Assembly (NCBI GenBank): GCA_945898095.1
Contig: CAMDHE010000009.1
Coordinates: forward strand, 1 to 64,000
Source of the DNA: Roseateles toxinivorans
GTDB lineage: Bacteria; Pseudomonadota; Gammaproteobacteria; Burkholderiales; Burkholderiaceae_C
Direction of reading: 5' to 3'
Length of the DNA stretch: 64,000 nt
The position numbers were made by a program, and so were the translations under genes. The notes under the pieces are model-generated. The model ran no database searches. It saw only the letters and a program-made list of their open reading frames with translations, and was not told the DNA's origin. Positions 1 to 64,000 of the stretch are shown piece after piece; position 1 is the stretch's first letter; every line of letters begins with the position of its first letter.

Positions 1-363
1 CGGGCCTTGCAGGTCGCGTTTGAGCATGAAAGCGATCTCGCCTTCGGCCCGCGGCTGGATCATTCCGGCAGCCGTAAAACTTAGGCAAGCACCGTCGCTG
101 ACCTGCATTGCGTCGGTCAGAAAGCCGAAGTCAGGCTGGAATACGCCAAGCATGTCCTGCACCGCTTTGGAGGTCACGCCGATCTTCTTGCCGATCACCA
201 ACTCGCCATCGGCTTCACGCCGGCGCAGCATATGCAAGGAAATACGGTAAGCATCATCAACGCTGATGCCGGCATGGCTGCTGCTCAAGGGCGGCATGGT
301 GCGGCGCTGGCGCAGCGCGGCAAACAGGGCATCACCGATCGCTGCGATCTGTTCGTCATCCAT
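1..363 (-). CDS. hsaE: 2-hydroxyhexa-2,4-dienoate hydratase HsaE, 3' end cut by window edge
   Basis: The N-terminal 121 codons of a gene that runs off the left edge. The protein begins MDDEQIAAIGDALFAAL and contains GELVIGKKIG and FLTDAMQV, segments typical of the 2-oxopent-4-enoate / 2-hydroxyhexa-2,4-dienoate hydratase family (fumarylacetoacetate-hydrolase fold). In steroid catabolism this enzyme hydrates the C6 dienoate released by HsaD from the opened A ring. Its ATG shares one base with the hsaD stop codon (TGATG), so the two are translationally coupled. The aldolase and acylating dehydrogenase (hsaF, hsaG) that normally follow would lie beyond the edge; that is inference. Confidence 0.85.
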   Translation of the reverse strand, partial: MDDEQIAAIGDALFAALRQRRTMPPLSSSHAGISVDDAYRISLHMLRRREADGELVIGKKIGVTSKAVQDMLGVFQPDFGFLTDAMQVSDGACLSFTAAGMIQPRAEGEIAFMLKRDLQGP

Positions 364-1199
364 CAATTGACCCCGCCATGCTGCAAAAAGTCGATGCACA
401 GGCGGTTGAACAGCTCGCGATGTTCAACCTGGACCCAATGGCCGCAGCGATTGACCAACTCGATCCGCGCATTCGGCGCATGTTCGACCAACTTCATCGC
501 GCCGCCGACCGGATTGAACTGGTCATTGACGCCCCAGAAACCAAAGATCGGGCAGCGCAGCTCATGCAGGCGCAGCGTCATGTTCGGCACCGTCATCACC
601 GAGCGCGAGGCCTGGGTCTGTGTCAGTGCAATCGGCGCGCGCTCATTGATGATCTCTTCGGTCAGCAAGCTGGGGTCGAACAACTGCATCGACATCACCG
701 CTCGCATCGCCTCGGCGCCGGTTTTGCCCGCCTTGTAGATCGCGAACATATTGGCGATGCCGGGCATGGCCAGATAAGTCGCGATGTCCTCGACGCCGCC
801 GGGTGCCATCAGGATCAGCCGCGCCACATCATCCGGATAAGCCAGGGCATGACCGAGCGCGATCGCGCCGCCGAGTGAATTACCCAGCAAGGTCACATCC
901 TTCAAGCCCAGCGCGTCGATCAGGCCCTTCAAGCCGCTGATGAAGAAATCGAGGTCGTAATGAGCCAGGTCGGTCTTGCTCGAGAGGCCGAAACCGAGCA
1001 TGTCCGGGACGATGCAGCGGTAACCAGCCGCCGCGATGACAGGGAAATTGCCCTTGAAATTGCTGTAGCCGCTGGCTCCCGCGCCGGCGCCATGCAGGAA
1101 GATCACCACCGGGCCTTCGCCCTGCTCGTGGTAATGGATCGACCGCTGGTTGCCGATGTCGACAAACTTGCCAACTGGAATAGGGGAGCTGTGGGTCAT
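363..1199 (-). CDS. hsaD: 4,9-DSHA meta-cleavage product hydrolase HsaD
   Basis: Alpha/beta-hydrolase of 278 residues that splits the C-C bond of the ring-A extradiol cleavage product (4,9-DSHA), giving HIP and the C6 dienoate. Visible are the oxyanion motif HGAGAGASG (about residue 36), the nucleophile elbow GNSLGG with Ser108, an acidic residue in GVNDQFNP and the catalytic His254 in CGHWVQ. The ATG at 1199 is chosen because AGGTGAA lies six bases upstream; a TTG at 1226 would add nine residues without a clear ribosome site. An operator-like palindrome lies 53 bp upstream, suggesting a promoter separate from the side-chain operon. It could be another meta-cleavage hydrolase by fold alone, but the steroid context is strong. 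Confidence 0.92.
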   Translation of the reverse strand: MTHSSPIPVGKFVDIGNQRSIHYHEQGEGPVVIFLHGAGAGASGYSNFKGNFPVIAAAGYRCIVPDMLGFGLSSKTDLAHYDLDFFISGLKGLIDALGLKDVTLLGNSLGGAIALGHALAYPDDVARLILMAPGGVEDIATYLAMPGIANMFAIYKAGKTGAEAMRAVMSMQLFDPSLLTEEIINERAPIALTQTQASRSVMTVPNMTLRLHELRCPIFGFWGVNDQFNPVGGAMKLVEHAPNARIELVNRCGHWVQVEHRELFNRLCIDFLQHGGVN

Positions 1200-1251
1200 C
1201 GATTTCACCTTTATTGAAGCCGTCAATCTTTCCAGCGGCGCGGCCCGCCGG

Positions 1252-1271
1252 CATCGTCCGAGTCAACTAGA
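1252..1271 (-). promoter_or_regulatory. Palindromic operator upstream of hsaD
   Basis: Read on the minus strand the site is TCTAGTTG-ACTC-GGACGATG, an 8-4-8 arrangement with the GGACGATG arm nearer the gene. It is one of about 13 copies in the window and lies 53 bp before the hsaD ATG. Confidence 0.7.
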
Positions 1272-1324
1272 TTTCGCAAGGCTGGGAGGAGCGCCGCAAG
1301 ACCTGGCCCGAATTGACGGGCCGG

Positions 1325-3115
1325 TCAAATCAAGGGCAGATAGCTTTCGGCCTTGTCGTCGCGCAGGAACAGCGGATCGCTGACCATAACCCGGTCATAG
1401 CCCTCGCGCTGCAGGTCGACTTTGCGCAATTTGTAGTTGCCGGTCATGTCGGGCAGCGGTGCGATGCGTACGTAGAGCGGCGCGGCATAGCGCGGCAGGC
1501 GCGACATGGCCAGTTGCCAGAAGGCTGCCGGATCGAAACTGAAACCCGGCTGCATGACCAGGGCCGCCATGCCGGCGCGACCTTCGGCCCCAGGCACTTT
1601 GACGCCGTAAATGGTGATCGATTCCAGGCCTGGGAAATCGCCTAGCCCATCGGCAACCTCGGTGGTCGAGACGTTCTCGCTGTTCCAGCGGAAGGTGTCG
1701 CCGATGCGGTCGACGAACCAGCAATAGCCGTCGGCATCGCAGCGCAGCAGGTCGCCCGATGACCACCATGCGTCGCCGGATTTGAAGACATTGCGCAGGA
1801 TTTTCTTTTCGGTTGCTTCGGCCGAGGTATAGCCCTCGAAACGCCCGCCGACGACATCCGGAATATTGATGATCATGCCGATGGCTTCACCCACTTCGCC
1901 GACTTCGCAGGTCTGTAAAAAGCCGTTGGCATCGCGCAGATAGCTTTCGTTGTCGATGTCGTAGCGGACCAGGCGCAGATTGGTCTTTTCCCAAAACGGC
2001 ACCCGGCCGCAACTGCCGGCGCGGTTGTCGACGTTGATCGTATTGGTATTGGCTTCGGTCGAGCCCCAGCCCTCATAGATCTCGAATTCGCCGAAGCGGG
2101 CTATCCATTGTTCCCAGACTTCGGGCGCCAGACCGGCGCCGACCATCTTGCGCAGGCTGTGCTGGCGGTCATCGGCCTGCGCGGGGCTGGAGAGCAGGAA
2201 GCGGCAGATCTCGCCGACATATTGGCAGATCGTGATCTGGTAACGGCGAATGTCGGACCAGAATTCGCTGCGGCTGAACTTGCGTCTCAGCACCATGCTG
2301 GCGCCTGCGGCAAAAGCGGTGGCGCCGACTGACAGCGACGCCGCGCCGTGATAGAGCGGCAAGAAGCAATAGAAACAGTCCTGTGGCTGCACATCCATCG
2401 TGGTCTGCATCACATCGCCGGTAATCAACCATCGGGCATGGCTGATCACTGCGGCCTTGGGCAGACCGGTGGTGCCCGAGGTAAAAATATAGATGGCCGG
2501 GTCGCCTGCCACGAGGCCGGCGCGCCATTGCGCAGGCGGGTTGCCATCCTCGGCTTGGCTGGCTGCCAGTTCGAAGTCGAGTTCGCAGAGCAGGCGCTGT
2601 TCGGCAGGTGCAGGCCGCTCGTTATCAGGCCAGAGCCAGCAGCGGATACCTGACGGCATCTCGGTCGCTGCGATCAATCCCAGGCATTCCTCGCCGACGA
2701 TGACCAGGCTGGCGCCGGTGGCCTGCAGCCCATGCAACAAGGGTTTGCCCTTCACATTCGTGTTGAGGAAAACCAGCGTGACACCCAGCTTGGCCAGGCC
2801 CAGCCAGACAAACAGGAAGGCTGGCCGGTTTTCCATGCACAGCGCCACCACATCGCCACGCCGCAGGCCCAGCTGATGCCCGGCATGGGCGACCTGATTC
2901 ACCTGGCGGTTGGTCTGGTCATAGTCCAGGGTCTGGCCGGCATAGGTGATGCAAGGCCGCTCGGCGTAGCGCGCCGCATTTTCTTCAATGCGCTCGGCAA
3001 TGGTGTAGGTCTGCGAAGCGCGATGATGCTGACCGGCCTTGGCCCGGCGGTCGAGCTTGGCCTGAGTCACTTCGCGCGGAACGATAGCTGCGGCTTCTTT
3101 CACAAGCGTACCCAT
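1325..3115 (-). CDS. FATP-type acyl-CoA synthetase (steroid side-chain acid CoA ligase)
   Basis: ATP-dependent, AMP-forming CoA ligase of 596 residues. The P-loop-like motif FTSGTTGLPKA is at about residues 211-221, YEGWGSTE further on, and the overall form matches the fatty-acid-transport-protein branch (FadD6/FadD17-like) rather than ordinary long-chain FadD. Located at the end of the chsH2-chsE1-chsH1-ltp2-chsE2 operon, it most likely activates the carboxylated steroid side chain (for example a C24 or C22 acid) to its CoA ester. The starting acid cannot be read from sequence. The downstream gene hsaD is separated by 125 bp that contain an operator. Confidence 0.8.
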   Translation of the reverse strand: MGTLVKEAAAIVPREVTQAKLDRRAKAGQHHRASQTYTIAERIEENAARYAERPCITYAGQTLDYDQTNRQVNQVAHAGHQLGLRRGDVVALCMENRPAFLFVWLGLAKLGVTLVFLNTNVKGKPLLHGLQATGASLVIVGEECLGLIAATEMPSGIRCWLWPDNERPAPAEQRLLCELDFELAASQAEDGNPPAQWRAGLVAGDPAIYIFTSGTTGLPKAAVISHARWLITGDVMQTTMDVQPQDCFYCFLPLYHGAASLSVGATAFAAGASMVLRRKFSRSEFWSDIRRYQITICQYVGEICRFLLSSPAQADDRQHSLRKMVGAGLAPEVWEQWIARFGEFEIYEGWGSTEANTNTINVDNRAGSCGRVPFWEKTNLRLVRYDIDNESYLRDANGFLQTCEVGEVGEAIGMIINIPDVVGGRFEGYTSAEATEKKILRNVFKSGDAWWSSGDLLRCDADGYCWFVDRIGDTFRWNSENVSTTEVADGLGDFPGLESITIYGVKVPGAEGRAGMAALVMQPGFSFDPAAFWQLAMSRLPRYAAPLYVRIAPLPDMTGNYKLRKVDLQREGYDRVMVSDPLFLRDDKAESYLPLI

Positions 3116-3138
3116 TTCTCTAGGCTATCTTCTTGTTT

Positions 3139-4320
3139 TCAGCGTACCGGCCGCGGCATGCGCAGACCGAACTGGGCGATCAGCTCGCGCTGGATCTCGT
3201 TGGTGCCGCCGCCGAAGGTCAATAGCGTGGCGGCGCGGGTCTCATATTCGAGCTCACCCAGCAGCAGCGCGGCGCTTGAGCCGACCCGCACCAACGCGCT
3301 ACCGCCGACGATGTCCATCAAACGGCGCAGGACCTCGATCACGGATTCAGAACCATAGACCTTGGTCGCAGAAGCCAGGGCGATGTCCATGCTGCCGGCT
3401 TCCAGGCTCGCAGCAATCCGGAAGTTGATCAGTCGCATGGCTTCCAGCCGCGCATAGCATTCGGCCAGTGAACGGCGCACCCAGGCTTGGTCGACTGCGC
3501 GTCGGCCTTGCTCATCGCGGGCCTTGGCCCAGCGCAGCACGCGCCCGAACGGGGCAAAAACCTTGTCCGACCAGGAACCCAGGCCCAGGCGCTCATGGTT
3601 CAACTGCGCCGTGATCAGCTTCCAGCCACCATGCAGTTCGCCGACCAGGCGGTCAGCCGGCACTTCGACATTGTCGTAATAGGTCGCGGCAGTGAAATTG
3701 CCGACGGTCTTGATCAGCGTATGCGAAAAGCCCGCTGCATCGGTATCCAGGATCAGGATTGAAATGCCTTTGTGCCTGGCCAGTTCGGTACTGGTGCGGG
3801 CAGCCAGCCAGACATGGTCGGCTGACTCGATGCCCGAGGTCCAGAGCTTGGCGCCATTGACGATGAAACGGCCGCTTTGCAGATCGCCTTCCAGCTTGGC
3901 CTGAGTCTTCAGCGCTGCCAGATCCGAGCCCGCCTGCGCCTCCGAATAACCGATGGCAAAAATCGTTTCGCCAGCGGCGATACCGGGCAGAAAGCGTTCC
4001 TTCTGCGCCGCCGTGCCAGCTTCCATCAGCGCCGGTCCGACCGTGCTGATGGTCACGAAAGGCAGGGGAGCGCCAGCGATATTGGCTTCCTCGAAGAAGA
4101 TCAGCTGCTCGGTTGCGCTGAGTCCCTGGCCGCCATGGGCTTTGGGCCAACCGACCGCCAGCCAGCCATCCCGGCCCATCTGTCGGATCGTCTGGCGATA
4201 AAGCGCGCCGCCTTCGGCACCGCGCAACTCGACCAGCAGCTCCGGCGTCATCAGGCTGTTGAAATAGTCGCGAACCTGCAGACGCAGCCGCTGTTGTTCA
4301 GGAGTCAGGTCGATGAACAT
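3139..4320 (-). CDS. Acyl-CoA dehydrogenase, ChsE2/FadE29-like
   Basis: Acyl-CoA dehydrogenase of 393 residues starting MFIDLTPEQQRLRLQVR. It has the FAD contact segment SEAQAGSDLA, the catalytic-Glu region LNHERLGLG and the C-terminal FGGGTNEIQREL motif. In the actinobacterial 3-carbon side-chain module two unlike dehydrogenases, ChsE1 and ChsE2, form a heterotetramer that desaturates the C22 acyl-CoA; this one retains the NHER catalytic segment and pairs with the protein at 5923-7068. The ATG at 4320 lies seven bases after the ltp2 stop. An alternative in-frame start at 4341 would overlap ltp2. The symbol is left blank because the ChsE naming is by analogy. Confidence 0.85.
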   Translation of the reverse strand: MFIDLTPEQQRLRLQVRDYFNSLMTPELLVELRGAEGGALYRQTIRQMGRDGWLAVGWPKAHGGQGLSATEQLIFFEEANIAGAPLPFVTISTVGPALMEAGTAAQKERFLPGIAAGETIFAIGYSEAQAGSDLAALKTQAKLEGDLQSGRFIVNGAKLWTSGIESADHVWLAARTSTELARHKGISILILDTDAAGFSHTLIKTVGNFTAATYYDNVEVPADRLVGELHGGWKLITAQLNHERLGLGSWSDKVFAPFGRVLRWAKARDEQGRRAVDQAWVRRSLAECYARLEAMRLINFRIAASLEAGSMDIALASATKVYGSESVIEVLRRLMDIVGGSALVRVGSSAALLLGELEYETRAATLLTFGGGTNEIQRELIAQFGLRMPRPVR

Positions 4321-4327
4321 GGCCGTC

Positions 4328-5506
4328 TCAAGCCTCGCCAAGAATCAGGCCGCTGGTCGGCACGCCGGTGCCGGACGTGACCAAGACATTGCGGGTATCA
4401 GCCACTTGATTGACAGCGCTGCCGCGCACCTGGCGCACCGCTTCAGCGATGCCGTTCATGCCGTGGATATAGGCTTCGCCGAGCTGGCCGCCATGGGTGT
4501 TGATCGGCAGTCTGCCGCCGCGCTGATGGTGGCCGGCGCGGATGAAATCCTTGGCCTCGCCGCGCTTGGCAAAGCCGAATTCCTCCAGCTGCGGCAACAC
4601 GAAGGGGGTGAAATGGTCATAGATCACCGCCGTCTGGATGTCCTCGGTGGACAGGCCGCTTTGCTGCCAGAGCTGCTTGGCAACCAGGCCCATTTCGGGC
4701 AGTCCGGTGATGTCATCGCGGTAATAGGAGGTCATGATCTGCTGGCCGTCACTGACACCTTGAGCCGCCGCTTTGATGACGACCGGCTTGCAGCGCAGGT
4801 CGCGGGCGCGTTCGACCGAAGTGATGACCATGGCCACCGCGCCATCCGATTCCTGGCAGCAGTCGAGCAGGTGCAGCGGCTCACAGATCCAGCGCGAGGC
4901 CTGATGATCAGCCAGGGTGATCGGCTTGCCATAGAAAAAAGCAGCCGGATTGGTGGCGGCGAAATCGCGCGCCGCGACAGCAACGCGACCGAAATCCTCG
5001 CTGGTCGCGCCGTAGCGGTGCATATAGCGCTGCGCGAACATGCCGACCCAGGCCGCCGGCGTGTGGAAGCCATAAGGCATGTACCAACCATAGTTGACGT
5101 TCTCGAACAGCGGTGAATTGCCGAAGCCGTAGTTGCCATTGCCGAAGCGGTACCAACTGCGCTCGTTCATCGCGCGGTAAACCACAACGGTCTTGGCGAT
5201 CCCGGTGGCCACGGCCATCGCCGCATGCAGCACCGGCGCGCAGGCGGCGCCGCCGCCATGCGGAACCTGCGAGAAGAACTTGATGTCCTTGGCGCCGAGC
5301 AGGCGAGCGATTTCATACTCGGGCACTTTGTCGACCGAGTAGGACGAGAAGCCATCGACCTCGCTCGGGTCGATGCCGGCGTCGGCGAGCGCCTGCAAGG
5401 TGGCTTCCATCGCCAGACGGATTTCGGTGCGGCCGGAATTTTTCGAAAATTCGGTGGCACCGAGTCCGGCGATGGCGCAACGGCCGGAAATTGAGAAGTC
5501 GGTCAT
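4328..5506 (-). CDS. ltp2: Ltp2-type steroid side-chain aldolase (SCP-x thiolase-like)
   Basis: Thiolase-superfamily protein of 392 residues beginning MTDFSISGRCAIAGLGATEF. The region GGGAACAPVLHAAMAV and the C-terminal NTHGGQLGEAYIHGM block are those of the SCP-x/Ltp group. Ltp2 enzymes carry out the retro-aldol cleavage of the 17-hydroxy C22 steroid acyl-CoA, releasing propionyl-CoA and the 17-ketone, and work in complex with the DUF35 domain of ChsH2, which is encoded upstream at 7065-8018. The order chsH1-ltp2 agrees with the actinobacterial module. The start is set at 5506 by homology of the N-terminus; upstream codons in frame have no family resemblance. Confidence 0.9.
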   Translation of the reverse strand: MTDFSISGRCAIAGLGATEFSKNSGRTEIRLAMEATLQALADAGIDPSEVDGFSSYSVDKVPEYEIARLLGAKDIKFFSQVPHGGGAACAPVLHAAMAVATGIAKTVVVYRAMNERSWYRFGNGNYGFGNSPLFENVNYGWYMPYGFHTPAAWVGMFAQRYMHRYGATSEDFGRVAVAARDFAATNPAAFFYGKPITLADHQASRWICEPLHLLDCCQESDGAVAMVITSVERARDLRCKPVVIKAAAQGVSDGQQIMTSYYRDDITGLPEMGLVAKQLWQQSGLSTEDIQTAVIYDHFTPFVLPQLEEFGFAKRGEAKDFIRAGHHQRGGRLPINTHGGQLGEAYIHGMNGIAEAVRQVRGSAVNQVADTRNVLVTSGTGVPTSGLILGEA

Positions 5507-5531
5507 ATCAGTGATTCCTGGCTGTTCGACA

Positions 5532-5936
5532 TCAAGGCAGGTGCACGCGCACCGTGCCGGTGACATGGCTGCCCATCGAGTTCTTGCCCTTGAGCGTGAT
5601 CTGGACCGTGCGGTCGGACTCGCGCTTTTCGGTGACTGCGCCTTCAAAGGCGAGCAAGTCACCCGGATAGTTGGGCGCACCCAGCTTGATCTTCAGGTCG
5701 CACAAGCGTCCTTGAGGGCCGCTCCAGCCCTCGACAAAGCGCTGCACCAGGCCGTTGGTGGTCAGGATGTTCATGAAGATATGGGGTGAACCGAGCGCGC
5801 GCGCCGCATCCAGGTCACTGTGACCGGGGAAATAATCGCGTGTGGCGATCGCCCCACCAGCAATCAGCGCCACCGTCACCGGCACGCTCAAGGGCGGCAA
5901 TTGCTCGCCCGGCTGCACATCGTCAAATCGGCGCAT
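5532..5936 (-). CDS. chsH1: MaoC-like enoyl-CoA hydratase small subunit ChsH1
   Basis: Single hot-dog domain of 134 residues starting MRRFDDVQPGEQLPPL. The hydratase motif with Asp34 and His39 (RDYFPGHSDLDAA) is intact, so this subunit should hold the active site of a ChsH1-ChsH2 heteromer that hydrates the C17(20) double bond of the C22 enoyl-CoA. It overlaps the end of the dehydrogenase gene at 5923 by 14 bases and precedes ltp2, an arrangement that fits a multi-enzyme side-chain module. Length is normal for the family. Confidence 0.88.
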   Translation of the reverse strand: MRRFDDVQPGEQLPPLSVPVTVALIAGGAIATRDYFPGHSDLDAARALGSPHIFMNILTTNGLVQRFVEGWSGPQGRLCDLKIKLGAPNYPGDLLAFEGAVTEKRESDRTVQITLKGKNSMGSHVTGTVRVHLP

Positions 5937-7068
5937 GGCTGCTGGCCTCGCTGTCTTCGTCGGAGTCATATTTCCATCCCAATTTGTCGTTATTGGCCAG
6001 CCAGTCGCCCAGCATGGCCAGCTGATGTTCGGTGCCGCCCAGCGCCTGGCCGAGTGCACGGCTCCAGAACAAAAAGCGGTGAATCGGATAAGTGATGTCG
6101 ACGCCGATGCCGCCATGGACATGCTGTGCCATATGGCCGGCGCTGTGGCCGGTGTCGTTGGCCAAGGCCCGGGTGGCCCAGGCTTGCGGCTTGGCGCCCA
6201 GACCGGCGTCGATCCGGTAGACCAATTGCCACAGTGAAGTGCGCAAGGCCTCGGTGGCGATATAGCCATCAGCCATCTGTCCGGCGACCAACTGGAAACT
6301 GCCGATGACGCGGCCGAATTGCTGGCGCTCGCTGACATAGTCGACGGTGCGACGCAATTGCTCCTGGGTCACACCCAGCTGCAGCGCGGCCAGGCAGGCG
6401 ATCGCGCGCGGCTCGATCCAGTCGACCGCAGCGGCCGGCAGGATGTTTTCGGCAGCGATCGGCAGCCCATCAAAAACCAGATCGGCCAGCGCCTGATGGT
6501 GCTGGCTGACGCCTTCATGCTTCTGGATGCCGTCCTGCATCAAGTCGACCAGCAACAAGCGCATCTGGCCTTCGGCCTCCGCTGCCAACAAGGCATGGCG
6601 GGCCAACGCTCCCAGAGGCACAGCCGGGGCAATGCCCGACAAGGTCCAGCCAGCGCCGCTGCGCAGCAGCCGCAGCGAAGCGCCGCGCGACTCCGACAAG
6701 GTCGTCAGCGACAAGGCCAGCGGCAAGTCGCCAGCCATCGCCTGGCCAACTACCTGCGGGGCCGAACCGAATCGGGCCAGCGTGGCTGCCGCCAATTGTT
6801 GCTCCCACAGCGGCAGCAGCGCCAGCGCCCGGCCTTGTTGTTCGAGGACGGCCATCAATTCAGTCATGCCCAGCCCGAGGCCGCCATCGGCTTCGGCAAT
6901 GATCATCAGATGCAGTCCGGCAGCGACAGCTTGCTGCCAGAGCTCACGCATGAAGGGTGCGCCCGATTCATCATGGGCACGCAGCTGGTCGTCGCTGCAA
7001 AAATCGGCAAACAGTCCGCTGGCCATTTCGGCAAAAGCGGTTTGGTCTTCGCTCAGGTTGAAATTCAT
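5923..7068 (-). CDS. Acyl-CoA dehydrogenase, ChsE1/FadE28-like
   Basis: Acyl-CoA dehydrogenase of 381 residues with the conserved core TVDYVSERQQFGRVIGSFQ and QHVHGGIGVDITYPIHRF near the C-terminus. It lacks the usual TNEIQR ending and the NHER-like catalytic segment seen in its partner at 3139-4320, as expected for the non-catalytic, FAD-binding half of a ChsE1-ChsE2 heterotetramer (family knowledge). Start ATG overlaps the chsH2 stop by four bases (ATGA). Substrate is inferred from operon context to be the 3-carbon steroid side chain. Confidence 0.85.
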   Translation of the reverse strand: MNFNLSEDQTAFAEMASGLFADFCSDDQLRAHDESGAPFMRELWQQAVAAGLHLMIIAEADGGLGLGMTELMAVLEQQGRALALLPLWEQQLAAATLARFGSAPQVVGQAMAGDLPLALSLTTLSESRGASLRLLRSGAGWTLSGIAPAVPLGALARHALLAAEAEGQMRLLLVDLMQDGIQKHEGVSQHHQALADLVFDGLPIAAENILPAAAVDWIEPRAIACLAALQLGVTQEQLRRTVDYVSERQQFGRVIGSFQLVAGQMADGYIATEALRTSLWQLVYRIDAGLGAKPQAWATRALANDTGHSAGHMAQHVHGGIGVDITYPIHRFLFWSRALGQALGGTEHQLAMLGDWLANNDKLGWKYDSDEDSEASSHAPI

Positions 7069-8018
7069 GCGGCCGCTCCTTCGGTGAGCAGACGGAACTG
7101 CGGCAGGACCAGATCGCCATCAAAAGTATTGAATTCAACTTGTACCGCTTGCCCGATGCGGACATCGCCAGGCGGGATGCCGACCATTTGCGAAATCAAG
7201 CGCGTGCCTTCCTCCAACTCGACCAGCACGATCAGGTTCGGATGCTCGAACGGCGGCACTTCGGGGTAATGCATCACCACGAAGGAATAGACCTTGCCGC
7301 GTCCCGAGGCCTGCAGCGCATCCCATTCAAATGAATGGCAGCTCGGACACACCGGGCCGGGTGGATGGCGCAGCGTCTGGCAGGCCGAACAGCGCTGGAT
7401 CAGCAGCTTGCCGGCGCGCGCGCCTTCCCAGAAGAAACGCGTGTCATCGCTGATGCCAGGCGGGGGCCGTTTGGCAGCCGCAATTGCCTTCGGCTCAGCC
7501 ACTTTGACCGGCTGTGCCGGGCGGAACTTGAAGACCCGAAACAGCAACTGACCGACCTGTTCGTCGCCCTGCGGCAGTTCGGAAAAATAGCTCATCACCA
7601 GGGTGACGAAATAGCCGGTACCCAGGGCCGTCACTTTTTCGGGGCTGATGGCGTCGAGCCGGGTCGTGTAATAAAGCTTCTCGCCTTCGCGCACATCACG
7701 ATCGAAGGTCAGCTCCGAGTTGACCGCCACCACCGACGGCAGGCCCTGTGCCTCCATCAGCTTCAGCGCCTCATAGGGATTTTCCTGGGTCGATCCGGGC
7801 GGGTAGTTGTTTTGGGTGAAGCCTTCCATGCACCAGACCTGCAACATCGCCGGCGGGGCGATCACAGCGCCTTCGACCAGATAGGGTTTGTCGTCAACGC
7901 CCATCACTTCGCACCATTGGCGAATCATCGGCGCGTTGACCTTGTCCCAGGCGTAGACCCGGCCATATTCCTTGCCCACCAGCGGGCGGATGTCCTGCAT
8001 CCAGGCTTGCTCGTCCAA
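7065..8018 (-). CDS. chsH2: ChsH2: MaoC-like hydratase N-domain fused to DUF35 OB-fold
   Basis: Two-domain protein of 317 residues. Residues 1 to about 165 form a MaoC-like hot-dog domain; residues about 185-317 form a DUF35 domain with a zinc ribbon, C-x2-C-x10-C-x2-C in the segment around QRCSACQTL, then an OB fold. In the known ChsH1-ChsH2-Ltp2 system the DUF35 part docks Ltp2 and couples hydration to retro-aldol cleavage. It is the first gene of the leftward operon. A TTG start at 8018 is supported by AAGGAG eight bases upstream; no better ATG exists in frame. The 398-bp divergent region before it carries two operators. Confidence 0.9.
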   Translation of the reverse strand: MDEQAWMQDIRPLVGKEYGRVYAWDKVNAPMIRQWCEVMGVDDKPYLVEGAVIAPPAMLQVWCMEGFTQNNYPPGSTQENPYEALKLMEAQGLPSVVAVNSELTFDRDVREGEKLYYTTRLDAISPEKVTALGTGYFVTLVMSYFSELPQGDEQVGQLLFRVFKFRPAQPVKVAEPKAIAAAKRPPPGISDDTRFFWEGARAGKLLIQRCSACQTLRHPPGPVCPSCHSFEWDALQASGRGKVYSFVVMHYPEVPPFEHPNLIVLVELEEGTRLISQMVGIPPGDVRIGQAVQVEFNTFDGDLVLPQFRLLTEGAAA

Positions 8019-8127
8019 GGTCTTGCTCCTTATGTCAATTCGTTTCAGGTCCGGCTTGCCTCAAGGCTTCGCTTGAATCACTGATCTTCAGCATGGGGAG
8101 GAAGTTAAGGGACTACGGCAGTTCCAG

Positions 8128-8147
8128 ATACGTCCAAAAGGACGATG
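8128..8147. promoter_or_regulatory. Palindromic operator between chsH2 and the TonB receptor
   Basis: ATACGTCC-AAAA-GGACGATG on the plus strand, nearly symmetrical with a 4-base spacer. It is 110 bp from the chsH2 start and 270 bp from the receptor start, so chsH2 is the likelier target. The 398-bp gap 8019-8416 holds only this site and the one at 8308. Confidence 0.65.
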
Positions 8148-8307
8148 TGACTCGGGTAACGCAGGAAGTTCGGGCCATTGGGCAAAAAATCACAGATCTG
8201 ATCTCGGTCATGGCGCCGAACGGTATGCCGGCACAACTGATAGGCGATCTGTCAGCAGATTCCGAGATTTGAGTCGTTTGTGGCGGAAAAGCCCCGAGCA
8301 GCGGATT

Positions 8308-8327
8308 TCTAGTCTTTTCAGACGATG
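8308..8327 (+). promoter_or_regulatory. Palindromic operator upstream of the TonB receptor
   Basis: TCTAGTCT-TTTC-AGACGATG, 90 bp before the receptor ATG. A possible -10 hexamer (TACGCC, 8354-8359) follows 27 bases later, which would place the operator over the -35 region. The surrounding 31 bases (8301-8331) are identical, inverted, to 26038-26068. Confidence 0.7.
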
Positions 8328-8416
8328 AATCCGGACCTTGCGCTGGATCAAGCTACGCCTGTAATGTTCAACCCTCTGCGCGAACCAGCGCGGCCATTCA
8401 AACAGGAGACTCCACC

Positions 8417-10702
8417 ATGCTCGGAAAATTCCCCACCTTGCGCCCGATTCCCCTCGCAGCGCTGACATTGACCCTGCTGGCTTCAGCCGCCCAGGCCCAG
8501 TCACAGGACCAGTCCAAGGCCACAGCCGCCAAGGCCGACTCTGACAAAAATGTGCTTGAGCAGGTCGTCGTGACGGTGCAGCGGCGCAAGGAAAAGCTGC
8601 AGGATGTGCCGGTCGCTGCGACCGCCATCGGTGCAGCCGATCTGGAGTTACGCGGCATCGGCAATATCGCTGATCTGAGCGCGCTGGCGCCGAATCTGCT
8701 GGTACTCCACACACCAGGAAACGCCAGCGCTTCGCAAATCGCCATCCGCGGCTCGGTCACTTCAAACCCGGCATTGTTCTGGGAGACCACGGTCGGCATG
8801 TATGTCGACGGCGTTTTCATGGGCAAGAGCCAGGGTTCGATCTTCGACTTGGTCGATCTGGAACGAGTCGAAGTCTTGCGCGGTCCGCAAGGCACGCTGT
8901 ATGGCCGCAATACGTTGGCCGGCGCGGTCAACATGATCACGCGCAAGCCCTCGGGCGAACTGGGTGGGCAGGCCAGTATTGACCTGGGCAACTTCAACGC
9001 CAGGGTGACAAAACTTTCGCTCGATCTGCCATCGATGGGCCCATTGAAGGCCTCGGTCGGTCTGCGTGACGAGAAGCGCGACGGCTGGGTCAAGACCACG
9101 GCGGGGAGTTCGGTGCCGGCTTTGAACAACCGCGATAACAGCGGCGGGCGCGTGGCATTGACGCTCGATGCGAGCCGCGACCTGCAGATCGACTACCGCT
9201 ACGACTGGAGCAAGGCCGATCAGGCACCAGTTTTCTCGCAAGTCGTCAGGTCGGATGTGGCGACGATGTTCTTCATCCCGGGCATCATCGTCAACCCGAC
9301 TCGCCAGACGAAGGCTTCAATCGATGGACCTTCATTCGAACGTTATGACATCGCTGGCAACTCCTTGACGGCCGAATACAAGGTCGGCGCCAATGACACG
9401 ATCAAGTATGTCTTGTCGCGCCGCACAATGCATTGGGCCGATGCGCTGGACCTCGACGGTTCGCCGATTCCCCTAGCGCATACCTCGCGAATCTCTGATT
9501 ACAGCCAGGATTCGAACGAGCTGCAATGGCTTGGGAATCGGGGCGATCTGTCCTATGTCGGCGGAATTTACTCGTTCAAGGACGATGGTTTCACCAGCAA
9601 TCCGCAGAGTTTCTTCTTCGGCGCGCAGAACTTTGATTCGCGTTATGGATTCACCACCAACGCTTTGTCGGTCTATGGACAGGCTGACTACAAGCTGAGC
9701 GAGAACATGACGCTGACTGGCGGCTTGCGCAACACCAAGGAAGACAAGACAGTTCGTCGTCAACTGTCGATGAGCGGCGTGAATACGACTTACTCGGCCA
9801 CCGGTGTGCCGACTTACACACCATACGGTCCGATTCCCCTGGTTCCGACGGGTACCAGCGGTGCGACCTCGTTCAGCGCGACAACGCCGATGTTGAGCCT
9901 GGGCTACAAGGTCCACAAGGACCTGAATGTCTATGCCCGTTATGCCGAGGGCTTCAAGAGCGGCGGCTTCAATGGCGAGGCCCAGTCAGTGGCTGCGGTG
10001 TTGACGCCGTTCCGGCCTGAGAAGCTCAAGTCGATGGAGTTGGGCTTGAAGACCACCTTCGACCAGAATCGTGGTCAGTTGAATGTGGCGGTCTTCAACA
10101 ACCGCACGACCGACCTGCAGCAACCGATCTTTACCGCCAAGGGTTCGGCCGCAACTGACGTCCGCAATGTCGGCACTTCGACCGCGCAGGGCCTTGAGGT
10201 CGAAGCGCAATGGCGGCCGACGCGCGACCTGCGCCTGCAGGTGGGTTATGGCTATATGAGCGCCAAGTTCAACGAGTTCATGGAACTGGGTGTCAATGTC
10301 GCCAACAACCGGGCTTATGTCTACGCGCCGAAAAATACGCTCAACCTGCTGGTTGATACCGTACTGGCGCGCACTAGCATGGGCACCTTGCGCGGGGTCG
10401 TTGACTACAGCTACACCGATTCCTATTATCTGTACGCCTATCAATTGGCGGTGACCGATCCGGGCAACGCAGCCGCGGTCAATACGCTGATCAAACCATC
10501 GGGCATCGTGAATCTGCGCCTGAACCTGGAGAACATCAGTCTCTGGGGTAATAACGCCACCGCCTCGCTGTGGGTGCGCAATGCCACCGATCAGGCACAA
10601 GTTGCCAACAAGATCGACTTCGGACCGGGCTTTGCCAATCTGACGCCGGCCTATTTCAACGATCCACGCACCTTTGGTGTGAGTCTGGGTGTGAAATGGT
10701 AA
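8417..10702 (+). CDS. TonB-dependent outer-membrane receptor for steroid uptake
   Basis: Outer-membrane receptor of 761 residues. A signal peptide (residues 1 to about 27, cut after ASAAQA) is followed by a TonB-box-like stretch near VLEQVVVTVQRR, a plug domain with RVEVLRGPQGTLYGRNTLAGAVN, a long beta-barrel and a C-terminal aromatic residue (SLGVKW). It belongs to the large iron-complex-type receptor family whose members in sphingomonads and related bacteria also carry hydrophobic organic substrates. Its place between the side-chain operon and kshA, behind a regulon operator, suggests that it imports steroids or bile acids. A good AGGAG ribosome site precedes the ATG and a terminator follows it. 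Confidence 0.88.
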   Translation: MLGKFPTLRPIPLAALTLTLLASAAQAQSQDQSKATAAKADSDKNVLEQVVVTVQRRKEKLQDVPVAATAIGAADLELRGIGNIADLSALAPNLLVLHTPGNASASQIAIRGSVTSNPALFWETTVGMYVDGVFMGKSQGSIFDLVDLERVEVLRGPQGTLYGRNTLAGAVNMITRKPSGELGGQASIDLGNFNARVTKLSLDLPSMGPLKASVGLRDEKRDGWVKTTAGSSVPALNNRDNSGGRVALTLDASRDLQIDYRYDWSKADQAPVFSQVVRSDVATMFFIPGIIVNPTRQTKASIDGPSFERYDIAGNSLTAEYKVGANDTIKYVLSRRTMHWADALDLDGSPIPLAHTSRISDYSQDSNELQWLGNRGDLSYVGGIYSFKDDGFTSNPQSFFFGAQNFDSRYGFTTNALSVYGQADYKLSENMTLTGGLRNTKEDKTVRRQLSMSGVNTTYSATGVPTYTPYGPIPLVPTGTSGATSFSATTPMLSLGYKVHKDLNVYARYAEGFKSGGFNGEAQSVAAVLTPFRPEKLKSMELGLKTTFDQNRGQLNVAVFNNRTTDLQQPIFTAKGSAATDVRNVGTSTAQGLEVEAQWRPTRDLRLQVGYGYMSAKFNEFMELGVNVANNRAYVYAPKNTLNLLVDTVLARTSMGTLRGVVDYSYTDSYYLYAYQLAVTDPGNAAAVNTLIKPSGIVNLRLNLENISLWGNNATASLWVRNATDQAQVANKIDFGPGFANLTPAYFNDPRTFGVSLGVKW

Positions 10703-10736
10703 AGCGCTGATGGGCTGAAGCCCGCAGCATGACCGA

Positions 10737-10766
10737 GGCGAGCCGTGCAAGCGGTTCGCCTTTTTT
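10737..10766 (+). terminator. Rho-independent terminator after the TonB receptor
   Basis: Stem GGCGAGCCG / CGGTTCGCC (nine pairs with one G-T wobble), a six-base loop TGCAAG, then six T residues. It ends the receptor transcript. Confidence 0.85.
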
Positions 10767-10827
10767 GATGGCCCACCGCGGCGAAAAAGGCGGCTGCGGT
10801 AGGGCTTGGATCGACGGAGTCTGCTTA

Positions 10828-11601
10828 ATGAATCAAGCAATGTTCCCTGCAGGCGCGGCCCTGATCGTCGGTGGGTCCGGCGGTATCGGCCGTGTCGTCT
10901 GCCGGGAGTTTGCCAATGCCGGCAGCGATGTGGCGATCACTTTCCACAACAACCAGGCTCCGGCCGAATTGGCCGCGGAGGCCATTCGCAGCACCGGGCG
11001 CAAGGCGACGACGCACCGCTTGTCGACCCGCGATGCGGGCCAGGTGGCCGAGGTGATGGCCGATGTGATGCAAGCCCATGGCCGTATTCATACCGTCGTC
11101 TATGGCGCGGCGCCTTTGGCCCAGCAGCAATATATTTCCGAATTCACGCTGTCACGATGGCAGCAGGCCATCGAGGAGGAGGTCCACGGCTTCTTCCGCG
11201 TCGTCCATGCCTCATTGCCTTTGATGAAGGCCTCAGGCGGAGGGTCTTATGTCCATCTGGGTTCAGCCGGTGACAGCTTGTGGCCCGACCGCGATGGTTT
11301 GTCGGTGATCCCCAAAGCCGCCAATGAGGCCTTGATCCAGGGCCTGGCCAAGGAGGAGGGCAGGCACCATATCCGCGCCAACACGGTGCTGATTGGCGTC
11401 ATCAATGCCGGCATGTTCCTCGAACTGAGTCGGCAAGGCGTGCTCGACCAGTCATGGACCGAGGCGACGCAAAAGATGCTGGCGCTGAAACGCTGGGGCG
11501 AACCCGAAGAGATCGGTCATGCCGCGGTGTTTTTGGCCTCCAACAAGGCGCTTTATGTCACCGGACAGAAGCTTTCGGTGTCGGGTGGGTTCGGCGTTTG
11601 A
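10828..11601 (+). CDS. Short-chain dehydrogenase/reductase lacking the catalytic Tyr
   Basis: SDR of 257 residues with the nucleotide motif GGSGGIGR near residue 15 and an intact C-terminal segment (YVTGQKLSVSGGFGV). The NAG motif of classical SDRs is replaced by VYGAAP and the YxxxK catalytic motif reads SVIPK, so the usual tyrosine is a serine. It may be a divergent reductase or a non-catalytic or altered-chemistry member. It has its own ribosome site (GGAG, 12 bases before ATG) after the receptor terminator; no regulon operator is visible before it. Substrate unknown; a steroid role is inferred only from location. Confidence 0.75.
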   Translation: MNQAMFPAGAALIVGGSGGIGRVVCREFANAGSDVAITFHNNQAPAELAAEAIRSTGRKATTHRLSTRDAGQVAEVMADVMQAHGRIHTVVYGAAPLAQQQYISEFTLSRWQQAIEEEVHGFFRVVHASLPLMKASGGGSYVHLGSAGDSLWPDRDGLSVIPKAANEALIQGLAKEEGRHHIRANTVLIGVINAGMFLELSRQGVLDQSWTEATQKMLALKRWGEPEEIGHAAVFLASNKALYVTGQKLSVSGGFGV

Positions 11602-11620
11602 CCGCAGTTCGCGGTCAAAC
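11596..11620. terminator. Perfect hairpin between convergent SDR and kshA genes
   Basis: A 10-bp perfect inverted repeat, GTTTGACCGC and GCGGTCAAAC, with a five-base loop. It contains the SDR stop codon and sits eight bases from the kshA stop. No T-run follows, so it may act as a bidirectional pause or RNA-stabilising hairpin rather than a classical terminator. Confidence 0.55.
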
Positions 11621-11628
11621 TTGCCGCC

Positions 11629-12723
11629 TCAGGCCGCCGTGTAAGCCGGCACACCTCGGACGCGGTACATGCCTTCGCATTGATCCAGATATTCCTGCTT
11701 TTTCGCGCGCGGGTTGTAGAACTGCTTGTACCAGACCCTGCACTTCAGGAACGGGCCATCGCTGGGGATGAACAGGCCGTTCAGGCAAGGGCCTTTGTTG
11801 GTCCAGACTTCGAAGTCCTGGGCGAAAGCGAGGCGGCTCATTTCCTGGTACTGCTTGGCAGCCACCAGGTCATCGCTGGTGGTCGGCACCGCGCCGGTTG
11901 GCGACTTGACGATCAGCGAATGCCAGACCTTGATCTGGCCATCGTCGATCGGCGTGTGCATGATCAACAGCGCGGTTTCAAACAGGCCGGTCAGCATCGA
12001 GATCAAGACGCCGGGGCCATGGTAGACCGTGTCGGTATGCAGGGTTGAGGCACTGCCGTCGGCCGCGACCAGGGTGCGATGTCCGCCGCATTGGCGCTGT
12101 ATCGCCAGATGACCCTTGAATTCGTTTTCGTAGCGCTCGACCGTTGAGCCATGAATTGGCCCCAGATGGCTGTAGTCGGTGATGTTGTCGATCACCTCCT
12201 GCGGATGCTGATTCAAGACGCCGAGGTGATCCCAATGGCCCCGCACCCAACCCGCATCGTCCCATTGCGGCAGGCTCGGATGGGCCCATTCGGGATCGCC
12301 GCCTTCGGGGTCATGCCAGACCCAGATCGCGCCAAGGCTTTCGACAACCGTCCAGCTCTTGACGCAGGCTGCGGCAGGGATCGGACCATCGTGATAGGGG
12401 ATTTCATCGCATTTGCCGTCTGGGCCGAAGCGCCAGGCATGGTAGGGGCAGCGGATGCCGTCGCCTTCGATATTGCTGCCGCCGCGGTCGAGCACGACAT
12501 AGGAGGTGTTGTTGGGCGCCGCCAGATGGGTCTTCATATGCGGGCAATAGGCGTCGAGCAGGACCACCTTGCCGGTAGCCTGGCCGCGGTAGAGCGCAAA
12601 GTCTTTGCCGAAGAAGCGCACCGCCAGCGGCTTGTGCGTGTTCAATTCTTCAGCGTCGGCGATCATGAACCAGCCGCGGGGAAAGGTGAATTCGCCGAGC
12701 CGGTAGTCTTTTGTCGTGGCCAT
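11629..12723 (-). CDS. kshA: 3-ketosteroid 9alpha-hydroxylase oxygenase KshA
   Basis: Rieske non-haem iron oxygenase of 364 residues. The Rieske cluster ligands are Cys60-His62 (CPHMKTHL) and Cys92-His95 (CPYHAW). The mononuclear iron site is in NITDYSHLGPIH (Asn180, Asp183, His186, His191), with Asp303 as the third ligand candidate. KshA hydroxylates C9 of androstadienedione-type steroids; with KstD this makes ring B open non-enzymatically. Its reductase partner kshB lies 20 kb away at 32697-33743, whereas many clusters keep them together. GGAGATATTGA precedes the ATG. An inverted-orientation operator half-site is 64 bp upstream. Confidence 0.92.
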   Translation of the reverse strand: MATTKDYRLGEFTFPRGWFMIADAEELNTHKPLAVRFFGKDFALYRGQATGKVVLLDAYCPHMKTHLAAPNNTSYVVLDRGGSNIEGDGIRCPYHAWRFGPDGKCDEIPYHDGPIPAAACVKSWTVVESLGAIWVWHDPEGGDPEWAHPSLPQWDDAGWVRGHWDHLGVLNQHPQEVIDNITDYSHLGPIHGSTVERYENEFKGHLAIQRQCGGHRTLVAADGSASTLHTDTVYHGPGVLISMLTGLFETALLIMHTPIDDGQIKVWHSLIVKSPTGAVPTTSDDLVAAKQYQEMSRLAFAQDFEVWTNKGPCLNGLFIPSDGPFLKCRVWYKQFYNPRAKKQEYLDQCEGMYRVRGVPAYTAA

Positions 12724-12786
12724 TCAATATCTCCAAAGCGTTGTGAGCCGATCAAGCAGAATATTGAACGGCCGGGCGACAGATTG

Positions 12787-12806
12787 CCTACCCCATTTGG
12801 ACGATG
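12787..12806 (+). promoter_or_regulatory. Degenerate operator upstream of kshA
   Basis: CCTACCCC-ATTT-GGACGATG. The right arm is a perfect match to the operator, but the left arm is poor, and the orientation relative to kshA is opposite to most other copies. It lies 64 bp before the kshA ATG in the only gap between kshA and the next gene. Confidence 0.45.
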
Positions 12807-12821
12807 GTAGCCGAGTCGAGG

Positions 12822-14066
12822 TCAAGCAGCCCCGGCATCTTGCAGTTTCCAGGCCGGGTCGAAGGCGTTGCCGACCACCGGACAATGTGTTCCCGAAGGG
12901 CCATACATGGCGGCAACGCAACGGTTGCAGGCAGTGCAGCCGGAGCGAAGATTGCCATCGATCCGCCATTTGTTGACGATGGTTGGGTCGTGGATGGTGG
13001 CGCGCGCCATGACGACGGCGTCAAAACCCTCAGTAAGCGCAGTTTGCGCCGCTGCCAGCGATTGCACGCCGCCGATATAAGCCAATTTAACCTGGGTCGC
13101 GGCCCTGACCAGGCGCGCTGCATCGAGGAAGAACAGTTCCTTGAACTGCAGCGATTTTGGCGTCGTCGCTTTCAGTAGCTTGAACTGCAGCTTGGCCAGC
13201 CAGCCGGGCTGCATCGCCGCCAGATCCTCATAGGGCATCGGGCTGCCGAAGATCTGCCAGCTGGCCTCGATATTGCGGCCGCCTGAGAGGACCAGCATGT
13301 CGACGCCGGCGCGCTCCAGCGCCTGGGCCGTAACCACTGCATCGGCTGCGCTGGCACCCTTGGGCACGCCATCGACCAGATTGATCTTGGCCAGGATGGC
13401 GACCTGGTCGCCCACTGCTTGCTTGACCGCGCTGAGCACTTCAACCGGGAAACGCATCCGCTGCTCGGCGTTGCCGCCATAGCCATCACGGCGCTTGTTC
13501 GAGAGCGGCGAAATGAACTGGTTGAGCAGATAGCCATGCCCCATATGCAGCTCGATGGCATCGAAGCCGGCTTCGACAGCGCATCTTGCCGCGGCGACGA
13601 ATTCGGCCGTGATGCGATCCATATCGTCCCGGTTCATCTCGCGCTGCAGCGGACGCCCGAGCATCAAGCCAATCTGGTCGATCCCGCCACTGGCTGAAAT
13701 CGCCCGCCAGGTTGACAACTCCCTGTGCATCACGAAGCTGCCGGCATGGGTGATCTGCGCATTGGCCAGGGCGCCTGCAGCATGGATCGCGTCGGTGACG
13801 GCCTTGTAATGGGGGATCGAAGCCGGGTTCAGAATGCCTTGTTCGGCCATGGTGCGGCCGTCTGCGGAAACTGACAGATAGGCCAGCGTCGTCATGCCGA
13901 TGCCCCCTTCGGCCAACTGCCGGTGATGTTCGAGCAAGGCCTTTTGCGGCAAGGTTGCGCGCGTCATCATCTCGTTGGCGCCAGCGCGGATGAACCGATT
14001 CTTGATCCTCACCGGCCCGACGTTCAAGGGGCTGAAAGGATCGACAACAGCGCTTGCAGCAGACAT
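12822..14066 (-). CDS. OYE-family NADH:flavin oxidoreductase with a Cys-cluster motif
   Basis: Flavin reductase of 414 residues with a TIM-barrel old-yellow-enzyme core: NRFIRAGANEMM near the N-terminus, ELHMGHGYLLNQFISP (HGH active-site pair) and the FMN-phosphate segment IGGVQS. The C-terminal region contains CTACNRC followed by another Cys (GTHCP), the four-cysteine pattern of 2,4-dienoyl-CoA-reductase-like enzymes that bind a 4Fe-4S cluster, but the FAD/NAD domains of those longer enzymes are absent. Related BaiCD-type enzymes reduce or oxidise conjugated 3-keto-steroids, so a Delta4/Delta6-ketosteroid reductase is possible. GGGAG precedes the chosen ATG, and a strong operator lies 51 bp upstream. 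Confidence 0.8.
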   Translation of the reverse strand: MSAASAVVDPFSPLNVGPVRIKNRFIRAGANEMMTRATLPQKALLEHHRQLAEGGIGMTTLAYLSVSADGRTMAEQGILNPASIPHYKAVTDAIHAAGALANAQITHAGSFVMHRELSTWRAISASGGIDQIGLMLGRPLQREMNRDDMDRITAEFVAAARCAVEAGFDAIELHMGHGYLLNQFISPLSNKRRDGYGGNAEQRMRFPVEVLSAVKQAVGDQVAILAKINLVDGVPKGASAADAVVTAQALERAGVDMLVLSGGRNIEASWQIFGSPMPYEDLAAMQPGWLAKLQFKLLKATTPKSLQFKELFFLDAARLVRAATQVKLAYIGGVQSLAAAQTALTEGFDAVVMARATIHDPTIVNKWRIDGNLRSGCTACNRCVAAMYGPSGTHCPVVGNAFDPAWKLQDAGAA

Positions 14067-14116
14067 GACAGCTCCCAAAAAGTTGATGAACTATCGCTGC
14101 GGCGCGCGGGACGGCT

Positions 14117-14136
14117 CATCGTCCTGGCGGACTAGG
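14117..14136 (-). promoter_or_regulatory. Palindromic operator between OYE reductase and esterase
   Basis: On the minus strand CCTAGTCC-GCCA-GGACGATG, one of the best matches to the consensus. It is 51 bp from the OYE reductase start and 55 bp from the divergent esterase start, so it may serve both. Confidence 0.72.
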
Positions 14137-14190
14137 CCGTCGGCGGACAGGCAATGGCAGAATCGGCCGCGCCCATCCCCAAGGAAAATC

Positions 14191-15141
14191 ATGCCGCTCG
14201 ATGCTCAAGCCCAGGCGATCGCCGATGCCATGGCACAGACGCCACAGCCAGACCTGCAGGTACTGACGGCGGTGGATTTCCGCGCTTCGCTGGCAATGTT
14301 TCCGCCGCTGCCTGACCTCGGCGATGAACTGGCCGAGCAGAGTGACGCCATGCTTGACGGCGCTGCCGGGCCGCTGCCGATGCGGCTCTATCGCCCGCTG
14401 GGCCAGGGGCCGTTCCCGGTGACTGTTTACTTTCATGGCGGCGGATTTGTCGCCTGCGGACTCGACAGCCACAACAATATCTGCCGGCGCCTGGCGGCGC
14501 GGGCGCAGACCCTGGTGGTCTCGGTCGATTACCGGCTGGCACCTGAACATCGATTTCCGGCTGCGGTCGATGATGGGCTGGCTGCGCTGCGCTGGGTGCA
14601 GCAGAATGCCCAAACCTTCGGCGGCGATGCCAGCCGACTGGCTGTTGCCGGCGACAGCGCCGGTGGCAATCTGGCTGCAGTGGTGGCCCAGCAGCTGCGC
14701 GGTCAGGCGAGCCCTGTCTGTCATCAGTTGCTGATTTATCCGGTGACCGACAGTGCCTGCGAGTTGCCCTCGCACCGTGAGTTCGAGCAGGCGGCGATGC
14801 TCAGTTCATCGATGATGCGCTGGTTCTGGCAGCAATATCTGCCCGATCCGCAGGACGGTCTCGATCCGCGCGCCTCGCCGCTGCGCCAGACCGACCTGAG
14901 CGGAGTTCCTTCAGCCACGGTGATCACCGCTGGTTTTGACCCCTTGCGAGACGAGGGCCAAGCCTATGCCGAGGCCTTGCGCAGCGCCGGTGTCGCGGTA
15001 ACTGCGCGCTGCTGGCCGGGGCAGTTCCACGGCTTTGTCAGCATGCTGGGCATGCTCGACGCTGCAGTGGAAGCGCTCGACTTCGGCGCGCAGGCGCTCG
15101 CGCTGGCTTTCGAAAAAGGCATTCAGCCGAGCGGCAGGTAA
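14191..15141 (+). CDS. HSL-family (family IV) esterase
   Basis: Alpha/beta-hydrolase of 316 residues in the hormone-sensitive-lipase family: oxyanion motif HGGG (residues 82-85), VDYRLAPEH, nucleophile motif GDSAG with Ser156, an acid in GFDPLRDE and the catalytic His in GQFHGF. It probably hydrolyses small or steroidal esters; sterol-ester or bile-acid-lactone substrates are conceivable but not shown. AAGGAAA precedes the ATG. Its last 19 bases overlap, tail to tail, a toxin gene on the other strand, and a decayed fragment of a related esterase lies at 15935-16003. Confidence 0.85.
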   Translation: MPLDAQAQAIADAMAQTPQPDLQVLTAVDFRASLAMFPPLPDLGDELAEQSDAMLDGAAGPLPMRLYRPLGQGPFPVTVYFHGGGFVACGLDSHNNICRRLAARAQTLVVSVDYRLAPEHRFPAAVDDGLAALRWVQQNAQTFGGDASRLAVAGDSAGGNLAAVVAQQLRGQASPVCHQLLIYPVTDSACELPSHREFEQAAMLSSSMMRWFWQQYLPDPQDGLDPRASPLRQTDLSGVPSATVITAGFDPLRDEGQAYAEALRSAGVAVTARCWPGQFHGFVSMLGMLDAAVEALDFGAQALALAFEKGIQPSGR

Positions 15142-15605
15142 AGAGTCATTGGCGCATCGGCACAAGGGATGAAACCATATCGCTCATAGAAGGCCTTCGA
15201 TTTTTCATCTTTTGCGTCGACCAGTAGCGCATAGGCACCGACAAGACTACGGGCGTGCAGACATCGGTCAACCGCACAACCGATCAATACCTCGCCCAAG
15301 CCGAGCCCGCGACTTTCAATATCGCGGGCCAGGCGCCCCATGCGAAAACAGGGCACCGGATAACGCGGAAGCTTCTTGCGCTCCATGGCCGTCAGTTGTT
15401 GGGCATCAACTTGGGCCGCACTGAGGGTATAGAAAGCCAAAATCCTGCTCGGCGCCGCATCATCCACCAAAACAAAGACGGTGCTGATGCCTTTTGCAGT
15501 TTGTTGGGCTGCGAATCTATGCAGGTAATCATCCAGCGCCGGCACCCCGCAGTGGAAGGCCGCCCGGTCATGCCGCCGGGTGTCAAACACCTGCTCTTCA
15601 AGCAC
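15123..15605 (-). CDS. GNAT-family acetyltransferase toxin (TacT-like)
   Basis: GNAT-fold protein of 160 residues with the acetyl-CoA loop RGLGLGEVLIG and the C-terminal YERYGFIP motif. It is encoded eight bases overlapping the end of a DUF1778-type antitoxin gene, the standard arrangement of TacAT modules, whose toxins acetylate aminoacyl-tRNA and block translation. No steroid role is expected. The 3' end overlaps the esterase gene by 19 bases. Confidence 0.85.
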   Translation of the reverse strand: MLEEQVFDTRRHDRAAFHCGVPALDDYLHRFAAQQTAKGISTVFVLVDDAAPSRILAFYTLSAAQVDAQQLTAMERKKLPRYPVPCFRMGRLARDIESRGLGLGEVLIGCAVDRCLHARSLVGAYALLVDAKDEKSKAFYERYGFIPCADAPMTLYLPLG

Positions 15606-15867
15606 GCTTGACCTTTGCCGCAGCCTTCAACGCAGCCTGCATTGCCGGATTGGGACTGAATACGCCATTGATCGCAGCGTTGAAGGCAAGAAAATCGCGC
15701 TTGCTGATCGTGACCCGCGACTCCTGCTCCAACAATTGTTGTGCCTTCTCTTTGGCTGCGCTGCGGACAAAGCCGGCCATGGTGGTACCCATAAGGCTTG
15801 CGGCACGGGCGAGAAGGTCCTTGTCGTCAGCGTCAAGCTTCAGATCAAAACGAGCAATTGCGGTCAT
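15598..15867 (-). CDS. DUF1778-type antitoxin (TacA-like)
   Basis: Antitoxin of 89 residues with an N-terminal ribbon-helix-helix-like segment (ARFDLKLDADDKDLLARAA) and a C-terminal toxin-neutralising tail. The upstream gene of a TacAT pair. A perfect inverted repeat 14 bases before its ATG is the expected site of autoregulation. Confidence 0.85.
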   Translation of the reverse strand: MTAIARFDLKLDADDKDLLARAASLMGTTMAGFVRSAAKEKAQQLLEQESRVTISKRDFLAFNAAINGVFSPNPAMQAALKAAAKVKRA

Positions 15868-15880
15868 GAGAACTCCAATT

Positions 15881-15905
15881 TACATACGGCATTTTACCGT
15901 ATGTA
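15881..15905. promoter_or_regulatory. Autoregulatory operator of the TacAT-like module
   Basis: Inverted repeat TACATACGG and CCGTATGTA separated by seven A/T-rich bases, just upstream of the antitoxin ATG. Ribbon-helix-helix antitoxins usually bind such repeats; binding is inferred. Confidence 0.7.
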
Positions 15906-15934
15906 TTGGCGGAGTGAATCTTGAATTCTGGGCC

Positions 15935-16003
15935 TTGGGCGGCTTCCGCCGACTGGCCGTTGCGGGCAATTGCGCCAGCGGCAATCTGGCGTCAGTGGTG
16001 GCT
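15935..16003 (+). pseudogene. Decayed fragment of a second family IV esterase
   Basis: Translation in one plus-strand frame gives RRLAVAGNCASGNLASVVA, clearly related to SRLAVAGDSAGGNLAAVVA of the intact esterase (residues about 148-166). About 70 bases align, including flanking GGCGGC. The nucleophile serine codon has become cysteine (GDSAG to GNCAS) and there is no open frame beyond. It lies between the toxin-antitoxin module and the regulator gene, so it seems a relic of a duplication broken by rearrangement. Confidence 0.7.
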
Positions 16004-16004
16004 T

Positions 16005-17204
16005 TCAGCCGAGCTGCACGACGCTGTTCAGCACCATCCGGACCAGCTCGGTCTGGCGGGTGACGCCCATCTTCGAAAAGATCGCCCGCAGATGGGCGCG
16101 CACGGTGTTGCGGCGGATGTCGAGTTGCTCGCCGGCTTCTTCCAGGCCGAGCCCATTGGCCAGCAACAAGGCCAGCGTGGCTTCGGCGGGAGTCAGGTCG
16201 AACAGTCGCCGGATCACGTCGCTCGATCCCTGCGTGCTGCGCTCGGGGTCGCGCAGGAAGATGGCGAGGCAGGGCCGATGGCCGCTCTCGGACCATTTGT
16301 CTCTTGGCAGCGTCCGCACCAACAGACTCAGCTTGCTGCGGCCCGATGGCCGGGTGATCGAGATCGCCTCGATCACCGTCGGCGTGATCGATTGCTTGAC
16401 GGGCTTGGGCAGCATCGACGTATAAGCGGCGTCGATCAATGCTTTGAGCTTGATTTGCTCGGCCGGGGACTCCGCCTTCAGCGATTTGCCGATCACGCGG
16501 ATGCCGTCCTGCTCGTTGAGGATTGCCTTGGCCTGATCGTTGATCGACAGGATGTCGCCTCTTTCGTCCAGCGTCACCGTGCCGATCCGCATCCGCTCGA
16601 CCGTGCCGGCGAACAGCTTGCGCTCGATGTCCAGGTGCTGCATATGCGAGCGCAGTCTGACGGCCTGCTTCAGGTGCGGCAGCAGCATCTGCGCGATGCC
16701 TTTTTCACGCTCGCCAAAGGGCTGCTGATCTTCCGAGCGGGCGATGCGTAGCCTGCATTCCTCGTCCTCGTTGTCAGAGCTGAGGTCGGCCCCCATGATG
16801 TGGCGCACGCCCTGTGGACGCAGGTATTCAAGGTAGAAGATGCTTTCCAGCCAGCGGGTCTCGCCGATGATTTCGGCAGCGACCAGCACCTGGTCGGGCG
16901 GCAGATTGCAAAAAGCGTCGAGCTCGAAAAAGCGCGAGTTGTAAAGGGCAAAAAAGCGCGCTTCGGTCGGACCTTCACTGACCATCAGGCTGGCCCGGTC
17001 AGCCGCGGCCGGCCGCATGATCAGCGTGGTGCTCATCGCGCCCAGCAAGGCGTTGAGCATTTTGACAAAGCTGCGCCAAGGCGGAGACTCCAGCGGACCC
17101 TGATAGATCGCCTGGGTCAGACGGTTGAACTCCGCCAGGCTCAGTTCCCGGGCTGGTTCGTCATCGATGCTGGGAGGGTGGCTGGTCAAGATGCTCTCAA
17201 ACAA
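16005..17204 (-). CDS. LuxR-family transcriptional regulator (solo), candidate steroid regulon activator
   Basis: Regulator of 399 residues. A long N-terminal sensory part of unknown ligand precedes a C-terminal LuxR/NarL helix-turn-helix (LTPAEATLALLLANG, then RRNTVRAHLRAIFSKMGV). There is no receiver domain. It resembles in length and layout the second regulator at 61800-62978. LuxR-type proteins such as TeiR are known testosterone-pathway regulators in Comamonas. The start is TTG at 17204 with AAGG just upstream; no in-frame ATG is near. An operator lies 116 bp upstream in the divergent region. Likely role: steroid-responsive control of the palindromic operators in this window (inference). 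Confidence 0.82.
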   Translation of the reverse strand: MFESILTSHPPSIDDEPARELSLAEFNRLTQAIYQGPLESPPWRSFVKMLNALLGAMSTTLIMRPAAADRASLMVSEGPTEARFFALYNSRFFELDAFCNLPPDQVLVAAEIIGETRWLESIFYLEYLRPQGVRHIMGADLSSDNEDEECRLRIARSEDQQPFGEREKGIAQMLLPHLKQAVRLRSHMQHLDIERKLFAGTVERMRIGTVTLDERGDILSINDQAKAILNEQDGIRVIGKSLKAESPAEQIKLKALIDAAYTSMLPKPVKQSITPTVIEAISITRPSGRSKLSLLVRTLPRDKWSESGHRPCLAIFLRDPERSTQGSSDVIRRLFDLTPAEATLALLLANGLGLEEAGEQLDIRRNTVRAHLRAIFSKMGVTRQTELVRMVLNSVVQLG

Positions 17205-17319
17205 TGCCTTGCATTGAATTTGCTTTGCGGCGGCTGAATTCCGGCTTCAGTATAGTTTTTAACAACTGCATGGTTTGTTGCTGTTTTGAACGATTTTCAG
17301 CGCTTCAGGCAGGTTCAAA

Positions 17320-17339
17320 AATAGTCCGTTCGAACGATG
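17320..17339 (+). promoter_or_regulatory. Palindromic operator upstream of acyl-CoA dehydrogenase pair
   Basis: AATAGTCC-GTTC-GAACGATG, 89 bp before the dehydrogenase ATG and 116 bp from the divergent regulator start. A TAGTGT hexamer 23 bases downstream could be the -10. It may also be the site of regulator autocontrol. Confidence 0.7.
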
Positions 17340-17427
17340 AATTGCTCATTGCGCAAGCCAATAGTGTCCATGACAAGCCTGCGAATTCAGGGCTTTACAG
17401 GGCGCCTTGCGCCGGCAGAGGGATTGA

Positions 17428-18579
17428 ATGCAGATCGAATTCACCGAGGCGCAACAGCAACTGCGAAGCCAGGCCCGCGAATGGCTGGCTGCCCATGTGC
17501 CGCGCCAACCACTGCAGAGCTTTGATACCGCAATTGGGTTCGAGCAGCACCGGCAATGGGAGCGAGAGCTGCATGCCGGCGGCTGGACCAGCCTGACCTG
17601 GGGCAGGGAGTTCGGCGGTCGTGCCGGCGATATGTTCGACTGGCTGATCTTCGAAGAGGAATATTGGGCTGCCGGCGCGCCGGGGCGAGTCAACCAGAAT
17701 GGTTTGCTGGTGCTGGCACCGGCCTTGCTGCAGTTCGGCAACGCCGCGCAGCGCCAGCGTTTCTTGCAGCGCATTGCCGCTGGCGCTGACATCTGGGCCC
17801 AAGCCTGGTCCGAGCCCGATGCTGGCTCCGATATGGCCGCGATCTGCTGCAGCGCCGAACTCGATGGTGATCATTACGTCCTGAATGGTCAGAAAAGCTG
17901 GGTCTCGAGGGCGGTCTGGGCTGACTGGTTGTTCGGCCTGTTCCGCACCGAAGAAGGTTCGCAGCGCCATGTCGGGCTGAGCTGCTTGCTGGTACCGCTG
18001 AATGCGGCCGGCGTCACGGTGCGGCCGATCATGCAGTTGAACGGCCGCACCGGCATGGCCGATGTTTATTTCGACAATGTGAAAATTCCGGTCGAGCAGC
18101 GACTCGGCGCCGAAGGCGAGGGCTGGCGGGTCAGTGCGGCGATTTCGGGCAGCGAACGCGGCCTGATGCTGCGCTCGCCAGGGCGGTTCCAGGAAACAGC
18201 AAGGGCGCTGATTCAGCTGTATCGCCAGCATCAGGACAGCGCCGATGCTGATCCAACGATTCGCGATGCGGTACTCGACTGCTGGATGAAAGCCCGTGCC
18301 TATGCGCTGTCGGCCTACCGTTCGGTCAGCCGCCTGCAACAGGGCATCGTCATCAGCGCCGAGGCCAGCGCTAACAAGATCTTCTGGTCAGAACTCGACC
18401 TGAAGCTGCATGAGACCGCCATGCGCATCCTCGGCGAGCGGGCCGAGTTGCTGTCTGAAGCGGACAGTGGATCCTGGCTCGACGGTTTCATGTTCGCGCA
18501 GGCCGGCACGATCTATTCCGGCACCAATGAAATCCAGCGCAACATCATTGCCGAGCAGCTGCTCGGCATGCCGCGTTGA
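17428..18579 (+). CDS. Acyl-CoA dehydrogenase, large partner of a two-subunit pair
   Basis: Acyl-CoA dehydrogenase of 383 residues with AQAWSEPDAGSDMAA, DGDHYVLNGQKSWVSRA and the C-terminal YSGTNEIQRNIIAEQLLGMPR signature (split here only by description). It is closely related along its full length to the protein at 52670-53824, and its neighbour at 18597 is related to that at 53836, so the two loci are paralogous heteromeric pairs. Such pairs act on steroid CoA esters in either side-chain or ring C/D degradation. A Baeyer-Villiger monooxygenase follows in the same operon. Substrate unknown. Confidence 0.85.
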   Translation: MQIEFTEAQQQLRSQAREWLAAHVPRQPLQSFDTAIGFEQHRQWERELHAGGWTSLTWGREFGGRAGDMFDWLIFEEEYWAAGAPGRVNQNGLLVLAPALLQFGNAAQRQRFLQRIAAGADIWAQAWSEPDAGSDMAAICCSAELDGDHYVLNGQKSWVSRAVWADWLFGLFRTEEGSQRHVGLSCLLVPLNAAGVTVRPIMQLNGRTGMADVYFDNVKIPVEQRLGAEGEGWRVSAAISGSERGLMLRSPGRFQETARALIQLYRQHQDSADADPTIRDAVLDCWMKARAYALSAYRSVSRLQQGIVISAEASANKIFWSELDLKLHETAMRILGERAELLSEADSGSWLDGFMFAQAGTIYSGTNEIQRNIIAEQLLGMPR

Positions 18580-18596
18580 AACGCCAGGGCTGAGTC

Positions 18597-19658
18597 ATGG
18601 ACTTCACTTTTTCCGAAGCGCAACTGGAGCGCCGCCGCCATATCCGGCGAGTCTTGATGACCGAGGTTCCGCCCGAGCTGCTGCGTGAGCAATGGCTCAG
18701 CGAGGAAGGCCTGTCGGGCGAGGTCTGGCGTTTGTTCGCCGATCTCGGACTGACGGCGATCTCGGTGCCTGAAGCCTTTGGCGGCGCCGGCGGCAATGAT
18801 GTCGACTGGGTGCTGGCTGCCCAGGAAGCCGGCTATTACGCGCTGCCAGGCGCGTTGCTAGATACCTGCTGGGCCGGGGCCGGCCTGCTCGCGGCGCTGC
18901 CCGACAGCGAACTGAGCCAGCATTGGCTGCCCAAGATTGCCAACGGCGCAGCGCGGCTGGCGATCGGCTATCCCGGCCAAGCCCTGGTCGCTGATGCCCA
19001 TGTCGCTGACCTGTTGCTGCTGCATCACCAAGGCGAGCTTCATGCGCTGCTGCCGGCCCAGTTGCGTATGACCCGCAAAGCCAGCCTCGACCCTTCACGC
19101 CGCTTGTTTGAAATCGATTGGCGGCCAGGGCCCCAGACTTGCCTTGCATCCGGGGCGCTGGCCGGGCGTTTATGGGAGCAGGCCTTGGATCGGGGCGCGC
19201 TTGCGGTGGCCGCCCAGTACTCGGGCCTGGCCATGCGTATCCTCGATCTGGCCATCGACTACAGCGCGCAGCGCAAGCAGTTCGGCAAAGCGATCGGTGC
19301 TTTCCAGGCCGTCAAGCATTACCTCGCTGACTTGTCGATAGCGATTGACTTTGCCAAACCGGTGATCTTTCAGGCCGCCCAGGCCATCGCTACTGGTGAC
19401 GGCAGGGCTTCGGCCTATGTCTCGCATGCCAGGCTGGCGATGGGCGATGCCGCTCGTCTGGCGGCAAGACATGGCATCCAGGTTCATGGGGCGTCGGGCT
19501 ATACCTGGGACGGCGATCTGCAGATTTTTGCCAAACGAATCTGGGCCATCGATGGCAGTTGCGGCAGCAGCGCTTTCCACAAAGCCAGGCTGACGCAACA
19601 TCTTTTTGCCGACGAGGGGCTGATCGGCGCCCGTCAGACCTTTCCCGTCGCGGCCTGA
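18597..19658 (+). CDS. Acyl-CoA dehydrogenase, small partner of the pair
   Basis: Acyl-CoA dehydrogenase-like protein of 353 residues with DYSAQRKQFGKAIGAFQAVKH and HGIQVHGASGYTWDGDLQIF, but without the TNEIQR ending. This is the typical non-catalytic subunit form that binds FAD with its partner encoded 17 bp upstream. Paralogous to 53836-54909. The pair lies behind a regulon operator. Confidence 0.83.
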   Translation: MDFTFSEAQLERRRHIRRVLMTEVPPELLREQWLSEEGLSGEVWRLFADLGLTAISVPEAFGGAGGNDVDWVLAAQEAGYYALPGALLDTCWAGAGLLAALPDSELSQHWLPKIANGAARLAIGYPGQALVADAHVADLLLLHHQGELHALLPAQLRMTRKASLDPSRRLFEIDWRPGPQTCLASGALAGRLWEQALDRGALAVAAQYSGLAMRILDLAIDYSAQRKQFGKAIGAFQAVKHYLADLSIAIDFAKPVIFQAAQAIATGDGRASAYVSHARLAMGDAARLAARHGIQVHGASGYTWDGDLQIFAKRIWAIDGSCGSSAFHKARLTQHLFADEGLIGARQTFPVAA

Positions 19659-19685
19659 GGCCTTGCCCTTTTTCTGGAATCTGCA

Positions 19686-21155
19686 GTGACTCAATTGCTC
19701 AAAACAAAACTACGCGTTGCCGTACTCGGCGCCGGCATGTCGGGCATCCTGGCAGCGATCCGTTTGCAACAAGCCGGCGTCTATGAGGTTGTGGTGTTTG
19801 AAAAGGCCGACCGTATCGGCGGCACCTGGCGCGACAACCACTATCCCGGTCTGACCTGTGATGTGCCGGCCCATGCTTACACCTTCTCGTTTGCGCCACA
19901 TGCCGAGTGGAGCAGCTTCCTGGCGCCCGGGCCCGAGATCCAGCAATACTTCGAAGGTCTGGTCCGGCAGTTCCAGATCGAATCGCTGATCCGCTTCAAT
20001 CAGGAAGTGTCGAGCTGCGTCTGGCAAAACCAAGGCTGGCAGTTGCAGACAAGCAGCGGCTTGCAGCAGTCATTTGACATCGTGATCGCTGCGACCGGCG
20101 TCTTGCACCATTTGAATCAGCCTGAAATCAAGGGCCTGGACAGCTTTGCCGGCGACTGCTTTCACAGCGCGCGCTGGGATCACAGCGTGCCGCTGCAAGG
20201 CCGGCGCGTTGGCGTCATCGGCAATGGCTCGACCGGCGTGCAGATCGTCTCGAACCTGGCCGGCAAGGCCAGCCGTGTGGTGCATATCCAGCGCAGTCCG
20301 CAGTGGATCATGCCTTACCCGAATCCGCCCTATAGCGACGCCGACCGCGCGGCATTCCGCAGCGATCCGGCCCTGATCGACCAGATCCGCTACAGCGAGT
20401 TCTATCTGGGCCTGGTGAATCGCTTCACCGAGGGCGTGGCCGACAAGGACTCGCAGCAGATGGCCGAAATCGAAGCGGTCGTTTTGAACCATCTCGAGAC
20501 CTCGATCAAGGACCCGGCCATGCGCGAAAGACTGCGCCCGAATTACCGCGCGGCCTGCAAGCGCTTGATCTTCTCGCCCGACTATTTCGAGGTGGTGCAG
20601 CGCGATGATGTCGAGGTCATCGTCGGCGAGATCGACCAGATCGAGCCCGAAGGCGTGCGCATGCAGGATGGCAGGCTGCTGGCGCTTGATGTGCTGGCCT
20701 TGGCCACCGGTTTCAAGGCTGACCGCTTCTTGCGACCGATGACCTTGCTCGGCCAGGATGGCGCCGATTTGGCGCTCAGCTGGGCGCGCAAGCCCAGCGC
20801 TTATCTGGGCATTGCAATGCCGGGTTTCCCGAATTTCTTCATGCTCAACGGCCCGACCGGGCCGGTCGGCAACTTCTCGCTGATCGACATCGCCGAACGC
20901 CAATGGGGCTATATCGACGCCTTGCTCGCCGAACTGAGCTCGGGCCGCGCCAAGACCTTGGTGCTCAAGCCCGAAGTGATGCAGGACTACGAGGCGCGCC
21001 GGCTCCAGGCCGGCAAGCAGACGATTTTTGGCTCGGGCTGTAGCAGCTGGTATCTGGACAGCGAAGGTGCGCCATCAACCTGGCCCTGGAACTACCAGAC
21101 CTTTGCCGAACAGACCAGGGCGCCGAGGCTGGAGGAATTCGAGCTTATCGCTTGA
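19686..21155 (+). CDS. Flavin-containing Baeyer-Villiger-type monooxygenase
   Basis: FAD/NADPH monooxygenase of 489 residues. First Rossmann motif GAGMSG (residues 15-20), IGGTWRDNHYPGL, the Baeyer-Villiger fingerprint F-x-G-x3-H-x3-W exactly present at residues 154-164, and second dinucleotide motif GNGSTG. The GTG start follows the acyl-CoA dehydrogenase pair by 27 bp, so it is likely cotranscribed. BVMOs oxidise ketones to esters or lactones; the D-ring 17-ketone is a known BVMO target in fungi and some bacteria, but the substrate here is undetermined. It is an unusual component for the 9,10-seco pathway. Confidence 0.85.
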   Translation: MTQLLKTKLRVAVLGAGMSGILAAIRLQQAGVYEVVVFEKADRIGGTWRDNHYPGLTCDVPAHAYTFSFAPHAEWSSFLAPGPEIQQYFEGLVRQFQIESLIRFNQEVSSCVWQNQGWQLQTSSGLQQSFDIVIAATGVLHHLNQPEIKGLDSFAGDCFHSARWDHSVPLQGRRVGVIGNGSTGVQIVSNLAGKASRVVHIQRSPQWIMPYPNPPYSDADRAAFRSDPALIDQIRYSEFYLGLVNRFTEGVADKDSQQMAEIEAVVLNHLETSIKDPAMRERLRPNYRAACKRLIFSPDYFEVVQRDDVEVIVGEIDQIEPEGVRMQDGRLLALDVLALATGFKADRFLRPMTLLGQDGADLALSWARKPSAYLGIAMPGFPNFFMLNGPTGPVGNFSLIDIAERQWGYIDALLAELSSGRAKTLVLKPEVMQDYEARRLQAGKQTIFGSGCSSWYLDSEGAPSTWPWNYQTFAEQTRAPRLEEFELIA

Positions 21156-21284
21156 AGGACACCGGCGCTTGTTACATGCGAGTTGGCAGCGCGCCGGCTG
21201 CCAGGAGCTTCATTTGGCCTTGCCCTGTTCATCCAGGAATGGGCTTTGTCTGTTGTGACGTGTTTTTTGCGATGGCGTATTTGA

Positions 21285-21569
21285 TCAAACACGAATCATT
21301 GGCCATTGACGTGCAGTGTGGACCAAGGCCAGCATCCACAAGGTTTGTCCGTCGATTTCGTACACCAAACGATAGTTTTCGTGGGGAAACAGCTCGCGAG
21401 TCCCTTGGACCAAGCCCGGACGACCCATTTTTGGGTGATCAGCAAGCGTGGCGGCTGCAGCGCTGAAAAGATCGTCCATGCGCAAAGCCGCTGTTGGGTT
21501 GTCGGCCGCGATGTAGTCCCAGACGTCAATGCGATCCTGCAGCGCTTCAGGTGTCCAAACGACCTTCAT
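21285..21569 (-). CDS. RelE/ParE-family toxin
   Basis: Compact toxin of 94 residues with the ParE/RelE pattern: WTPEALQDRIDVWDYIA helix, TLADHPKMGRPG, RELFPHENYRLVYEID and a final HTARQWP. The start overlaps the preceding antitoxin stop by four bases. This is the second of three toxin-antitoxin modules within 8 kb. Confidence 0.87.
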   Translation of the reverse strand: MKVVWTPEALQDRIDVWDYIAADNPTAALRMDDLFSAAAATLADHPKMGRPGLVQGTRELFPHENYRLVYEIDGQTLWMLALVHTARQWPMIRV

Positions 21570-21844
21570 TCCTGCTTGGCAAAGATGGAGCGCCGAGCAA
21601 CGAACATGGCTTCCACGTCATCATTGGAATGTTGGGCCCCGGCTTGCATCGAGGCTCTGCTGGCCTCAATCTTGGCGCTCAGGAAAGCTTCATAGTCCCG
21701 CGTCTGACGCTGGCGCTGGACAAACTCGCGCATCAATTCGCGCAGTATCTGGGAAGCCGGCCTGTGGGCGGCCTGAGCTTCAGCCATGAATTCGGCACGC
21801 AAGTCGGTTTCGATTTTCATCGTAAAAATGGCTTCTTTAGACAT
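21566..21844 (-). CDS. Antitoxin of the ParE-like module
   Basis: Protein of 92 residues beginning MSKEAIFTMKIETDLRAEF, with an N-terminal DNA-binding type strand-helix region and an extended charged tail. GGAAG precedes the ATG at 21844. Position and four-base overlap with the toxin define its role; the exact family (ParD/RelB-like) is not certain. Confidence 0.78.
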   Translation of the reverse strand: MSKEAIFTMKIETDLRAEFMAEAQAAHRPASQILRELMREFVQRQRQTRDYEAFLSAKIEASRASMQAGAQHSNDDVEAMFVARRSIFAKQE

Positions 21845-22201
21845 GGCATCTTCCAGCATTTATATAGTCAAAGTTTATATTTTGTTTATACGAAAGACAA
21901 CTTTTTTTCGCACTTACTCTTTTGGTCGTCGTTCATTCCCTGCGCGATTCATGAACGTGGATAAATCGTCGACACCTTGCTTGGCCAGCCATTCATCGGA
22001 CGCGACGCTTGCAAATCATGAGGGCTCAAGGCGGGCCGCCGCGGAATATCGCCGCTCAAATCGACGAGACTCTTTCCTCGACGACAGACATTCGGGTGCA
22101 GACGCGTAACTTCCGGTCGCGCACATCAGCAGGGCGATAGCCGGGTGAGGCAAACCGACTGTAGCTGTTGCGCTCCGCAAGACAATGCTTGCTCCTGCTG
22201 G
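21845..22201. other. AT-rich intergenic stretch without recognised gene
   Basis: Spacer of 357 bp between two toxin-antitoxin modules. The first 70 bases are strikingly AT-rich for this window, with TTTATA-type repeats suited to a promoter and operator for the antitoxin at 21566. The rest shows no gene or repeat that I can support. Confidence 0.5.
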
Positions 22202-22633
22202 TCAGGCAGTTCCTGCCAGCAGCCAGGGATCAATCACGGCGATCCCGCAGCCGCTGAAGTCGCCCGTATTGCGCGTCGCCACGGCGGCCTCGTGGGCGCG
22301 GGCGATGGCGGCAATCTGGCAGTCGAATTGGCTGATCGGCCGGCCGGCGGCACGGCGCTCGCCGGCGATGGCGGCATATGCAAGCGCAGCCGCGCGGTCG
22401 AAGGGCAGGATGCGGTCGCGGAAATCTTCCGACAAGATGCTTTCAATGGCTTTGGAAAGCGCGGTGCGCCTCTTTCCCGCTGGCAATATCGCCACGCCTT
22501 GGCGCAGTTCGGCTTCGCCCACTGCAGTGAAATAAACCGCTGCACCGTCTTGCAATGCCAGCCATATTTCGACCTGTTTGGCGGGCGCCGGCCGCAAGAG
22601 CTCTGAGACAACGTTGATGTCGAGAACGATCAT
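22202..22633 (-). CDS. PIN-domain toxin (VapC/FitB-like)
   Basis: PIN-domain ribonuclease toxin of 143 residues. The first acidic residue is Asp5 in MIVLDINVVSELLR; others occur in GEAELRQG, FDCQIAAIA and NTGDF, together the usual acidic metal site. The start overlaps the antitoxin stop by four bases. Resembles FitB of the FitAB type. Confidence 0.88.
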   Translation of the reverse strand: MIVLDINVVSELLRPAPAKQVEIWLALQDGAAVYFTAVGEAELRQGVAILPAGKRRTALSKAIESILSEDFRDRILPFDRAAALAYAAIAGERRAAGRPISQFDCQIAAIARAHEAAVATRNTGDFSGCGIAVIDPWLLAGTA

Positions 22634-22884
22634 GAACTTTCGCGGCCAAACTCGGGCGGCTCGCGCATCGGCTCACGCGCAGGAAGTTCGAGATCGACGC
22701 GGTCAGAAGCCGCCAAGCGGGCGCGGATCGCAGCGGCGAGATTGCGCGGCGGCGCGTTTTCCCCCATGACCCGCCGCAGAATTTCGCGCGCTTCTTCCTC
22801 CATTGACCTTCCATGTTCGGCCGCGCGAACGCGCAGGCGCTGCTTGATGTCGTCATCAAGATTGCGGATTGTGATGCTGGCCAT
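22630..22884 (-). CDS. FitA/VapB-like antitoxin
   Basis: Antitoxin of 84 residues with the FitA-type ribbon-helix-helix opening ASITIRNLDDDIKQRLRVRAA and the helix RSMEEEAREILRRV. Pairs with the PIN toxin downstream. Third toxin-antitoxin module of this accessory region. Confidence 0.88.
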   Translation of the reverse strand: MASITIRNLDDDIKQRLRVRAAEHGRSMEEEAREILRRVMGENAPPRNLAAAIRARLAASDRVDLELPAREPMREPPEFGRESS

Positions 22885-23118
22885 GGTGGGTTTTCTCTAC
22901 TCCGAGCTTCTGGAGAGAATGCAATCGATGATCGCAATGATATCAATGCGTTTTGCCCTTGGCTGGCAGTCCCGAATGAGCGCGCGATTTGGCGTTTAAG
23001 CGATTCCGATCAATCGGGGCGCGCCATCTACACTGAACCGTTCGCTGTCCGGTTGCGCTTTTGCGGGTCCTGGCAAAACCGACCTGGCGGCCGAAACCAA
23101 TCAAGATGGGATGAATCG

Positions 23119-24498
23119 ATGACACAAACCATTGCTGAATTGCGCCTTGCGCTCGATACCGGTGGGCTGACCAGCCAGGCGCTGGTGGAGCAGATGCTGA
23201 TCAACAGCAACGATCCTGCGGGCGAAGGCAGTCTGGTGTTTCGCAAAACCTATGCCGCCGCAGCGATGGCACAGGCTGTCGCTTACGACAACTGCCGTAG
23301 GTCGGGCATGCCTCCCGCCCATCTCGGGCCCTTGGCCGGCATCCCGATCTCGGTCAAGGATCTGTTCGACATTGCCGGCGAGGTCACCGGCGCGGGATCG
23401 GCCGTGCTGGCAGAGAATCCGCCGGCCGCAAGTGACGCGCCGGCCATCGCCCGTTTGCGCCGGGCGGGGGCGATCCTGATCGGGCGCACCAACATGACCG
23501 AATGGGCTTACGGCGCGGTCGGGGCCAACGGGCATTTCGGTACGCCTCGCTGCGCTTGGGATCGCGCAGTCGATGATGGCGCCGGACGGATACCCGGCGG
23601 GTCGACTTCGGGCGGCGCGATCTCGGTCACGGATGGCATGGCCGCAGCGGCGATCGGATCCGACACCGGCGGCTCGGTGCGCATCCCTGCGGCGCTGAAC
23701 GGCCTCGCTGGCTTCAAACCAACCGCGCGGCGCGTGCCACTAACGGGCGCCTATCCGCTCTCGCAACTCGATTCGGTCGGACCCTTGGCGAACAGCGTGG
23801 GCGACTGCCTGCTGCTCGATAGGCTGATGGCCGGTGGCGACGGTGCGGCAATGCTGCCTGCGCATTCCTTGCGTGGACTGCGCCTGGGTCTGGCACGCAA
23901 CCACCTGCAGGACGCAATGGATCCCGAGGTCGCGCTGCCGTTCGAGCGCGCGCTTTCCCGGCTTTCGGCGGCCGGCGCGCAACTGGTCGAATTCAACTGG
24001 AGCGAACTCGACAATTACGCCTCGATCAATGCCAAAGGCGGTTTCTCGGCCGCTGAATGTTTCGCCAGGCATCAGCATTTGCTGGACGCGCGGAGCGCAG
24101 AAATCGACCCCTGGATCGTCGCGCGCGTCCTTGCTGGCGCCAAGCAGACTGCGGCTGACTACATCGAATTGCTCGCCGCTCGCCGCGACTGGATTGCCCG
24201 CTCAGAGGAGCGCTTCGCGCAGTTCGACGCCTTGATCGCCCCAACGGTGCCGGTGATCGCCCCGCGCCTCAAGCCCATCATGGACGATGTATCCACATTG
24301 GGCGAGTACTTCAAGGCGAATTCCACCGTGCTGCGCAACTGCCAGTTCATCAACTTTCTGGACGGCTGCGGCCTGACCCTGCCGATCCACGATAGCGGCC
24401 ATGCGCCAGCCGGGCTGATGATCGCGGGCACGGCGATGAGCGATCAGCGGGTGCTGGCGATCGGGTTGGCGGTCGAAGCGCATTTGCGCAGCGCCTGA
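23119..24498 (+). CDS. Amidase signature enzyme
   Basis: Amidase-signature hydrolase of 459 residues with the Ser-cisSer-Lys triad visible: Lys80 in ISVKDLF, Ser162 in PGGSTSGGA and Ser186 in DTGGSVRIPA. Family members hydrolyse amides, including small aliphatic or aryl amides; a conjugated bile-acid amide is possible by context only, since known bile-salt hydrolases belong to other families. The ATG at 23119 follows an AAGATGGG ribosome site. No regulon operator is upstream and it is flanked by a toxin-antitoxin module, so it may not belong to the steroid regulon. Confidence 0.82.
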   Translation: MTQTIAELRLALDTGGLTSQALVEQMLINSNDPAGEGSLVFRKTYAAAAMAQAVAYDNCRRSGMPPAHLGPLAGIPISVKDLFDIAGEVTGAGSAVLAENPPAASDAPAIARLRRAGAILIGRTNMTEWAYGAVGANGHFGTPRCAWDRAVDDGAGRIPGGSTSGGAISVTDGMAAAAIGSDTGGSVRIPAALNGLAGFKPTARRVPLTGAYPLSQLDSVGPLANSVGDCLLLDRLMAGGDGAAMLPAHSLRGLRLGLARNHLQDAMDPEVALPFERALSRLSAAGAQLVEFNWSELDNYASINAKGGFSAAECFARHQHLLDARSAEIDPWIVARVLAGAKQTAADYIELLAARRDWIARSEERFAQFDALIAPTVPVIAPRLKPIMDDVSTLGEYFKANSTVLRNCQFINFLDGCGLTLPIHDSGHAPAGLMIAGTAMSDQRVLAIGLAVEAHLRSA

Positions 24499-24568
24499 GC
24501 AACGCTGCTTTCCCGCGCTCAAGATTGAATCGGCCCTGCTGCTCTTTTACTTCCGGGCCTGCGGCTTT

Positions 24569-25486
24569 TCAGCTGGCTGACGCCGGCGACCTGAACTGAG
24601 CCACCGCATCCGCGACGGCATGGGCAACATCACCGCGGCGATAGCCGAGCAGGGCGACTTCCGCAGGATCGGGATTGACCCGCACCCAGTTGCCACGTCC
24701 CTGCGGGATGGCCACATCGGGCAGCAGCGGATTTTCCTGATCGGTCTCGTCCAGTTTTTCTTTGCTGCCGACGGCGTCAAAGAACATCTGGAAATAGTTC
24801 GTGAAGCTCAGGTCCTGATCGCCGACCAGATAGGCTTTGCCGCTTTCGCCGCGCAATAGCGCGCCTTCGATGGCTTCCGAGAGCGAGCGGTAAGACATGA
24901 AGTTGGTGCCGCCCGCCGGGCCGTAATAGGGAACGGGAATCTTGCCTTCGGCCCATTTCACATAGGGGTCATAGATCATGCTCGGCAGACCCGGGACGCT
25001 GCCCACCATGAAAGGGGCGTTCACGCTGATGACGTCGAAACCCGGCCTGGCCTCGGCCCGGGCGCCATCACAAGCGGCTTTGCGTGAGCGGATATAGCTG
25101 TTGCCGTCGAGCAGGTCTGGCGCTGCCTGGTGGTAGAAGCTGCCGAGCTGGATCGCGCGCTTTACACCGGCTTCGCGGCAGGCCGCAAAAAAGGCCGGAA
25201 CGGCTTGATGGTTCGCCTTGAACAGGTAAGCTGAAAAATCAGCGCCACGCGGCACATGGCGCGGATCATTGCCGGCGGCGAATACCACCCAGTCAAAACC
25301 TCTCAGCGTTTGCGGCGTGTAATCGCCGGTGACATAGTCGCCTTGCAAAAAGGGCATGCTGGCCATCGGTGTATCGGGATGCGCCGGTTTGCGCCCCGCG
25401 ACAGTCACTTGATGGCCCTTGGACGCGAGGTAAATGGCAGCATGGCCGCCCAGAGCGCCAGTACCGCCGACGATGAGAATCTTCAT
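24569..25486 (-). CDS. NAD(P)-dependent epimerase/dehydratase-like (extended SDR)
   Basis: Extended-SDR-like protein of 305 residues with the N-terminal Rossmann motif GGTGALGGHA. The usual YxxxK is replaced by a YIRSRK segment (lysine displaced by one), so catalysis may be altered. It is coupled by a four-base overlap to a SnoaL-like gene upstream and both sit behind a regulon operator. Related proteins are annotated as isoflavone-reductase or 3beta-HSD-like; the steroid reaction is unknown. Confidence 0.7.
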   Translation of the reverse strand: MKILIVGGTGALGGHAAIYLASKGHQVTVAGRKPAHPDTPMASMPFLQGDYVTGDYTPQTLRGFDWVVFAAGNDPRHVPRGADFSAYLFKANHQAVPAFFAACREAGVKRAIQLGSFYHQAAPDLLDGNSYIRSRKAACDGARAEARPGFDVISVNAPFMVGSVPGLPSMIYDPYVKWAEGKIPVPYYGPAGGTNFMSYRSLSEAIEGALLRGESGKAYLVGDQDLSFTNYFQMFFDAVGSKEKLDETDQENPLLPDVAIPQGRGNWVRVNPDPAEVALLGYRRGDVAHAVADAVAQFRSPASAS

Positions 25487-25953
25487 GGTTTACTTTCCTT
25501 TTCGGCCGAACTATTTGCCGGGGTAGCGGTCAAGGTGACAGGGCGAGTCTCCTGCCATTCAAGAATGATCTTGCGGCGCGTGAACCGCCATTGGCCTGCA
25601 TCGCGCTGCCAATGGTCGAGGTAGCGGAGGGTCCAGACCAACACCCTATCGGCCTGCAGCAGCAGGTGGTCGGCCGTGCAATAGGTTTCACCGCTGGCCA
25701 GATCGCCGTCAATCGTAGCGACCTGGTTGTGGACGCGGTGCACCGTGGCGCGAAACCTATGGGCCAGGCCGTCGATGGCAGCCAGACAGGCGCTGCGTCC
25801 CTCAAGCGTGAAGCCCGGCCCCTCGATCACGCAATCCTCGGCCAGCAACTGCGACCAGATGGCCTTGTCCTTGCGGTCAGCGCCCTGGGCATAAAGCTCG
25901 GCGGTGTGCCGCAGCTGCGCGAGTTCGAGCAGGTTCTGAAGGGTCGGATTCAT
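25483..25953 (-). CDS. SnoaL-like/NTF2-fold protein, possible steroid dehydratase
   Basis: NTF2-fold protein of 156 residues starting MNPTLQNLLELAQLRHTAEL. Tyr21, Asp26 and a His in VHRVHNQ fall at the spacing of the catalytic Tyr/Asp/His of BaiE-type 7alpha-dehydratases, but overall identity to those cannot be judged here. It may alternatively be a ketosteroid-isomerase-like or non-enzymatic member. The ATG at 25953 is preferred over a longer frame because that extension runs back through the operator. The operator is 89 bp upstream. Confidence 0.65.
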   Translation of the reverse strand: MNPTLQNLLELAQLRHTAELYAQGADRKDKAIWSQLLAEDCVIEGPGFTLEGRSACLAAIDGLAHRFRATVHRVHNQVATIDGDLASGETYCTADHLLLQADRVLVWTLRYLDHWQRDAGQWRFTRRKIILEWQETRPVTLTATPANSSAEKESKP

Positions 25954-25954
25954 T

Positions 25955-26103
25955 CGCGCTATTCCTTGGCGTCGGCTCGGCCGGCAAATGCCGGGGCAGC
26001 CTTGCTGCAGGCATAGCATCGGCCGCGCCAAGGCCCTGATTCATCGTCTGAAAAGACTAGAAATCCGCCCCGCCGAGCGAGAACAGCCGCGCTATTCCTT
26101 GGC
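25955..26103. repeat. 16-bp direct repeat flanking an operator segment
   Basis: CGCGCTATTCCTTGGC occurs at 25955-25970 and again at 26088-26103, where it covers the hsaB stop codon. The 117 bases between them carry the operator. The pattern suggests that a promoter segment was inserted between hsaB and the SnoaL gene with duplication of the junction. Confidence 0.7.
26042..26061 (-). promoter_or_regulatory. Palindromic operator upstream of SnoaL/epimerase operon
   Basis: Minus strand TCTAGTCT-TTTC-AGACGATG, identical to the receptor operator at 8308 and embedded in 31 identical bases. It is 89 bp from the SnoaL-like ATG, versus 90 bp for the receptor, and both have a GCTAYGCCTG segment at the matching -10 position. 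Confidence 0.7.
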
Positions 26104-27075
26104 TGCCTGCCAGAGCTTGGGCAGGCCCGGGTCAGTGGCGCTGATCGCCTGTTTGAGCAGATTGCGCAGCGAAGCCGCTTCCATTTCGCCAATGCGGTCG
26201 ATCAGGTCGGCTTCAACCGCCTTGGCCGCCGCCAGCACATGCAAGATGGCGTCGCTGCCCGCCGGGCTCAGGCGCAGGGCCTGCGGGTTCTGCGCATCCG
26301 GCTCCAATAGCCCCCGAGTCAGCAATGGTTGCAGCGCCACCGCACCGATGTCGATGCCGGTATAGGCGACATGGGCCGCAATCTGTTCGATCGTCAAGGG
26401 TTGGCTGACGATCAAAACGGACAGCACAAAGAAATCAGCCTCGGTCAGACCGCGTTCGGCCAAGGGTCGGCGCAGCTTGTCGAGGAACTGGTAATGGGCG
26501 CGGCCCAGCAGATAACCAAGCAGATTTTCGGAATAGACCGCAGCACCCGGGTCAGCCTGGGTTTCGGTCGAGATCGGTGCTGCCTTGCGCGCTGCCAGCG
26601 CATAGTTGCCGGTGACATAGAGCAGGGGTGGGCGCTGCGAGGCGTCGTATTCAATCACCTCGCCGACAAAGATGATGTGGTCGCCGCCCTCATATTGGAA
26701 AGCGTTGCGGCATTGAAAACGTGCGGTGCAATCGGGGATCAAGGCCACGCCGTTTGCGGACTGATCGAGGGCCATGCCGGCAAATTTATCTTCGCCAGCG
26801 CGGGCAAATCGGTTCGACAGCGCTTCCTGTTCGTTCGACAGGATATGCACATTCCAGTAACCGCATTCGCTGAATGAGGCCAGGCTGCGCGCATTCTTGG
26901 CCAGGCTCCACAACACCATCGGCGGCTGCAGCGATACTGAATTGAAACTGTTGGCAGTGATTCCAACCGGCGTGCCGTCAGCCGCACGGGTGGTGACGAT
27001 CGTCACGCCGGTGGCAAACAGCCCCAGGGCACGGCGGAAAGCCTTGGGGTCGAAGCTGCTGTTCGGGTGGGTCAT
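26092..27075 (-). CDS. hsaB: HsaB flavin reductase fused to a MarR-like domain
   Basis: Protein of 327 residues. The first ~165 residues are a flavin reductase domain (GLFATGVTIVTTRA, GITANSFNSVSLQPPMVLWSL) that supplies reduced flavin to HsaA for 3-HSA 4-hydroxylation. HsaB of actinobacteria ends about here (~190 residues). This protein continues with a ~150-residue MarR/winged-helix-like domain (LTEADFFVLSVLIVSQPLTIEQIA, then RLSPAGSDAI). A comparable fusion is known in the C1 reductase of 4-hydroxyphenylacetate hydroxylase, where the extra domain makes the reductase substrate-responsive. Divergent from hsaA, with a half-operator 53 bp upstream. Confidence 0.87.
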   Translation of the reverse strand: MTHPNSSFDPKAFRRALGLFATGVTIVTTRAADGTPVGITANSFNSVSLQPPMVLWSLAKNARSLASFSECGYWNVHILSNEQEALSNRFARAGEDKFAGMALDQSANGVALIPDCTARFQCRNAFQYEGGDHIIFVGEVIEYDASQRPPLLYVTGNYALAARKAAPISTETQADPGAAVYSENLLGYLLGRAHYQFLDKLRRPLAERGLTEADFFVLSVLIVSQPLTIEQIAAHVAYTGIDIGAVALQPLLTRGLLEPDAQNPQALRLSPAGSDAILHVLAAAKAVEADLIDRIGEMEAASLRNLLKQAISATDPGLPKLWQAAKE

Positions 27076-27127
27076 CGGCTGTCTCCAGAATTCAGACCTC
27101 TAGCTTGCCCGGTCGCCACCCTGTAGA

Positions 27128-27147
27128 AAACCCTCAGTCGGACTAGA
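27128..27147 (-). promoter_or_regulatory. Degenerate operator upstream of hsaB
   Basis: On the minus strand TCTAGTCC-GACT-GAGGGTTT: the left arm is perfect and the right arm is lost. Its distance of 53 bp to the hsaB ATG agrees with other copies, which is the main reason for listing it. Confidence 0.4.
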
Positions 27148-27188
27148 TCGGCAGAAGCTAAGCTTGGCGCCATCCCGCAGGGCAGATC

Positions 27189-27208
27189 TTTAGTCTGATC
27201 GGACGATG
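27189..27208 (+). promoter_or_regulatory. Palindromic operator upstream of hsaA
   Basis: TTTAGTCT-GATC-GGACGATG, 103 bp before the hsaA ATG and 114 bp from the divergent hsaB. A near-perfect consensus copy at the head of the long hsaA-kstD-kshB operon. Confidence 0.72.
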
Positions 27209-27310
27209 AAGGTCGGCACGCCCGGTGAGAGCATTCAATCGTCGCAAGGTTCTGCCTTGCCCAAGTACAACCATCGACCGCATTCCAGCGGCAGCATCCG
27301 GAGATTCAGC

Positions 27311-28501
27311 ATGACAGCAAACGATTATTTGACCCCGCTGGCGCTCGAGTTGATCGAACGCGCCAGAGCCATGGCGCCAAGACTGGCCGAACGCGCTCGC
27401 GCCGCCGAGGATGCGGGCTTGGTGCAGAAGGAAACGATCGCCGAGATGAAGGCCGCCGGGTTTTTCAAGGTGCTGCAACCGAAGCGCTGGGGCGGCTATG
27501 AAATGGATCCGCGGGTGTTCTACAGCGTCCAGATGGCCTTGGCCGAGGGCTGCATGGCGACGGCCTGGATCTATGGCGTGGTCGGCGTGCATAACTGGCA
27601 GCTTCCGCTTTTTCCCGATCAGGCACAACAAGATGTCTGGGCCAATGATTCGACAATCCTGACCGCTTCGACCTATATGCCGACCGGCAAAGCCGACAAG
27701 GTCGATGGTGGCTACAACTTCAGTGGTCGCTGGAGCTGGAGCAGCGGCGTCGAGCATTGCGAATGGATCCTGCTCGGCGGCCTGTTGCCGAAGAAGGACG
27801 GATCCGGCGCGATCGAACATTGCACCTTCTTGCTGCCTAAGGCTGATTTCCAGATCGTTCACAACTTTGATGTGCTCGGACTGCGCGCCACGGGCAGCCA
27901 TGACATCGTGGTTGAAAACGCCTTTGTGCCCGAGCACCGCACCCACCGTACCAACGACCACAGCGACGCTGGTTGCCCCGGGCGCGAGACCAATCCGGGC
28001 TGGCTCTACAAGATTCCATTCACCCAGGTGTTCCAGCGCGCGGTCTCGACCGCCTGCATCGGCGCCACCAATGGTGCGATTGCCAGCTTCCGTCTGCGTG
28101 CGGCCAGCTTTGTCGGCAAACATGGCTCCAAGACTGCCGAGGATGTCAACGCGCAACTGGCTGTCAGCGAAGCGATGATGGCTACCGACCAGTTGCAACT
28201 GGTCCTGATGCGCAATTACCAGCGCATCGTCGACTGCGCCAGGACCGGCGAGAGGATGCCGGTCGAAGAGCGGCTGATGCAGCGCGCCCAATCGTCCCAG
28301 GTGCCGAAGATCTGTGCCGAAGCGGTCAACGAGATCATGCGCGCCTGTGCGGCTGGCGGTGTCTACAAGTCGAATCCGATCGAGCGTATCTTCCGCGACC
28401 TGCATGTGGCCCGCGGCCATATCGCCAACAACACCGACACCTACGCCCGCGCTCACGGTGGCGTGATGCTGGGCCTGCCGAATATGGACCCCTTCGTCTG
28501 A
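27311..28501 (+). CDS. hsaA: 3-HSA hydroxylase oxygenase HsaA
   Basis: Flavin-dependent monooxygenase of 396 residues with the acyl-CoA-dehydrogenase fold used by group D hydroxylases (FFKVLQPKRWGGYEMDP, FSGRWSWSSGVEHCEW, LGLRATGSHDIVVE). It hydroxylates 3-HSA, the phenolic seco-steroid, to the catechol 3,4-DHSA using reduced flavin from HsaB. The ATG at 27311 gives the family N-terminus. A longer in-frame start at 27206 lies in the operator and is rejected. It heads an operon that continues through kstD to the SDR at 37033. Confidence 0.93.
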   Translation: MTANDYLTPLALELIERARAMAPRLAERARAAEDAGLVQKETIAEMKAAGFFKVLQPKRWGGYEMDPRVFYSVQMALAEGCMATAWIYGVVGVHNWQLPLFPDQAQQDVWANDSTILTASTYMPTGKADKVDGGYNFSGRWSWSSGVEHCEWILLGGLLPKKDGSGAIEHCTFLLPKADFQIVHNFDVLGLRATGSHDIVVENAFVPEHRTHRTNDHSDAGCPGRETNPGWLYKIPFTQVFQRAVSTACIGATNGAIASFRLRAASFVGKHGSKTAEDVNAQLAVSEAMMATDQLQLVLMRNYQRIVDCARTGERMPVEERLMQRAQSSQVPKICAEAVNEIMRACAAGGVYKSNPIERIFRDLHVARGHIANNTDTYARAHGGVMLGLPNMDPFV

Positions 28502-28527
28502 ATCCGCTGTCCTTGAAGGGGAATACC

Positions 28528-30255
28528 TTGGATGAACAATTTGATGTGATCGTTGTCGGTTCCGGAGCCGGTGCCTTGCTGGCGGCGATCCGTGCCGCTG
28601 ACGCGGGGCTCAAGCCGCTGGTGGTCGAGAAATCCGGCCTGATCGGCGGAACCTCGGCGATCTCCGGCGGCGCCATCTGGATCCCCGTCAATGACGACAT
28701 GCCGGGCGCAGGCCTGAAGGACAACATCGAGCAGGCTTTTGAGTATGTAAAAACCTGTGCCAAGGGCCTGGCGAGCGACGACCGCGTGCTGGCCTATGTC
28801 GAGACGGCCAAGGTGCTGGCACGCTATTTGAGCGAGATCGGCATTCCCTACCGATGCATGCCGCATTACTCGGACTATTACCCGACCTTGCCTGGCGCCT
28901 TGCCTGGCGGTCGGACGATGGATCCGATCGACTACAACGCTGCCAAGCTCGGTGCGCAGTTGCTTGAGGATGTGCGGCCGACCAATCCCGGGCAGTTGAT
29001 CTTTGGCCGGATGCAGATGAACGCTTTCGAGGCCCGCGTCATGCTGGCGCGCGAATCCCAGGCCAAGTGGATGCTGATGGGCATCATGCTGCGCTATGCC
29101 ATGGATCTTCGCTGGCGCTTCAAATCCAAACGCGACCGCCGTCTGACTGGCGGGCAGGCTTTGATCGCCGGCCTTTATGCCGCGTTGCGTGAGCGCAAGA
29201 TTTCGGTCTGGGTGAACTGCCCCATGCAATCGCTGGTCACCGACCCGGCGAATCCGGGTCGGGTCAGCGGGCTGATCGTGGAGCGCAATGGGCAGCCGCA
29301 GCGCCTGCTGGCAAAGCATGCAGTCGTGCTTGGGGCCGGCGGCTTCGAGCGCAACCAGGCTTTGCGCGAGCAATATCTGCCGTCTCCGACCAATTCCGAC
29401 TGGACCGCCACACCGCCGCTGGGCAATACCGGCGACACGATTCTGGCAGGGGCTGCGATTGGCGCCCAACTGCACCTGATGGGCCATACCTGGGGCGCGC
29501 CGACACTGGAAGTACCCAAGGAAGAGAAGTTTCGCGCGGTCTTCGTCGAGCGCTCACTGCCGGGCTGCATGGTGGTCAACCGGCAGGGCTTGCGCTTTCT
29601 GAACGAGTCCGGGCCTTATCCCGAGTTCCAGCAGGCGATGTTTGCCGAGCACCAGAAAAATGGCGGGGCGATTCCGGCCTGGATCGTTTTCGATGCTGAT
29701 TTCCGCGCCAACAATCCGCTCGGCCCGATGATGCCTGGCAGCGCCGTGCCCGACAGCAAGCTGCGCAAGAGCTGGCTGAGGACGGTCTACTGGAAGGGTG
29801 CCACGCTGGAAGAACTGGCTGGCGAGATCGGGGTCGATGCTGCCGGTCTGGTCGCCAGTGCAAAGCGCATGACCGAGTTTGCCGGCACTGGCAAAGACCT
29901 GGACTTTGACCGCGGCGGCAATTCTTTCGACCGCTATTACGGCGACCCGACCTTGAAGAACCCGAATCTGGGACCGATCGCCAAAGGGCCTTTCTATGCC
30001 ATGAAGCTGTTCCCCGGCGACATCGGCACCAAGGGCGGCTTGCTGACCGATCGCGACGCGCGGGTGCTCGATGCCGCGGGCCAGCCGATCGAAGGCCTGT
30101 ATTGCATCGGCAACAACAGCGCCTCGGTGATGGGTCCGGCCTATCCGGGTGCCGGTTCGACCCTGGGCCCCGCGATGACCTTCGCCTACCGGGCAATTGC
30201 TCAAATCACCGGTCAACCGATTGCGCTGGAACGCACCGATCTGCTGTCGGCATGA
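28528..30255 (+). CDS. kstD: 3-ketosteroid Delta1-dehydrogenase KstD
   Basis: FAD enzyme of 575 residues in the fumarate-reductase/KstD family. N-terminal FAD motif VGSGAGALLAAIRAADAG, the KstD-specific segment SDYYPTLPGALPGGRTMD (catalytic tyrosine region) and the C-terminal YPGAGSTLGPAMTFAYRA that holds the Tyr/Gly pair polarising the C3 ketone. It introduces the C1-C2 double bond in ring A. A TTG at 28528 after GAAGGGG is the best start. The gene overlaps the next flavoprotein gene by four bases (ATGA). Confidence 0.92.
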   Translation: MDEQFDVIVVGSGAGALLAAIRAADAGLKPLVVEKSGLIGGTSAISGGAIWIPVNDDMPGAGLKDNIEQAFEYVKTCAKGLASDDRVLAYVETAKVLARYLSEIGIPYRCMPHYSDYYPTLPGALPGGRTMDPIDYNAAKLGAQLLEDVRPTNPGQLIFGRMQMNAFEARVMLARESQAKWMLMGIMLRYAMDLRWRFKSKRDRRLTGGQALIAGLYAALRERKISVWVNCPMQSLVTDPANPGRVSGLIVERNGQPQRLLAKHAVVLGAGGFERNQALREQYLPSPTNSDWTATPPLGNTGDTILAGAAIGAQLHLMGHTWGAPTLEVPKEEKFRAVFVERSLPGCMVVNRQGLRFLNESGPYPEFQQAMFAEHQKNGGAIPAWIVFDADFRANNPLGPMMPGSAVPDSKLRKSWLRTVYWKGATLEELAGEIGVDAAGLVASAKRMTEFAGTGKDLDFDRGGNSFDRYYGDPTLKNPNLGPIAKGPFYAMKLFPGDIGTKGGLLTDRDARVLDAAGQPIEGLYCIGNNSASVMGPAYPGAGSTLGPAMTFAYRAIAQITGQPIALERTDLLSA

Positions 30256-31908
30256 CCAAGCTCGCATCGACAGTCACACCCATCCTGCCCGCGCTCGAAG
30301 TTGACAGCGCCGCTGATTTGGCATGGAGCGATTCGGCTGACTTGCTGGTCGTCGGCTGGGGCGGGGCAGGTGCCAGCGCCGCCATCGAGGCACGCAGTCA
30401 CGGTGCCTCGACCCTGGTGATCGACCGTTTCAGCGGTGGTGGCGCAACGGCCTTGTCGGGTGGCGTGGTCTATGCCGGTGGCGGTACCGACCAGCAAAAC
30501 CAGGCTGGTTGCAGCGATTCGCCAGCAGCGATGTTTGACTATCTCAAGCATGAGGTCGACGGCGTCGTGTCCGACGCCACGCTGAAATCCTTCTGCGACC
30601 AGAGTGTTGCCAACCTGCATTGGCTCGAAGCCCAGGGTGTCAGTTTCAGCGCCAGCCTGGCCAAGCAGAAGACCTCCTACCCGCCCGATGGAGTCTTTCT
30701 TTATTACTCGGGCAACGAGGTGGTGCCAGCCTTCGCCGGCGTTCACGCGCCAGCGCCACGCGGCCATCGTGCGGTCTCCAAAGGTCAGTCGGGCGCTGCC
30801 CTGTTCGCCGGTCTGCAGGCGGCCACGCTGAAAGCCGGGGCCCGCATCATGACCCAGGCTTGCGTGCGCAGGCTGGTTCGGCAACGCAGTGTCGATGACC
30901 AGCCCGGGCGAATCCTCGGCGTCGAGGTCTGGCAGTTGCCCGCAGGGGACACGCGAACCGCGCGCCATCTGGAACTTGATGGTTTGATCGCCGGTTGGCG
31001 GCTCTACCACCCAGGCAAAGCTGCCGCCGCGCGTTCCGAACAGGCCCTGATCGAGCAGGAAATTGCTACCCCGCGTTTTGTTCGTGCCAACCGCGCGGTC
31101 ATCCTGTCGACCGGTGGCTATATCTACAACCCGGAGCTGATCAATACCCATGCGCCGCAATACCGCAAAGGCTGGCCGATCGGCGGGGCTGGTTGTGACG
31201 GCAGCGGCTTGCGTCTGGGGCAAAGCGTCGGCGCTGCGGCGCGCAAGCTGGACAATATTTCGGGCTGGCGTTTCATCACACCGCCTTACAGCTGGCCCAA
31301 GGGTCTGGTTGTCAATCGCAGCGGCGAACGCTTCTGCAATGAACAGGTCTATGGCGCCAAACTCGGCCATCACATGGTCGAGCAGCAGGGCGGCAAGGCC
31401 TGGCTGCTGATCGACAGCAAGCTGCGCTGGCAAGCCATCAAGGAATGCCTGTTCGGCCGTCTCTGGGCTTTCCAGTCTTTGCCTGCACTGGCGTTGATGT
31501 TCATGGGGGCTAAAAAGGCTTCAACAGTGGCAGCGCTGGCCTTGCGCATCGGTGCCGACCCGGAGAAGCTGACACACAGCGTCGAAGCGGCCAATGCAGC
31601 GGCGCGTGGTGAAGCTGAAGACCCGATGGGGAAGTCTGCCGACATGCGCCAGCAGCTGGTCAAAGCGCCTTTTTACGCGATCGACATTTCGATCGGCGAA
31701 AAACTCTTTCCGCTCGCCACGCTGACTCTAGGCGGCCTGACGGTCAACGAAGCCGACGGTCATGTCACCGACGCTCAGGGCCGTGATATTCCTGGGCTGT
31801 TTTCTGCCGGTCGTTCGGCGATCGGTCTGCCTTCATCGAGCTATATCAGCGGCTTGTCTCTGGCTGACTGCGTTTTTTCAGGCCGGCGCGCTGGGCGTGC
31901 GGCTGTCA

Positions 31909-31916
<8 letters not shown>
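30252..31916 (+). CDS. Second FAD-dependent 3-ketosteroid dehydrogenase-like protein
   Basis: Flavoprotein of 554 residues, fumarate-reductase/KstD superfamily (VVGWGGAGASAAIEARSHGA, YISGLSLADCVFSGRRAG). It lacks the SDYYP segment of true KstD and instead shares APAPRGHRA with the exported flavoprotein at 37453-39024 (PAPRGH), so these two form a separate subgroup. A Delta4(5alpha)- or other position-specific ketosteroid dehydrogenase is plausible; this is inference. It is translationally coupled to kstD upstream and overlaps the SDR downstream by eight bases. Confidence 0.78.
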
Positions 31917-32694
<778 letters not shown>

Positions 32695-32696
32695 GC

Positions 32697-33743
32697 GTGA
32701 CAGCGATTGCCGAGACAGGCAGCCGCTATCGCAGGTTGCGCGTGACTGCCGTGATCGAGGAAACTCATGATGCGAAGTCTTTCGTGTTCGAGGTGCCGCA
32801 GGATCAGGCCGAGGCTTTCCGCTACCGTCCGGGTCAGTTTCTGACCTTGCGCTTGCCGGTGGCGGGGCGGCATCTGCCGCGCTGCTACTCGATGTCGAGC
32901 GCGCCAGGGCTCGATGCAGCGCCCCGGGTCACGGTCAAGCGGGTGGATGGCGGGCGCGGATCGAACTGGTTGTGCGACCAGATCAAGGTGGGCGACAGCC
33001 TCGAATTGCTGCCACCCGCCGGGCAGTTCACACCGCAAAGCTTGAATGGCGATTTCATGCTGTTCGCCGGTGGCAGCGGCATCACGCCCGTCTATTCGAT
33101 CCTGCGCTCGGTGCTGGAAGCCGGCAGCGGTCGGGTCCTGCTGTTCTATGCCAACCGGGATCAGCGTTCGGTCATCTTTGCCGAGCCACTGGATCAACTA
33201 CTGAGCCAATATCCGCAGCGTTTACAGGTCATTCATTGGCTTGATTCGGTGCAGGGCATTCCTTCTCAGACGCAATTGACCGAGGCCGCCAAGGGTTGGA
33301 GTTCGGCTCAGGCCTTCATCTGCGGACCAGGCCCCTTCATGCAGGCCTGCGAAGCCGCGCTGGCGATGTTGGGCATGACCAGCGACATGATTCATGTCGA
33401 ACGCTTTGCCTCCTTGCCGGATGAGGAAGACCAAGCGCCAAGCGCAGCGGTGCAGGCTGTCGTCGATTCGGCCCAGGTCGAAATCCATTACCTGGGCCAG
33501 GTCCTGCAACTTGAATGCGGTGGCAATGAATCGGTGCTTGACGCAGCGCTGCGCCAGAAAATCGAACTGCCTTATTCCTGCATGGCCGGCATGTGCGCAG
33601 CCTGCATGTGCCAGCTTCAATCGGGCACGGTGCAGATGCGCGGCAACGATGTGCTCGACGAGAAAGACTTGAGTCGGGGCTGGATCCTGGCCTGTCAGGC
33701 AGTCCCCACCAGCCAACGCTTGACCCTGAAATTCGCCGAATGA
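32697..33743 (+). CDS. kshB: 3-ketosteroid 9alpha-hydroxylase reductase KshB
   Basis: Ferredoxin-NAD(P) reductase of 348 residues: FAD motif RCYSMSS, nucleotide-binding [13 protein letters not shown], and a C-terminal plant-type ferredoxin domain with C-x4-C-x2-C-x29-C. It passes electrons from NADH to the Rieske oxygenase KshA. The GTG at 32697 is chosen; a TTG at 32691, overlapping the SDR stop, is equally possible. Its stop overlaps the ligase ATG. KshA itself is encoded 20 kb away. Confidence 0.9.
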
Positions 33744-35329
33744 ATCCCAGCCTTCCACAGACCTTGCCGCAGGTCATCCGCCTGGCCGCCCAAACCCATC
33801 CAATGCGCCGGGCGATCGTCGACGGCTCTGTCGTCATCAGCTATGCCGATCTGGCCGACAAGGCTGAACAGGTTGCGCGCGGCTTGCTGGCCCTGGGTGT
33901 TCAAGCGGGAGACCGGGTTGCGATCTGGGCGCCGAACCAGTTCGAATGGATTCTGGCCGCCTGCGGCATCCATATGGCCGGCGCGGTGCTGGTGCCCTTG
34001 AATACAAGAATGAAAGGTGCCGAGGCGGCCGATATATTGGCGCGCAGCAAGGCCTCATTGCTGTTTTGCGTCGGTGATTTCCTCGGCCAATACACGCCCG
34101 CCCAACTCGACGGCCAGCGCCCGGCGACGCTGCAGCAGCTGGTGGTGCTCGGTGCAGGTCAGACTCGCAGCGGCGAGACCCCTTGGGCGGAATTTCTGCA
34201 GCAGGGTGATTCGGTGCCCAGCCAAGCCGTGCATGAACGGGAGGCCGCTTTAGGCTACGACAGCCTGGCCGACTTGATGTTTACCTCGGGCACGACCGGG
34301 CGCCCCAAAGGCGTGATGGCTGCGCATGGCCCGACGATCCAGGCCTTCAGCGTCTGGTCGGCCTGCGTCGGTCTGGGTGCCGGCGATCACTATTTGATCG
34401 TCAACCCGTTTTTCCATACCTTCGGTTACAAGGCCGGTTGGGTGGCTGCCTTCCTCAGCGGCGCCACGGTCTTTCCGCAGCAGTTGTTCGAAGCCGGGCA
34501 GATGCTGCAGCGGATCGCCACCGACCGCATCAGTTTTCTGCCCGGCCCGCCAACCCTGTTCTTGACCATGCTGGCCCATCCGCAGTTGCAGGATTTCGAT
34601 CTGAGCTCGCTGCACGCCGCAGTCACCGGGGCGGCCAGCGTGCCGCCGATCCTGATCCAGCGCATGCGTGAGGAATTGGGCATCCAGCTGGTCACCACCG
34701 CCTATGGACTGACCGAATGCGGCGGTTGCGCGACTTTGTGCGAGCCCAGCGACAGCGCCGAGACCGTTGCCAACACCTGCGGACATGCCTTGCCAGGCAC
34801 CGAATTGCGGGTGGCCGATGCCCAGGGCAATGCCATGCCGACCGGCGAAGCAGGTGAAGTGCAACTGCGTGGCTACCATGTGATGAAGGGCTATTTCGAG
34901 GACGAAGCCGGCACCCGCGAAGCCATTGATGCCGAGGGCTGGCTGCATACCGGCGATGTCGGCGTGCTCGACGAACGCGGTTATCTGCGCATCACCGATC
35001 GGCTCAAGGATATGTTCATCAACGGTGGCTTCAATTGCTACCCGGCAGAAATCGAACGCCTGATGGCGCCCCATCCGGCGATAGCGCTGGCCGCGGTGAT
35101 CGGCATTGCCGATGAGCGTCTGGGCGAGGTCGGTTGTGCCTATGTGGTGCTGCGCAGCGGCAGTCAGCTCGATGCGGCCGAATTGATCGCCTGGTGTCGA
35201 TTGAATATGGCCAATTACAAGGTGCCGCGCAAGGTGTTCTTCGTCGACGCCTTGCCGGTCAATGCAGCCAACAAGGTCGACAAGAAAATATTGCGCGCCC
35301 AGTTCATGCAGAACAGCGCCCCAGTTTGA
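33740..35329 (+). CDS. fadD3: FadD3-like acyl-CoA synthetase (HIP-CoA ligase)
   Basis: AMP-forming ligase of 529 residues with [12 protein letters not shown] (residues 180-191), [18 protein letters not shown] and the C-terminal lysine region NKVDKKIL. FadD3 activates the ring C/D propionate HIP to HIP-CoA, the first step of C/D breakdown; the HIP genes themselves are 14-27 kb to the right. Assignment rests on similarity in form and operon context, so another steroid-acid substrate cannot be excluded. Start overlaps kshB stop (ATGA). Confidence 0.8.
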
Positions 35330-35345
35330 GAAAGAAGAACAAGAC

Positions 35346-36191
35346 ATGAACAAGATCGTCATCACCGGTTCTCAATCAGGCATGGGCCTGGCATTGCGTG
35401 AGCACCTGAGCGCCCAGGGCGCCAGCATCATCGGCATCGATCTGCCCGGCAAGGGCGCCGAAGTCGAGGCTGACCTGTCGAACCGGGCCGGCCGGGCTGC
35501 AGCCGTGGCGCAGACGCTCGAACTTTGTGGCGGACAGCTCAATGGCGTGGTGGCCAACGCCGGCGTCGACCTGCCGGGCAATCTGCCCTTGATGCTGGAG
35601 CTCAACTATCTCGGCGCGATCGAATTACTGCAAGGCTTGCGCCCGGCGCTAGCCCTTGCCGGCCGCTCCGGCGCTGCCGCAACGGTGTCAGATTCGGTGG
35701 CGATCTCGCCCGGCATCCCCGAAGCGCTGGTCGAGCAGTTGCTGACTCGCGGCCAGGACGCTTTGACGACGGTGACGATGGCGCTCGCATCGAACCCGAA
35801 TCTGGGTTACCAGGTCAGCAAGATGGCGCTGGCGCGCTGGATCCGGCGCAATGCGGCAAGCGCCGAATGGGCCGGTGCCGGCATCACCTTGAACGGCGTT
35901 GCCCCCGGACCGGTGATGACACCGTTGCTGGCCCATGACCTGCTGGATCCGCAAAAGGGCCCGATGATCCGGGCCTTGCCGCAGCCCTTGGGTGAGTTCA
36001 CCACGCCGCAAGCGGTGGCCGAGTTGTATGAATTCCTGCTCAGCCCCAAGGCCAGATATATCGTCGGCCAGATCATCATGATCGACGGCGGTATCGAAGC
36101 CGCCTGGCGCAGTGACGACTGGCCTTGTGCCTGGCAGATTGGCCGGGAGGAATTCATCGGGCGCTATTTCTCCCGCAAAGCTTCAGCCTGA
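35346..36191 (+). CDS. 3alpha-hydroxysteroid dehydrogenase/carbonyl reductase-like SDR
   Basis: SDR of 281 residues. N-terminal VITGSQSGMG, IGIDLPGKGAEVEADLS, NYLGAIELLQGLRPAL, active-site YQVSK and the IDGGIEA end resemble the Comamonas 3alpha-HSD/carbonyl reductase (GIDIRDAEVIADLS, NYFGATEL, IDGGIDA, as recalled). It would interconvert 3alpha-hydroxyl and 3-keto groups, needed for bile acids, which carry 3alpha-OH. Seventeen bases after the ligase; its stop overlaps the next ATG. Confidence 0.8.
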   Translation: MNKIVITGSQSGMGLALREHLSAQGASIIGIDLPGKGAEVEADLSNRAGRAAAVAQTLELCGGQLNGVVANAGVDLPGNLPLMLELNYLGAIELLQGLRPALALAGRSGAAATVSDSVAISPGIPEALVEQLLTRGQDALTTVTMALASNPNLGYQVSKMALARWIRRNAASAEWAGAGITLNGVAPGPVMTPLLAHDLLDPQKGPMIRALPQPLGEFTTPQAVAELYEFLLSPKARYIVGQIIMIDGGIEAAWRSDDWPCAWQIGREEFIGRYFSRKASA

Positions 36192-37033
36192 TGACCAGGC
36201 CGGTCGCGATGGTCACCGGTGCCAGTCGCGGCATCGGCCGGGCCACCGCAATGGCCTTTGCCAAGGGCGGCTTCGATCTGGTGATCACAGCCCGCGCTGA
36301 AAACCGCAAGCGTGACGGAGAACTCACCGATGCCTTGGGTCAGCCGCTCGCCGGCAGCCTGGCGGATACCGAAACCGCTTTGTTGCACTTGGGCGCCAAG
36401 GTCCTCGCGCTGCCGATGGACCTGCTGGACAGCACCTCGATTGATCTGGCGGCCGCCCAGGCGCTAGCGCATTTTGGCCGGGTTGATGTGCTCGTCAACA
36501 ACGCGATCTACCAGGGAATCGACATCAACGCCAGCCTGGCCGATCTGAGGCCGGACACCTTGCTGCGGGTCTGGCAAGCCTATCTGCAAGCGCCCTTGCA
36601 GCTAACCCTTTTGCTGCTACCCGCGATGCTGGCGGCAGGCAAGGGCAGCATCATCAATGTCAGCAGCGGCGCCGGCGAAAGCGACCCGCCATTGCCAGCC
36701 GGCCAGGGAGGCTGGGGCTTTGCCTATGGTGCCGGCAAGGCGGCCTTGTCGCGCTTGGCCGGTGTGATTGCGGCTGAATATGGCCGGCAGGGCATCTTCG
36801 CTTACACCGTCAATCCCGGCATCGTCAACACCGAGGCCTTGCGGGCGTCGATCGGCGAGGACGGCGAACTGGCGCGCCGCTATGGCGCAACCCCGCCCGA
36901 ATTGCCTGCAGCGGTGCTGCTCTGGCTGGCAACCTCGGAGCTGGCACCGAAGTTCCAGCGTCAGACCGTCCAGGCTCAGCGCTTGGCCAAAGCGCAGGGC
37001 CTAGTCCCTTTTCCAGTCCTCCAGCAGGCCTAG
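36191..37033 (+). CDS. SDR-family oxidoreductase
   Basis: SDR of 280 residues with TGASRGIGRA, NNAIY (variant of NNAG), SSGAGES and the YGAGK active site. It has a ~25-residue insertion after the first strand (KRDGELTDALGQPLAG). Start shares the stop codon of the 3alpha-HSD gene, so it is last in the hsaA operon. The acyl or steroid substrate cannot be named. Confidence 0.78.
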   Translation: MTRPVAMVTGASRGIGRATAMAFAKGGFDLVITARAENRKRDGELTDALGQPLAGSLADTETALLHLGAKVLALPMDLLDSTSIDLAAAQALAHFGRVDVLVNNAIYQGIDINASLADLRPDTLLRVWQAYLQAPLQLTLLLLPAMLAAGKGSIINVSSGAGESDPPLPAGQGGWGFAYGAGKAALSRLAGVIAAEYGRQGIFAYTVNPGIVNTEALRASIGEDGELARRYGATPPELPAAVLLWLATSELAPKFQRQTVQAQRLAKAQGLVPFPVLQQA

Positions 37034-37035
37034 GC

Positions 37036-37440
37036 TCAGTCGCGGAACTGTTTGAGATAGACGATCAGGTCGGCGCGCTCCTGCGCGCTGCGCACCGGGG
37101 GCGAGACCATGCTGCTGCCTTTGAGGAACACACCAGGATTGGCCAGCCAGAAGTCCAGCAGTTCCGGCGTCCAGACCAGCTCTGAGGTCTGCATGACCTT
37201 GGAGTAGTAGGCGAAGTCCGTGCTGCCGGCCTTGCGGCCGAAGAGCTTGAACAGGCTGGGGCCGTTGTGATGGCCGACGTAGCTTTCCGGATAGTGGCAG
37301 GTGCGGCAGGCGGCGAAGGCCAGGCGGCCGCGCTCCACATCGCCGGCCGGCATTGGGGCCTGAACCGGATTCTGCGCTTGAGCCAGGCCGGCCAGCATTG
37401 CCAGGACCAGACCGGGCAGCGAGAAGCGGGATGTCTTCAT
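37036..37440 (-). CDS. Exported class I c-type cytochrome
   Basis: Small cytochrome of 134 residues: signal peptide (LVLAMLAGLAQAQ), one haem motif CRTCH preceded by ERGRLAFAA, and a methionine region SSMVSP as probable sixth ligand. It lies 12 bases downstream of an exported KstD-like flavoprotein and is likely its periplasmic electron acceptor. The start has a GGAG-type site. Convergent with the SDR on the plus strand, with only two bases between the stops. Confidence 0.85.
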   Translation of the reverse strand: MKTSRFSLPGLVLAMLAGLAQAQNPVQAPMPAGDVERGRLAFAACRTCHYPESYVGHHNGPSLFKLFGRKAGSTDFAYYSKVMQTSELVWTPELLDFWLANPGVFLKGSSMVSPPVRSAQERADLIVYLKQFRD

Positions 37441-37452
37441 CGATGGATCTCC

Positions 37453-39024
37453 TCAGACCTTGCGCCGCGCGGCGTGGGTGGCGGCACGGCGGCCAAAGAA
37501 ACAGCCATCGCCGATGGACAGGCCGCTGGCGTAATAGGGCGCCACCGGCAGCCCGGCCGAGCAGCGTCCGGCGGCGTACAAGCCCGGTATCGCCTCGCCC
37601 CAGGCATTGATGACTTCGCCGTCCACTGTGGTGTCCAGGCCACCGAAGGTCTGGGTCGCGTAGAAGGCTTTTTCAGGGCTCAGGTCATAGGCCGTGAACG
37701 GCGGCTTCAGCAGCGGCGCCAGGTACTCGGCCTGTTTGCCGAAGAGTGGGTCGCGCCCTTGCGCCGCGTGGCTGTTGTAGTAGGCCACCGTCTGCTCCAG
37801 CATGCCTTCGGGCAGATTCAGTTGCCGCGCCAACCCGCTCAGGCTTTCGTCACGTGCCTGCACCACAACGCGGTAGTCGGTGGCGGAATAGTCGCAATCG
37901 GCATCGACGATCAGGCTGCCGCGGCCGGCCTGTCGGTACAGCATCTCGTGACCGATCACGCCGTAATAGCTGTCTTCAGCAATGCAGCGCTGGCCCTTCT
38001 CGTTCACCACCACGCCCTTGAGTACGGACTCCGGCGGATACAGCGGCAGCACGGCAAAGCCATGGTCCATCCTCAGGGTGCGGCCGCCGGCGGCCATGCC
38101 CATGAGGATGCCTATGCCCTGGTGGCCGGCGTGACCCCAGCGCGGTCGGCAGCGATTCAGCTCAGGGGCAAACAGGGCCAACATCTCGTCGTTGTGGATG
38201 AAGCCGCCGGCCGCCAGCACCACGCCGCGGCGAGCACGGATGTGGCGCATCCGCCCGGCCTGGCTGACCCTGAGTCCGGCAACGCTGCCGTCGGACTCCA
38301 GCACCAGTTGCCGAACTTCGACCTCGGTGCGAATCTGCACGCCGAGTTGGCGTGCCGAAGCCGTCAGGACGCGCATCAGCTCGCGCCCGCCGGTCTGGTT
38401 TTCGGCCGGCGGCACATGGCCGCGCGGCGCCGGTCTGGCCAGAGTGCGAAAGGGCGCGTTCTTTTCGCCGCCGCAGTAGTAGAGCGACGCGGCCTTCTGG
38501 GAGAGCTCCTTTTCGGCGGAGAACTGCTGGGCATAGCGGACGCCGTTGTCCACCAGCCAGTCGAACAGGGCGAGGCTGCCTTCGCAATATTGCGCAATCT
38601 TCTCCTTGGGCGCGTGCAGGCCGCTGGCCGCCAGCATGAAGTCGCGCATGGCCTCCACGCTGTCCTCGAAGCCCAGCGCCTTCTGCAAGGGCGTGCCGCC
38701 GCCGAGATAGCAGACGCCGCCAGACAGGGCCGATGAGCCGCCCAACACATGGAATTTCTCCAGCACCAGCGCACGTTGCCCCTGGCGACGGGCCTCGATG
38801 GCGGCAGCGATGCCGCCGATGCCCGAACCCATGATCAGCAGATCGGTCTCTTCGTCCCACTGCTTGATGTCCTGGCGCCGCAGCGCGGCCGTGGCTGCGG
38901 AACTGCTGAGACTGCTGCCGGCGGCCAGCAGGCCAGCACCGGCCTGCAAAAAGCGGCGGCGCTTGCCGACCTCGGTCGATAGGGGCGCGGCTGTGTCCGG
39001 CGTGGGCTTGCTATCCAGGCTCAT
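37453..39024 (-). CDS. Tat-exported KstD-like FAD steroid dehydrogenase
   Basis: Flavoprotein of 523 residues. The N-terminus holds a twin-arginine signal (KRRRFLQAGAGLLAAGSSL), followed by the FAD motif MGSGIGGIAAAIEARRQG and a C-terminal PYYASGLSIGDGCFFGRRAA. It belongs with the protein at 30252-31916 rather than true KstD. Export plus a cognate cytochrome c suggests oxidation of a steroid in the periplasm with electrons going to the respiratory chain instead of cytoplasmic acceptors. The ATG at 39024, with AGGAGACC before it, is preferred to a longer upstream frame. No operator is close on this strand. Confidence 0.8.
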   Translation of the reverse strand: MSLDSKPTPDTAAPLSTEVGKRRRFLQAGAGLLAAGSSLSSSAATAALRRQDIKQWDEETDLLIMGSGIGGIAAAIEARRQGQRALVLEKFHVLGGSSALSGGVCYLGGGTPLQKALGFEDSVEAMRDFMLAASGLHAPKEKIAQYCEGSLALFDWLVDNGVRYAQQFSAEKELSQKAASLYYCGGEKNAPFRTLARPAPRGHVPPAENQTGGRELMRVLTASARQLGVQIRTEVEVRQLVLESDGSVAGLRVSQAGRMRHIRARRGVVLAAGGFIHNDEMLALFAPELNRCRPRWGHAGHQGIGILMGMAAGGRTLRMDHGFAVLPLYPPESVLKGVVVNEKGQRCIAEDSYYGVIGHEMLYRQAGRGSLIVDADCDYSATDYRVVVQARDESLSGLARQLNLPEGMLEQTVAYYNSHAAQGRDPLFGKQAEYLAPLLKPPFTAYDLSPEKAFYATQTFGGLDTTVDGEVINAWGEAIPGLYAAGRCSAGLPVAPYYASGLSIGDGCFFGRRAATHAARRKV

Positions 39025-39262
39025 GGGCGGTCTCCTGCCATCGTGATGTTTCGGTACTTGTCGCCGGCCATTCTGAAGCACCTGCGCGCTTACCGATGTT
39101 TGAATCACGGATAGGAAATTCAACCGTCGCCGGCGAGTATCCCGGCCATGCAACGGTTGCCCATCCAGACTTTCCCTTGGGAAGGCCAGCATTTCATGAC
39201 CCAGGCGTCCGGCGCTTCAAAGGCAGGCTATTGCGACTGCCTGCGGCTTGAAACGGCCCCGG

Positions 39263-39413
39263 TTTGAGTTGGCAATTCCTGGCTGCGGCGGCAGTTTGGC
39301 GCGAATCAGTTTTCACCCCGCAATTTTTAGTCTCATCGGACGATGCTTTGCGACTGGGGCGGGCCGAATACTCACCCCGTAACCCGAAGACTGGAGTTTT
39401 CCCATGCTGAATA
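39263..39413 (+). repeat. Duplicate of the hsaC promoter and first codons
   Basis: From the TTTGAGTTGGCA segment to ATGCTGAATA the sequence parallels 47166-47319, i.e. from the stop codon of the OYE gene through the first codons of hsaC. The operator, the GCCGAATA segment, TGGAGTTT ribosome site and ATGCTGAATA are conserved, with the same 59-bp spacing. After the copied start the frame closes within 14 codons (MLNTRSCAAAQGLN). It looks like a relic of recombination or of a lost hsaC copy. Confidence 0.75.
39326..39345 (+). promoter_or_regulatory. Palindromic operator in the duplicated hsaC promoter
   Basis: TTTAGTCT-CATC-GGACGATG. It differs from the hsaC operator by one base. The first full gene downstream is the DHH phosphoesterase, whose start is 176 bp away, so this promoter may now drive it. 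Confidence 0.7.
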
Positions 39414-39520
39414 CCAGGTCTTGTGCAGCCGCGCAGGGACTCAACTGATCGCCGGTGCCTTGACCTGGCCGAAGGTGGAGAATTGCCACGATCAACGGAG
39501 CTTGCCCAAGGCTGAACAAA

Positions 39521-40480
39521 TTGACGAATTTCTACGCTTTCAACGGTGATGCCGACGGCCTCTGCGCCTTGCAGCAATTGCGTCTGGCCGATGCTGCGCC
39601 GGCTGAACTGATCACCGGCGTCAAACGCGACATCGAGTTGCTGCAGCGCGTGCCGGCCAGAGCCGGAGACTGTGTCACCGTGCTCGATGTGTCGCTGGAC
39701 AGCAACCGTGCCGGTCTGATGTCCTTGCTCGAAGCCGGGGCCCGGGTTCGCTATTTCGACCATCATCATGCCGGCGCGATCCCTGAGCATGCTTTGCTCG
39801 AAGCCCATATCAATCTCTCGCCCGAGGTCTGCACCAGTTTGCTGGTCGACGACTGGCTGGGCGGCAGTTACCGCGCCTGGGCCGCAGTTGCCGCCTTCGG
39901 GGATAGTCTGCCCAAGCAAGGCCAGCGTCTGGCGGCATCGCTGGGTCTGTCGCTCGAACAGTCAGCCATTCTCGAGCGCCTCGGTGTCACGCTGAACTAC
40001 AACGCCTATGGCGAGTCGGTCGCCGATCTGTACTTTGACCCCGCCGAACTGGCCGCGCGGATGCTGCCCTTTCAAAGCCCGTTCGACTTCGTGGCTGCGT
40101 CGCCCGATTTCGCGAGACTGTGGGATGGCTATCAGTCCGACATGGCGCTTGCCCGCAGCTTGCCGCCTTATCGCCAGCATCAAGGGGCCATGCTGATGAT
40201 CTTGCCCGATGCAGCCTGGGCCAGGCGGGTGATCGGTGTGCTGGCCAATGAGCTGATGCATCGCTTGCCGGAAAGCGCTGTGGCGATCCTGTCGCCGCGC
40301 ACCAATGGCTATCTGGTCAGCGTCAGAGTTCCCAAGCATGCCGCCACCGGTGCGGATGAGTTCTGCCGCCGGTTTGCCAGCGGTGGCGGTCGGCGCGGCG
40401 CTGCGGGCATCAACCTGCTGCCCAGCGCCGATGTCGATCTGTTGGCAGAGCGCTTCCTGGCTGCATTCGCCCGCGACTGA
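39521..40480 (+). CDS. DHH-family phosphoesterase
   Basis: DHH-superfamily protein of 319 residues with NGDADGLCAL, DVSLDSNRAG, the defining FDHHHAG and a C-terminal DHHA1 segment FASGGGRRGAAGI. The family includes oligoribonucleases and 3'-phosphoadenosine-5'-phosphate (pAp) phosphatases. Being next to cysNC and cysD, a role in pAp recycling is possible, but single-strand nuclease or nucleotide phosphatase functions fit equally. The start is TTG at 39521 with a weak ribosome site. No steroid function is expected. Confidence 0.75.
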   Translation: MTNFYAFNGDADGLCALQQLRLADAAPAELITGVKRDIELLQRVPARAGDCVTVLDVSLDSNRAGLMSLLEAGARVRYFDHHHAGAIPEHALLEAHINLSPEVCTSLLVDDWLGGSYRAWAAVAAFGDSLPKQGQRLAASLGLSLEQSAILERLGVTLNYNAYGESVADLYFDPAELAARMLPFQSPFDFVAASPDFARLWDGYQSDMALARSLPPYRQHQGAMLMILPDAAWARRVIGVLANELMHRLPESAVAILSPRTNGYLVSVRVPKHAATGADEFCRRFASGGGRRGAAGINLLPSADVDLLAERFLAAFARD

Positions 40481-40498
40481 GCGAGCCATGCTGCGGAC

Positions 40499-42415
40499 TC
40501 AAACGGCCGGCCCATCCAGCAAACCGCTTTCCAGCAGATGCTGGTAGATCCGTTCGGCCGCTGCCTCGATCGTGCAGGCATCGGTGTTGAGATGGATCTC
40601 GGGGTTTTCGGGTTTCTCGTAGGGTGAATCTATGCCGGTGAAGTTCTTCAGCAAGCCGCTGCGGGCTTTCTTGTACAGACCTTTCGGGTCCCGGCTCTCG
40701 GCCACCGCCAGCGGCAGGTCGACAAAGACCTCGATGAACTCGCCTTGGGCCATCAGGTCCCGCGCCATCTGGCGCTCGGCCCGGAACGGCGAGATGAAGG
40801 CCGTCAGCACGATGATGCCGGCATCGACCATCAATTTCGCGACTTCGGCGACGCGTCGGATGTTCTCCACACGGTCGGTCGCGGTGAAGCCGAGGTCCTT
40901 GTTGAGTCCATGCCTGAGGTTGTCGCCGTCGAGCAGATAGGTCCGCTTGCCGGCTGCATGCAGCCGCTTTTCGAGCAGATTGGCCACGGTGGACTTGCCC
41001 GCACCCGAGAGCCCGGTGAACCAGATCACGGCGCTACCATGGCTGTTCATCGCCCTGCGCGCAGTCTTGTCGACTTCAAGCGCTTGCCAGTGGATGTTGT
41101 CGGCCCGGCGCAGCGCGAAGTGCAGCATGCCGGCTGCGATGGTGCTGTTCGAGCGTCGGTCGATCAGGATGAAACCGCCGGTATCGCGGTTCTCCTGGTA
41201 AGAATCGAAAGCGATCGCACGGTCAAGTTCGAGTCCGACGACACCGATCTCGTTGAGTTCCAGCTTCGTGCCGGCCATATGTTCGAGCGTGTTGACGTTG
41301 ACCTTGTACTTCAGCGGCATCACCGTGGCGGTGACCGTCTTGGTGCCGATCTTCATCAGATAGTTGCGGCCGGGCAGCATCGGCTCATCACTCATCCAGA
41401 CAATCGTCGCCTCGAACTGGTCGGCCGATGGAGCAGGCGCCTCGATGCGGGCAATGACATCGCCACGCGAGATGTCGACTTCATCGGTCAGCGTTAACGT
41501 CACCGATTGGTTGGCAACGGCCTGCTCGAGGTCGCCGTCGGCGCTGACGATGCGTGCGACGGTCGACTCGCGGCCTGAGGGCGAAACCCGGATGCGCTCA
41601 CCCGGCTTGATCGATCCGGAAGCAATCGTGCCGGCAAAGCCGCGAAAGTCCAGATTGGGGCGATTCACCCATTGCACCGGCATGCGAAAAGCCAGGCCTT
41701 GCAGCCGCTGCTCGTCGATTTCCACCGTTTCCAGGTGCTGCATCAAGGTCGGTCCGCTGTACCAGGGCGTGTTGATGCTCTGGTCGACGATGTTGTCTCC
41801 CTTGACCCCGGAAATCGGCATCACGGTGATCTTTTCTATGCCGATCTTGCTGGCGAATTCGAGGTATTCGCTGCGGATGCGTTCGAAGACGTCCTGTGAG
41901 TAGTCGACCAGATCCATCTTGTTGATCGCCAGCACCAGATGGCGCACACCGATCAAGGACACCAGATAACTATGCCGGCGGGTCTGCACCAGCATGCCCT
42001 TGCGCGCATCGATCAGGATGATCGCAAGGTCAGCCGTCGAAGCACCGGTGACCATATTGCGGGTGTACTGTTCATGCCCCGGCGTATCGGCAACGATGTA
42101 TTTGCGCCGGTCGGTCGAGAAATAGCGGTAGGCCACGTCGATCGTGATGCCCTGTTCGCGCTCGGCAGCCAGGCCGTCCATCAGCAGCGCGTAGTCAATC
42201 TCTTCGCCGCGGGTGCCGAGTTTTTTCGAATCAGCTTCCAGCGCTGCGAGTTGGTCCTCGAACAGCATCTTCGATTCGAACAGCAAGCGGCCGATCAGCG
42301 TGCTCTTGCCGTCATCGACCGAGCCGCAGGTGATAAAACGAAGCAGGCTCTTGGTCTGATGCTGCTGCAGGTAGCGATCGATGTCGCTTGCGATCAGGTC
42401 TGAAACATGTGCCAT
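40499..42415 (-). CDS. cysNC: Fused sulfate adenylyltransferase subunit 1 / APS kinase CysNC
   Basis: Bifunctional protein of 638 residues. Residues 1 to about 440 are the GTPase CysN (P-loop GSVDDGKST near residue 31, [12 protein letters not shown], and [11 protein letters not shown]). From about residue 455 it is an APS kinase with [19 protein letters not shown] and the ISPFRAER phospho-serine region. Together with CysD it makes APS and then PAPS. It follows cysD with a one-base gap. This is general sulfur metabolism inserted within the steroid cluster. Confidence 0.95.
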
Positions 42416-42416
42416 C

Positions 42417-43319
42417 TCAGAAGTACCCCTCTTGCTTCTTCTTCTCCATCGACGCCGCGCTGTCGTGATCGATCATTCGTCCCTGGCGCTCCGAGGTCGT
42501 CGTCAGCAGCATTTCCTGGATGACCTGCGGCAAGGTTGTCGCGTTCGACAAGACGGCGCCGGTCAGCGGGTAGCAGCCCAGAGTGCGAAAGCGCACCTTT
42601 TTCATCATCGGCGTTTCGCCAGGTCGCAGTGGCATGCGCTCATCGTCGACCATCACCAGCATGCCGTCCCGGTCGACCACGGGCCGCAATGCGGCGAAAT
42701 AGAGCGGCACGATGGGGATGTTTTCCAGCTGGATATATTGCCAGATGTCGAGTTCGGTCCAGTTGGAAATCGGAAATGCGCGGATGCTTTCGCCCTTGTT
42801 CTTGCGGGCGTTGTACAAACGCCAGAGCTCGGGCCGCTGGTTTTTCGGGTCCCAGTGATGTTGTGCAGTGCGGAAAGAAAAGATACGTTCCTTGGCGCGT
42901 GACTTTTCCTCGTCGCGGCGGGCGCCTCCAAACGCTGCATCAAAGCCATATTTGTCCAGCGCCTGTTTCAAACCCTGGGTCTTCCACATGTCCGTATGCA
43001 ACTGCGAACCATGTTCGAAGGGGTTGATGCCCAGCGCCTCGGCTTCGGGGTTGCGGTGGATCAGCAAGTCCATGCCCATCTCGCTGGCCATGCGGTCGCG
43101 CAGGGCGTACATGTCACGAAATTTCCAGGTGGTGTCTACATGCAGCAGCGGGAAGGGCGGTGGAGCGGGATAAAACGCCTTTCTTGCCAGGTGCAGCATC
43201 GTGGCCGAATCCTTGCCGACCGAATACAGCATGACCGGGTTTTCGCATTCAGCGACAACCTCGCGCATGATGTGAATGCTCTCGGCCTCGAGCCGCTGTA
43301 GATGGGTCAGGGTCTTCAT
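42417..43319 (-). CDS. cysD: Sulfate adenylyltransferase subunit 2 CysD
   Basis: ATP-sulfurylase small subunit of 300 residues: PP-loop [13 protein letters not shown] (SxGKDS), [20 protein letters not shown] and [14 protein letters not shown]. Forms the ATP sulfurylase with CysN; the operon order cysD-cysNC is standard. A 10-bp inverted repeat upstream may be its control site. Confidence 0.95.
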
Positions 43320-43324
43320 GAATA

Positions 43325-43385
43325 TTGCGCAGAAGTTGGAAGTTGATCGCTCAGGCGGGATCGTACTTCAAGCAATTCTGCGCAA
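43325..43385. promoter_or_regulatory. Spaced inverted repeat in the cysD leader
   Basis: TTGCGCAGAA at 43325-43334 and its exact inverse TTCTGCGCAA at 43376-43385 flank 41 bases directly upstream of cysD. Two GAAGTTG-like words lie between. It could be a site for a sulfur-responsive regulator or an RNA structure; neither is shown. Confidence 0.45.
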
Positions 43386-43406
43386 TTGAATGCGCGCGCG
43401 CTTTGC

Positions 43407-43772
43407 TCAGAGATTTTCGATGTCATCCGGGCCGAAGAAGGCCCTCATGCTGATGATCAAGCCCTGCGGGTTGAACTGCATCACGTCGATGACCTGGATC
43501 TTCATGGGGCCAATCCTGACCGTGAAGGCGATCGCGGCGCTGTCGCCATGCGAGCCGCGCGCCGGGCAATCCAGGCTCAGCTTGGCGCCGGTGCTGATCG
43601 CGTAGACATAAAACTCATGAATCTGCACGCGCCCCTGTTTGAGCGGGCTGCCGACCGGATCCTCGACCGTGGCGTCCTCGGCATAAAGGGCTGCAATCGC
43701 CTCGGCATCGCCCTGGTTGAATAACTCGACATAGCGGTTCAGCGCGGCCTTCATGCTCTGGCTGGTGATCAT
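43407..43772 (-). CDS. ksi: Steroid Delta5-3-ketosteroid isomerase
   Basis: Isomerase of 121 residues that moves the C5 double bond of 3-keto-Delta5 steroids to C4. It matches the classical Comamonas/Pseudomonas enzyme in size and in key segments (RYVELFNQGD, DATVEDPVGS, HEFYVYA, MRAFFG). All three catalytic residues are in place: Tyr14, Asp38 and Asp96 (equivalent of Asp99). Divergent from an SDR operon, with a perfect palindromic operator between them. The presence of this gene implies that Delta5-3-hydroxy steroids are among the substrates. Confidence 0.92.
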   Translation of the reverse strand: MITSQSMKAALNRYVELFNQGDAEAIAALYAEDATVEDPVGSPLKQGRVQIHEFYVYAISTGAKLSLDCPARGSHGDSAAIAFTVRIGPMKIQVIDVMQFNPQGLIISMRAFFGPDDIENL

Positions 43773-43829
43773 CGGTGTCTCCCTGTGGCGGCTTGCACAG
43801 GATCGATTGGGCCCGCCGTGCAGGCGGTA

Positions 43830-43853
43830 ATCATCGTCCGCTTGGACGATGAT
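43830..43853. promoter_or_regulatory. Perfectly symmetrical operator between ksi and SDR operon
   Basis: The most symmetrical copy: ten-base arms ATCATCGTCC and GGACGATGAT around the spacer GCTT. It lies 58 bp from the ksi ATG and 73 bp from the SDR ATG, so it probably controls both directions. A TAAGCT hexamer at 43872-43877 may be the -10 of the SDR operon. Confidence 0.78.
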
Positions 43854-43925
43854 GGCGGATCCGGCCCTGACTAAGCTGGGTTAAGAATGCTGCGCCCCTT
43901 GGTGCGGCCGCAAAGGAGCTCAAGC

Positions 43926-44654
43926 ATGAGACTGAAAGACAAGATCGCCGTCATTACCGGTGCCGGACAAGGCATGGGCCGGGCCATGGCCAGAATGTTC
44001 GCTGCCGAAGGCGCCACCGTGGTGGCAGTCGACGTCAATCTGGCCGCCGCCGAGGAAACCATGGCCGGCCTTGCTGGCGCCGCTTACAAGGTCAATATCG
44101 GCGACAGCGCTGAAGTCAATGCCCTGTTCGAGACCTTGCTGGCGAGTTATGGCCGGGTCGATGTGCTGGTCAACAATGCCGGCGTCGGTTCGGTCGACGC
44201 TTTTGCCGACATCAGCGACGAAACCTGGACGCGCGTCATCGGGGTCAATCTGACCGGCGCTTTCTATTGCGCCCGGGCGGCTGTGCGAGCGATGCAGAAG
44301 GTCGGCAACAAGGGCAGCATCATCAATGTGGCCAGCACTGCGGCGGCCAGCGGCGATGGTCCGGCCCATTACTGCGCCTCCAAGGCCGCCTTGATGGGCT
44401 TGACCCGCAGCATGGCCAAGGAACTCGCCAGCCATGGCATCCGCGTCAATACCTTGGTGCCGGGGCCGACGAATACGCCGATGATGGCCGGCATTCCCCA
44501 GGAATGGGCCGATGCGATCATCAAGGGCGTGCCGATGGGCCGCATGGCCGAGCCCGAGGACATCGCGCGCGGCGCACTTTTCCTGGCCAGCGGCGATGCC
44601 GGCTTTGTCACCGGCCAGAATCTGGCGGTCAACGGCGGCAGTGCCTTTCTTTGA
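43926..44654 (+). CDS. SDR-family dehydrogenase
   Basis: Classical SDR of 242 residues with TGAGQGMGRA, NNAG, Ser in VASTAAASG, active-site YCASK and a normal VNGGSAFL end. First gene of an operon with a second SDR, a SnoaL-like dehydratase and an OYE reductase. Hydroxysteroid oxidation (for example of a 7- or 12-hydroxyl) is the natural guess from context. Substrate cannot be read from sequence. Confidence 0.82.
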   Translation: MRLKDKIAVITGAGQGMGRAMARMFAAEGATVVAVDVNLAAAEETMAGLAGAAYKVNIGDSAEVNALFETLLASYGRVDVLVNNAGVGSVDAFADISDETWTRVIGVNLTGAFYCARAAVRAMQKVGNKGSIINVASTAAASGDGPAHYCASKAALMGLTRSMAKELASHGIRVNTLVPGPTNTPMMAGIPQEWADAIIKGVPMGRMAEPEDIARGALFLASGDAGFVTGQNLAVNGGSAFL

Positions 44655-44670
44655 GTCTGGAGTAACGAGC

Positions 44671-45444
44671 ATGAGTACATCAATGCAGGGCAAGGTGGCT
44701 TTCATTTCAGGTGGCGGCAGCGGCATCGGCGCGGCCACCGCGATTCGCCTGGCCAGAGAAGGCGCCAGCGTGGTGATCTGTGGGCGCCGCAAGGAACCGC
44801 TCGACGAAGTTGTCGCGCAGATCCACGCAGCCGGCGGCAAGGCTTGGGCGGTGCAGGCCGATGTCGGCATTGAAGCCGACTATGTCGCAGCGATCGAAGC
44901 TGCGGCAGCCCAGCATGGCCGGCTCGATGTGCTGGTCAATAACGCCATGGCCTACACCTGGGGCGCATTGACCCAGACTTCGACGGCCGATTGGCATGCG
45001 AATTTCACCACCTCGGTCGACGGCACCTTCTGGGGCACACGCACTGCGATGAAGCTGATGCAGGCGCAAGGCGGAGGCGGCTCGATCATCAACCTGTCGT
45101 CGATCTGCGGGACGGTCGGCACGGCCTGGATGGCGGGCTATTCAGCCGCAAAAGCCGCGATCATCAACTTCTCGCGCGCGGCAGCTGCTGAAGGCGCGGC
45201 CGCGGGAATCCGGGTCAATGTGGTCGTGCCGGCCGTCGTCGATACGCCGGCCACCGCCGGCATGTTGGCCGATGCAGCCAGCCGCCAGAACACCGAGAAG
45301 CTGATCCCGATGGGCCGGGTCGGCCGCCCGGATGAGCTGGCCAGCGCCATCCTCTTCCTGGCCAGCGACGAGGCCAGCTACATCACCGGTGTGGCCCTGC
45401 CGGTCGATGGCGGCCGGTCGGCCGTGCTGGTGACGGCGCTGTGA
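44671..45444 (+). CDS. SDR-family dehydrogenase
   Basis: Classical SDR of 257 residues with SGGGSGIG, NNAM (variant of NNAG), LSSICGTVG, active-site YSAAK and PVDGGRSA. It follows the first SDR by 16 bp. Two adjacent SDRs could act in series, for example oxidation and re-reduction of C12-OH as SteA/SteB do in Comamonas bile-acid degradation; that comparison is only by arrangement. Confidence 0.82.
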   Translation: MSTSMQGKVAFISGGGSGIGAATAIRLAREGASVVICGRRKEPLDEVVAQIHAAGGKAWAVQADVGIEADYVAAIEAAAAQHGRLDVLVNNAMAYTWGALTQTSTADWHANFTTSVDGTFWGTRTAMKLMQAQGGGGSIINLSSICGTVGTAWMAGYSAAKAAIINFSRAAAAEGAAAGIRVNVVVPAVVDTPATAGMLADAASRQNTEKLIPMGRVGRPDELASAILFLASDEASYITGVALPVDGGRSAVLVTAL

Positions 45445-46076
45445 GCAACGGGGCCCGATCGCTCGAGCAAAGGATTGACCGGCTCGAGTCGATCGACGCG
45501 ATCCGGCAGTTGGCTGGCAAATATTCGCTCTCGCTGGACATGCGCGATATGGATGCCCATGTAAACCTGTTCGCACCCGACATCCGCGTCGGCCGCGACA
45601 AGGTCGGTCGCGCCCATTTCAAGCAATGGCAGACCGAGACGCTGCGTGACCAGTTCACCGGCACTTCGCATCATCTGGGCCAGCACATCATCGAGTTCAA
45701 GGATGCTGACCATGCCACCGGCGTCGTTTACTCGAAGAACGAACATGAATGCGGCGCCGAATGGGTCATCATGCAGATGCTCTATTGGGATGACTATGAA
45801 CGCATAGCCGGCTGCTGGTATTTCCGCCGCCGCCTGCCTTGCTACTGGTACGCGACCGACCTGAACAAGCCGCCGATCGGCGACATGAAAATGCGCTGGC
45901 CGGGCCGCCAGCCGGCCTGGGGGACTTTCCACGATCTGTTCCCCAGCTGGAAGGAGTTCTGGGTCGACCGGCCCGACAAGGACCAGTTGCCTGAAGTCGC
46001 TGCACCTGCGCCCGTGGAACAATTCCTGCAAACCATCAGGCGCGGAACCCCGACGCCAAAACTGCGAGTGCGCTGA
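45441..46076 (+). CDS. SnoaL-like dehydratase, candidate 7alpha-hydroxysteroid dehydratase
   Basis: NTF2-fold protein of 211 residues. Tyr28, Asp33 and His82 (KYSLSLDMRD, GTSHHLGQH) lie nearly where the bile-acid 7alpha-dehydratase BaiE has its Tyr30, Asp35 and His83. Hsh2-type homologues remove the 7alpha-hydroxyl during bile-acid degradation in some Proteobacteria. The GTG start shares bases with the SDR stop (GTGA), implying coupling. Longer than BaiE by a proline-rich tail. A general NTF2-fold enzyme remains the conservative reading. Confidence 0.68.
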   Translation: MSNGARSLEQRIDRLESIDAIRQLAGKYSLSLDMRDMDAHVNLFAPDIRVGRDKVGRAHFKQWQTETLRDQFTGTSHHLGQHIIEFKDADHATGVVYSKNEHECGAEWVIMQMLYWDDYERIAGCWYFRRRLPCYWYATDLNKPPIGDMKMRWPGRQPAWGTFHDLFPSWKEFWVDRPDKDQLPEVAAPAPVEQFLQTIRRGTPTPKLRVR

Positions 46077-47171
46077 ATGCCAAGCTTGTCTGATTCCTTG
46101 TCTGAGCCCTTGTTCGATCCCTTGTTCGACCGTCTTCAACTCGGTGAACTGCGCCTGAGCAACCGCATCGTGATGGCGCCGATGACACGCAACCGCGCTG
46201 ATGCTGCCGGGCTGGCCACCGACTGCATGGTCGACTATTACAGCCAGCGCGCCGATGCCGGCCTGATCGTGGCCGAAGGCACCTGGCCGAGTGCCACCGG
46301 CCAGTCCTATTGCCGCCAACCCGGCATCGCCAATGCCGCGCAGATCAGCGCCTGGAAGCGTGTCACTGATGCCGTCCATGGCCGCGGCGGTTTGATCGTG
46401 CTGCAGATCATGCATGGTGGTCGCATCGGCAGCCGGCATATCAAGGGTCCCGGCGTGAGGACGGTGGCGCCCAGCGCTTTGCAGGCTGCCGGCGAGGTGT
46501 TTACCGATGCCGCTGGCATGCAGCCTTTTGACATGCCGGTTGCCTTGAGCCTTGACGAGATCCAGGAAGTGATCGACGAGCATCGCCAGGCCGCGCTGAA
46601 TGCGCGAGCCGCAGGCTTTGACGGGGTCGAACTGCATGGCACCAGCGGCTATCTGCCCAAGGCCTTTCTCAGCTCGGGGACCAATCAGCGCGACGATCTC
46701 TATGGGGGTTCGGTGGCGAACCGGGTGCGCTTCTCGATGGAATGCCTGCAGGTGATGGCTGCGGCAATCGGCCCGGGCCGGGTCGGCCTGCGGCTCAATC
46801 CGGGCAACAGCTTCAATGATTGTTTCGATGAGGATTCGGCCGCCAGCCATACCGAGCTGATCAGACAGGCGAACTCGCTCGACCTGGCTTATCTGCACCT
46901 GATGCGAGCCCCAACCCCCGACATCGATGCCTTTGCGCTCGGTGCCGAGCATTTCAAGGGGCGCTTGATCCTCAACGATGGCTTCGGTCCCGAGAATGCG
47001 CGCCAGGCCTTGCTCGACTGGCCGCAGGCCGCCTTGTCATTTGCGCGCCATTTCGTTGCCAACCCGGACCTGGTCTGGCGTTTACGGCAGGGCCTGCCCT
47101 TGACCCGCTTCGATCGCAAGACCCTCTATACCGCCGGCCCGGCGGGCTATAGCGACTACCCAGCAGCTTGA
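46077..47171 (+). CDS. OYE-family flavin-dependent ene reductase
   Basis: Class I old-yellow-enzyme of 364 residues (NRIVMAPMTRNRAD, QIMHGGR, NQRDDLYGGSVANRVRF). The active-site pair that is H-x-x-N or H-x-x-H in most family members reads HGTS, so the second residue is serine. It starts one base after the SnoaL-like gene. In this operon it could reduce a conjugated double bond left after 7-dehydration (Delta6) or similar; this is inference. Its stop is the left boundary of the segment duplicated at 39263. Confidence 0.82.
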   Translation: MPSLSDSLSEPLFDPLFDRLQLGELRLSNRIVMAPMTRNRADAAGLATDCMVDYYSQRADAGLIVAEGTWPSATGQSYCRQPGIANAAQISAWKRVTDAVHGRGGLIVLQIMHGGRIGSRHIKGPGVRTVAPSALQAAGEVFTDAAGMQPFDMPVALSLDEIQEVIDEHRQAALNARAAGFDGVELHGTSGYLPKAFLSSGTNQRDDLYGGSVANRVRFSMECLQVMAAAIGPGRVGLRLNPGNSFNDCFDEDSAASHTELIRQANSLDLAYLHLMRAPTPDIDAFALGAEHFKGRLILNDGFGPENARQALLDWPQAALSFARHFVANPDLVWRLRQGLPLTRFDRKTLYTAGPAGYSDYPAA

Positions 47172-47231
47172 GTTGGCATTGCCTTGCGCTGCGATGGCAG
47201 TGCAGCAGTAAGCAGTTGTCAGTCTGCAATT

Positions 47232-47251
47232 CTTAGTCTCATCGGACGATG
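47232..47251 (+). promoter_or_regulatory. Palindromic operator upstream of hsaC
   Basis: CTTAGTCT-CATC-GGACGATG, 59 bp before the hsaC ATG. A TAATCA hexamer at 47274-47279 could be the -10, which would put the operator centre roughly 42-45 bases upstream of transcription start. It heads the longest operon of the window. Confidence 0.74.
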
Positions 47252-47309
47252 TTTGCTCATGGGGCGAGCCGAATAATCAGGGCATATCCCCAAAGATTGG
47301 AGTTTCCCC

Positions 47310-48206
47310 ATGCTGAATATCCGTGGACTGGCTTATATCGTTGCTGAAACCACTGACCTGAAGCGCTGGTCTGACTATGCCCGCAACGTGCTGGGCATGA
47401 TGGTGTCGGACAGCCCTGATGGCGGCCTGCATGTGAAGATGGACGAGCGCCAGTTCCGCATTTCGGTGCAGTCAGGCAGTCGCAATGGCTATGTCGCCAG
47501 CGCCTGGGAGTTGCTCGACCGTGACGCTTTCCAGTCGGCCCTGGGCCATCTGTCAGACAAGGGCGTGGCCTACGAATTGGGCGATCAGGCTTTATGTGCC
47601 AAGCGCTGCGTGCAGCAATTGGCTGCGATCGTCGATCCGTCGGGCAACCGGCATGAACTGGTCTGGGGCTTCAAATCCGACTTCCAGCATTTCGCCTCGC
47701 CGACTGGCGTTTCGGGTTTCATCACCGGCGATCTGGGCCTGGGACATACGGTCTTGCCCGCACCGAATTTCGAAGCCACGGTGGCCTTCGTCAAGGATGT
47801 GATGGGCTTTGGCCTGTCGGATCTGTTCAATTTCAAGCCGGGCGGCGATGCCGGGCCGGTGCTGCCGATCCATTTCTTCCATTGCGCCAATGCCCGGCAT
47901 CACAGCCTGGCATTGGCCGGTTTCCCGGTTGAAAGCGGCTGCGTGCATGTGATGGTTGAAGTCGAATCGATGCCTGAAGTCGGCCGGGCAATGGATCGGC
48001 GCGCTGCTGACGGCGCCAAGCTGACGGCGACCTTGGGCCAGCACACAAACGACAAGATGACTTCCTTCTACATGCAGTCGCCCTCGGGCTTTGATGTCGA
48101 GTTTGGTTATGGCGGTGCGGTCTGCGATTGGCAGGAACATATCGTCCATGAGTTCACCCGCGTGAGCTTGTGGGGTCATGATTTTTCGGTGGGCCAACAG
48201 GGCTGA
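47310..48206 (+). CDS. hsaC: 3,4-DHSA extradiol dioxygenase HsaC
   Basis: Type I extradiol dioxygenase of 298 residues made of two vicinal-oxygen-chelate repeats. Iron ligands His146 (GLGHTVL), His213 (CVHVMVE) and Glu264 (DVEFGYGG) are present, as is the second-sphere histidine pair in ARHHSLAL. It opens the catechol A ring of 3,4-DHSA; HsaD then hydrolyses the product. First gene of the HIP operon, six bases before ipdA. Confidence 0.94.
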   Translation: MLNIRGLAYIVAETTDLKRWSDYARNVLGMMVSDSPDGGLHVKMDERQFRISVQSGSRNGYVASAWELLDRDAFQSALGHLSDKGVAYELGDQALCAKRCVQQLAAIVDPSGNRHELVWGFKSDFQHFASPTGVSGFITGDLGLGHTVLPAPNFEATVAFVKDVMGFGLSDLFNFKPGGDAGPVLPIHFFHCANARHHSLALAGFPVESGCVHVMVEVESMPEVGRAMDRRAADGAKLTATLGQHTNDKMTSFYMQSPSGFDVEFGYGGAVCDWQEHIVHEFTRVSLWGHDFSVGQQG

Positions 48207-48211
48207 GACGG

Positions 48212-49090
48212 ATGGCGAACAAGATCATGAGCGCGGCGCAAGTCGTCGCGCAGTTGAGCGATGGCATGACCATCGGCATCGGTGGCTGGGGACCGAGGCG
48301 CAAACCGATGGCGCTGGTGCGCGAGATCCTGCGCTCCCCCTTGAAGGACCTCACCATCGTCGCCTATGGCGGCGCCGATGTCGGCATGCTTTGCGCCGCA
48401 GGCAAGGTCAGGAAACTGGTGTTCGCCTTCGTCTCGCTCGACTTCATTCCGCTCGAGCCCTATTTCCGGCTGGCGCGTCAAAGTGGCGCGCTGGAAGTGA
48501 TGGAAATCGATGAGGGCATGTTCATGCTGGGGCTCAAGGCTGCCGGCATGCGCGTGCCCTATATCCCGACCCGGGTCGGCCTCGGCACCGATGTCCTGAC
48601 CCACAACCCGTCCCTGAAACTGGTCAGCTCGCCCTATGACGACCGCGATTGGGTGGCGATGCCGGCATTGCCGCTCGACGCCGCGCTGCTGCATGTCGAC
48701 CGGGCCGATGCGCGTGGCGTCTGCCAAATCAAGGGCCCCGATCTGTACATGGACGACTTGTTTGCCCGCGCCGCGAAGAAGACCTTCGTCAGCTGCGACG
48801 AGTTGGTGCCGACTGCCACATTTGAATCTGGCGAAGAGTCGCGCTATGTGCATTGGGAGCGCGCGCATACGACCGGGGTGGTGCACCTGCCTTGCGGCGC
48901 CCACCCGAGCAGTTGCGCGCCGCTGTACGGATTCGATGTCAAGCATTTCAAGGAATATGTGGCCAGCGCCAAGCAGGAGGGCGGCTGGGCGGCTTATGTC
49001 GAGCGCTATGTCAATTGCAGCGAGGCCGAATATCTGGCCCGCGTCGGCGGTGAAGCTGCCGTGCGCAGCCTGCCGCTGCCGACCTTTTGA
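48212..49090 (+). CDS. ipdA: HIP ring-opening CoA transferase-like subunit IpdA
   Basis: Class I CoA-transferase-fold protein of 292 residues (MTIGIGGWGPRRKPMALVREI, VAYGGADVGMLCAAGKV). IpdA with IpdB forms the hydrolase that opens the last steroid ring of COCHEA-CoA, despite its CoA-transferase ancestry. The adjacency ipdA-ipdB and later ipdC agrees with the actinobacterial KstR2 regulon. Confidence 0.9.
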   Translation: MANKIMSAAQVVAQLSDGMTIGIGGWGPRRKPMALVREILRSPLKDLTIVAYGGADVGMLCAAGKVRKLVFAFVSLDFIPLEPYFRLARQSGALEVMEIDEGMFMLGLKAAGMRVPYIPTRVGLGTDVLTHNPSLKLVSSPYDDRDWVAMPALPLDAALLHVDRADARGVCQIKGPDLYMDDLFARAAKKTFVSCDELVPTATFESGEESRYVHWERAHTTGVVHLPCGAHPSSCAPLYGFDVKHFKEYVASAKQEGGWAAYVERYVNCSEAEYLARVGGEAAVRSLPLPTF

Positions 49091-49099
49091 AAGATTGAC

Positions 49100-49894
49100 A
49101 TGACTGAAGAAACCACCCAAGTCGACACCCACCTGGTCGACCTCGTCATCTGCGCCGCGGCTCAGGCCTGGCAGCATGACGGCGAAGTCCTCGCCACCGG
49201 CATCGGCATCGTGCCGCGTCTGGCGGCTTCGCTATGCATGAGCAGCTCGAACCCCGATCTGATGATGACCGATTCGGAGGCCTGGCTGGTCAGCGAACCG
49301 GTGCCGATCGGCCCGCGTACCGGACCCCTGGCCGGCTACCAGCCCAAACGCGAGACCTGGATGGGTTTTGCGCGGATTTTTGACAATGTCTGGAGCGGCA
49401 AGCGCCATGCGATGGTCGGACCGACCCAGATCGACCGCTTCGGCCAGGCCAATATCTCGATGATCGGCAGCGACCATGCCAAGCCGAAGTCGATGATGCT
49501 TGGCGTGCGCGGTTTCCCCGGCAATTCGATCAATCATGCGAACAGCTTCTTTGTTCCCAACCACAGCACCAAGGTATTCGTTGCGGGCGAAGTCGACATG
49601 GTGGCTTCGGCCGGCTACAACCCGGCCCGACTGGCGCGCGGCTGGAGTCTGGACGAGATCGATGTGCGCATGATCATCACCAATTTGTGCGTGTTCGATT
49701 TCGGCGGCCCCGGCCATCAAGCGCGTTTGCTCAGCCTGCACCCCGGTGTCAGCGCTGAGCAGGTGCAAGCCGCCACCGGCTTCCCCCTGCTGCTGCCCGC
49801 CCACTTGCCGCAGACCGCCTCGCCAGAAGCCGGGCAACTCACGCTGCTGGCAAAACTTGATCCGCATGGCCTGCGTGCCACCGCAATGGGGTGA
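49100..49894 (+). CDS. ipdB: HIP ring-opening CoA transferase-like subunit IpdB
   Basis: CoA-transferase beta-type protein of 264 residues (ATGIGIVPRLAASLCMSSSNPDL, GPTQIDRFGQANISMIG, NHSTKVFVAGEVDMV). Second subunit of the IpdAB ring hydrolase, nine bases downstream of ipdA. Confidence 0.9.
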   Translation: MTEETTQVDTHLVDLVICAAAQAWQHDGEVLATGIGIVPRLAASLCMSSSNPDLMMTDSEAWLVSEPVPIGPRTGPLAGYQPKRETWMGFARIFDNVWSGKRHAMVGPTQIDRFGQANISMIGSDHAKPKSMMLGVRGFPGNSINHANSFFVPNHSTKVFVAGEVDMVASAGYNPARLARGWSLDEIDVRMIITNLCVFDFGGPGHQARLLSLHPGVSAEQVQAATGFPLLLPAHLPQTASPEAGQLTLLAKLDPHGLRATAMG

Positions 49895-49898
49895 CCCG

Positions 49899-50804
49899 AT
49901 GAGCAGCAATAACGAATCCTTCGTCCAGCGCGACGATCCTTCGGTCTACGAAACCGCCGAGCCGGTGCTCTATGCCGTTGCCGACGGCATTGCCACGGTG
50001 ACGATGAATCGTCCCGGCTTCAACAACGCGCAGAACTCGCAGATGACTTATGCGCTCGATGCGGCGTTCAAACAGGCGATCGATGACGATGCGGTCAAGG
50101 TCATCGTGCTGCGCGGCGCGGGCAAGCATTTCAGCGCCGGCCATGACATCGGCACGCCGGGACGCGACGTCAACAAGTCATTCGACCGGGCCCATCTCTG
50201 GTGGGACCACAGCAACAAGCCGGGTGCCGAGTTCAACTATGCGCGCGAGCAGGAGGTCTACATCGGCATGTGCCGGCGTTGGCATGAAATGCCCAAGCCG
50301 ACGATCGCGATGGTGCAGGGCGCTTGTATCGCCGGCGGCTTGATGCTGGCCTGGGTCTGCGACCTGATCGTCGCCAGCGAGGACGCTTTTTTCCAGGATC
50401 CTGTCGTCCGCATGGGCATTCCCGGGGTCGAGTATTTCGCCCATGTGCATGAGTTGAATCCGCGCATTGCCAAGGAATTCCTGTTTCTGGGCGAGCGCAT
50501 GCCGGCCGCCAGGGCTTACCAGATGGGCATGGTCAACCGGGTCGTGCCTGCGGCCGAACTGGAAGCCGAAGTCATGGCGATGGCCGCGCGCATCGCCAGC
50601 CAGCCGCGCATGGGATTGGCGCTGACCAAGCAGGTGATCAACCGGATCGAGGAATTGCAAGGCCTGCGTGCCGGCATGGACATGGCTTATGGCTACCACC
50701 ATCTGGCCCACGCCCATGGGCAGTTGCTCGGTGCCGGCCACCTCGGCGGTCATGATGCCAAGTCGATGATCAAGGCCAACAAGAAGAACGCCGAGGATGA
50801 GTGA
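49899..50804 (+). CDS. Enoyl-CoA hydratase (EchA19-like)
   Basis: Crotonase-fold protein of 301 residues with oxyanion segments LRGAGKHFSAGHDIG and QGACIAGGLMLAWVCD. It resembles the EchA19 type of mycobacterial cholesterol side-chain enzymes by length and by the HFSAGHD block. Position between ipdB and ipdC would also suit a HIP function. The ATG is three bases after the ipdB stop and the end overlaps ipdC. Confidence 0.78.
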   Translation: MSSNNESFVQRDDPSVYETAEPVLYAVADGIATVTMNRPGFNNAQNSQMTYALDAAFKQAIDDDAVKVIVLRGAGKHFSAGHDIGTPGRDVNKSFDRAHLWWDHSNKPGAEFNYAREQEVYIGMCRRWHEMPKPTIAMVQGACIAGGLMLAWVCDLIVASEDAFFQDPVVRMGIPGVEYFAHVHELNPRIAKEFLFLGERMPAARAYQMGMVNRVVPAAELEAEVMAMAARIASQPRMGLALTKQVINRIEELQGLRAGMDMAYGYHHLAHAHGQLLGAGHLGGHDAKSMIKANKKNAEDE

Positions 50805-51897
50805 TTCTGCAAGGAAGGATGCCCTGGCGCTGCAGACACCGCTGTGTGAATTGCTCGGTTGCCGCTATCCGGTCGTGCAGACAGCGATGGGCTGGGTGGC
50901 CGGCCCTGAACTGGTCGCTGCCACCAGCAATGCCGGCGGCTTTGGCTTCCTGGCCGGCGCGACGATTGCGGCCGACCAGATCGAAGCCGACATCCTGAAG
51001 GTCAAGCAGCTCAATGGCGACAAGCCTTTCGGCCTGAACTTTCATATGTATCAGCCCAATGCCCAGCAACTGCTCGACCTGGCGATCAAGCACCAGTTGC
51101 GGGCTGTCAGCTACGGCCGCGGCCCGGACAAAAAGACGATCTCACGTTTGCGCAATGCCGGCATCCACTGCATGCCGACGGTCGGCGCGCTCAAGCATGC
51201 GCAAAAAGCCATCGAGATGGGTGCCAACATCATCACCATCCAGGGCGGTGAGGGCGGTGGCCACACCGGTTCAGTGCCGACCACGGTGCTGCTGCCCCAG
51301 GTGGTCGACGCGGTCAAGGTGCCGGTGGTGGCTGCTGGCGGTTTTTACGATGGCCGTGGCCTGGTCGCGGCGCTGGCCTTCGGAGCCCAGGGCATCGCGA
51401 TGGGCACGCGCTTCCTGATGACCAGCGATAGCGGCGTGGCAGCGGCGACTTTGCAGCGCTATGTCGAGGTCAAGGAGGCCGACCGGATCCGCATCTCCTA
51501 TCTGATCGACGGCATGCCGCAGCGCATGATCGACAACGAATACCTGACCATGCTGGAAAAAGCCTCGCCGTTCAAGCGTTTGCGGATTGCCTTGAGCAGC
51601 GCCATGCAGTGGAAAGCCCAGACCGGCATGACCATGGGCCATGTGGCGCGAGTGCTCTGGCAGGCTTTCCGCGAGGATCCTGCCACCTTGGCGCAAACGG
51701 TGATGGCGGCCAATGCGCCAGTGCTGCTGCAACGCTCGATGGTCGAGGGTAAACCGGCCGAAGGCGTGATGTCGTCGGGCCAGGTCGCGGCCTTGATCGG
51801 CGAGTTGCAGAGCTGCGAACAAGTGCTGCAAGGCATCGTCGCCCAGGCGCTCGAGCGGCTTGAGGTGCTGGGGAATTTGCGGGGCAATCCAACATGA
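50797..51897 (+). CDS. ipdC: IpdC, nitronate-monooxygenase-like HIP-CoA reductase
   Basis: FMN TIM-barrel protein of 366 residues of the nitronate-monooxygenase/2-nitropropane-dioxygenase family (QTAMGWVAGPELVAATSNAGG, TIQGGEGGGHTGSVPT, GGFYDGRGLVAALAFGAQG). In M. tuberculosis IpdC acts on HIP-CoA intermediates as a reductase. It overlaps its two neighbours by eight and four bases, showing tight operon packing. Confidence 0.88.
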   Translation: MSDSARKDALALQTPLCELLGCRYPVVQTAMGWVAGPELVAATSNAGGFGFLAGATIAADQIEADILKVKQLNGDKPFGLNFHMYQPNAQQLLDLAIKHQLRAVSYGRGPDKKTISRLRNAGIHCMPTVGALKHAQKAIEMGANIITIQGGEGGGHTGSVPTTVLLPQVVDAVKVPVVAAGGFYDGRGLVAALAFGAQGIAMGTRFLMTSDSGVAAATLQRYVEVKEADRIRISYLIDGMPQRMIDNEYLTMLEKASPFKRLRIALSSAMQWKAQTGMTMGHVARVLWQAFREDPATLAQTVMAANAPVLLQRSMVEGKPAEGVMSSGQVAALIGELQSCEQVLQGIVAQALERLEVLGNLRGNPT

Positions 51898-52655
51898 GCA
51901 TGCAAGAACAATTCCATTCCATCCTGCATGCCAATGGCGTGGCCGAGATCGTCATCGACCGCGCCCCGGTCAATGCCTTGAATGCGGCCGGCTGGCATGG
52001 TCTGGCCGCCGAAATCGCTGCCTGCGGGGCCAACCCGCAGGTGCAGGTGATCGTGATCCGGGCTGAAGGCCGCGGCTTTTGCGCCGGTGTCGACATCAAG
52101 GAGTTGAATGCCGATCCGGGGCTGATCGTTTCGGTCAACGCCGGCAATTACGCGACCTTCAAGGCCGTGCACCTGAATCCTGTGCCGGTCATCGCTGCCG
52201 TGCATGGCTTTGTGCTGGGCGGCGGCATCGGCATCTGCGGCGCAGCCGACATCGTCATCGCTGCCGAGGACGCCAGTTTCGGCCTGCCCGAACTCGACCG
52301 TGGCGCGATGGGTGGTGCGGCCCATATGCAGCGGATGTTCGGCGTGCAGAAAACGCGTTACCTGTTTTTCACCGGCGAGATGATCGGTGCTGCTGAGGCC
52401 TTGCAACTCGGCGCGATCGAGCGCATGGTGCCGCGCGCGCAATTGCGCGAGCAGGCGCTGGCCATCGCTGACAAGATTGCAGCCAAGAGCCCGGCCATGA
52501 TCCGCCTGGCCAAAGAGGCCTTGACCGGCATCGAAGACGGTGACCTCGAAGCCAAGTACCGCTGGGAGCAGGGCTTCACGCTGCAAGCCTATATGAGCCC
52601 CGACTCGGCCGAAACACGCAAAGCCTTCGTCGAAAAACGCGACGCCAAGTTCTGA
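51894..52655 (+). CDS. echA20: EchA20-like ring C hydrolase (crotonase family)
   Basis: Crotonase-family protein of 253 residues (EGRGFCAGVDIKELN, GFVLGGGIGICGAADIV). EchA20 hydrolyses a carbon-carbon bond in the C ring of a HIP-CoA intermediate before IpdAB acts. Naming is by its place right after ipdC plus family; a plain enoyl-CoA hydratase is the alternative. Starts within the ipdC stop (ATGA). Confidence 0.8.
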   Translation: MSMQEQFHSILHANGVAEIVIDRAPVNALNAAGWHGLAAEIAACGANPQVQVIVIRAEGRGFCAGVDIKELNADPGLIVSVNAGNYATFKAVHLNPVPVIAAVHGFVLGGGIGICGAADIVIAAEDASFGLPELDRGAMGGAAHMQRMFGVQKTRYLFFTGEMIGAAEALQLGAIERMVPRAQLREQALAIADKIAAKSPAMIRLAKEALTGIEDGDLEAKYRWEQGFTLQAYMSPDSAETRKAFVEKRDAKF

Positions 52656-52669
52656 AGGAGATTGCCGGC

Positions 52670-53824
52670 ATGGATTTGAACTACAGCCCCCGACAACAGG
52701 CATTCCGCAGTGAAGTGCGCGCCTGGCTGGCCGGGCATTTGCCGAAGGAAAAGTTTGGCAGCTACGACACCCGCGAAGGTTTCGAGCAGCATCGCCAATG
52801 GGAAGCGACGCTGGCCGAAGCCGGCTACAGCAGCGTCACCTGGCCGGTTGAGCTGGGCGGGCGCGGCAGTGACTTGTTTGAATGGCTGATTTTTGAAGAG
52901 GAATATTTCCGGGCTGATGCGCCGATGCGGATCAACCAGAACGGCATCCTGCTGCTCGGGCCGACCTTGATGGAATTCGGCAGCGCTGAACAAAAAGCGC
53001 GCTTCCTGCCGCGGATGGCGCGCTGCGATGACATGTGGGCGCAGGGCTGGAGCGAGCCCAATGCCGGCTCCGACATGGCCGCGATCAGCAGTCGGGCAGT
53101 CAGGGATGGCGACGACTATGTGATCAATGGACAGAAAACCTGGTCGACCCGGGCCTTGTTTGCCAACTGGATATTCGGGCTCTTTCGCAGCGAACCGGGC
53201 TCGGCCCGCCACCATGGACTCAGCTATCTGATGGTGCCGCTCGATGCCAAGGGCATCACGATCCGGCCGATCAAGGCGCTGAATGGCAAACAATCCTTTG
53301 CTGAAGTATTTTTCGATGACGTGCGCGTCAGCGTCGACAACCGCCTTGGTGAAGAGGGTCAGGGTTGGAATGTGGCGATGGCAACTGCCGGTTTCGAACG
53401 CGGTCTGTTGCTGCGTTCTCCTGCGCGCTTCCAGCGCACCGCGCAAAAGCTGGTACAGCTCTATCTGCGCCACCAGGCCCAGGCCGACCGCGACCCCGAG
53501 ATTCGCAACCAGGTGCTGCGCGCCTGGATGGGTGCCGAGGCCTACAACCTGTCGAGTTATCACACCGTCAGCCGGCTGGCTCAGGGCGCCAAGGTCGGTG
53601 CCGAGGCCAGCACCAACAAGATCTTCTGGTCCGAGCTCGACCTGCAGATGCATGAGACAGCGATGCGCATCCTTGGTCCCCGGGCCGAGTTGATCGACGA
53701 TCCCGAAGTGCATGAGTGGCTGGAGGGTTTTCTGTTTGCGCAGGCCGGACCGATCTACGCGGGCACCAACGAGATCCAGCGCAACATCATTGCCGAGCGC
53801 GTGCTCGGACTTCCGAAAAGCTGA
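52670..53824 (+). CDS. Acyl-CoA dehydrogenase, catalytic partner (FadE31/32-like)
   Basis: Acyl-CoA dehydrogenase of 384 residues with AQGWSEPNAGSDMAA, DGDDYVINGQKTWSTRA and YAGTNEIQRNIIAERVLG. Paralogue of the protein at 17428-18579. Its place between echA20 and fadA6 fits the FadE30-33 enzymes that desaturate HIP-derived CoA esters. It forms a pair with the gene 11 bp downstream. Confidence 0.85.
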   Translation: MDLNYSPRQQAFRSEVRAWLAGHLPKEKFGSYDTREGFEQHRQWEATLAEAGYSSVTWPVELGGRGSDLFEWLIFEEEYFRADAPMRINQNGILLLGPTLMEFGSAEQKARFLPRMARCDDMWAQGWSEPNAGSDMAAISSRAVRDGDDYVINGQKTWSTRALFANWIFGLFRSEPGSARHHGLSYLMVPLDAKGITIRPIKALNGKQSFAEVFFDDVRVSVDNRLGEEGQGWNVAMATAGFERGLLLRSPARFQRTAQKLVQLYLRHQAQADRDPEIRNQVLRAWMGAEAYNLSSYHTVSRLAQGAKVGAEASTNKIFWSELDLQMHETAMRILGPRAELIDDPEVHEWLEGFLFAQAGPIYAGTNEIQRNIIAERVLGLPKS

Positions 53825-53835
53825 AGAGGATCACG

Positions 53836-54909
53836 ATGAACTTCACCTTCAGCGACGAACAGATCGCATTCCGTGACTCGATGAGTCGCTTCCTGATGAC
53901 CGAGGCAGCGCCTGAAATGCTGCGCGAAGTCTGGGAAACCGATGGCGGGCGCTCACCCGAATTGCGCGCCAAGATTGCCGCCCAGGGCCTCACCGCGCTG
54001 TCAGTGCCCGAGGCCGAAGGCGGGCTTGGCCTGGGCGATGTTGACTGGGCCTTGATGACCCAGGAGCTCGGCTATTACGCCATTCCCGATTCACTTGCTG
54101 ACACCGCTTATGTGGCCGCAGGTTTGCTGACCGGTTTGCCCGAAGACCATCCGCTGCGTCTGGAATGGCTGCCCAAGGTGGCCGACGGTTCGGCACGCGT
54201 TGCGGTCGGACATCCGGTCAATCCCTGGGTGGCTGACGCGCATCTGGCCGATCTCCTGCTGCTGGCTGAGGCCACACCGACCGGCTTGGCCTTGCATGGT
54301 TTGACCCGCGATCAGGTCAGGCTGGAAGCGCAGAACAGCATCGATGCCTCGCGCCGTCTGGCCGTCGTGCATTGGACGCCAAGCACTGCCAGCCTGCTGC
54401 TCGACGGCCCTGCCGCCCAGGCGCTTTGGGATCTGGCGCTGGACCGCGCCAATCTGAGCATCAGCGGGCAGTTGATCGGCCTGGCCCAGCGCATGCTGGA
54501 TCTGTCAGTTGACTATGTGGCGCAGCGCAAGCAGTTCGGCAAGGTGATCGGCAGCTTCCAGGCGGTCAAGCATCATCTGGCCGATGTCGTCACCTTGATC
54601 GAGTTTGCCAAACCGGTGCTTTACCGTGCTGTGCTGGCGCTGGATCAGGGCAGCAAAGAACGGGCCGCCTTGGTCTCTCATGCCAAGTTGGCCTGTGCTG
54701 AAGCGGCCTGGACCGCCGGCCGCAAGGGCATCCAGGTGCATGGTGCGATGGGCTACACCTGGGAGGTCGATCTGCAGATGTTCATGAAGCGCGCCTGGGT
54801 GCTTGATTCGGCCTGGGGCGACCGGGCGTTTCACAAGGCCAGGCTGGTCGATACCCTGTTCAAAGAATCGGCTCCGCTGGGCCCGACCGCGACCTTTCCT
54901 GAATCCTGA
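53836..54909 (+). CDS. Acyl-CoA dehydrogenase, non-catalytic partner
   Basis: Acyl-CoA dehydrogenase-like protein of 357 residues (DYVAQRKQFGKVIGSFQAVKH, HGAMGYTWEVDLQMF), without TNEIQR. Paralogue of 18597-19658 and partner of 52670-53824 in a probable heteromer acting in ring C/D degradation. GAGGATCACG precedes the ATG. Confidence 0.83.
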   Translation: MNFTFSDEQIAFRDSMSRFLMTEAAPEMLREVWETDGGRSPELRAKIAAQGLTALSVPEAEGGLGLGDVDWALMTQELGYYAIPDSLADTAYVAAGLLTGLPEDHPLRLEWLPKVADGSARVAVGHPVNPWVADAHLADLLLLAEATPTGLALHGLTRDQVRLEAQNSIDASRRLAVVHWTPSTASLLLDGPAAQALWDLALDRANLSISGQLIGLAQRMLDLSVDYVAQRKQFGKVIGSFQAVKHHLADVVTLIEFAKPVLYRAVLALDQGSKERAALVSHAKLACAEAAWTAGRKGIQVHGAMGYTWEVDLQMFMKRAWVLDSAWGDRAFHKARLVDTLFKESAPLGPTATFPES

Positions 54910-54920
54910 GGACTACCGAG

Positions 54921-56075
54921 ATGGCCGAAGCCTATATCGTTGATGCCTTGCGCTCGCCCACCGGGCGGCGCCATGGCTCGCTCGCCCAGGTCCATGGTGC
55001 CGACCTCGGCGCCCATGTGATCAAGGGCATCGTCGAGCGCAATGAAATCCCCCCGGCTGAATACGACGATGTGATTTTCGGTTGCGTCGACACCATCGGC
55101 GCCTTGGCCGGCGACATCGCCCGCACCAGTTGGCTGGCCGCCGGCATGCCGATGTGCGTTCCCGGCACCACCATCGACCGGCAATGCGGCAGCTCGCAAC
55201 AGGCGGTGCATTTCGCCGCCCAGGCCGTGATGAGCGGTACCCAGGACGTGGTGCTGGCGGGTGGCGTGCAGACCATGTCGAGCATTCCGATCGGCTCGGC
55301 CATGCTGGCCGGCCAGCCCCTCGGCTTCAGCACGCCCTTTGCCCAGAGTCAGGGCTGGCAGGCCCGCTTCGGTGCCGCACCGGTGAACCAGTTTTATGCC
55401 GCCCAGCGCATTGCCGACCATTGGGGTCTGACGCGTGAAGCGATGGAAGTTTTTGCCAAGGAAAGCCATGACCGGGCTTTGCGGGCGATTGCCGAAGGCC
55501 GTTTCAGCCGCGAAATCCTGCCTTACGGCGAGTTCGCCATGGACGAAACGGCGCGGGCTTCGACCCTGGACAAGCTCGCCAGCCTGAAACCAGTCGACCC
55601 GACTTACCCGTCGATCACGGCTGCGGTATCCAGTTCAACCTGTGACGCCGCCTCGGCGGTGCTGGTGGTGTCGGAAGCCGCCTTGAAGCGCTACGGCCTG
55701 ACACCGCGCGCCCGAATCCACCATCTGTCGGTGCGCGCTGACGACCCGATCTGGCATCTGACCGCGCCAATTTCGGCCACCCGCTATGCCTTGAAAAAAG
55801 CCGGCATGAAGATCGAGGACATCGATCTGGTCGAAATCAACGAGGCCTTTGCCTCGGTGGTGATGGCTTGGCTGAAGGAGACCGGCTATCCGCATGAGCG
55901 TACCAATGTGAATGGCGGCGCGATCGCCTTGGGCCATCCGCTTGGCGCTTCGGGTACCAAGCTGATGACGACGCTGCTGTATGAAATGGAACGTCGCAGC
56001 GCCCGCTTCGGGCTGCAGACGATGTGCGAAGGCGGCGGCCAGGCCAATGTGACTATTCTTGAAAGACTGGGTTGA
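54921..56075 (+). CDS. fadA6: FadA6-like thiolase
   Basis: Thiolase of 384 residues with the nucleophile in TIDRQCGSSQQA, EINEAFASVV, GGAIALGHPLGASG and the second cysteine in MCEGGGQANV, so all catalytic elements are intact. FadA6 thiolyses a late HIP-derived beta-ketoacyl-CoA. Context with ipdABC supports this over FadA5; the latter role may belong to the thiolase at 60511. Confidence 0.85.
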   Translation: MAEAYIVDALRSPTGRRHGSLAQVHGADLGAHVIKGIVERNEIPPAEYDDVIFGCVDTIGALAGDIARTSWLAAGMPMCVPGTTIDRQCGSSQQAVHFAAQAVMSGTQDVVLAGGVQTMSSIPIGSAMLAGQPLGFSTPFAQSQGWQARFGAAPVNQFYAAQRIADHWGLTREAMEVFAKESHDRALRAIAEGRFSREILPYGEFAMDETARASTLDKLASLKPVDPTYPSITAAVSSSTCDAASAVLVVSEAALKRYGLTPRARIHHLSVRADDPIWHLTAPISATRYALKKAGMKIEDIDLVEINEAFASVVMAWLKETGYPHERTNVNGGAIALGHPLGASGTKLMTTLLYEMERRSARFGLQTMCEGGGQANVTILERLG

Positions 56076-56079
56076 ACTG

Positions 56080-56958
56080 ATGGGAATTTGTGACAACAGG
56101 ACGGTCCTGATCACCGGCGCAGGCGGCGGACTCGGGCGCAGCTATGCCTTGGCCTTTGCTGCCGAAGGCGCCAATGTGGTGGTCAACGACATCCGTGCCG
56201 AAGCTGCGCAAGCGGTGGCTGATGAAGTCATCGCTGCTGGCGGCCACGCGATCGCTGACAGCGGCGACATCACCTCGATGGCTGGCGCCCAAACAATCAT
56301 CGACGCAGCCGTAGCCGCCTTCGGTGAAGTCCATGTGCTGGTCAACAATGCCGGCATCCTGCGCGACCGGATGTTCCTCAGCCTCAGTGAAGAAGACTGG
56401 GATCAGGTCATGAAGGTGCATCTGAAGGGACATTTTTGTCTGGCCAACCTGCTCGGCCGGCGCTGGCGCGATGCCTTCAAGACCGGCTTGCCGGTCGACC
56501 AGCCGCGCATCATCAACACCAGTTCGGGCGCGGGTCTGCAGGGCTCGATCGGTCAGAGCAATTACGCTGCGGCCAAGGCCGGCATCGCCGGACTGACCTT
56601 GGTGCAGGCCGCCGAAATGGCGCGCTACGGCATCACCGTCAATTGCCTGGCTCCGGCGGCGCGAACGACGATGACCGAGAGCGCGATGCCCGAGATGGTG
56701 AAAAAGCCGGAATCGGGTTTTGACGTCTGGGATCCGCTCAATGTCGCTTCGATCGTCGTCTGGCTCGGCAGTACGCTGTCCGCAGCGGTCAGCGGGCGTT
56801 GCTTCGAGGCCAAGGGCGGCGAGTTGTCACTGGCCGATGGATGGCGCACCGGCCAGATCGTCGACAAGGGCGAGCGCTGGTTGCCGGCTGAACTCGGCCC
56901 GGTGGTGGCGATGATCATCGACGCTGCGCCGCCGCCACAAAAAGTCTATGGCAGCTGA
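56080..56958 (+). CDS. SDR 3-hydroxyacyl-CoA dehydrogenase (MFE-2-like)
   Basis: SDR of 292 residues resembling the dehydrogenase domain of peroxisomal multifunctional enzyme 2 and Hsd4A/ChsB1: MGICDNRTVLITGAGGGLGR, NNAGILRDRMF, SSGAGLQGS, active-site YAAAK. It probably oxidises the 3-hydroxyacyl-CoA of the 5-carbon steroid side chain. The ATG at 56080 fits the family N-terminus. Followed after three bases by the fused acyl-CoA dehydrogenase. Confidence 0.82.
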   Translation: MGICDNRTVLITGAGGGLGRSYALAFAAEGANVVVNDIRAEAAQAVADEVIAAGGHAIADSGDITSMAGAQTIIDAAVAAFGEVHVLVNNAGILRDRMFLSLSEEDWDQVMKVHLKGHFCLANLLGRRWRDAFKTGLPVDQPRIINTSSGAGLQGSIGQSNYAAAKAGIAGLTLVQAAEMARYGITVNCLAPAARTTMTESAMPEMVKKPESGFDVWDPLNVASIVVWLGSTLSAAVSGRCFEAKGGELSLADGWRTGQIVDKGERWLPAELGPVVAMIIDAAPPPQKVYGS

Positions 56959-56961
56959 CGC

Positions 56962-59169
56962 ATGACCTTGAACCCGGAGCAGCAAGCCATTCAGGTGGCG
57001 GTAGCCGACCTGTTGGCCGGGCAGGCTTCGTCAGCCGCATTGCGCGCTGCGATGCTTGCGGGCGACATCGACCACAAGCTTTGGCAGCAGATCGCTGAAC
57101 TCGGCTGCTGCGCCTTGCAACTCTCTGAAGCCCAGGGCGGCCTCGGCATGGGGACACTTGAGTTATGTCTGATCGCCGAGCAACTCGGCCGCCGACTGGC
57201 TTATGTCCCATGGTTCGAAAGCGTTGTGCTGGGCACCAGTTTGCTGGGTGAACTCGGCGCAGATGCAGCGCAATGGCTGCCGGGCTTGGCCGACGGCAGC
57301 CTGATTTCGACCTTTTCGACCGATCCAGTGCAGGCCTTGCCTGTCGCTGAAGGCTGGCGCCTGGATGGCCGGATTGAACAGTTCCAAGCCGCTGGATCGG
57401 CCGATCTGCTGCTGGTCACGGCCCGGCTGGCCGATGGCGAACTGCTCTTGTTTGCCTTGCCGCGAGATGCGCGGGGCCTGTCGATCAGTCCTTTGCAGTT
57501 GCATGATGCAAGCCGACCTGCGGCCTGCGTCGAGATGACCGGCATCTTGCTGGCGGATTGCCTGGCGCGCGGCAATTCACTGGCGGAAAAGCTCGCGCGG
57601 CTGCGCTTGACGGCCGCGACCGTACTGGCGGCCGAACAGGTCGGCGTAGCCCAGCAATGCCTTGATCTGAGTCTGTCCTATGTCAGCGGCAGGGTCCAGT
57701 TCGGCCAGCCGATCGCGGCCTTCCAGGCCATCAAGCATCGTTGCGCGCAGATGATGGTCAGCATCGAGTTGGCGCGCTCGGCGTTCTACGCCGCCGCGGC
57801 CACAAGCGATTTGCAACCAGTCGCGGCGGCACGCTGCCTGGCGAACGAAGCGGCCCAGTTCTGCGCCCAGGAAGCGATCCAGTTGCATGGCGGTGTTGGT
57901 TTTTGCTGGGAATACGACCCCCATCTGTACTTCAAGCGCGCCCAAAGCAATAGCCAATGGTTTGGCATGTCGACGCGCTGGCTGGATCAGGTCGCAGCCG
58001 AATTGCTGCAGGAGGCCTTGCCGCATGAATTGCCCGAGGAGGCTTTCCAGGCCGAAGTCCATGCCTGGCTCGAACAGCATTTGAGCGGGGAATTCCTCGC
58101 CATGCGCGGCTGCCTCGGTCCGGGTGACGACAGTTTCGCGCCGGCTCTGGCCAAGCGTTGGGAGCAATGCCTGGCTGCGGGCGGTTGGGTTGGCATGGGT
58201 TGGCCCACAGCCCATGGCGGGCGCGATCTTCCCTTGGCCCAACAAGTGGCGTTCCACGAGGCTTATGTGCGCGCCGGTGGCCCCGGGCGAATCGGGCATA
58301 TCGGCGAACAATTGCTCGCGCCGACGCTGATGGCCTATGGCACACCGGCCCAGCAGCAGCGCTTTCTGCCTGGTATCCGGGCCGGCACCAGTTACTGGGC
58401 CCAGGGTTATTCCGAGCCCGACGCCGGTTCGGATCTGGCCAATGTAAAGACCCGTGCCAAGCGCGAAGGCGACGAATGGATCATCAACGGCCAGAAAGTC
58501 TGGACCTCCTGGGCGCAGGAATCCGACTGGATCTTCGTGCTCGCGCGCACCGAAGCGGGATCGCAGCGGCATCGCGGCTTGAGCCTCTTGCTGGTGCCGC
58601 TGCGTCAGCCCGGCATCACGATTCGTCCGATCCGCCAGATGACCGGCAGTGCCGAATTCAATGAAGTGTTCTTCGACTCGGCGCGCACCGAAGCTTCGCT
58701 GCATCTCGGCGAGCTGGGCCAGGGTTGGAAGGTCGCAATGGACTTGCTGGGCTTCGAGCGCGGTGTCTCGACGTTGGGCCAACAAGCGCAGTTCGAGCAT
58801 GAATTGCAACTGCTGTTAAGCCAGGCGCGCCGCGACGGCTTGGCCCAGGAGCCGGTGCTGGCACAGCGCATCGCGTCAGCAGCAATTGGCTTGCAGGCAT
58901 TGCGCGCGAATGCGCTGCGGGTGCTGAGCGGTGCGGCAGGCAGCCCCGAATCCTTTGTCGCCAAATATGCCTGGTCGAATTGGCATCGTGACTTTGGTCG
59001 CCTGGCTGCCGATGTACTGGGTCCACGCGCCAATCTGATCGACGCCGATGCGGCCGCGCAGCGACTGCGTCAGGTCTGGCTGTACAGCCGCGCGGATACC
59101 ATCTACGCCGGCAGCAACGAAATCCAGCTGAACCTGATTGCCGAACGCGCGCTTGGCATGCCGCGCTGA
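56962..59169 (+). CDS. Fused double-domain acyl-CoA dehydrogenase (FadE34/ChsE3-like)
   Basis: Protein of 735 residues containing two acyl-CoA dehydrogenase domains in line. The first (1 to ~350) ends with QLHGGVGFCWEYDPHLYFKR and lacks the catalytic block. The second (~370-735) has GYSEPDAGSDLAN, FERGVSTLG and YAGSNEIQLNLIAERALGMPR-type ending. The fusion corresponds to a ChsE1-ChsE2-like pair joined in one chain, as in mycobacterial FadE34, which desaturates the C24 steroid acyl-CoA. Last gene before an operator and a new transcription unit. Confidence 0.87.
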   Translation: MTLNPEQQAIQVAVADLLAGQASSAALRAAMLAGDIDHKLWQQIAELGCCALQLSEAQGGLGMGTLELCLIAEQLGRRLAYVPWFESVVLGTSLLGELGADAAQWLPGLADGSLISTFSTDPVQALPVAEGWRLDGRIEQFQAAGSADLLLVTARLADGELLLFALPRDARGLSISPLQLHDASRPAACVEMTGILLADCLARGNSLAEKLARLRLTAATVLAAEQVGVAQQCLDLSLSYVSGRVQFGQPIAAFQAIKHRCAQMMVSIELARSAFYAAAATSDLQPVAAARCLANEAAQFCAQEAIQLHGGVGFCWEYDPHLYFKRAQSNSQWFGMSTRWLDQVAAELLQEALPHELPEEAFQAEVHAWLEQHLSGEFLAMRGCLGPGDDSFAPALAKRWEQCLAAGGWVGMGWPTAHGGRDLPLAQQVAFHEAYVRAGGPGRIGHIGEQLLAPTLMAYGTPAQQQRFLPGIRAGTSYWAQGYSEPDAGSDLANVKTRAKREGDEWIINGQKVWTSWAQESDWIFVLARTEAGSQRHRGLSLLLVPLRQPGITIRPIRQMTGSAEFNEVFFDSARTEASLHLGELGQGWKVAMDLLGFERGVSTLGQQAQFEHELQLLLSQARRDGLAQEPVLAQRIASAAIGLQALRANALRVLSGAAGSPESFVAKYAWSNWHRDFGRLAADVLGPRANLIDADAAAQRLRQVWLYSRADTIYAGSNEIQLNLIAERALGMPR

Positions 59170-59177
59170 ACAAGATT

Positions 59178-59197
59178 TATCGTCCGACAAGACGATG
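59178..59197 (+). promoter_or_regulatory. Palindromic operator upstream of ipdF
   Basis: TATCGTCC-GACA-AGACGATG, almost symmetrical, 57 bp before the ipdF ATG in the 84-bp gap after the fused dehydrogenase gene. Confidence 0.72.
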
Positions 59198-59253
59198 CCC
59201 CGTGCCGTGCCTGCGTCGATGATCGATGCTTCGAATCACCCTTGACGAGAGCC

Positions 59254-60039
59254 ATGAATCCAGCACCCACCTATGTTCCCGCCCATGGCCTGCTGAAGGG
59301 AAAGTCAGTCCTGGTCACCGCAGCCGCAGGCGCCGGCATCGGTTTTGCAGCAGCCAAGCGCTGCGCCGAGGAAGGCGCGCGTGCCTTGCTGATTTCCGAT
59401 GTACACGAGCGGCGCTTGAATGAAGCGGTCGAGGCGATCCGGCGCGAGACCGGCTTGCAGGAAGTCTGGGGCCAGCTTTGCGACGTGACCCAGCAAACCC
59501 AGGTCGACGCGTTGATGAGCATGGCCGAAGCCAAGCTCGGTGCCATCGATGTGCTGATCAACAATGCCGGTCTTGGCGGCAGCCGCAGCATCGTCGACAT
59601 GGCCGACGAAGAATGGCACAAGGTCATCGACGTGACCTTGACCGGCACGTTCCGCATGACGCGCGCGGCCTTGAAGCTGATGCAGCCGCGCGGATCCGGT
59701 GTGATCGTCAACAATGCTTCGGTATTGGGCTGGCGAGCGCAGGTCGAGCAAGCCCATTACGCTGCCGCCAAAGCCGGCGTGATGGCCCTGACACGCTGCG
59801 CCGCGATGGAAGCAGCACCCTTTGGCGTGCGCATCAATGCGGTATCGCCGTCGATCGCGATCCATGCTTTCCTTAAAAAATCCGCTTCCGAGGAGTTGCT
59901 CGATCAACTGTCGGCCAAAGAGGCTTTCGGGCGCGGCGCCGAGCCCTGGGAAATTGCCAATGTGATGGTTTTTCTGGCCAGCGATTACTCGTCCTATATG
60001 ACCGGCGAAGTGGTGTCGGTCAGCTCGCAACAGGCCTGA
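59254..60039 (+). CDS. ipdF: IpdF-like SDR (HIP-CoA hydroxy dehydrogenase)
   Basis: SDR of 261 residues with an N-terminal HGLLKGKSVLVTAAAGAGIG, NNAGLGG, NNASVLGWRAQ and active-site YAAAK; the ending YMTGEVVSVSSQQA is unusual for SDRs and agrees with what I recall of mycobacterial IpdF (Rv3559c). IpdF oxidises the hydroxyl of 5-OH-HIC-CoA. The ATG at 59254 is chosen over a TTG four codons upstream. Directly coupled to a MaoC gene two bases later. Confidence 0.82.
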   Translation: MNPAPTYVPAHGLLKGKSVLVTAAAGAGIGFAAAKRCAEEGARALLISDVHERRLNEAVEAIRRETGLQEVWGQLCDVTQQTQVDALMSMAEAKLGAIDVLINNAGLGGSRSIVDMADEEWHKVIDVTLTGTFRMTRAALKLMQPRGSGVIVNNASVLGWRAQVEQAHYAAAKAGVMALTRCAAMEAAPFGVRINAVSPSIAIHAFLKKSASEELLDQLSAKEAFGRGAEPWEIANVMVFLASDYSSYMTGEVVSVSSQQA

Positions 60040-60041
60040 GC

Positions 60042-60500
60042 ATGCTGCGCTTTGACAATCTCGACAGCGTGCTGGCTGCAGTCGGCCAGGACCTCGGTCA
60101 CACCGACTGGCTGACGATCAACCAGCAGCGCATCCAGCAGTTTGCCGACGCCACCGGCGACCAGCAATGGATCCATGTCGATCCACAGCGTGCCGCCAGC
60201 GGCCCATTCGGGGCCTGCGTTGCCCATGGCTTTTTGACCCTCAGCCTGGCGAACAAATTCCTGCCCGAGCTGATCGAATATCAGCGCCTGAGGATGGGCG
60301 TCAATTACGGCTGCGAGAAGGTCAGATTTCCCGCGCCGGTGCGGGTTGGCGCGCGCATTCGCGGGCGCGGTCTGGTCGTTTCTGCTGAGCCGGTCAAGGG
60401 TGATGGTGTGCAGGTGATTGTTCGCATCACGGTCGAGATCGAAGGCCAGGAAAAACCGGGTTGCGTGGTCGACACGATCAGCCGTTTGTATTTTGAATGA
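60042..60500 (+). CDS. MaoC-like (R)-enoyl-CoA hydratase
   Basis: Single hot-dog-fold hydratase of 152 residues with the typical hydratase-2 motif [14 protein letters not shown]...[16 protein letters not shown]. Likely hydrates a steroid enoyl-CoA in side-chain beta-oxidation, feeding the MFE-2-like SDR at 56080. Between ipdF and a thiolase. Confidence 0.85.
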
Positions 60501-60510
60501 GAGTTCTCCC

Positions 60511-61719
60511 ATGAATCTTCAAGAAGCCGTCATCGTCTCCACCGCCCGCACCCCGATCGGGCGGGCTTTCCGCGGCGCTTTCAATGACACCGATGCGCCC
60601 GTTCTTGGCGGTCATGTGATCCGCGCGGCGCTTGAGCGGGCCCAGGTCGCTGGCGTCGATGTCGACGATGTGGTGCTGGGCATCGCCGCGCAGCAAGGCA
60701 ATCAGGGCTACAACCTCGGGCGGCTCTGCGGCTATACCGCAGGCCTGCCCGAATCGGTCGGCGGCATGACGATAGACCGGATGTGTGCATCGGGCCTGGT
60801 GGCCATCGCCAGCGCGGCCAAGAGCATCATGACGGGCGAGCACCGGATCGCCGTGGCGGGCGGCCTGGAATCGATTTCGCTGGTGCAGAACAAGCACAAG
60901 AACAGCTATCGGGCGCAGACGCCGGCGGTGCTGGCGGCGGCTCCCACCGCCTATATCCAGATGATCGAGACGGCTGAGATCGTTTCGCGCCGCTACAACA
61001 TCAGCCGCAGCGCCCAGGATGAATACAGCTTGCAAAGCCAGCAGCGCACCGCTGCGGCGCAGGCCGCCGGACGCTTTGACGCCGAAATCGTTCCGCTCGA
61101 CAGCGTCAAGCAATTGTTCGACAAGGAAGGCAATGTCACCGGCAGCGAAGCCGTGCGGCTGCTGCGCGACGAGGGCAATCGCGCCGAGACGACGCTGGAA
61201 AGCCTGGCCGGCTTGCGACCGGTCTGGAAAAACGGCCAATGGGTGGCGCAGGGCGAATTCATCACCGCCGGCAATGCCTCGCAGTTGTCGGACGGTGCCA
61301 GCGCCTGCGTCGTGATGAGCCGCGCCGAAGCGCAAGCCCGTGGTCTGCAGCCCCTGGGCAGCTACCGCGGCATGGCTGTGGCCGGTTGTGGCGCCGATGA
61401 AATGGGTATCGGGCCGGTCTTTGCGATTCCCAAGCTCTTGCACCAGGCCGGCTTGAAGGTCGAGGACATCGGCCTGTGGGAAATCAACGAAGCCTTTGCC
61501 TGCCAGGTGATTTATTGCCGTGATCAGTTGGGGATTCCGAACGAGCAGCTCAATGTCAACGGTGGGGCGATTTCGATCGGCCATCCCTTCGGCATGAGCG
61601 GGGCCAGGCTGGTTGGCCATGCGCTGATCGAAGGCCGCCGACGCGGTGTCCGCTACGCCGTGGTCAGCATGTGCATCGGCGGTGGTATGGGTGCGGCCGG
61701 GCTGTTCGAGCTCAACTGA
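60511..61719 (+). CDS. Thiolase (FadA5-like acetyl-CoA acyltransferase)
   Basis: Thiolase of 402 residues with the nucleophile in [35 protein letters not shown] and [11 protein letters not shown]. Complete catalytic set. Together with the MaoC hydratase, the MFE-2-like SDR and the FadE34-like dehydrogenase it supplies a full beta-oxidation round for the C24 side chain. Distinct from the FadA6-like thiolase at 54921. Confidence 0.87.
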
Positions 61720-61799
61720 TGCCGAATCGGCTAGCAGGAATCGGTCCGCAACTTCCTGACAAAGGGCGAATTGGTGCCGATCTATGCAATCATCCGGCC

Positions 61800-62978
61800 A
61801 TGAGCAAGGCCGTGAAACCAGCAGCAGCGACCGTGAGCGATCAAATCAACTTTGACCGCTTCAGCCAGATGCTAGGCTTGATTTACGAAGCCGCCATGGA
61901 TAGCTCGCAGTGGACGCGCTGCCTGGAGTCCATCCGCAACGAGTTCGATGCCAATTTCGCTTCGTTGATCGTCCGCGCCGGCGGCGGCAGCGACCTCGGG
62001 CTGATCGTCTCGGCCAGCGGTGGCGTGCCGATTCCGGGCAACAACAATCCGCTGATCGAGATCAGCCCATTTTCCAATCTGCCGGTCGACCGCCTGGTCA
62101 CGATGGGCGACATCCTGTCCGAATCCGACTGGCGCGCCACCACCTATTACCGCGATTGGTGTGAACCGCGCGGGGTCTTCCATGTGATGGCCTGCGACAT
62201 CAGCACCAAGGACGGCAGCGTCTACGGCTTCCGGCTCACCCGGCCCGAAAGCAAGGAATCGTTCAGCGCTGCCGAACGGCTGCTCGCCGAACGGCTGATT
62301 CCGCATCTGCGGCGCGCGCTCAATCTGCATGAAGCGGTACACCATGACCGCCGCGTCAGCTCGCTGTACAGCCATGCGATGGCGCAGTTGATGGTCGGCG
62401 TGATCGTGCTCGACGAGACCGGCAAGATCCAGGAATGCAATGCGATGGCCAAGGGCATCCTCGAGATGAACGATGGTCTGCGGATTGCCGGCAACCAACT
62501 CGAAGCGACTTACGCCACCGATGGGCGCAAATTGCAGCGCCTGGTGCGCGATGCGCTGATCCAGCAGGTGGCGGGAAAGGTATCGCTGATCGAAGCGATG
62601 TCGGTGAGCCGCCCCTCGGGCAAGGTCAGCTGGGGCGTGGTGGTCCAGGCGATTTCTCCCGATCAATGGACCGAAGGCAAACATCGGCCGAGCGTGGTGA
62701 TCTTCGTGCGGGATGCTGAAGGCAAAGCCTATCCGCCAGTGCGGCTGGCACAGCAGTTGTTCCAGCTGACACCAGCTGAAACCGCGCTGGCGATCCAGTT
62801 GGCCAATGGCCTGTCGCTGGAAGAAGCGGCCGAAGCGCTGAATATCCGGCGCAACACGGCGCGTGCACATTTGCGTTCGATCTTCTCCAAGACCGGCGTG
62901 CGGCGCCAGACCGAATTAGTGCGGATCTTCCTGAATTCGGTGGTCCTGCTCGGTTCGGGCGAGAACGAGGCCGAATGA
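61800..62978 (+). CDS. Second LuxR-family regulator, paralogue of 16005-17204
   Basis: Regulator of 392 residues with an N-terminal ligand-sensing part, a middle PAS-like stretch (GVIVLDETGKIQECNAMAKGIL) and a C-terminal LuxR helix-turn-helix (LTPAETALAIQLANG, RRNTARAHLRSIFSKTGV). The other regulator has the same layout and near-identical recognition helix region, so both may bind the same palindrome. The start at 61800 lacks a clear ribosome site; an ATG at 61719 overlapping the thiolase stop would add 27 residues. No operator seen in front, so it is probably cotranscribed with the upstream operon. Confidence 0.82.
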   Translation: MSKAVKPAAATVSDQINFDRFSQMLGLIYEAAMDSSQWTRCLESIRNEFDANFASLIVRAGGGSDLGLIVSASGGVPIPGNNNPLIEISPFSNLPVDRLVTMGDILSESDWRATTYYRDWCEPRGVFHVMACDISTKDGSVYGFRLTRPESKESFSAAERLLAERLIPHLRRALNLHEAVHHDRRVSSLYSHAMAQLMVGVIVLDETGKIQECNAMAKGILEMNDGLRIAGNQLEATYATDGRKLQRLVRDALIQQVAGKVSLIEAMSVSRPSGKVSWGVVVQAISPDQWTEGKHRPSVVIFVRDAEGKAYPPVRLAQQLFQLTPAETALAIQLANGLSLEEAAEALNIRRNTARAHLRSIFSKTGVRRQTELVRIFLNSVVLLGSGENEAE

Positions 62979-63033
62979 GGCAACCGGCTTGCCGGACAGT
63001 CATGCGGCGCAGCGATTTTTCAAAGGAGACGCA

Positions 63034-63804
63034 ATGAGATTGGCAAACAAGGTGGCTTTGATCACCGGAGCAGGTTCGGGACTGGGTGAAGCCACTGCCC
63101 ATCGACTGGCCGAGGAGGGCGCTTATGTGGTGGCGGCCGACATCAACGCTGCGGCGGTCGAGGGCGTTGTCGCGGCGATCCTGGCCAAAGGCGGCCGGGC
63201 CGAAGCGCAGCAACAGGATGTGACCGACGAGGCGCGTTGGCAGGCTTTGATCACCGATCTGGTGGCGCGCCTGGGGCAGCTCGACATCCTGGTCAACAAC
63301 GCCGGCATCGCCTTGACCGGCAACGCCGAGGACACCACGCTGGACGCCTGGCGCCAGACCCAGCAGATCAACCTGGACGCGGTATTTGTCGGCACCCGCG
63401 AGGCGATCCGGGTGATGAAGGATCGTGGCGGCTCGATCATCAATATGTCTTCGATCGACGGCATCATCGGCGAGCCGATGGCGGCGGCCTATAGCGCGAG
63501 CAAGGGCGGCGTACGGCTGTTCTCCAAGTCGGCCGCCTTGCATTGCGCCAGCAAGGGCTATCGCATCCGCGTCAACTCGCTGCACCCCGGCGTGATCAAG
63601 ACGCCGATGGTCGAAAACGCCTTCAGCTTTCTGCCTCCCGCAGACCGCGATGTCTTGATCGCCAAGCTGGTGGCGCAAGTTCCGATGGGCCACTGGGGTG
63701 ATCCGATCGACATCGCCAATGGCGTGCTGTTCCTGGCCTCGGATGAGTCGCGCTATATGACCGGCGCCGAACTGGTGATCGACGGCGGTTACACCGCCAA
63801 ATAG
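63034..63804 (+). CDS. Hydroxysteroid dehydrogenase-like SDR
   Basis: SDR of 256 residues with TGAGSGLGEA, NNAG, MSSIDGIIGEP and active-site YSASK. The stretch ALHCASKGYRIRVNSLHPGVIKTPM parallels the 3beta/17beta-HSD-like protein at 31909 (ALHCRKKGYPVRINSVHP), so it likely belongs to the hydroxysteroid group. AAGGAG precedes the ATG. Position of the hydroxyl acted upon is unknown. Confidence 0.82.
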   Translation: MRLANKVALITGAGSGLGEATAHRLAEEGAYVVAADINAAAVEGVVAAILAKGGRAEAQQQDVTDEARWQALITDLVARLGQLDILVNNAGIALTGNAEDTTLDAWRQTQQINLDAVFVGTREAIRVMKDRGGSIINMSSIDGIIGEPMAAAYSASKGGVRLFSKSAALHCASKGYRIRVNSLHPGVIKTPMVENAFSFLPPADRDVLIAKLVAQVPMGHWGDPIDIANGVLFLASDESRYMTGAELVIDGGYTAK

Positions 63805-63823
63805 CGGCCAAATTGCGGCCCGC

Positions 63824-64000
63824 TCAGGCGATCGCGCCGCTATCGCGCAGCTGCGTGATCGCTGCAGCGCTGTGCCCGAGTTCGGCGAGGATCGCTTCGC
63901 CATGCTCGCCAATGCGGATGCCCGAAGTCGGTTGCCGGGCCGCTGTGCGTGAGAGTCTCGGCGCCGGCGCTGGCTGTCTTTGGCCGTCGACGGTGACGAA
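63824..64000 (-). CDS. CaiB/BaiF CoA-transferase family protein, C-terminal end only
   Basis: The last 58 residues of a gene entering from the right edge. The tail PAPRLSRTAARQPTSGIRIG followed by EHGEAILAELG and a final QLRDSGAIA is the usual C-terminus of the CaiB/BaiF and alpha-methylacyl-CoA racemase family. In a steroid cluster it might be a bile-acid CoA-transferase or an Amacr-type C25 racemase; the available part cannot tell. Nineteen bases from the convergent SDR stop. Confidence 0.7.
   Translation of the reverse strand, partial: FVTVDGQRQPAPAPRLSRTAARQPTSGIRIGEHGEAILAELGHSAAAITQLRDSGAIA

What the first reader, a model, noticed from the sequence alone, without database searches (positions are those of the whole stretch)
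1252..59197. A repeated 20-bp palindrome marks a steroid regulon
About 13 intergenic copies of an 8-4-8 imperfect palindrome were found: 1252, 8128, 8308, 12787 (weak), 14117, 17320, 26042, 27128 (half), 27189, 39326, 43830, 47232 and 59178. The right arm is GGACGATG or AGACGATG; the left is TAGTCY or ATCGTCC. They precede hsaD, chsH2, the TonB receptor, kshA, OYE, acyl-CoA dehydrogenases, the SnoaL-epimerase pair, hsaB, hsaA, ksi/SDR, hsaC and ipdF, mostly 50-110 bp before the start on either strand. -10-like hexamers 21-27 bp downstream at several sites would place the operator over -35, as for LuxR-type activators. I know of no description of this motif.
Basis: partly seen in the sequence, partly recalled or inferred. 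Interest (0 to 1): 0.88.

Follow-up and report, generated by a model that had tools for sequence, protein, structure and literature searches.

The report
TesR-type steroid activator binding sites
A short mirror-image DNA signal sits at one fixed distance in front of steroid-degradation promoters in many proteobacteria that carry a TesR-type activator gene, and is very probably the switch by which that activator turns the pathway on.

Summary
The palindrome is real. Of 13 reported sites, 11 are clear, 1252 is marginal and 27128 is only a half-site. Consensus CATMGTCYNNNNRGACGATG; all full sites intergenic. A profile from other species puts 9 of its 16 places in the 4.7-Mb genome inside the window and 6 on two contigs with catabolic genes; two relatives lacking the regulator gave none.

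The signal tracks a LuxR-type regulator, homologue of TesR/TeiR of Comamonas testosteroni. Two hsaA-bearing plasmid regions with TesR have 4 and 5 sites; four without it have 0-1. In C. testosteroni, sites precede hsaA/hsaB and hsaC, heads of operons reported to need TesR (gene equivalence recalled).

A -10-like hexamer starts exactly 30 bases from the operator centre in 59 of 72 non-redundant promoters (mean 2.2 at other offsets): operator near -42.5, over the missing -35, class II activation. The conserved regulator is 61800-62978, not the paralogue at 16005-17204; predicted GAF-PAS-HTH, no kinase domain found. I found no published TesR operator, but the primary TesR/TeiR papers were not readable here. 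Binding is inferred, not shown.

The parts
1252..1271 (-). marginal operator (imperfect distal half) for hsaD (363-1199, -)
   Evidence: window PWM 15.9, relatives' PWM only 11.6; -10 AAAGAT at +30
8128..8147 (-). operator for chsH2 and the genes behind it (1325-8000, all -)
   Evidence: PWM 18.5, 18.4; -10 TAACTT at +30; not among the E<=10 places
8308..8327 (+). operator for TonB-dependent receptor (8417-10702, +)
   Evidence: PWM 23.7; hexamer CAAGCT at +31
12787..12806 (-). weak operator for kshA (11629-12723, -)
   Evidence: PWM 15.3, 15.4; -10 CAATAT at +30; kshA-upstream sites of 18-20 in L084, L105, L115 and C. testosteroni
14117..14136 (.). operator between OYE (12822-14012, -) and esterase (14191-15141, +)
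   Evidence: PWM 19.6; hexamers at +31 in both directions
17320..17339 (.). operator between LuxR R1 (-) and acyl-CoA dehydrogenase (17428-18579, +)
   Evidence: PWM 22.5; -10 at +30 (+ strand) and +31 (- strand); same site in the near-identical relatives L145 and L146
26042..26061 (-). operator for SnoaL/epimerase pair (24569-25953, -)
   Evidence: PWM 23.7; hexamer GATGCT at +31
27128..27147 (-). half-site before hsaB, not supported as a full operator
   Evidence: only one arm fits; relatives' PWM -1.6; CAAGCT at +30 towards hsaB
27189..27208 (.). operator of the divergent hsaB (-) / hsaA-kstD (+) region
   Evidence: PWM 26.2; -10 GAGCAT at +30 towards hsaA, none towards hsaB; site between hsaA and hsaB in C. 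testosteroni and L095, L103, L127
39326..39345 (+). operator for DHHA1-domain ORF 39521-40480 (+)
   Evidence: PWM 24.3; hexamer AATACT at +31
43832..43851 (.). operator between ksi (43407-43772, -) and SDR (43926-44654, +)
   Evidence: PWM 25.5; -10 TAAGCT at +30 towards the SDR, none towards ksi
47232..47251 (+). operator for hsaC and the genes behind it (47310 onward, +)
   Evidence: PWM 25.2; -10 AATAAT at +30; site before hsaC in C. testosteroni
59178..59197 (+). operator for the ipdF gene group that includes the regulator gene R2
   Evidence: PWM 24.0; -10 GATGAT at +30; site before ipdF in 27 fetched loci, several of one species and L076 of a near-identical relative
16005..17204 (-). 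R1: LuxR-type paralogue, C-terminal GerE HTH
   Evidence: Pfam PF00196; strong match only in G000, G016, G017 of 59 genomes
61800..62978 (+). R2: TesR homologue, proposed activator; GAF-PAS-LuxR HTH
   Evidence: 62% identical to the LuxR protein in L151 of C. testosteroni ATCC 11996; AlphaFold, Foldseek; PF00196

Best explanation
The palindrome is the operator of TesR-family activators (a one-component LuxR/GerE-type regulator with GAF and PAS sensor domains; in this window R2, 61800-62978). A dimer binds the 20-bp site, its more constant GACGATG half facing the promoter, centred near -42.5 where a -35 element would be. It recruits sigma-70 polymerase to a -10 element (NANNAT) that has no usable -35 of its own: class II activation. 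When a steroid or an early catabolite is sensed, it switches on the ring, side-chain and uptake genes together, including the ipdF group that carries the regulator gene itself (positive feedback). Shown by computation: site, spacing, conservation, co-occurrence with the regulator, gene context. Inferred: binding, dimer, activation, operon structure, ligand.
For: (1) Exact spacing: NANNNT at +30 in 78 of 92 single-direction sites and 59 of 72 after removing similar flanks, mean 2.2 at the 37 other offsets; spacing was not used to select sites. (2) Co-occurrence: among 59 genomes (own included) four or more exact sites occur in exactly the six with a strong LuxR match (E<1e-140). Among 220 family genomes, 10 of 10 with TesR (E<=1e-60) have >=4 hits, against 8 of 210 without (my count). 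(3) hsaA-bearing plasmid regions of Vibrio and Caballeronia with TesR have 4 and 5 sites, 8 of 9 with a -10 at +30; four sphingomonad regions without TesR have 1, 0, 1, 0, none with the -10. (4) Ten 19-20 kb loci of distant LuxR homologues have 0 sites; 8 of 10 loci of TesR-type proteins have sites, 19 in all. (5) C. testosteroni NFYY023: 13 of 15 sites in a 190-kb region have the -10 at +30 in at least one direction (these overlap the set of point 1); they precede hsaA, hsaB, hsaC, kshA, ipdF and others. TesR is reported as needed for induction of tesB-tesR, tesA1-tesG and tesA2-ORF18 (PMC6895838, passage). (6) Seven exact matches in TesR-less genomes all lie in stop-free frames of 131-847 codons without a -10 at +30.
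Against: No binding or expression data. 10 of 76 TesR-family loci have no site at PWM 16 in the DNA held, two Paraburkholderia loci of 21 kb among them (L116, L117); two TesR-type 20-kb loci (L228, L242) have none. In the window the other-species profile at E<=10 missed 1252, 8128 and 12787. Of eight PWM sites on C29 and C55, five have the -10 at +30; 15449, 35149 and 18818 do not, nor does the C44 site. G530 has two strong sites without a TesR match or a match to the window's proteins, one with a hexamer at +31. In points (3) and (4) regulator and gene context are partly confounded: of the four sphingomonad regions only Novosphingobium P6W shows a long seco-pathway gene set, and the distant LuxR loci lack steroid genes. 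A review describes TeiR as a polar membrane protein acting through kinase activity (PMC6678751, passage), which does not fit a plain DNA-binding activator. The AlphaFold model is moderate (pLDDT 73, pTM 0.47). Relatives' sites were first found with a window-derived PWM, so the profile is not fully independent of the window.
Confidence: 0.88

Rival explanations
1. R1 (16005-17204), not R2, is the main regulator of the sites, or the two divide them.
For: R1 has a related HTH and its own upstream site at 17320; R1 and R2 share most of the helix-turn-helix.
Against: G015, G021 and G034 have clustered sites and one strong, R2-type regulator each; R1 gives a strong match only in G000, G016 and G017 of 59 genomes.
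Confidence: 0.15
2. The palindrome belongs to another, unseen regulator (TetR, GntR, MarR type) that travels with TesR and steroid genes, for instance a repressor.
For: A dyad-symmetric site is also typical of repressors; KstR and EdcR are repressors of steroid genes elsewhere; regulator and gene context are partly confounded in the controls.
Against: Only the two LuxR proteins were found as regulators among 54 of 56 called genes scanned in the window; sites recur around TesR-type genes in very different loci; a fixed -42.5 position and lack of a -35 suit activation, not repression.
Confidence: 0.06
3. The site is the -35 part of a promoter for an alternative sigma factor rather than an activator operator.
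For: Fixed spacing to the -10 and no separate -35.
Against: 20-bp dyad symmetry; the -10 keeps the second A and last T of TATAAT (0.83 and 0.88), typical of sigma-70 (recalled); some sites have a -10 in both directions.
Confidence: 0.03
4. Chance palindromes or a repeat family.
For: Single exact matches occur in 7 of 53 genomes without a strong regulator match.
Against: Shuffle expectation 0.01; permuted PWMs give 0.4 coding and 0 intergenic hits against 15 and 122; flanks diverge while site and -10 persist.
Confidence: 0.01

Closest known systems
TesR / TeiR of Comamonas testosteroni (LuxR-type positive regulator of steroid degradation)
   Same: R2 is 62% identical to the ATCC 11996 LuxR protein in L151; in C. 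testosteroni NFYY023 the same operator precedes hsaA, hsaB and hsaC, heads of operons reported to need TesR (gene equivalence recalled)
   Different: I found no operator for TesR in the searches made; reviews describe a kinase mode. One paper says tesR-like genes were reported only in C. testosteroni, while a review already mentions two TeiR-like genes in Pseudomonas stutzeri Chol1; here homologues with the operator occur in many Burkholderiales, a Vibrio plasmid and others
LuxR/lux box class II activation (Vibrio fischeri; position recalled)
   Same: 20-bp dyad site centred near -42.5 over the -35, GerE-type HTH
   Different: different operator sequence; GAF-PAS sensor instead of an autoinducer domain
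KstR / KstR2 (Actinobacteria)
   Same: coordinate a steroid regulon; a palindromic operator is mentioned for KstR
   Different: TetR repressors; a review says homologues are absent from bile-acid-degrading Proteobacteria (PMC8399759, passage)
EdcR of Caenibius tardaugens
   Same: palindromic operator in steroid-degradation promoters
   Different: operator TnnCnnTACnAnTnGTAnnGnnA over the -10, a repressor (PMC8700777, passages)

Membership tests
TesR/TeiR regulon | regulator homologous to TesR encoded in or near the steroid cluster | tested here: met
   R2 62% to the C. testosteroni ATCC 11996 protein; gene order ipdF-MaoC-thiolase-R2 shared with NFYY023
TesR/TeiR regulon | shared operator before operons reported as TesR-dependent | tested here: met
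   sites before hsaA, hsaB and hsaC in C. testosteroni NFYY023; dependence from PMC6895838 (passage); hsaA=tesA1, hsaB=tesA2, hsaC=tesB recalled
TesR/TeiR regulon | TesR binds the operator | not testable with these tools
   needs gel shift or footprint
LuxR/GerE-type transcriptional regulators | C-terminal GerE helix-turn-helix | tested here: met
   PF00196 in R1 (38 bits) and R2 (26.9 bits) over the gathering score 23.5
LuxR/GerE class II activation | operator overlaps -35, fixed distance to -10 | tested here: met
   59 of 72 with -10 at +30
LuxR/GerE class II activation | regulator stimulates transcription from that position | not testable with these tools
   needs promoter assays
Quorum-sensing LuxR (autoinducer-binding) | autoinducer-binding N-terminal domain | tested here: not met
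   no such Pfam match; GAF and PAS folds suggested by the model
Sensor kinase (reported TeiR kinase activity) | histidine kinase domains | tested here: not met
   only GerE and a sub-threshold HTH_30 in Pfam for R2; predicted elements are GAF-like, PAS-like and HTH. Tested on R2, not on C. testosteroni TeiR itself
KstR regulon | TetR-type regulator in the cluster | tested here: not met
   no TetR among 54 of 56 called window genes

The most novel reading that the evidence does not exclude
The operator and a one-component GAF-PAS-LuxR receptor (TesR) form a widespread steroid switch of Proteobacteria. Regulator, operator and the fixed -42.5 geometry spread together, also on plasmids (Vibrio alfacsensis, Caballeronia), so TesR senses a steroid or CoA-catabolite directly and acts at DNA, contrary to the membrane-kinase model, with regulons that include sulfate-activation and uptake genes.
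Probability: 0.55. Interest if true: 0.72.

Novelty: new member of a known kind. Interest (0 to 1): 0.63.

Why it matters
TesR/TeiR has been known since 2004 as needed for steroid degradation, but its DNA target was not found in any paper text seen here and its mode of action is described contradictorily (transcription factor or membrane kinase). A defined 20-bp operator with a fixed promoter geometry makes the question directly testable, predicts the regulon gene by gene (including unassigned genes), helps annotate steroid degraders from sequence, and gives a candidate promoter for steroid biosensors.

Tried and rejected
Rejected: chance; coding occurrence (17 apparently coding hits in fetched loci at PWM 17, 13 of them with a -10 at +30 in some direction, so probably misplaced gene starts of my codon-model caller). 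That the motif goes with hsaA-type genes in general is unlikely (sphingomonad plasmid regions lack it), though only one of the four is a long pathway cluster. A first impression that C. testosteroni lacks the motif came from the strict pattern; the PWM showed a one-base variant. The exact pattern also missed G319, which has four TesR homologues; the profile found sites there. G462, without a TesR match but with many sites, is 76% complete in 850 contigs and has an hsaD/hsaA pair with a site, so the regulator may be missing from the assembly. G372 has two exact hits and a weaker LuxR match (1.1e-37); of its two profile places looked at, neither has a -10. G530 remains unexplained; of the other TesR-less genomes with 4-5 hits, two G573 places were looked at (no -10) and G032, G424, G463, G472, G479 were not. 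In some searches only the best few candidates per genome were scored, so a weak homologue could be missed there. In 27 short loci of phylum-wide LuxR homologues there are 4 sites at PWM 16, against 0.25 for permuted PWMs. No primary TesR/TeiR paper could be read (PMC344414 not held). Literature searches (listings and starts of abstracts seen) and passages of seven papers gave no operator for TesR.

Full report
1. The observation. All 13 sites were read in the sequence. The strict palindrome TMGTCYNNNNRGACKA occurs 8 times in 64 kb against a shuffled expectation of 0.01; the 18-mer TAGTCYNNNNRGACGATG occurs 6 times in the window and 8 times in the genome, with 0 for the reversed control pattern. 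By a codon-model gene call, the 12 full sites are intergenic; at PWM 14 there are 12 intergenic and 0 coding sites. With a PWM from other species 11 of them are the 11 best places of the window, 1252 is 13th behind a coding place, and 27128 is only a half-site.

2. The whole genome. With the strict pattern the genome has 14 places, 8 in the window (1.4% of the genome), against 13 for the reversed control pattern over the whole genome, so outside the window the pattern alone is no better than chance. A profile built from 78 sites of other species gives 16 distinct places at E<=10: 9 in the window, 4 on contig C29, 2 on C55, 1 weak on C44; it misses 1252, 8128 and 12787. The TesR-less relatives G010 and G022 give none. 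Near the C29 sites lie an old-yellow-enzyme-like protein, a TauD dioxygenase, an SDR/enoyl-CoA hydratase pair, a TonB receptor and a thiolase; near the C55 sites an acyl-CoA ligase, an aldehyde dehydrogenase, a TauD dioxygenase and a beta-lactamase-family protein, which fits side-chain or further steroid steps (inference). Five of eight PWM sites there have the -10 at +30. Caveats: the 78 sites were found with a window-derived PWM, and the first-look filter scored 150 of 819 to 1343 candidates per genome.

3. The regulator. Two LuxR-type genes lie in the window. Among 59 genomes (own included) the six with clustered exact sites (G000, G015, G016, G017, G021, G034: 8, 8, 5, 7, 4, 4) are exactly the six with strong matches (E<1e-140) to these proteins; five more have weak matches (1e-22 to 1e-32) and all 53 others have 0 or 1 site. 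Four of the six are of one genus, so they are not independent. G015, G021 and G034 have one strong match each, of R2 type (60-67% identical to R2, same recognition-helix region). In 349 genomes of the order (own included), those with two or more exact sites were G000, G127, G279 and G372, those with TesR at E<=1e-60 G000, G127, G279 and G319; G319 has profile sites near three of its four LuxR genes, and the G372 places looked at lack a -10. In 220 family genomes, 10 of 10 with TesR and 8 of 210 without have four or more hits of a looser pattern (strands counted apart, my count).

4. Related loci. A scan of named genomes gave 80 loci of TesR-family genes. In the 76 not belonging to near-identical relatives of the window, PWM>=18 gives 122 intergenic sites in 180 kb and 15 coding in 1181 kb, against 0 and 0.4 for permuted PWMs; 66 of 76 have a site at PWM 16. 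A site before ipdF is seen in 27 fetched loci, several of one species and L076 of a near-identical relative included, and a site precedes an R2-like LuxR gene in 13 loci. In C. testosteroni NFYY023 (G574; G127 gave identical hits and is evidently the same genome) 9 of 12 distinct profile places fall in a 170-kb stretch. Sites there lie before hsaA and hsaB, hsaC, ipdF, kshA, thiolase, SDR and other genes. A few C. testosteroni sites were in the profile's training set (L093, L120-L122), so this genome is only partly held out. The literature says TesR is needed for induction of tesB-tesR, tesA1-tesG and tesA2-ORF18 (PMC6895838, passage). That these begin with hsaC, hsaA and hsaB is my recalled equivalence.

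5. Promoter geometry. In 92 sites with a gene on one side only, a hexamer NANNNT starts exactly 30 bases from the first base right of the dyad axis in 78; other offsets from 12 to 49 have 0-10. After removing similar flanks, 59 of 72, against a mean of 2.2 elsewhere; 63 of 72 at 30 or 31; agreement with TATAAT T 0.15, A 0.83, T 0.19, A 0.32, A 0.61, T 0.88; no TTGACA apart from the TG supplied by the operator. Taking the -10 at -12 to -7 puts the axis at -42.5, the class II position of LuxR at the lux box (recalled). The promoter-proximal half is the more constant one (GACGATG 50 of 72, distal 20 of 72). In the window 15 of 21 site/direction pairs have the hexamer at +30 or +31. In C. testosteroni 13 of 15 sites have it at +30 in at least one direction.

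6. Controls. Seven exact matches in TesR-less genomes all lie in stop-free frames of 131-847 codons and lack the -10 at +30. Ten loci of distant LuxR homologues (148.9 to 232.1 bits) with different recognition helices have no site; ten loci of TesR-type proteins (269.8 bits and up) have 19 sites, two of these loci none. Plasmids found by hsaA homology (31 records; I took 6 regions of 41 kb): Vibrio alfacsensis and Caballeronia SBC2 encode TesR (435 and 503 bits) and have 4 and 5 sites at PWM 15, 8 of 9 with the -10 at +30, in Vibrio all four on the strand of the annotated gene that follows. Regions of Novosphingobium aromaticivorans pNL2, Novosphingobium P6W, Sphingobium TomTYG73 and S. herbicidovorans have no TesR and 1, 0, 1 and 0 sites (16.6 and 19.9) without the -10. 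Only P6W among these four shows a long seco-pathway gene set in the region, and TesR was sought only within the regions. So the site appears to follow the regulator rather than the pathway, with one full pathway control.

7. The protein. R2 carries a GerE domain. AlphaFold with 36 sequences gives mean pLDDT 73: a GAF-like region (about 18-180), a PAS-like region (199-304) and the HTH (314-380), my reading of the model with PAS and GAF proteins among weak profile matches. Foldseek matches are mainly phytochromes and phosphodiesterase GAF domains at low TM-scores, with the receptor VqmA also listed. No kinase domain was found, although TeiR is reported as a kinase acting from a cell pole (PMC6678751 and PMC8399759, passages).

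8. Mechanism and verdict. TesR-type dimer at -42.5, class II activation of a -10-only promoter, with the regulator in its own ipdF gene group (genes 59254-63804 all on + with short gaps), hence positive feedback. Ligand unknown. The finding is a new operator for a known kind of activator; the regulator is known, the DNA code was not found in the papers searched, though the primary papers of 2004 and 2008 were not read.

Noticed in passing
Why is unknown.
   Followed up: partly
contigs C29 (15449, 18522, 25347, 35149, 35234) and C55 (18818, 22676, 24387) of the window's genome: Further operator-like sites near TauD, SDR, enoyl-CoA hydratase, TonB, thiolase, acyl-CoA ligase and aldehyde dehydrogenase genes: probable extra steroid operons outside the window.
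   Followed up: partly
window 56962-59169: Two acyl-CoA dehydrogenase units fused in one 735-aa protein; the best-matching C. testosteroni NFYY023 gene at 2845050-2846213 has about 387 aa.
   Followed up: no
L244 7304-38233: Vibrio alfacsensis plasmid carries a steroid-type cluster with a TesR homologue, four operators and a toxin-antitoxin pair inside the cluster, suggesting horizontal spread.
   Followed up: partly
G530:C1:281888 and 282933 (L172, L177): Two strong palindromes 1 kb apart in a genome with no TesR match and no match to the window's proteins around them; perhaps another regulator's site.
   Followed up: no
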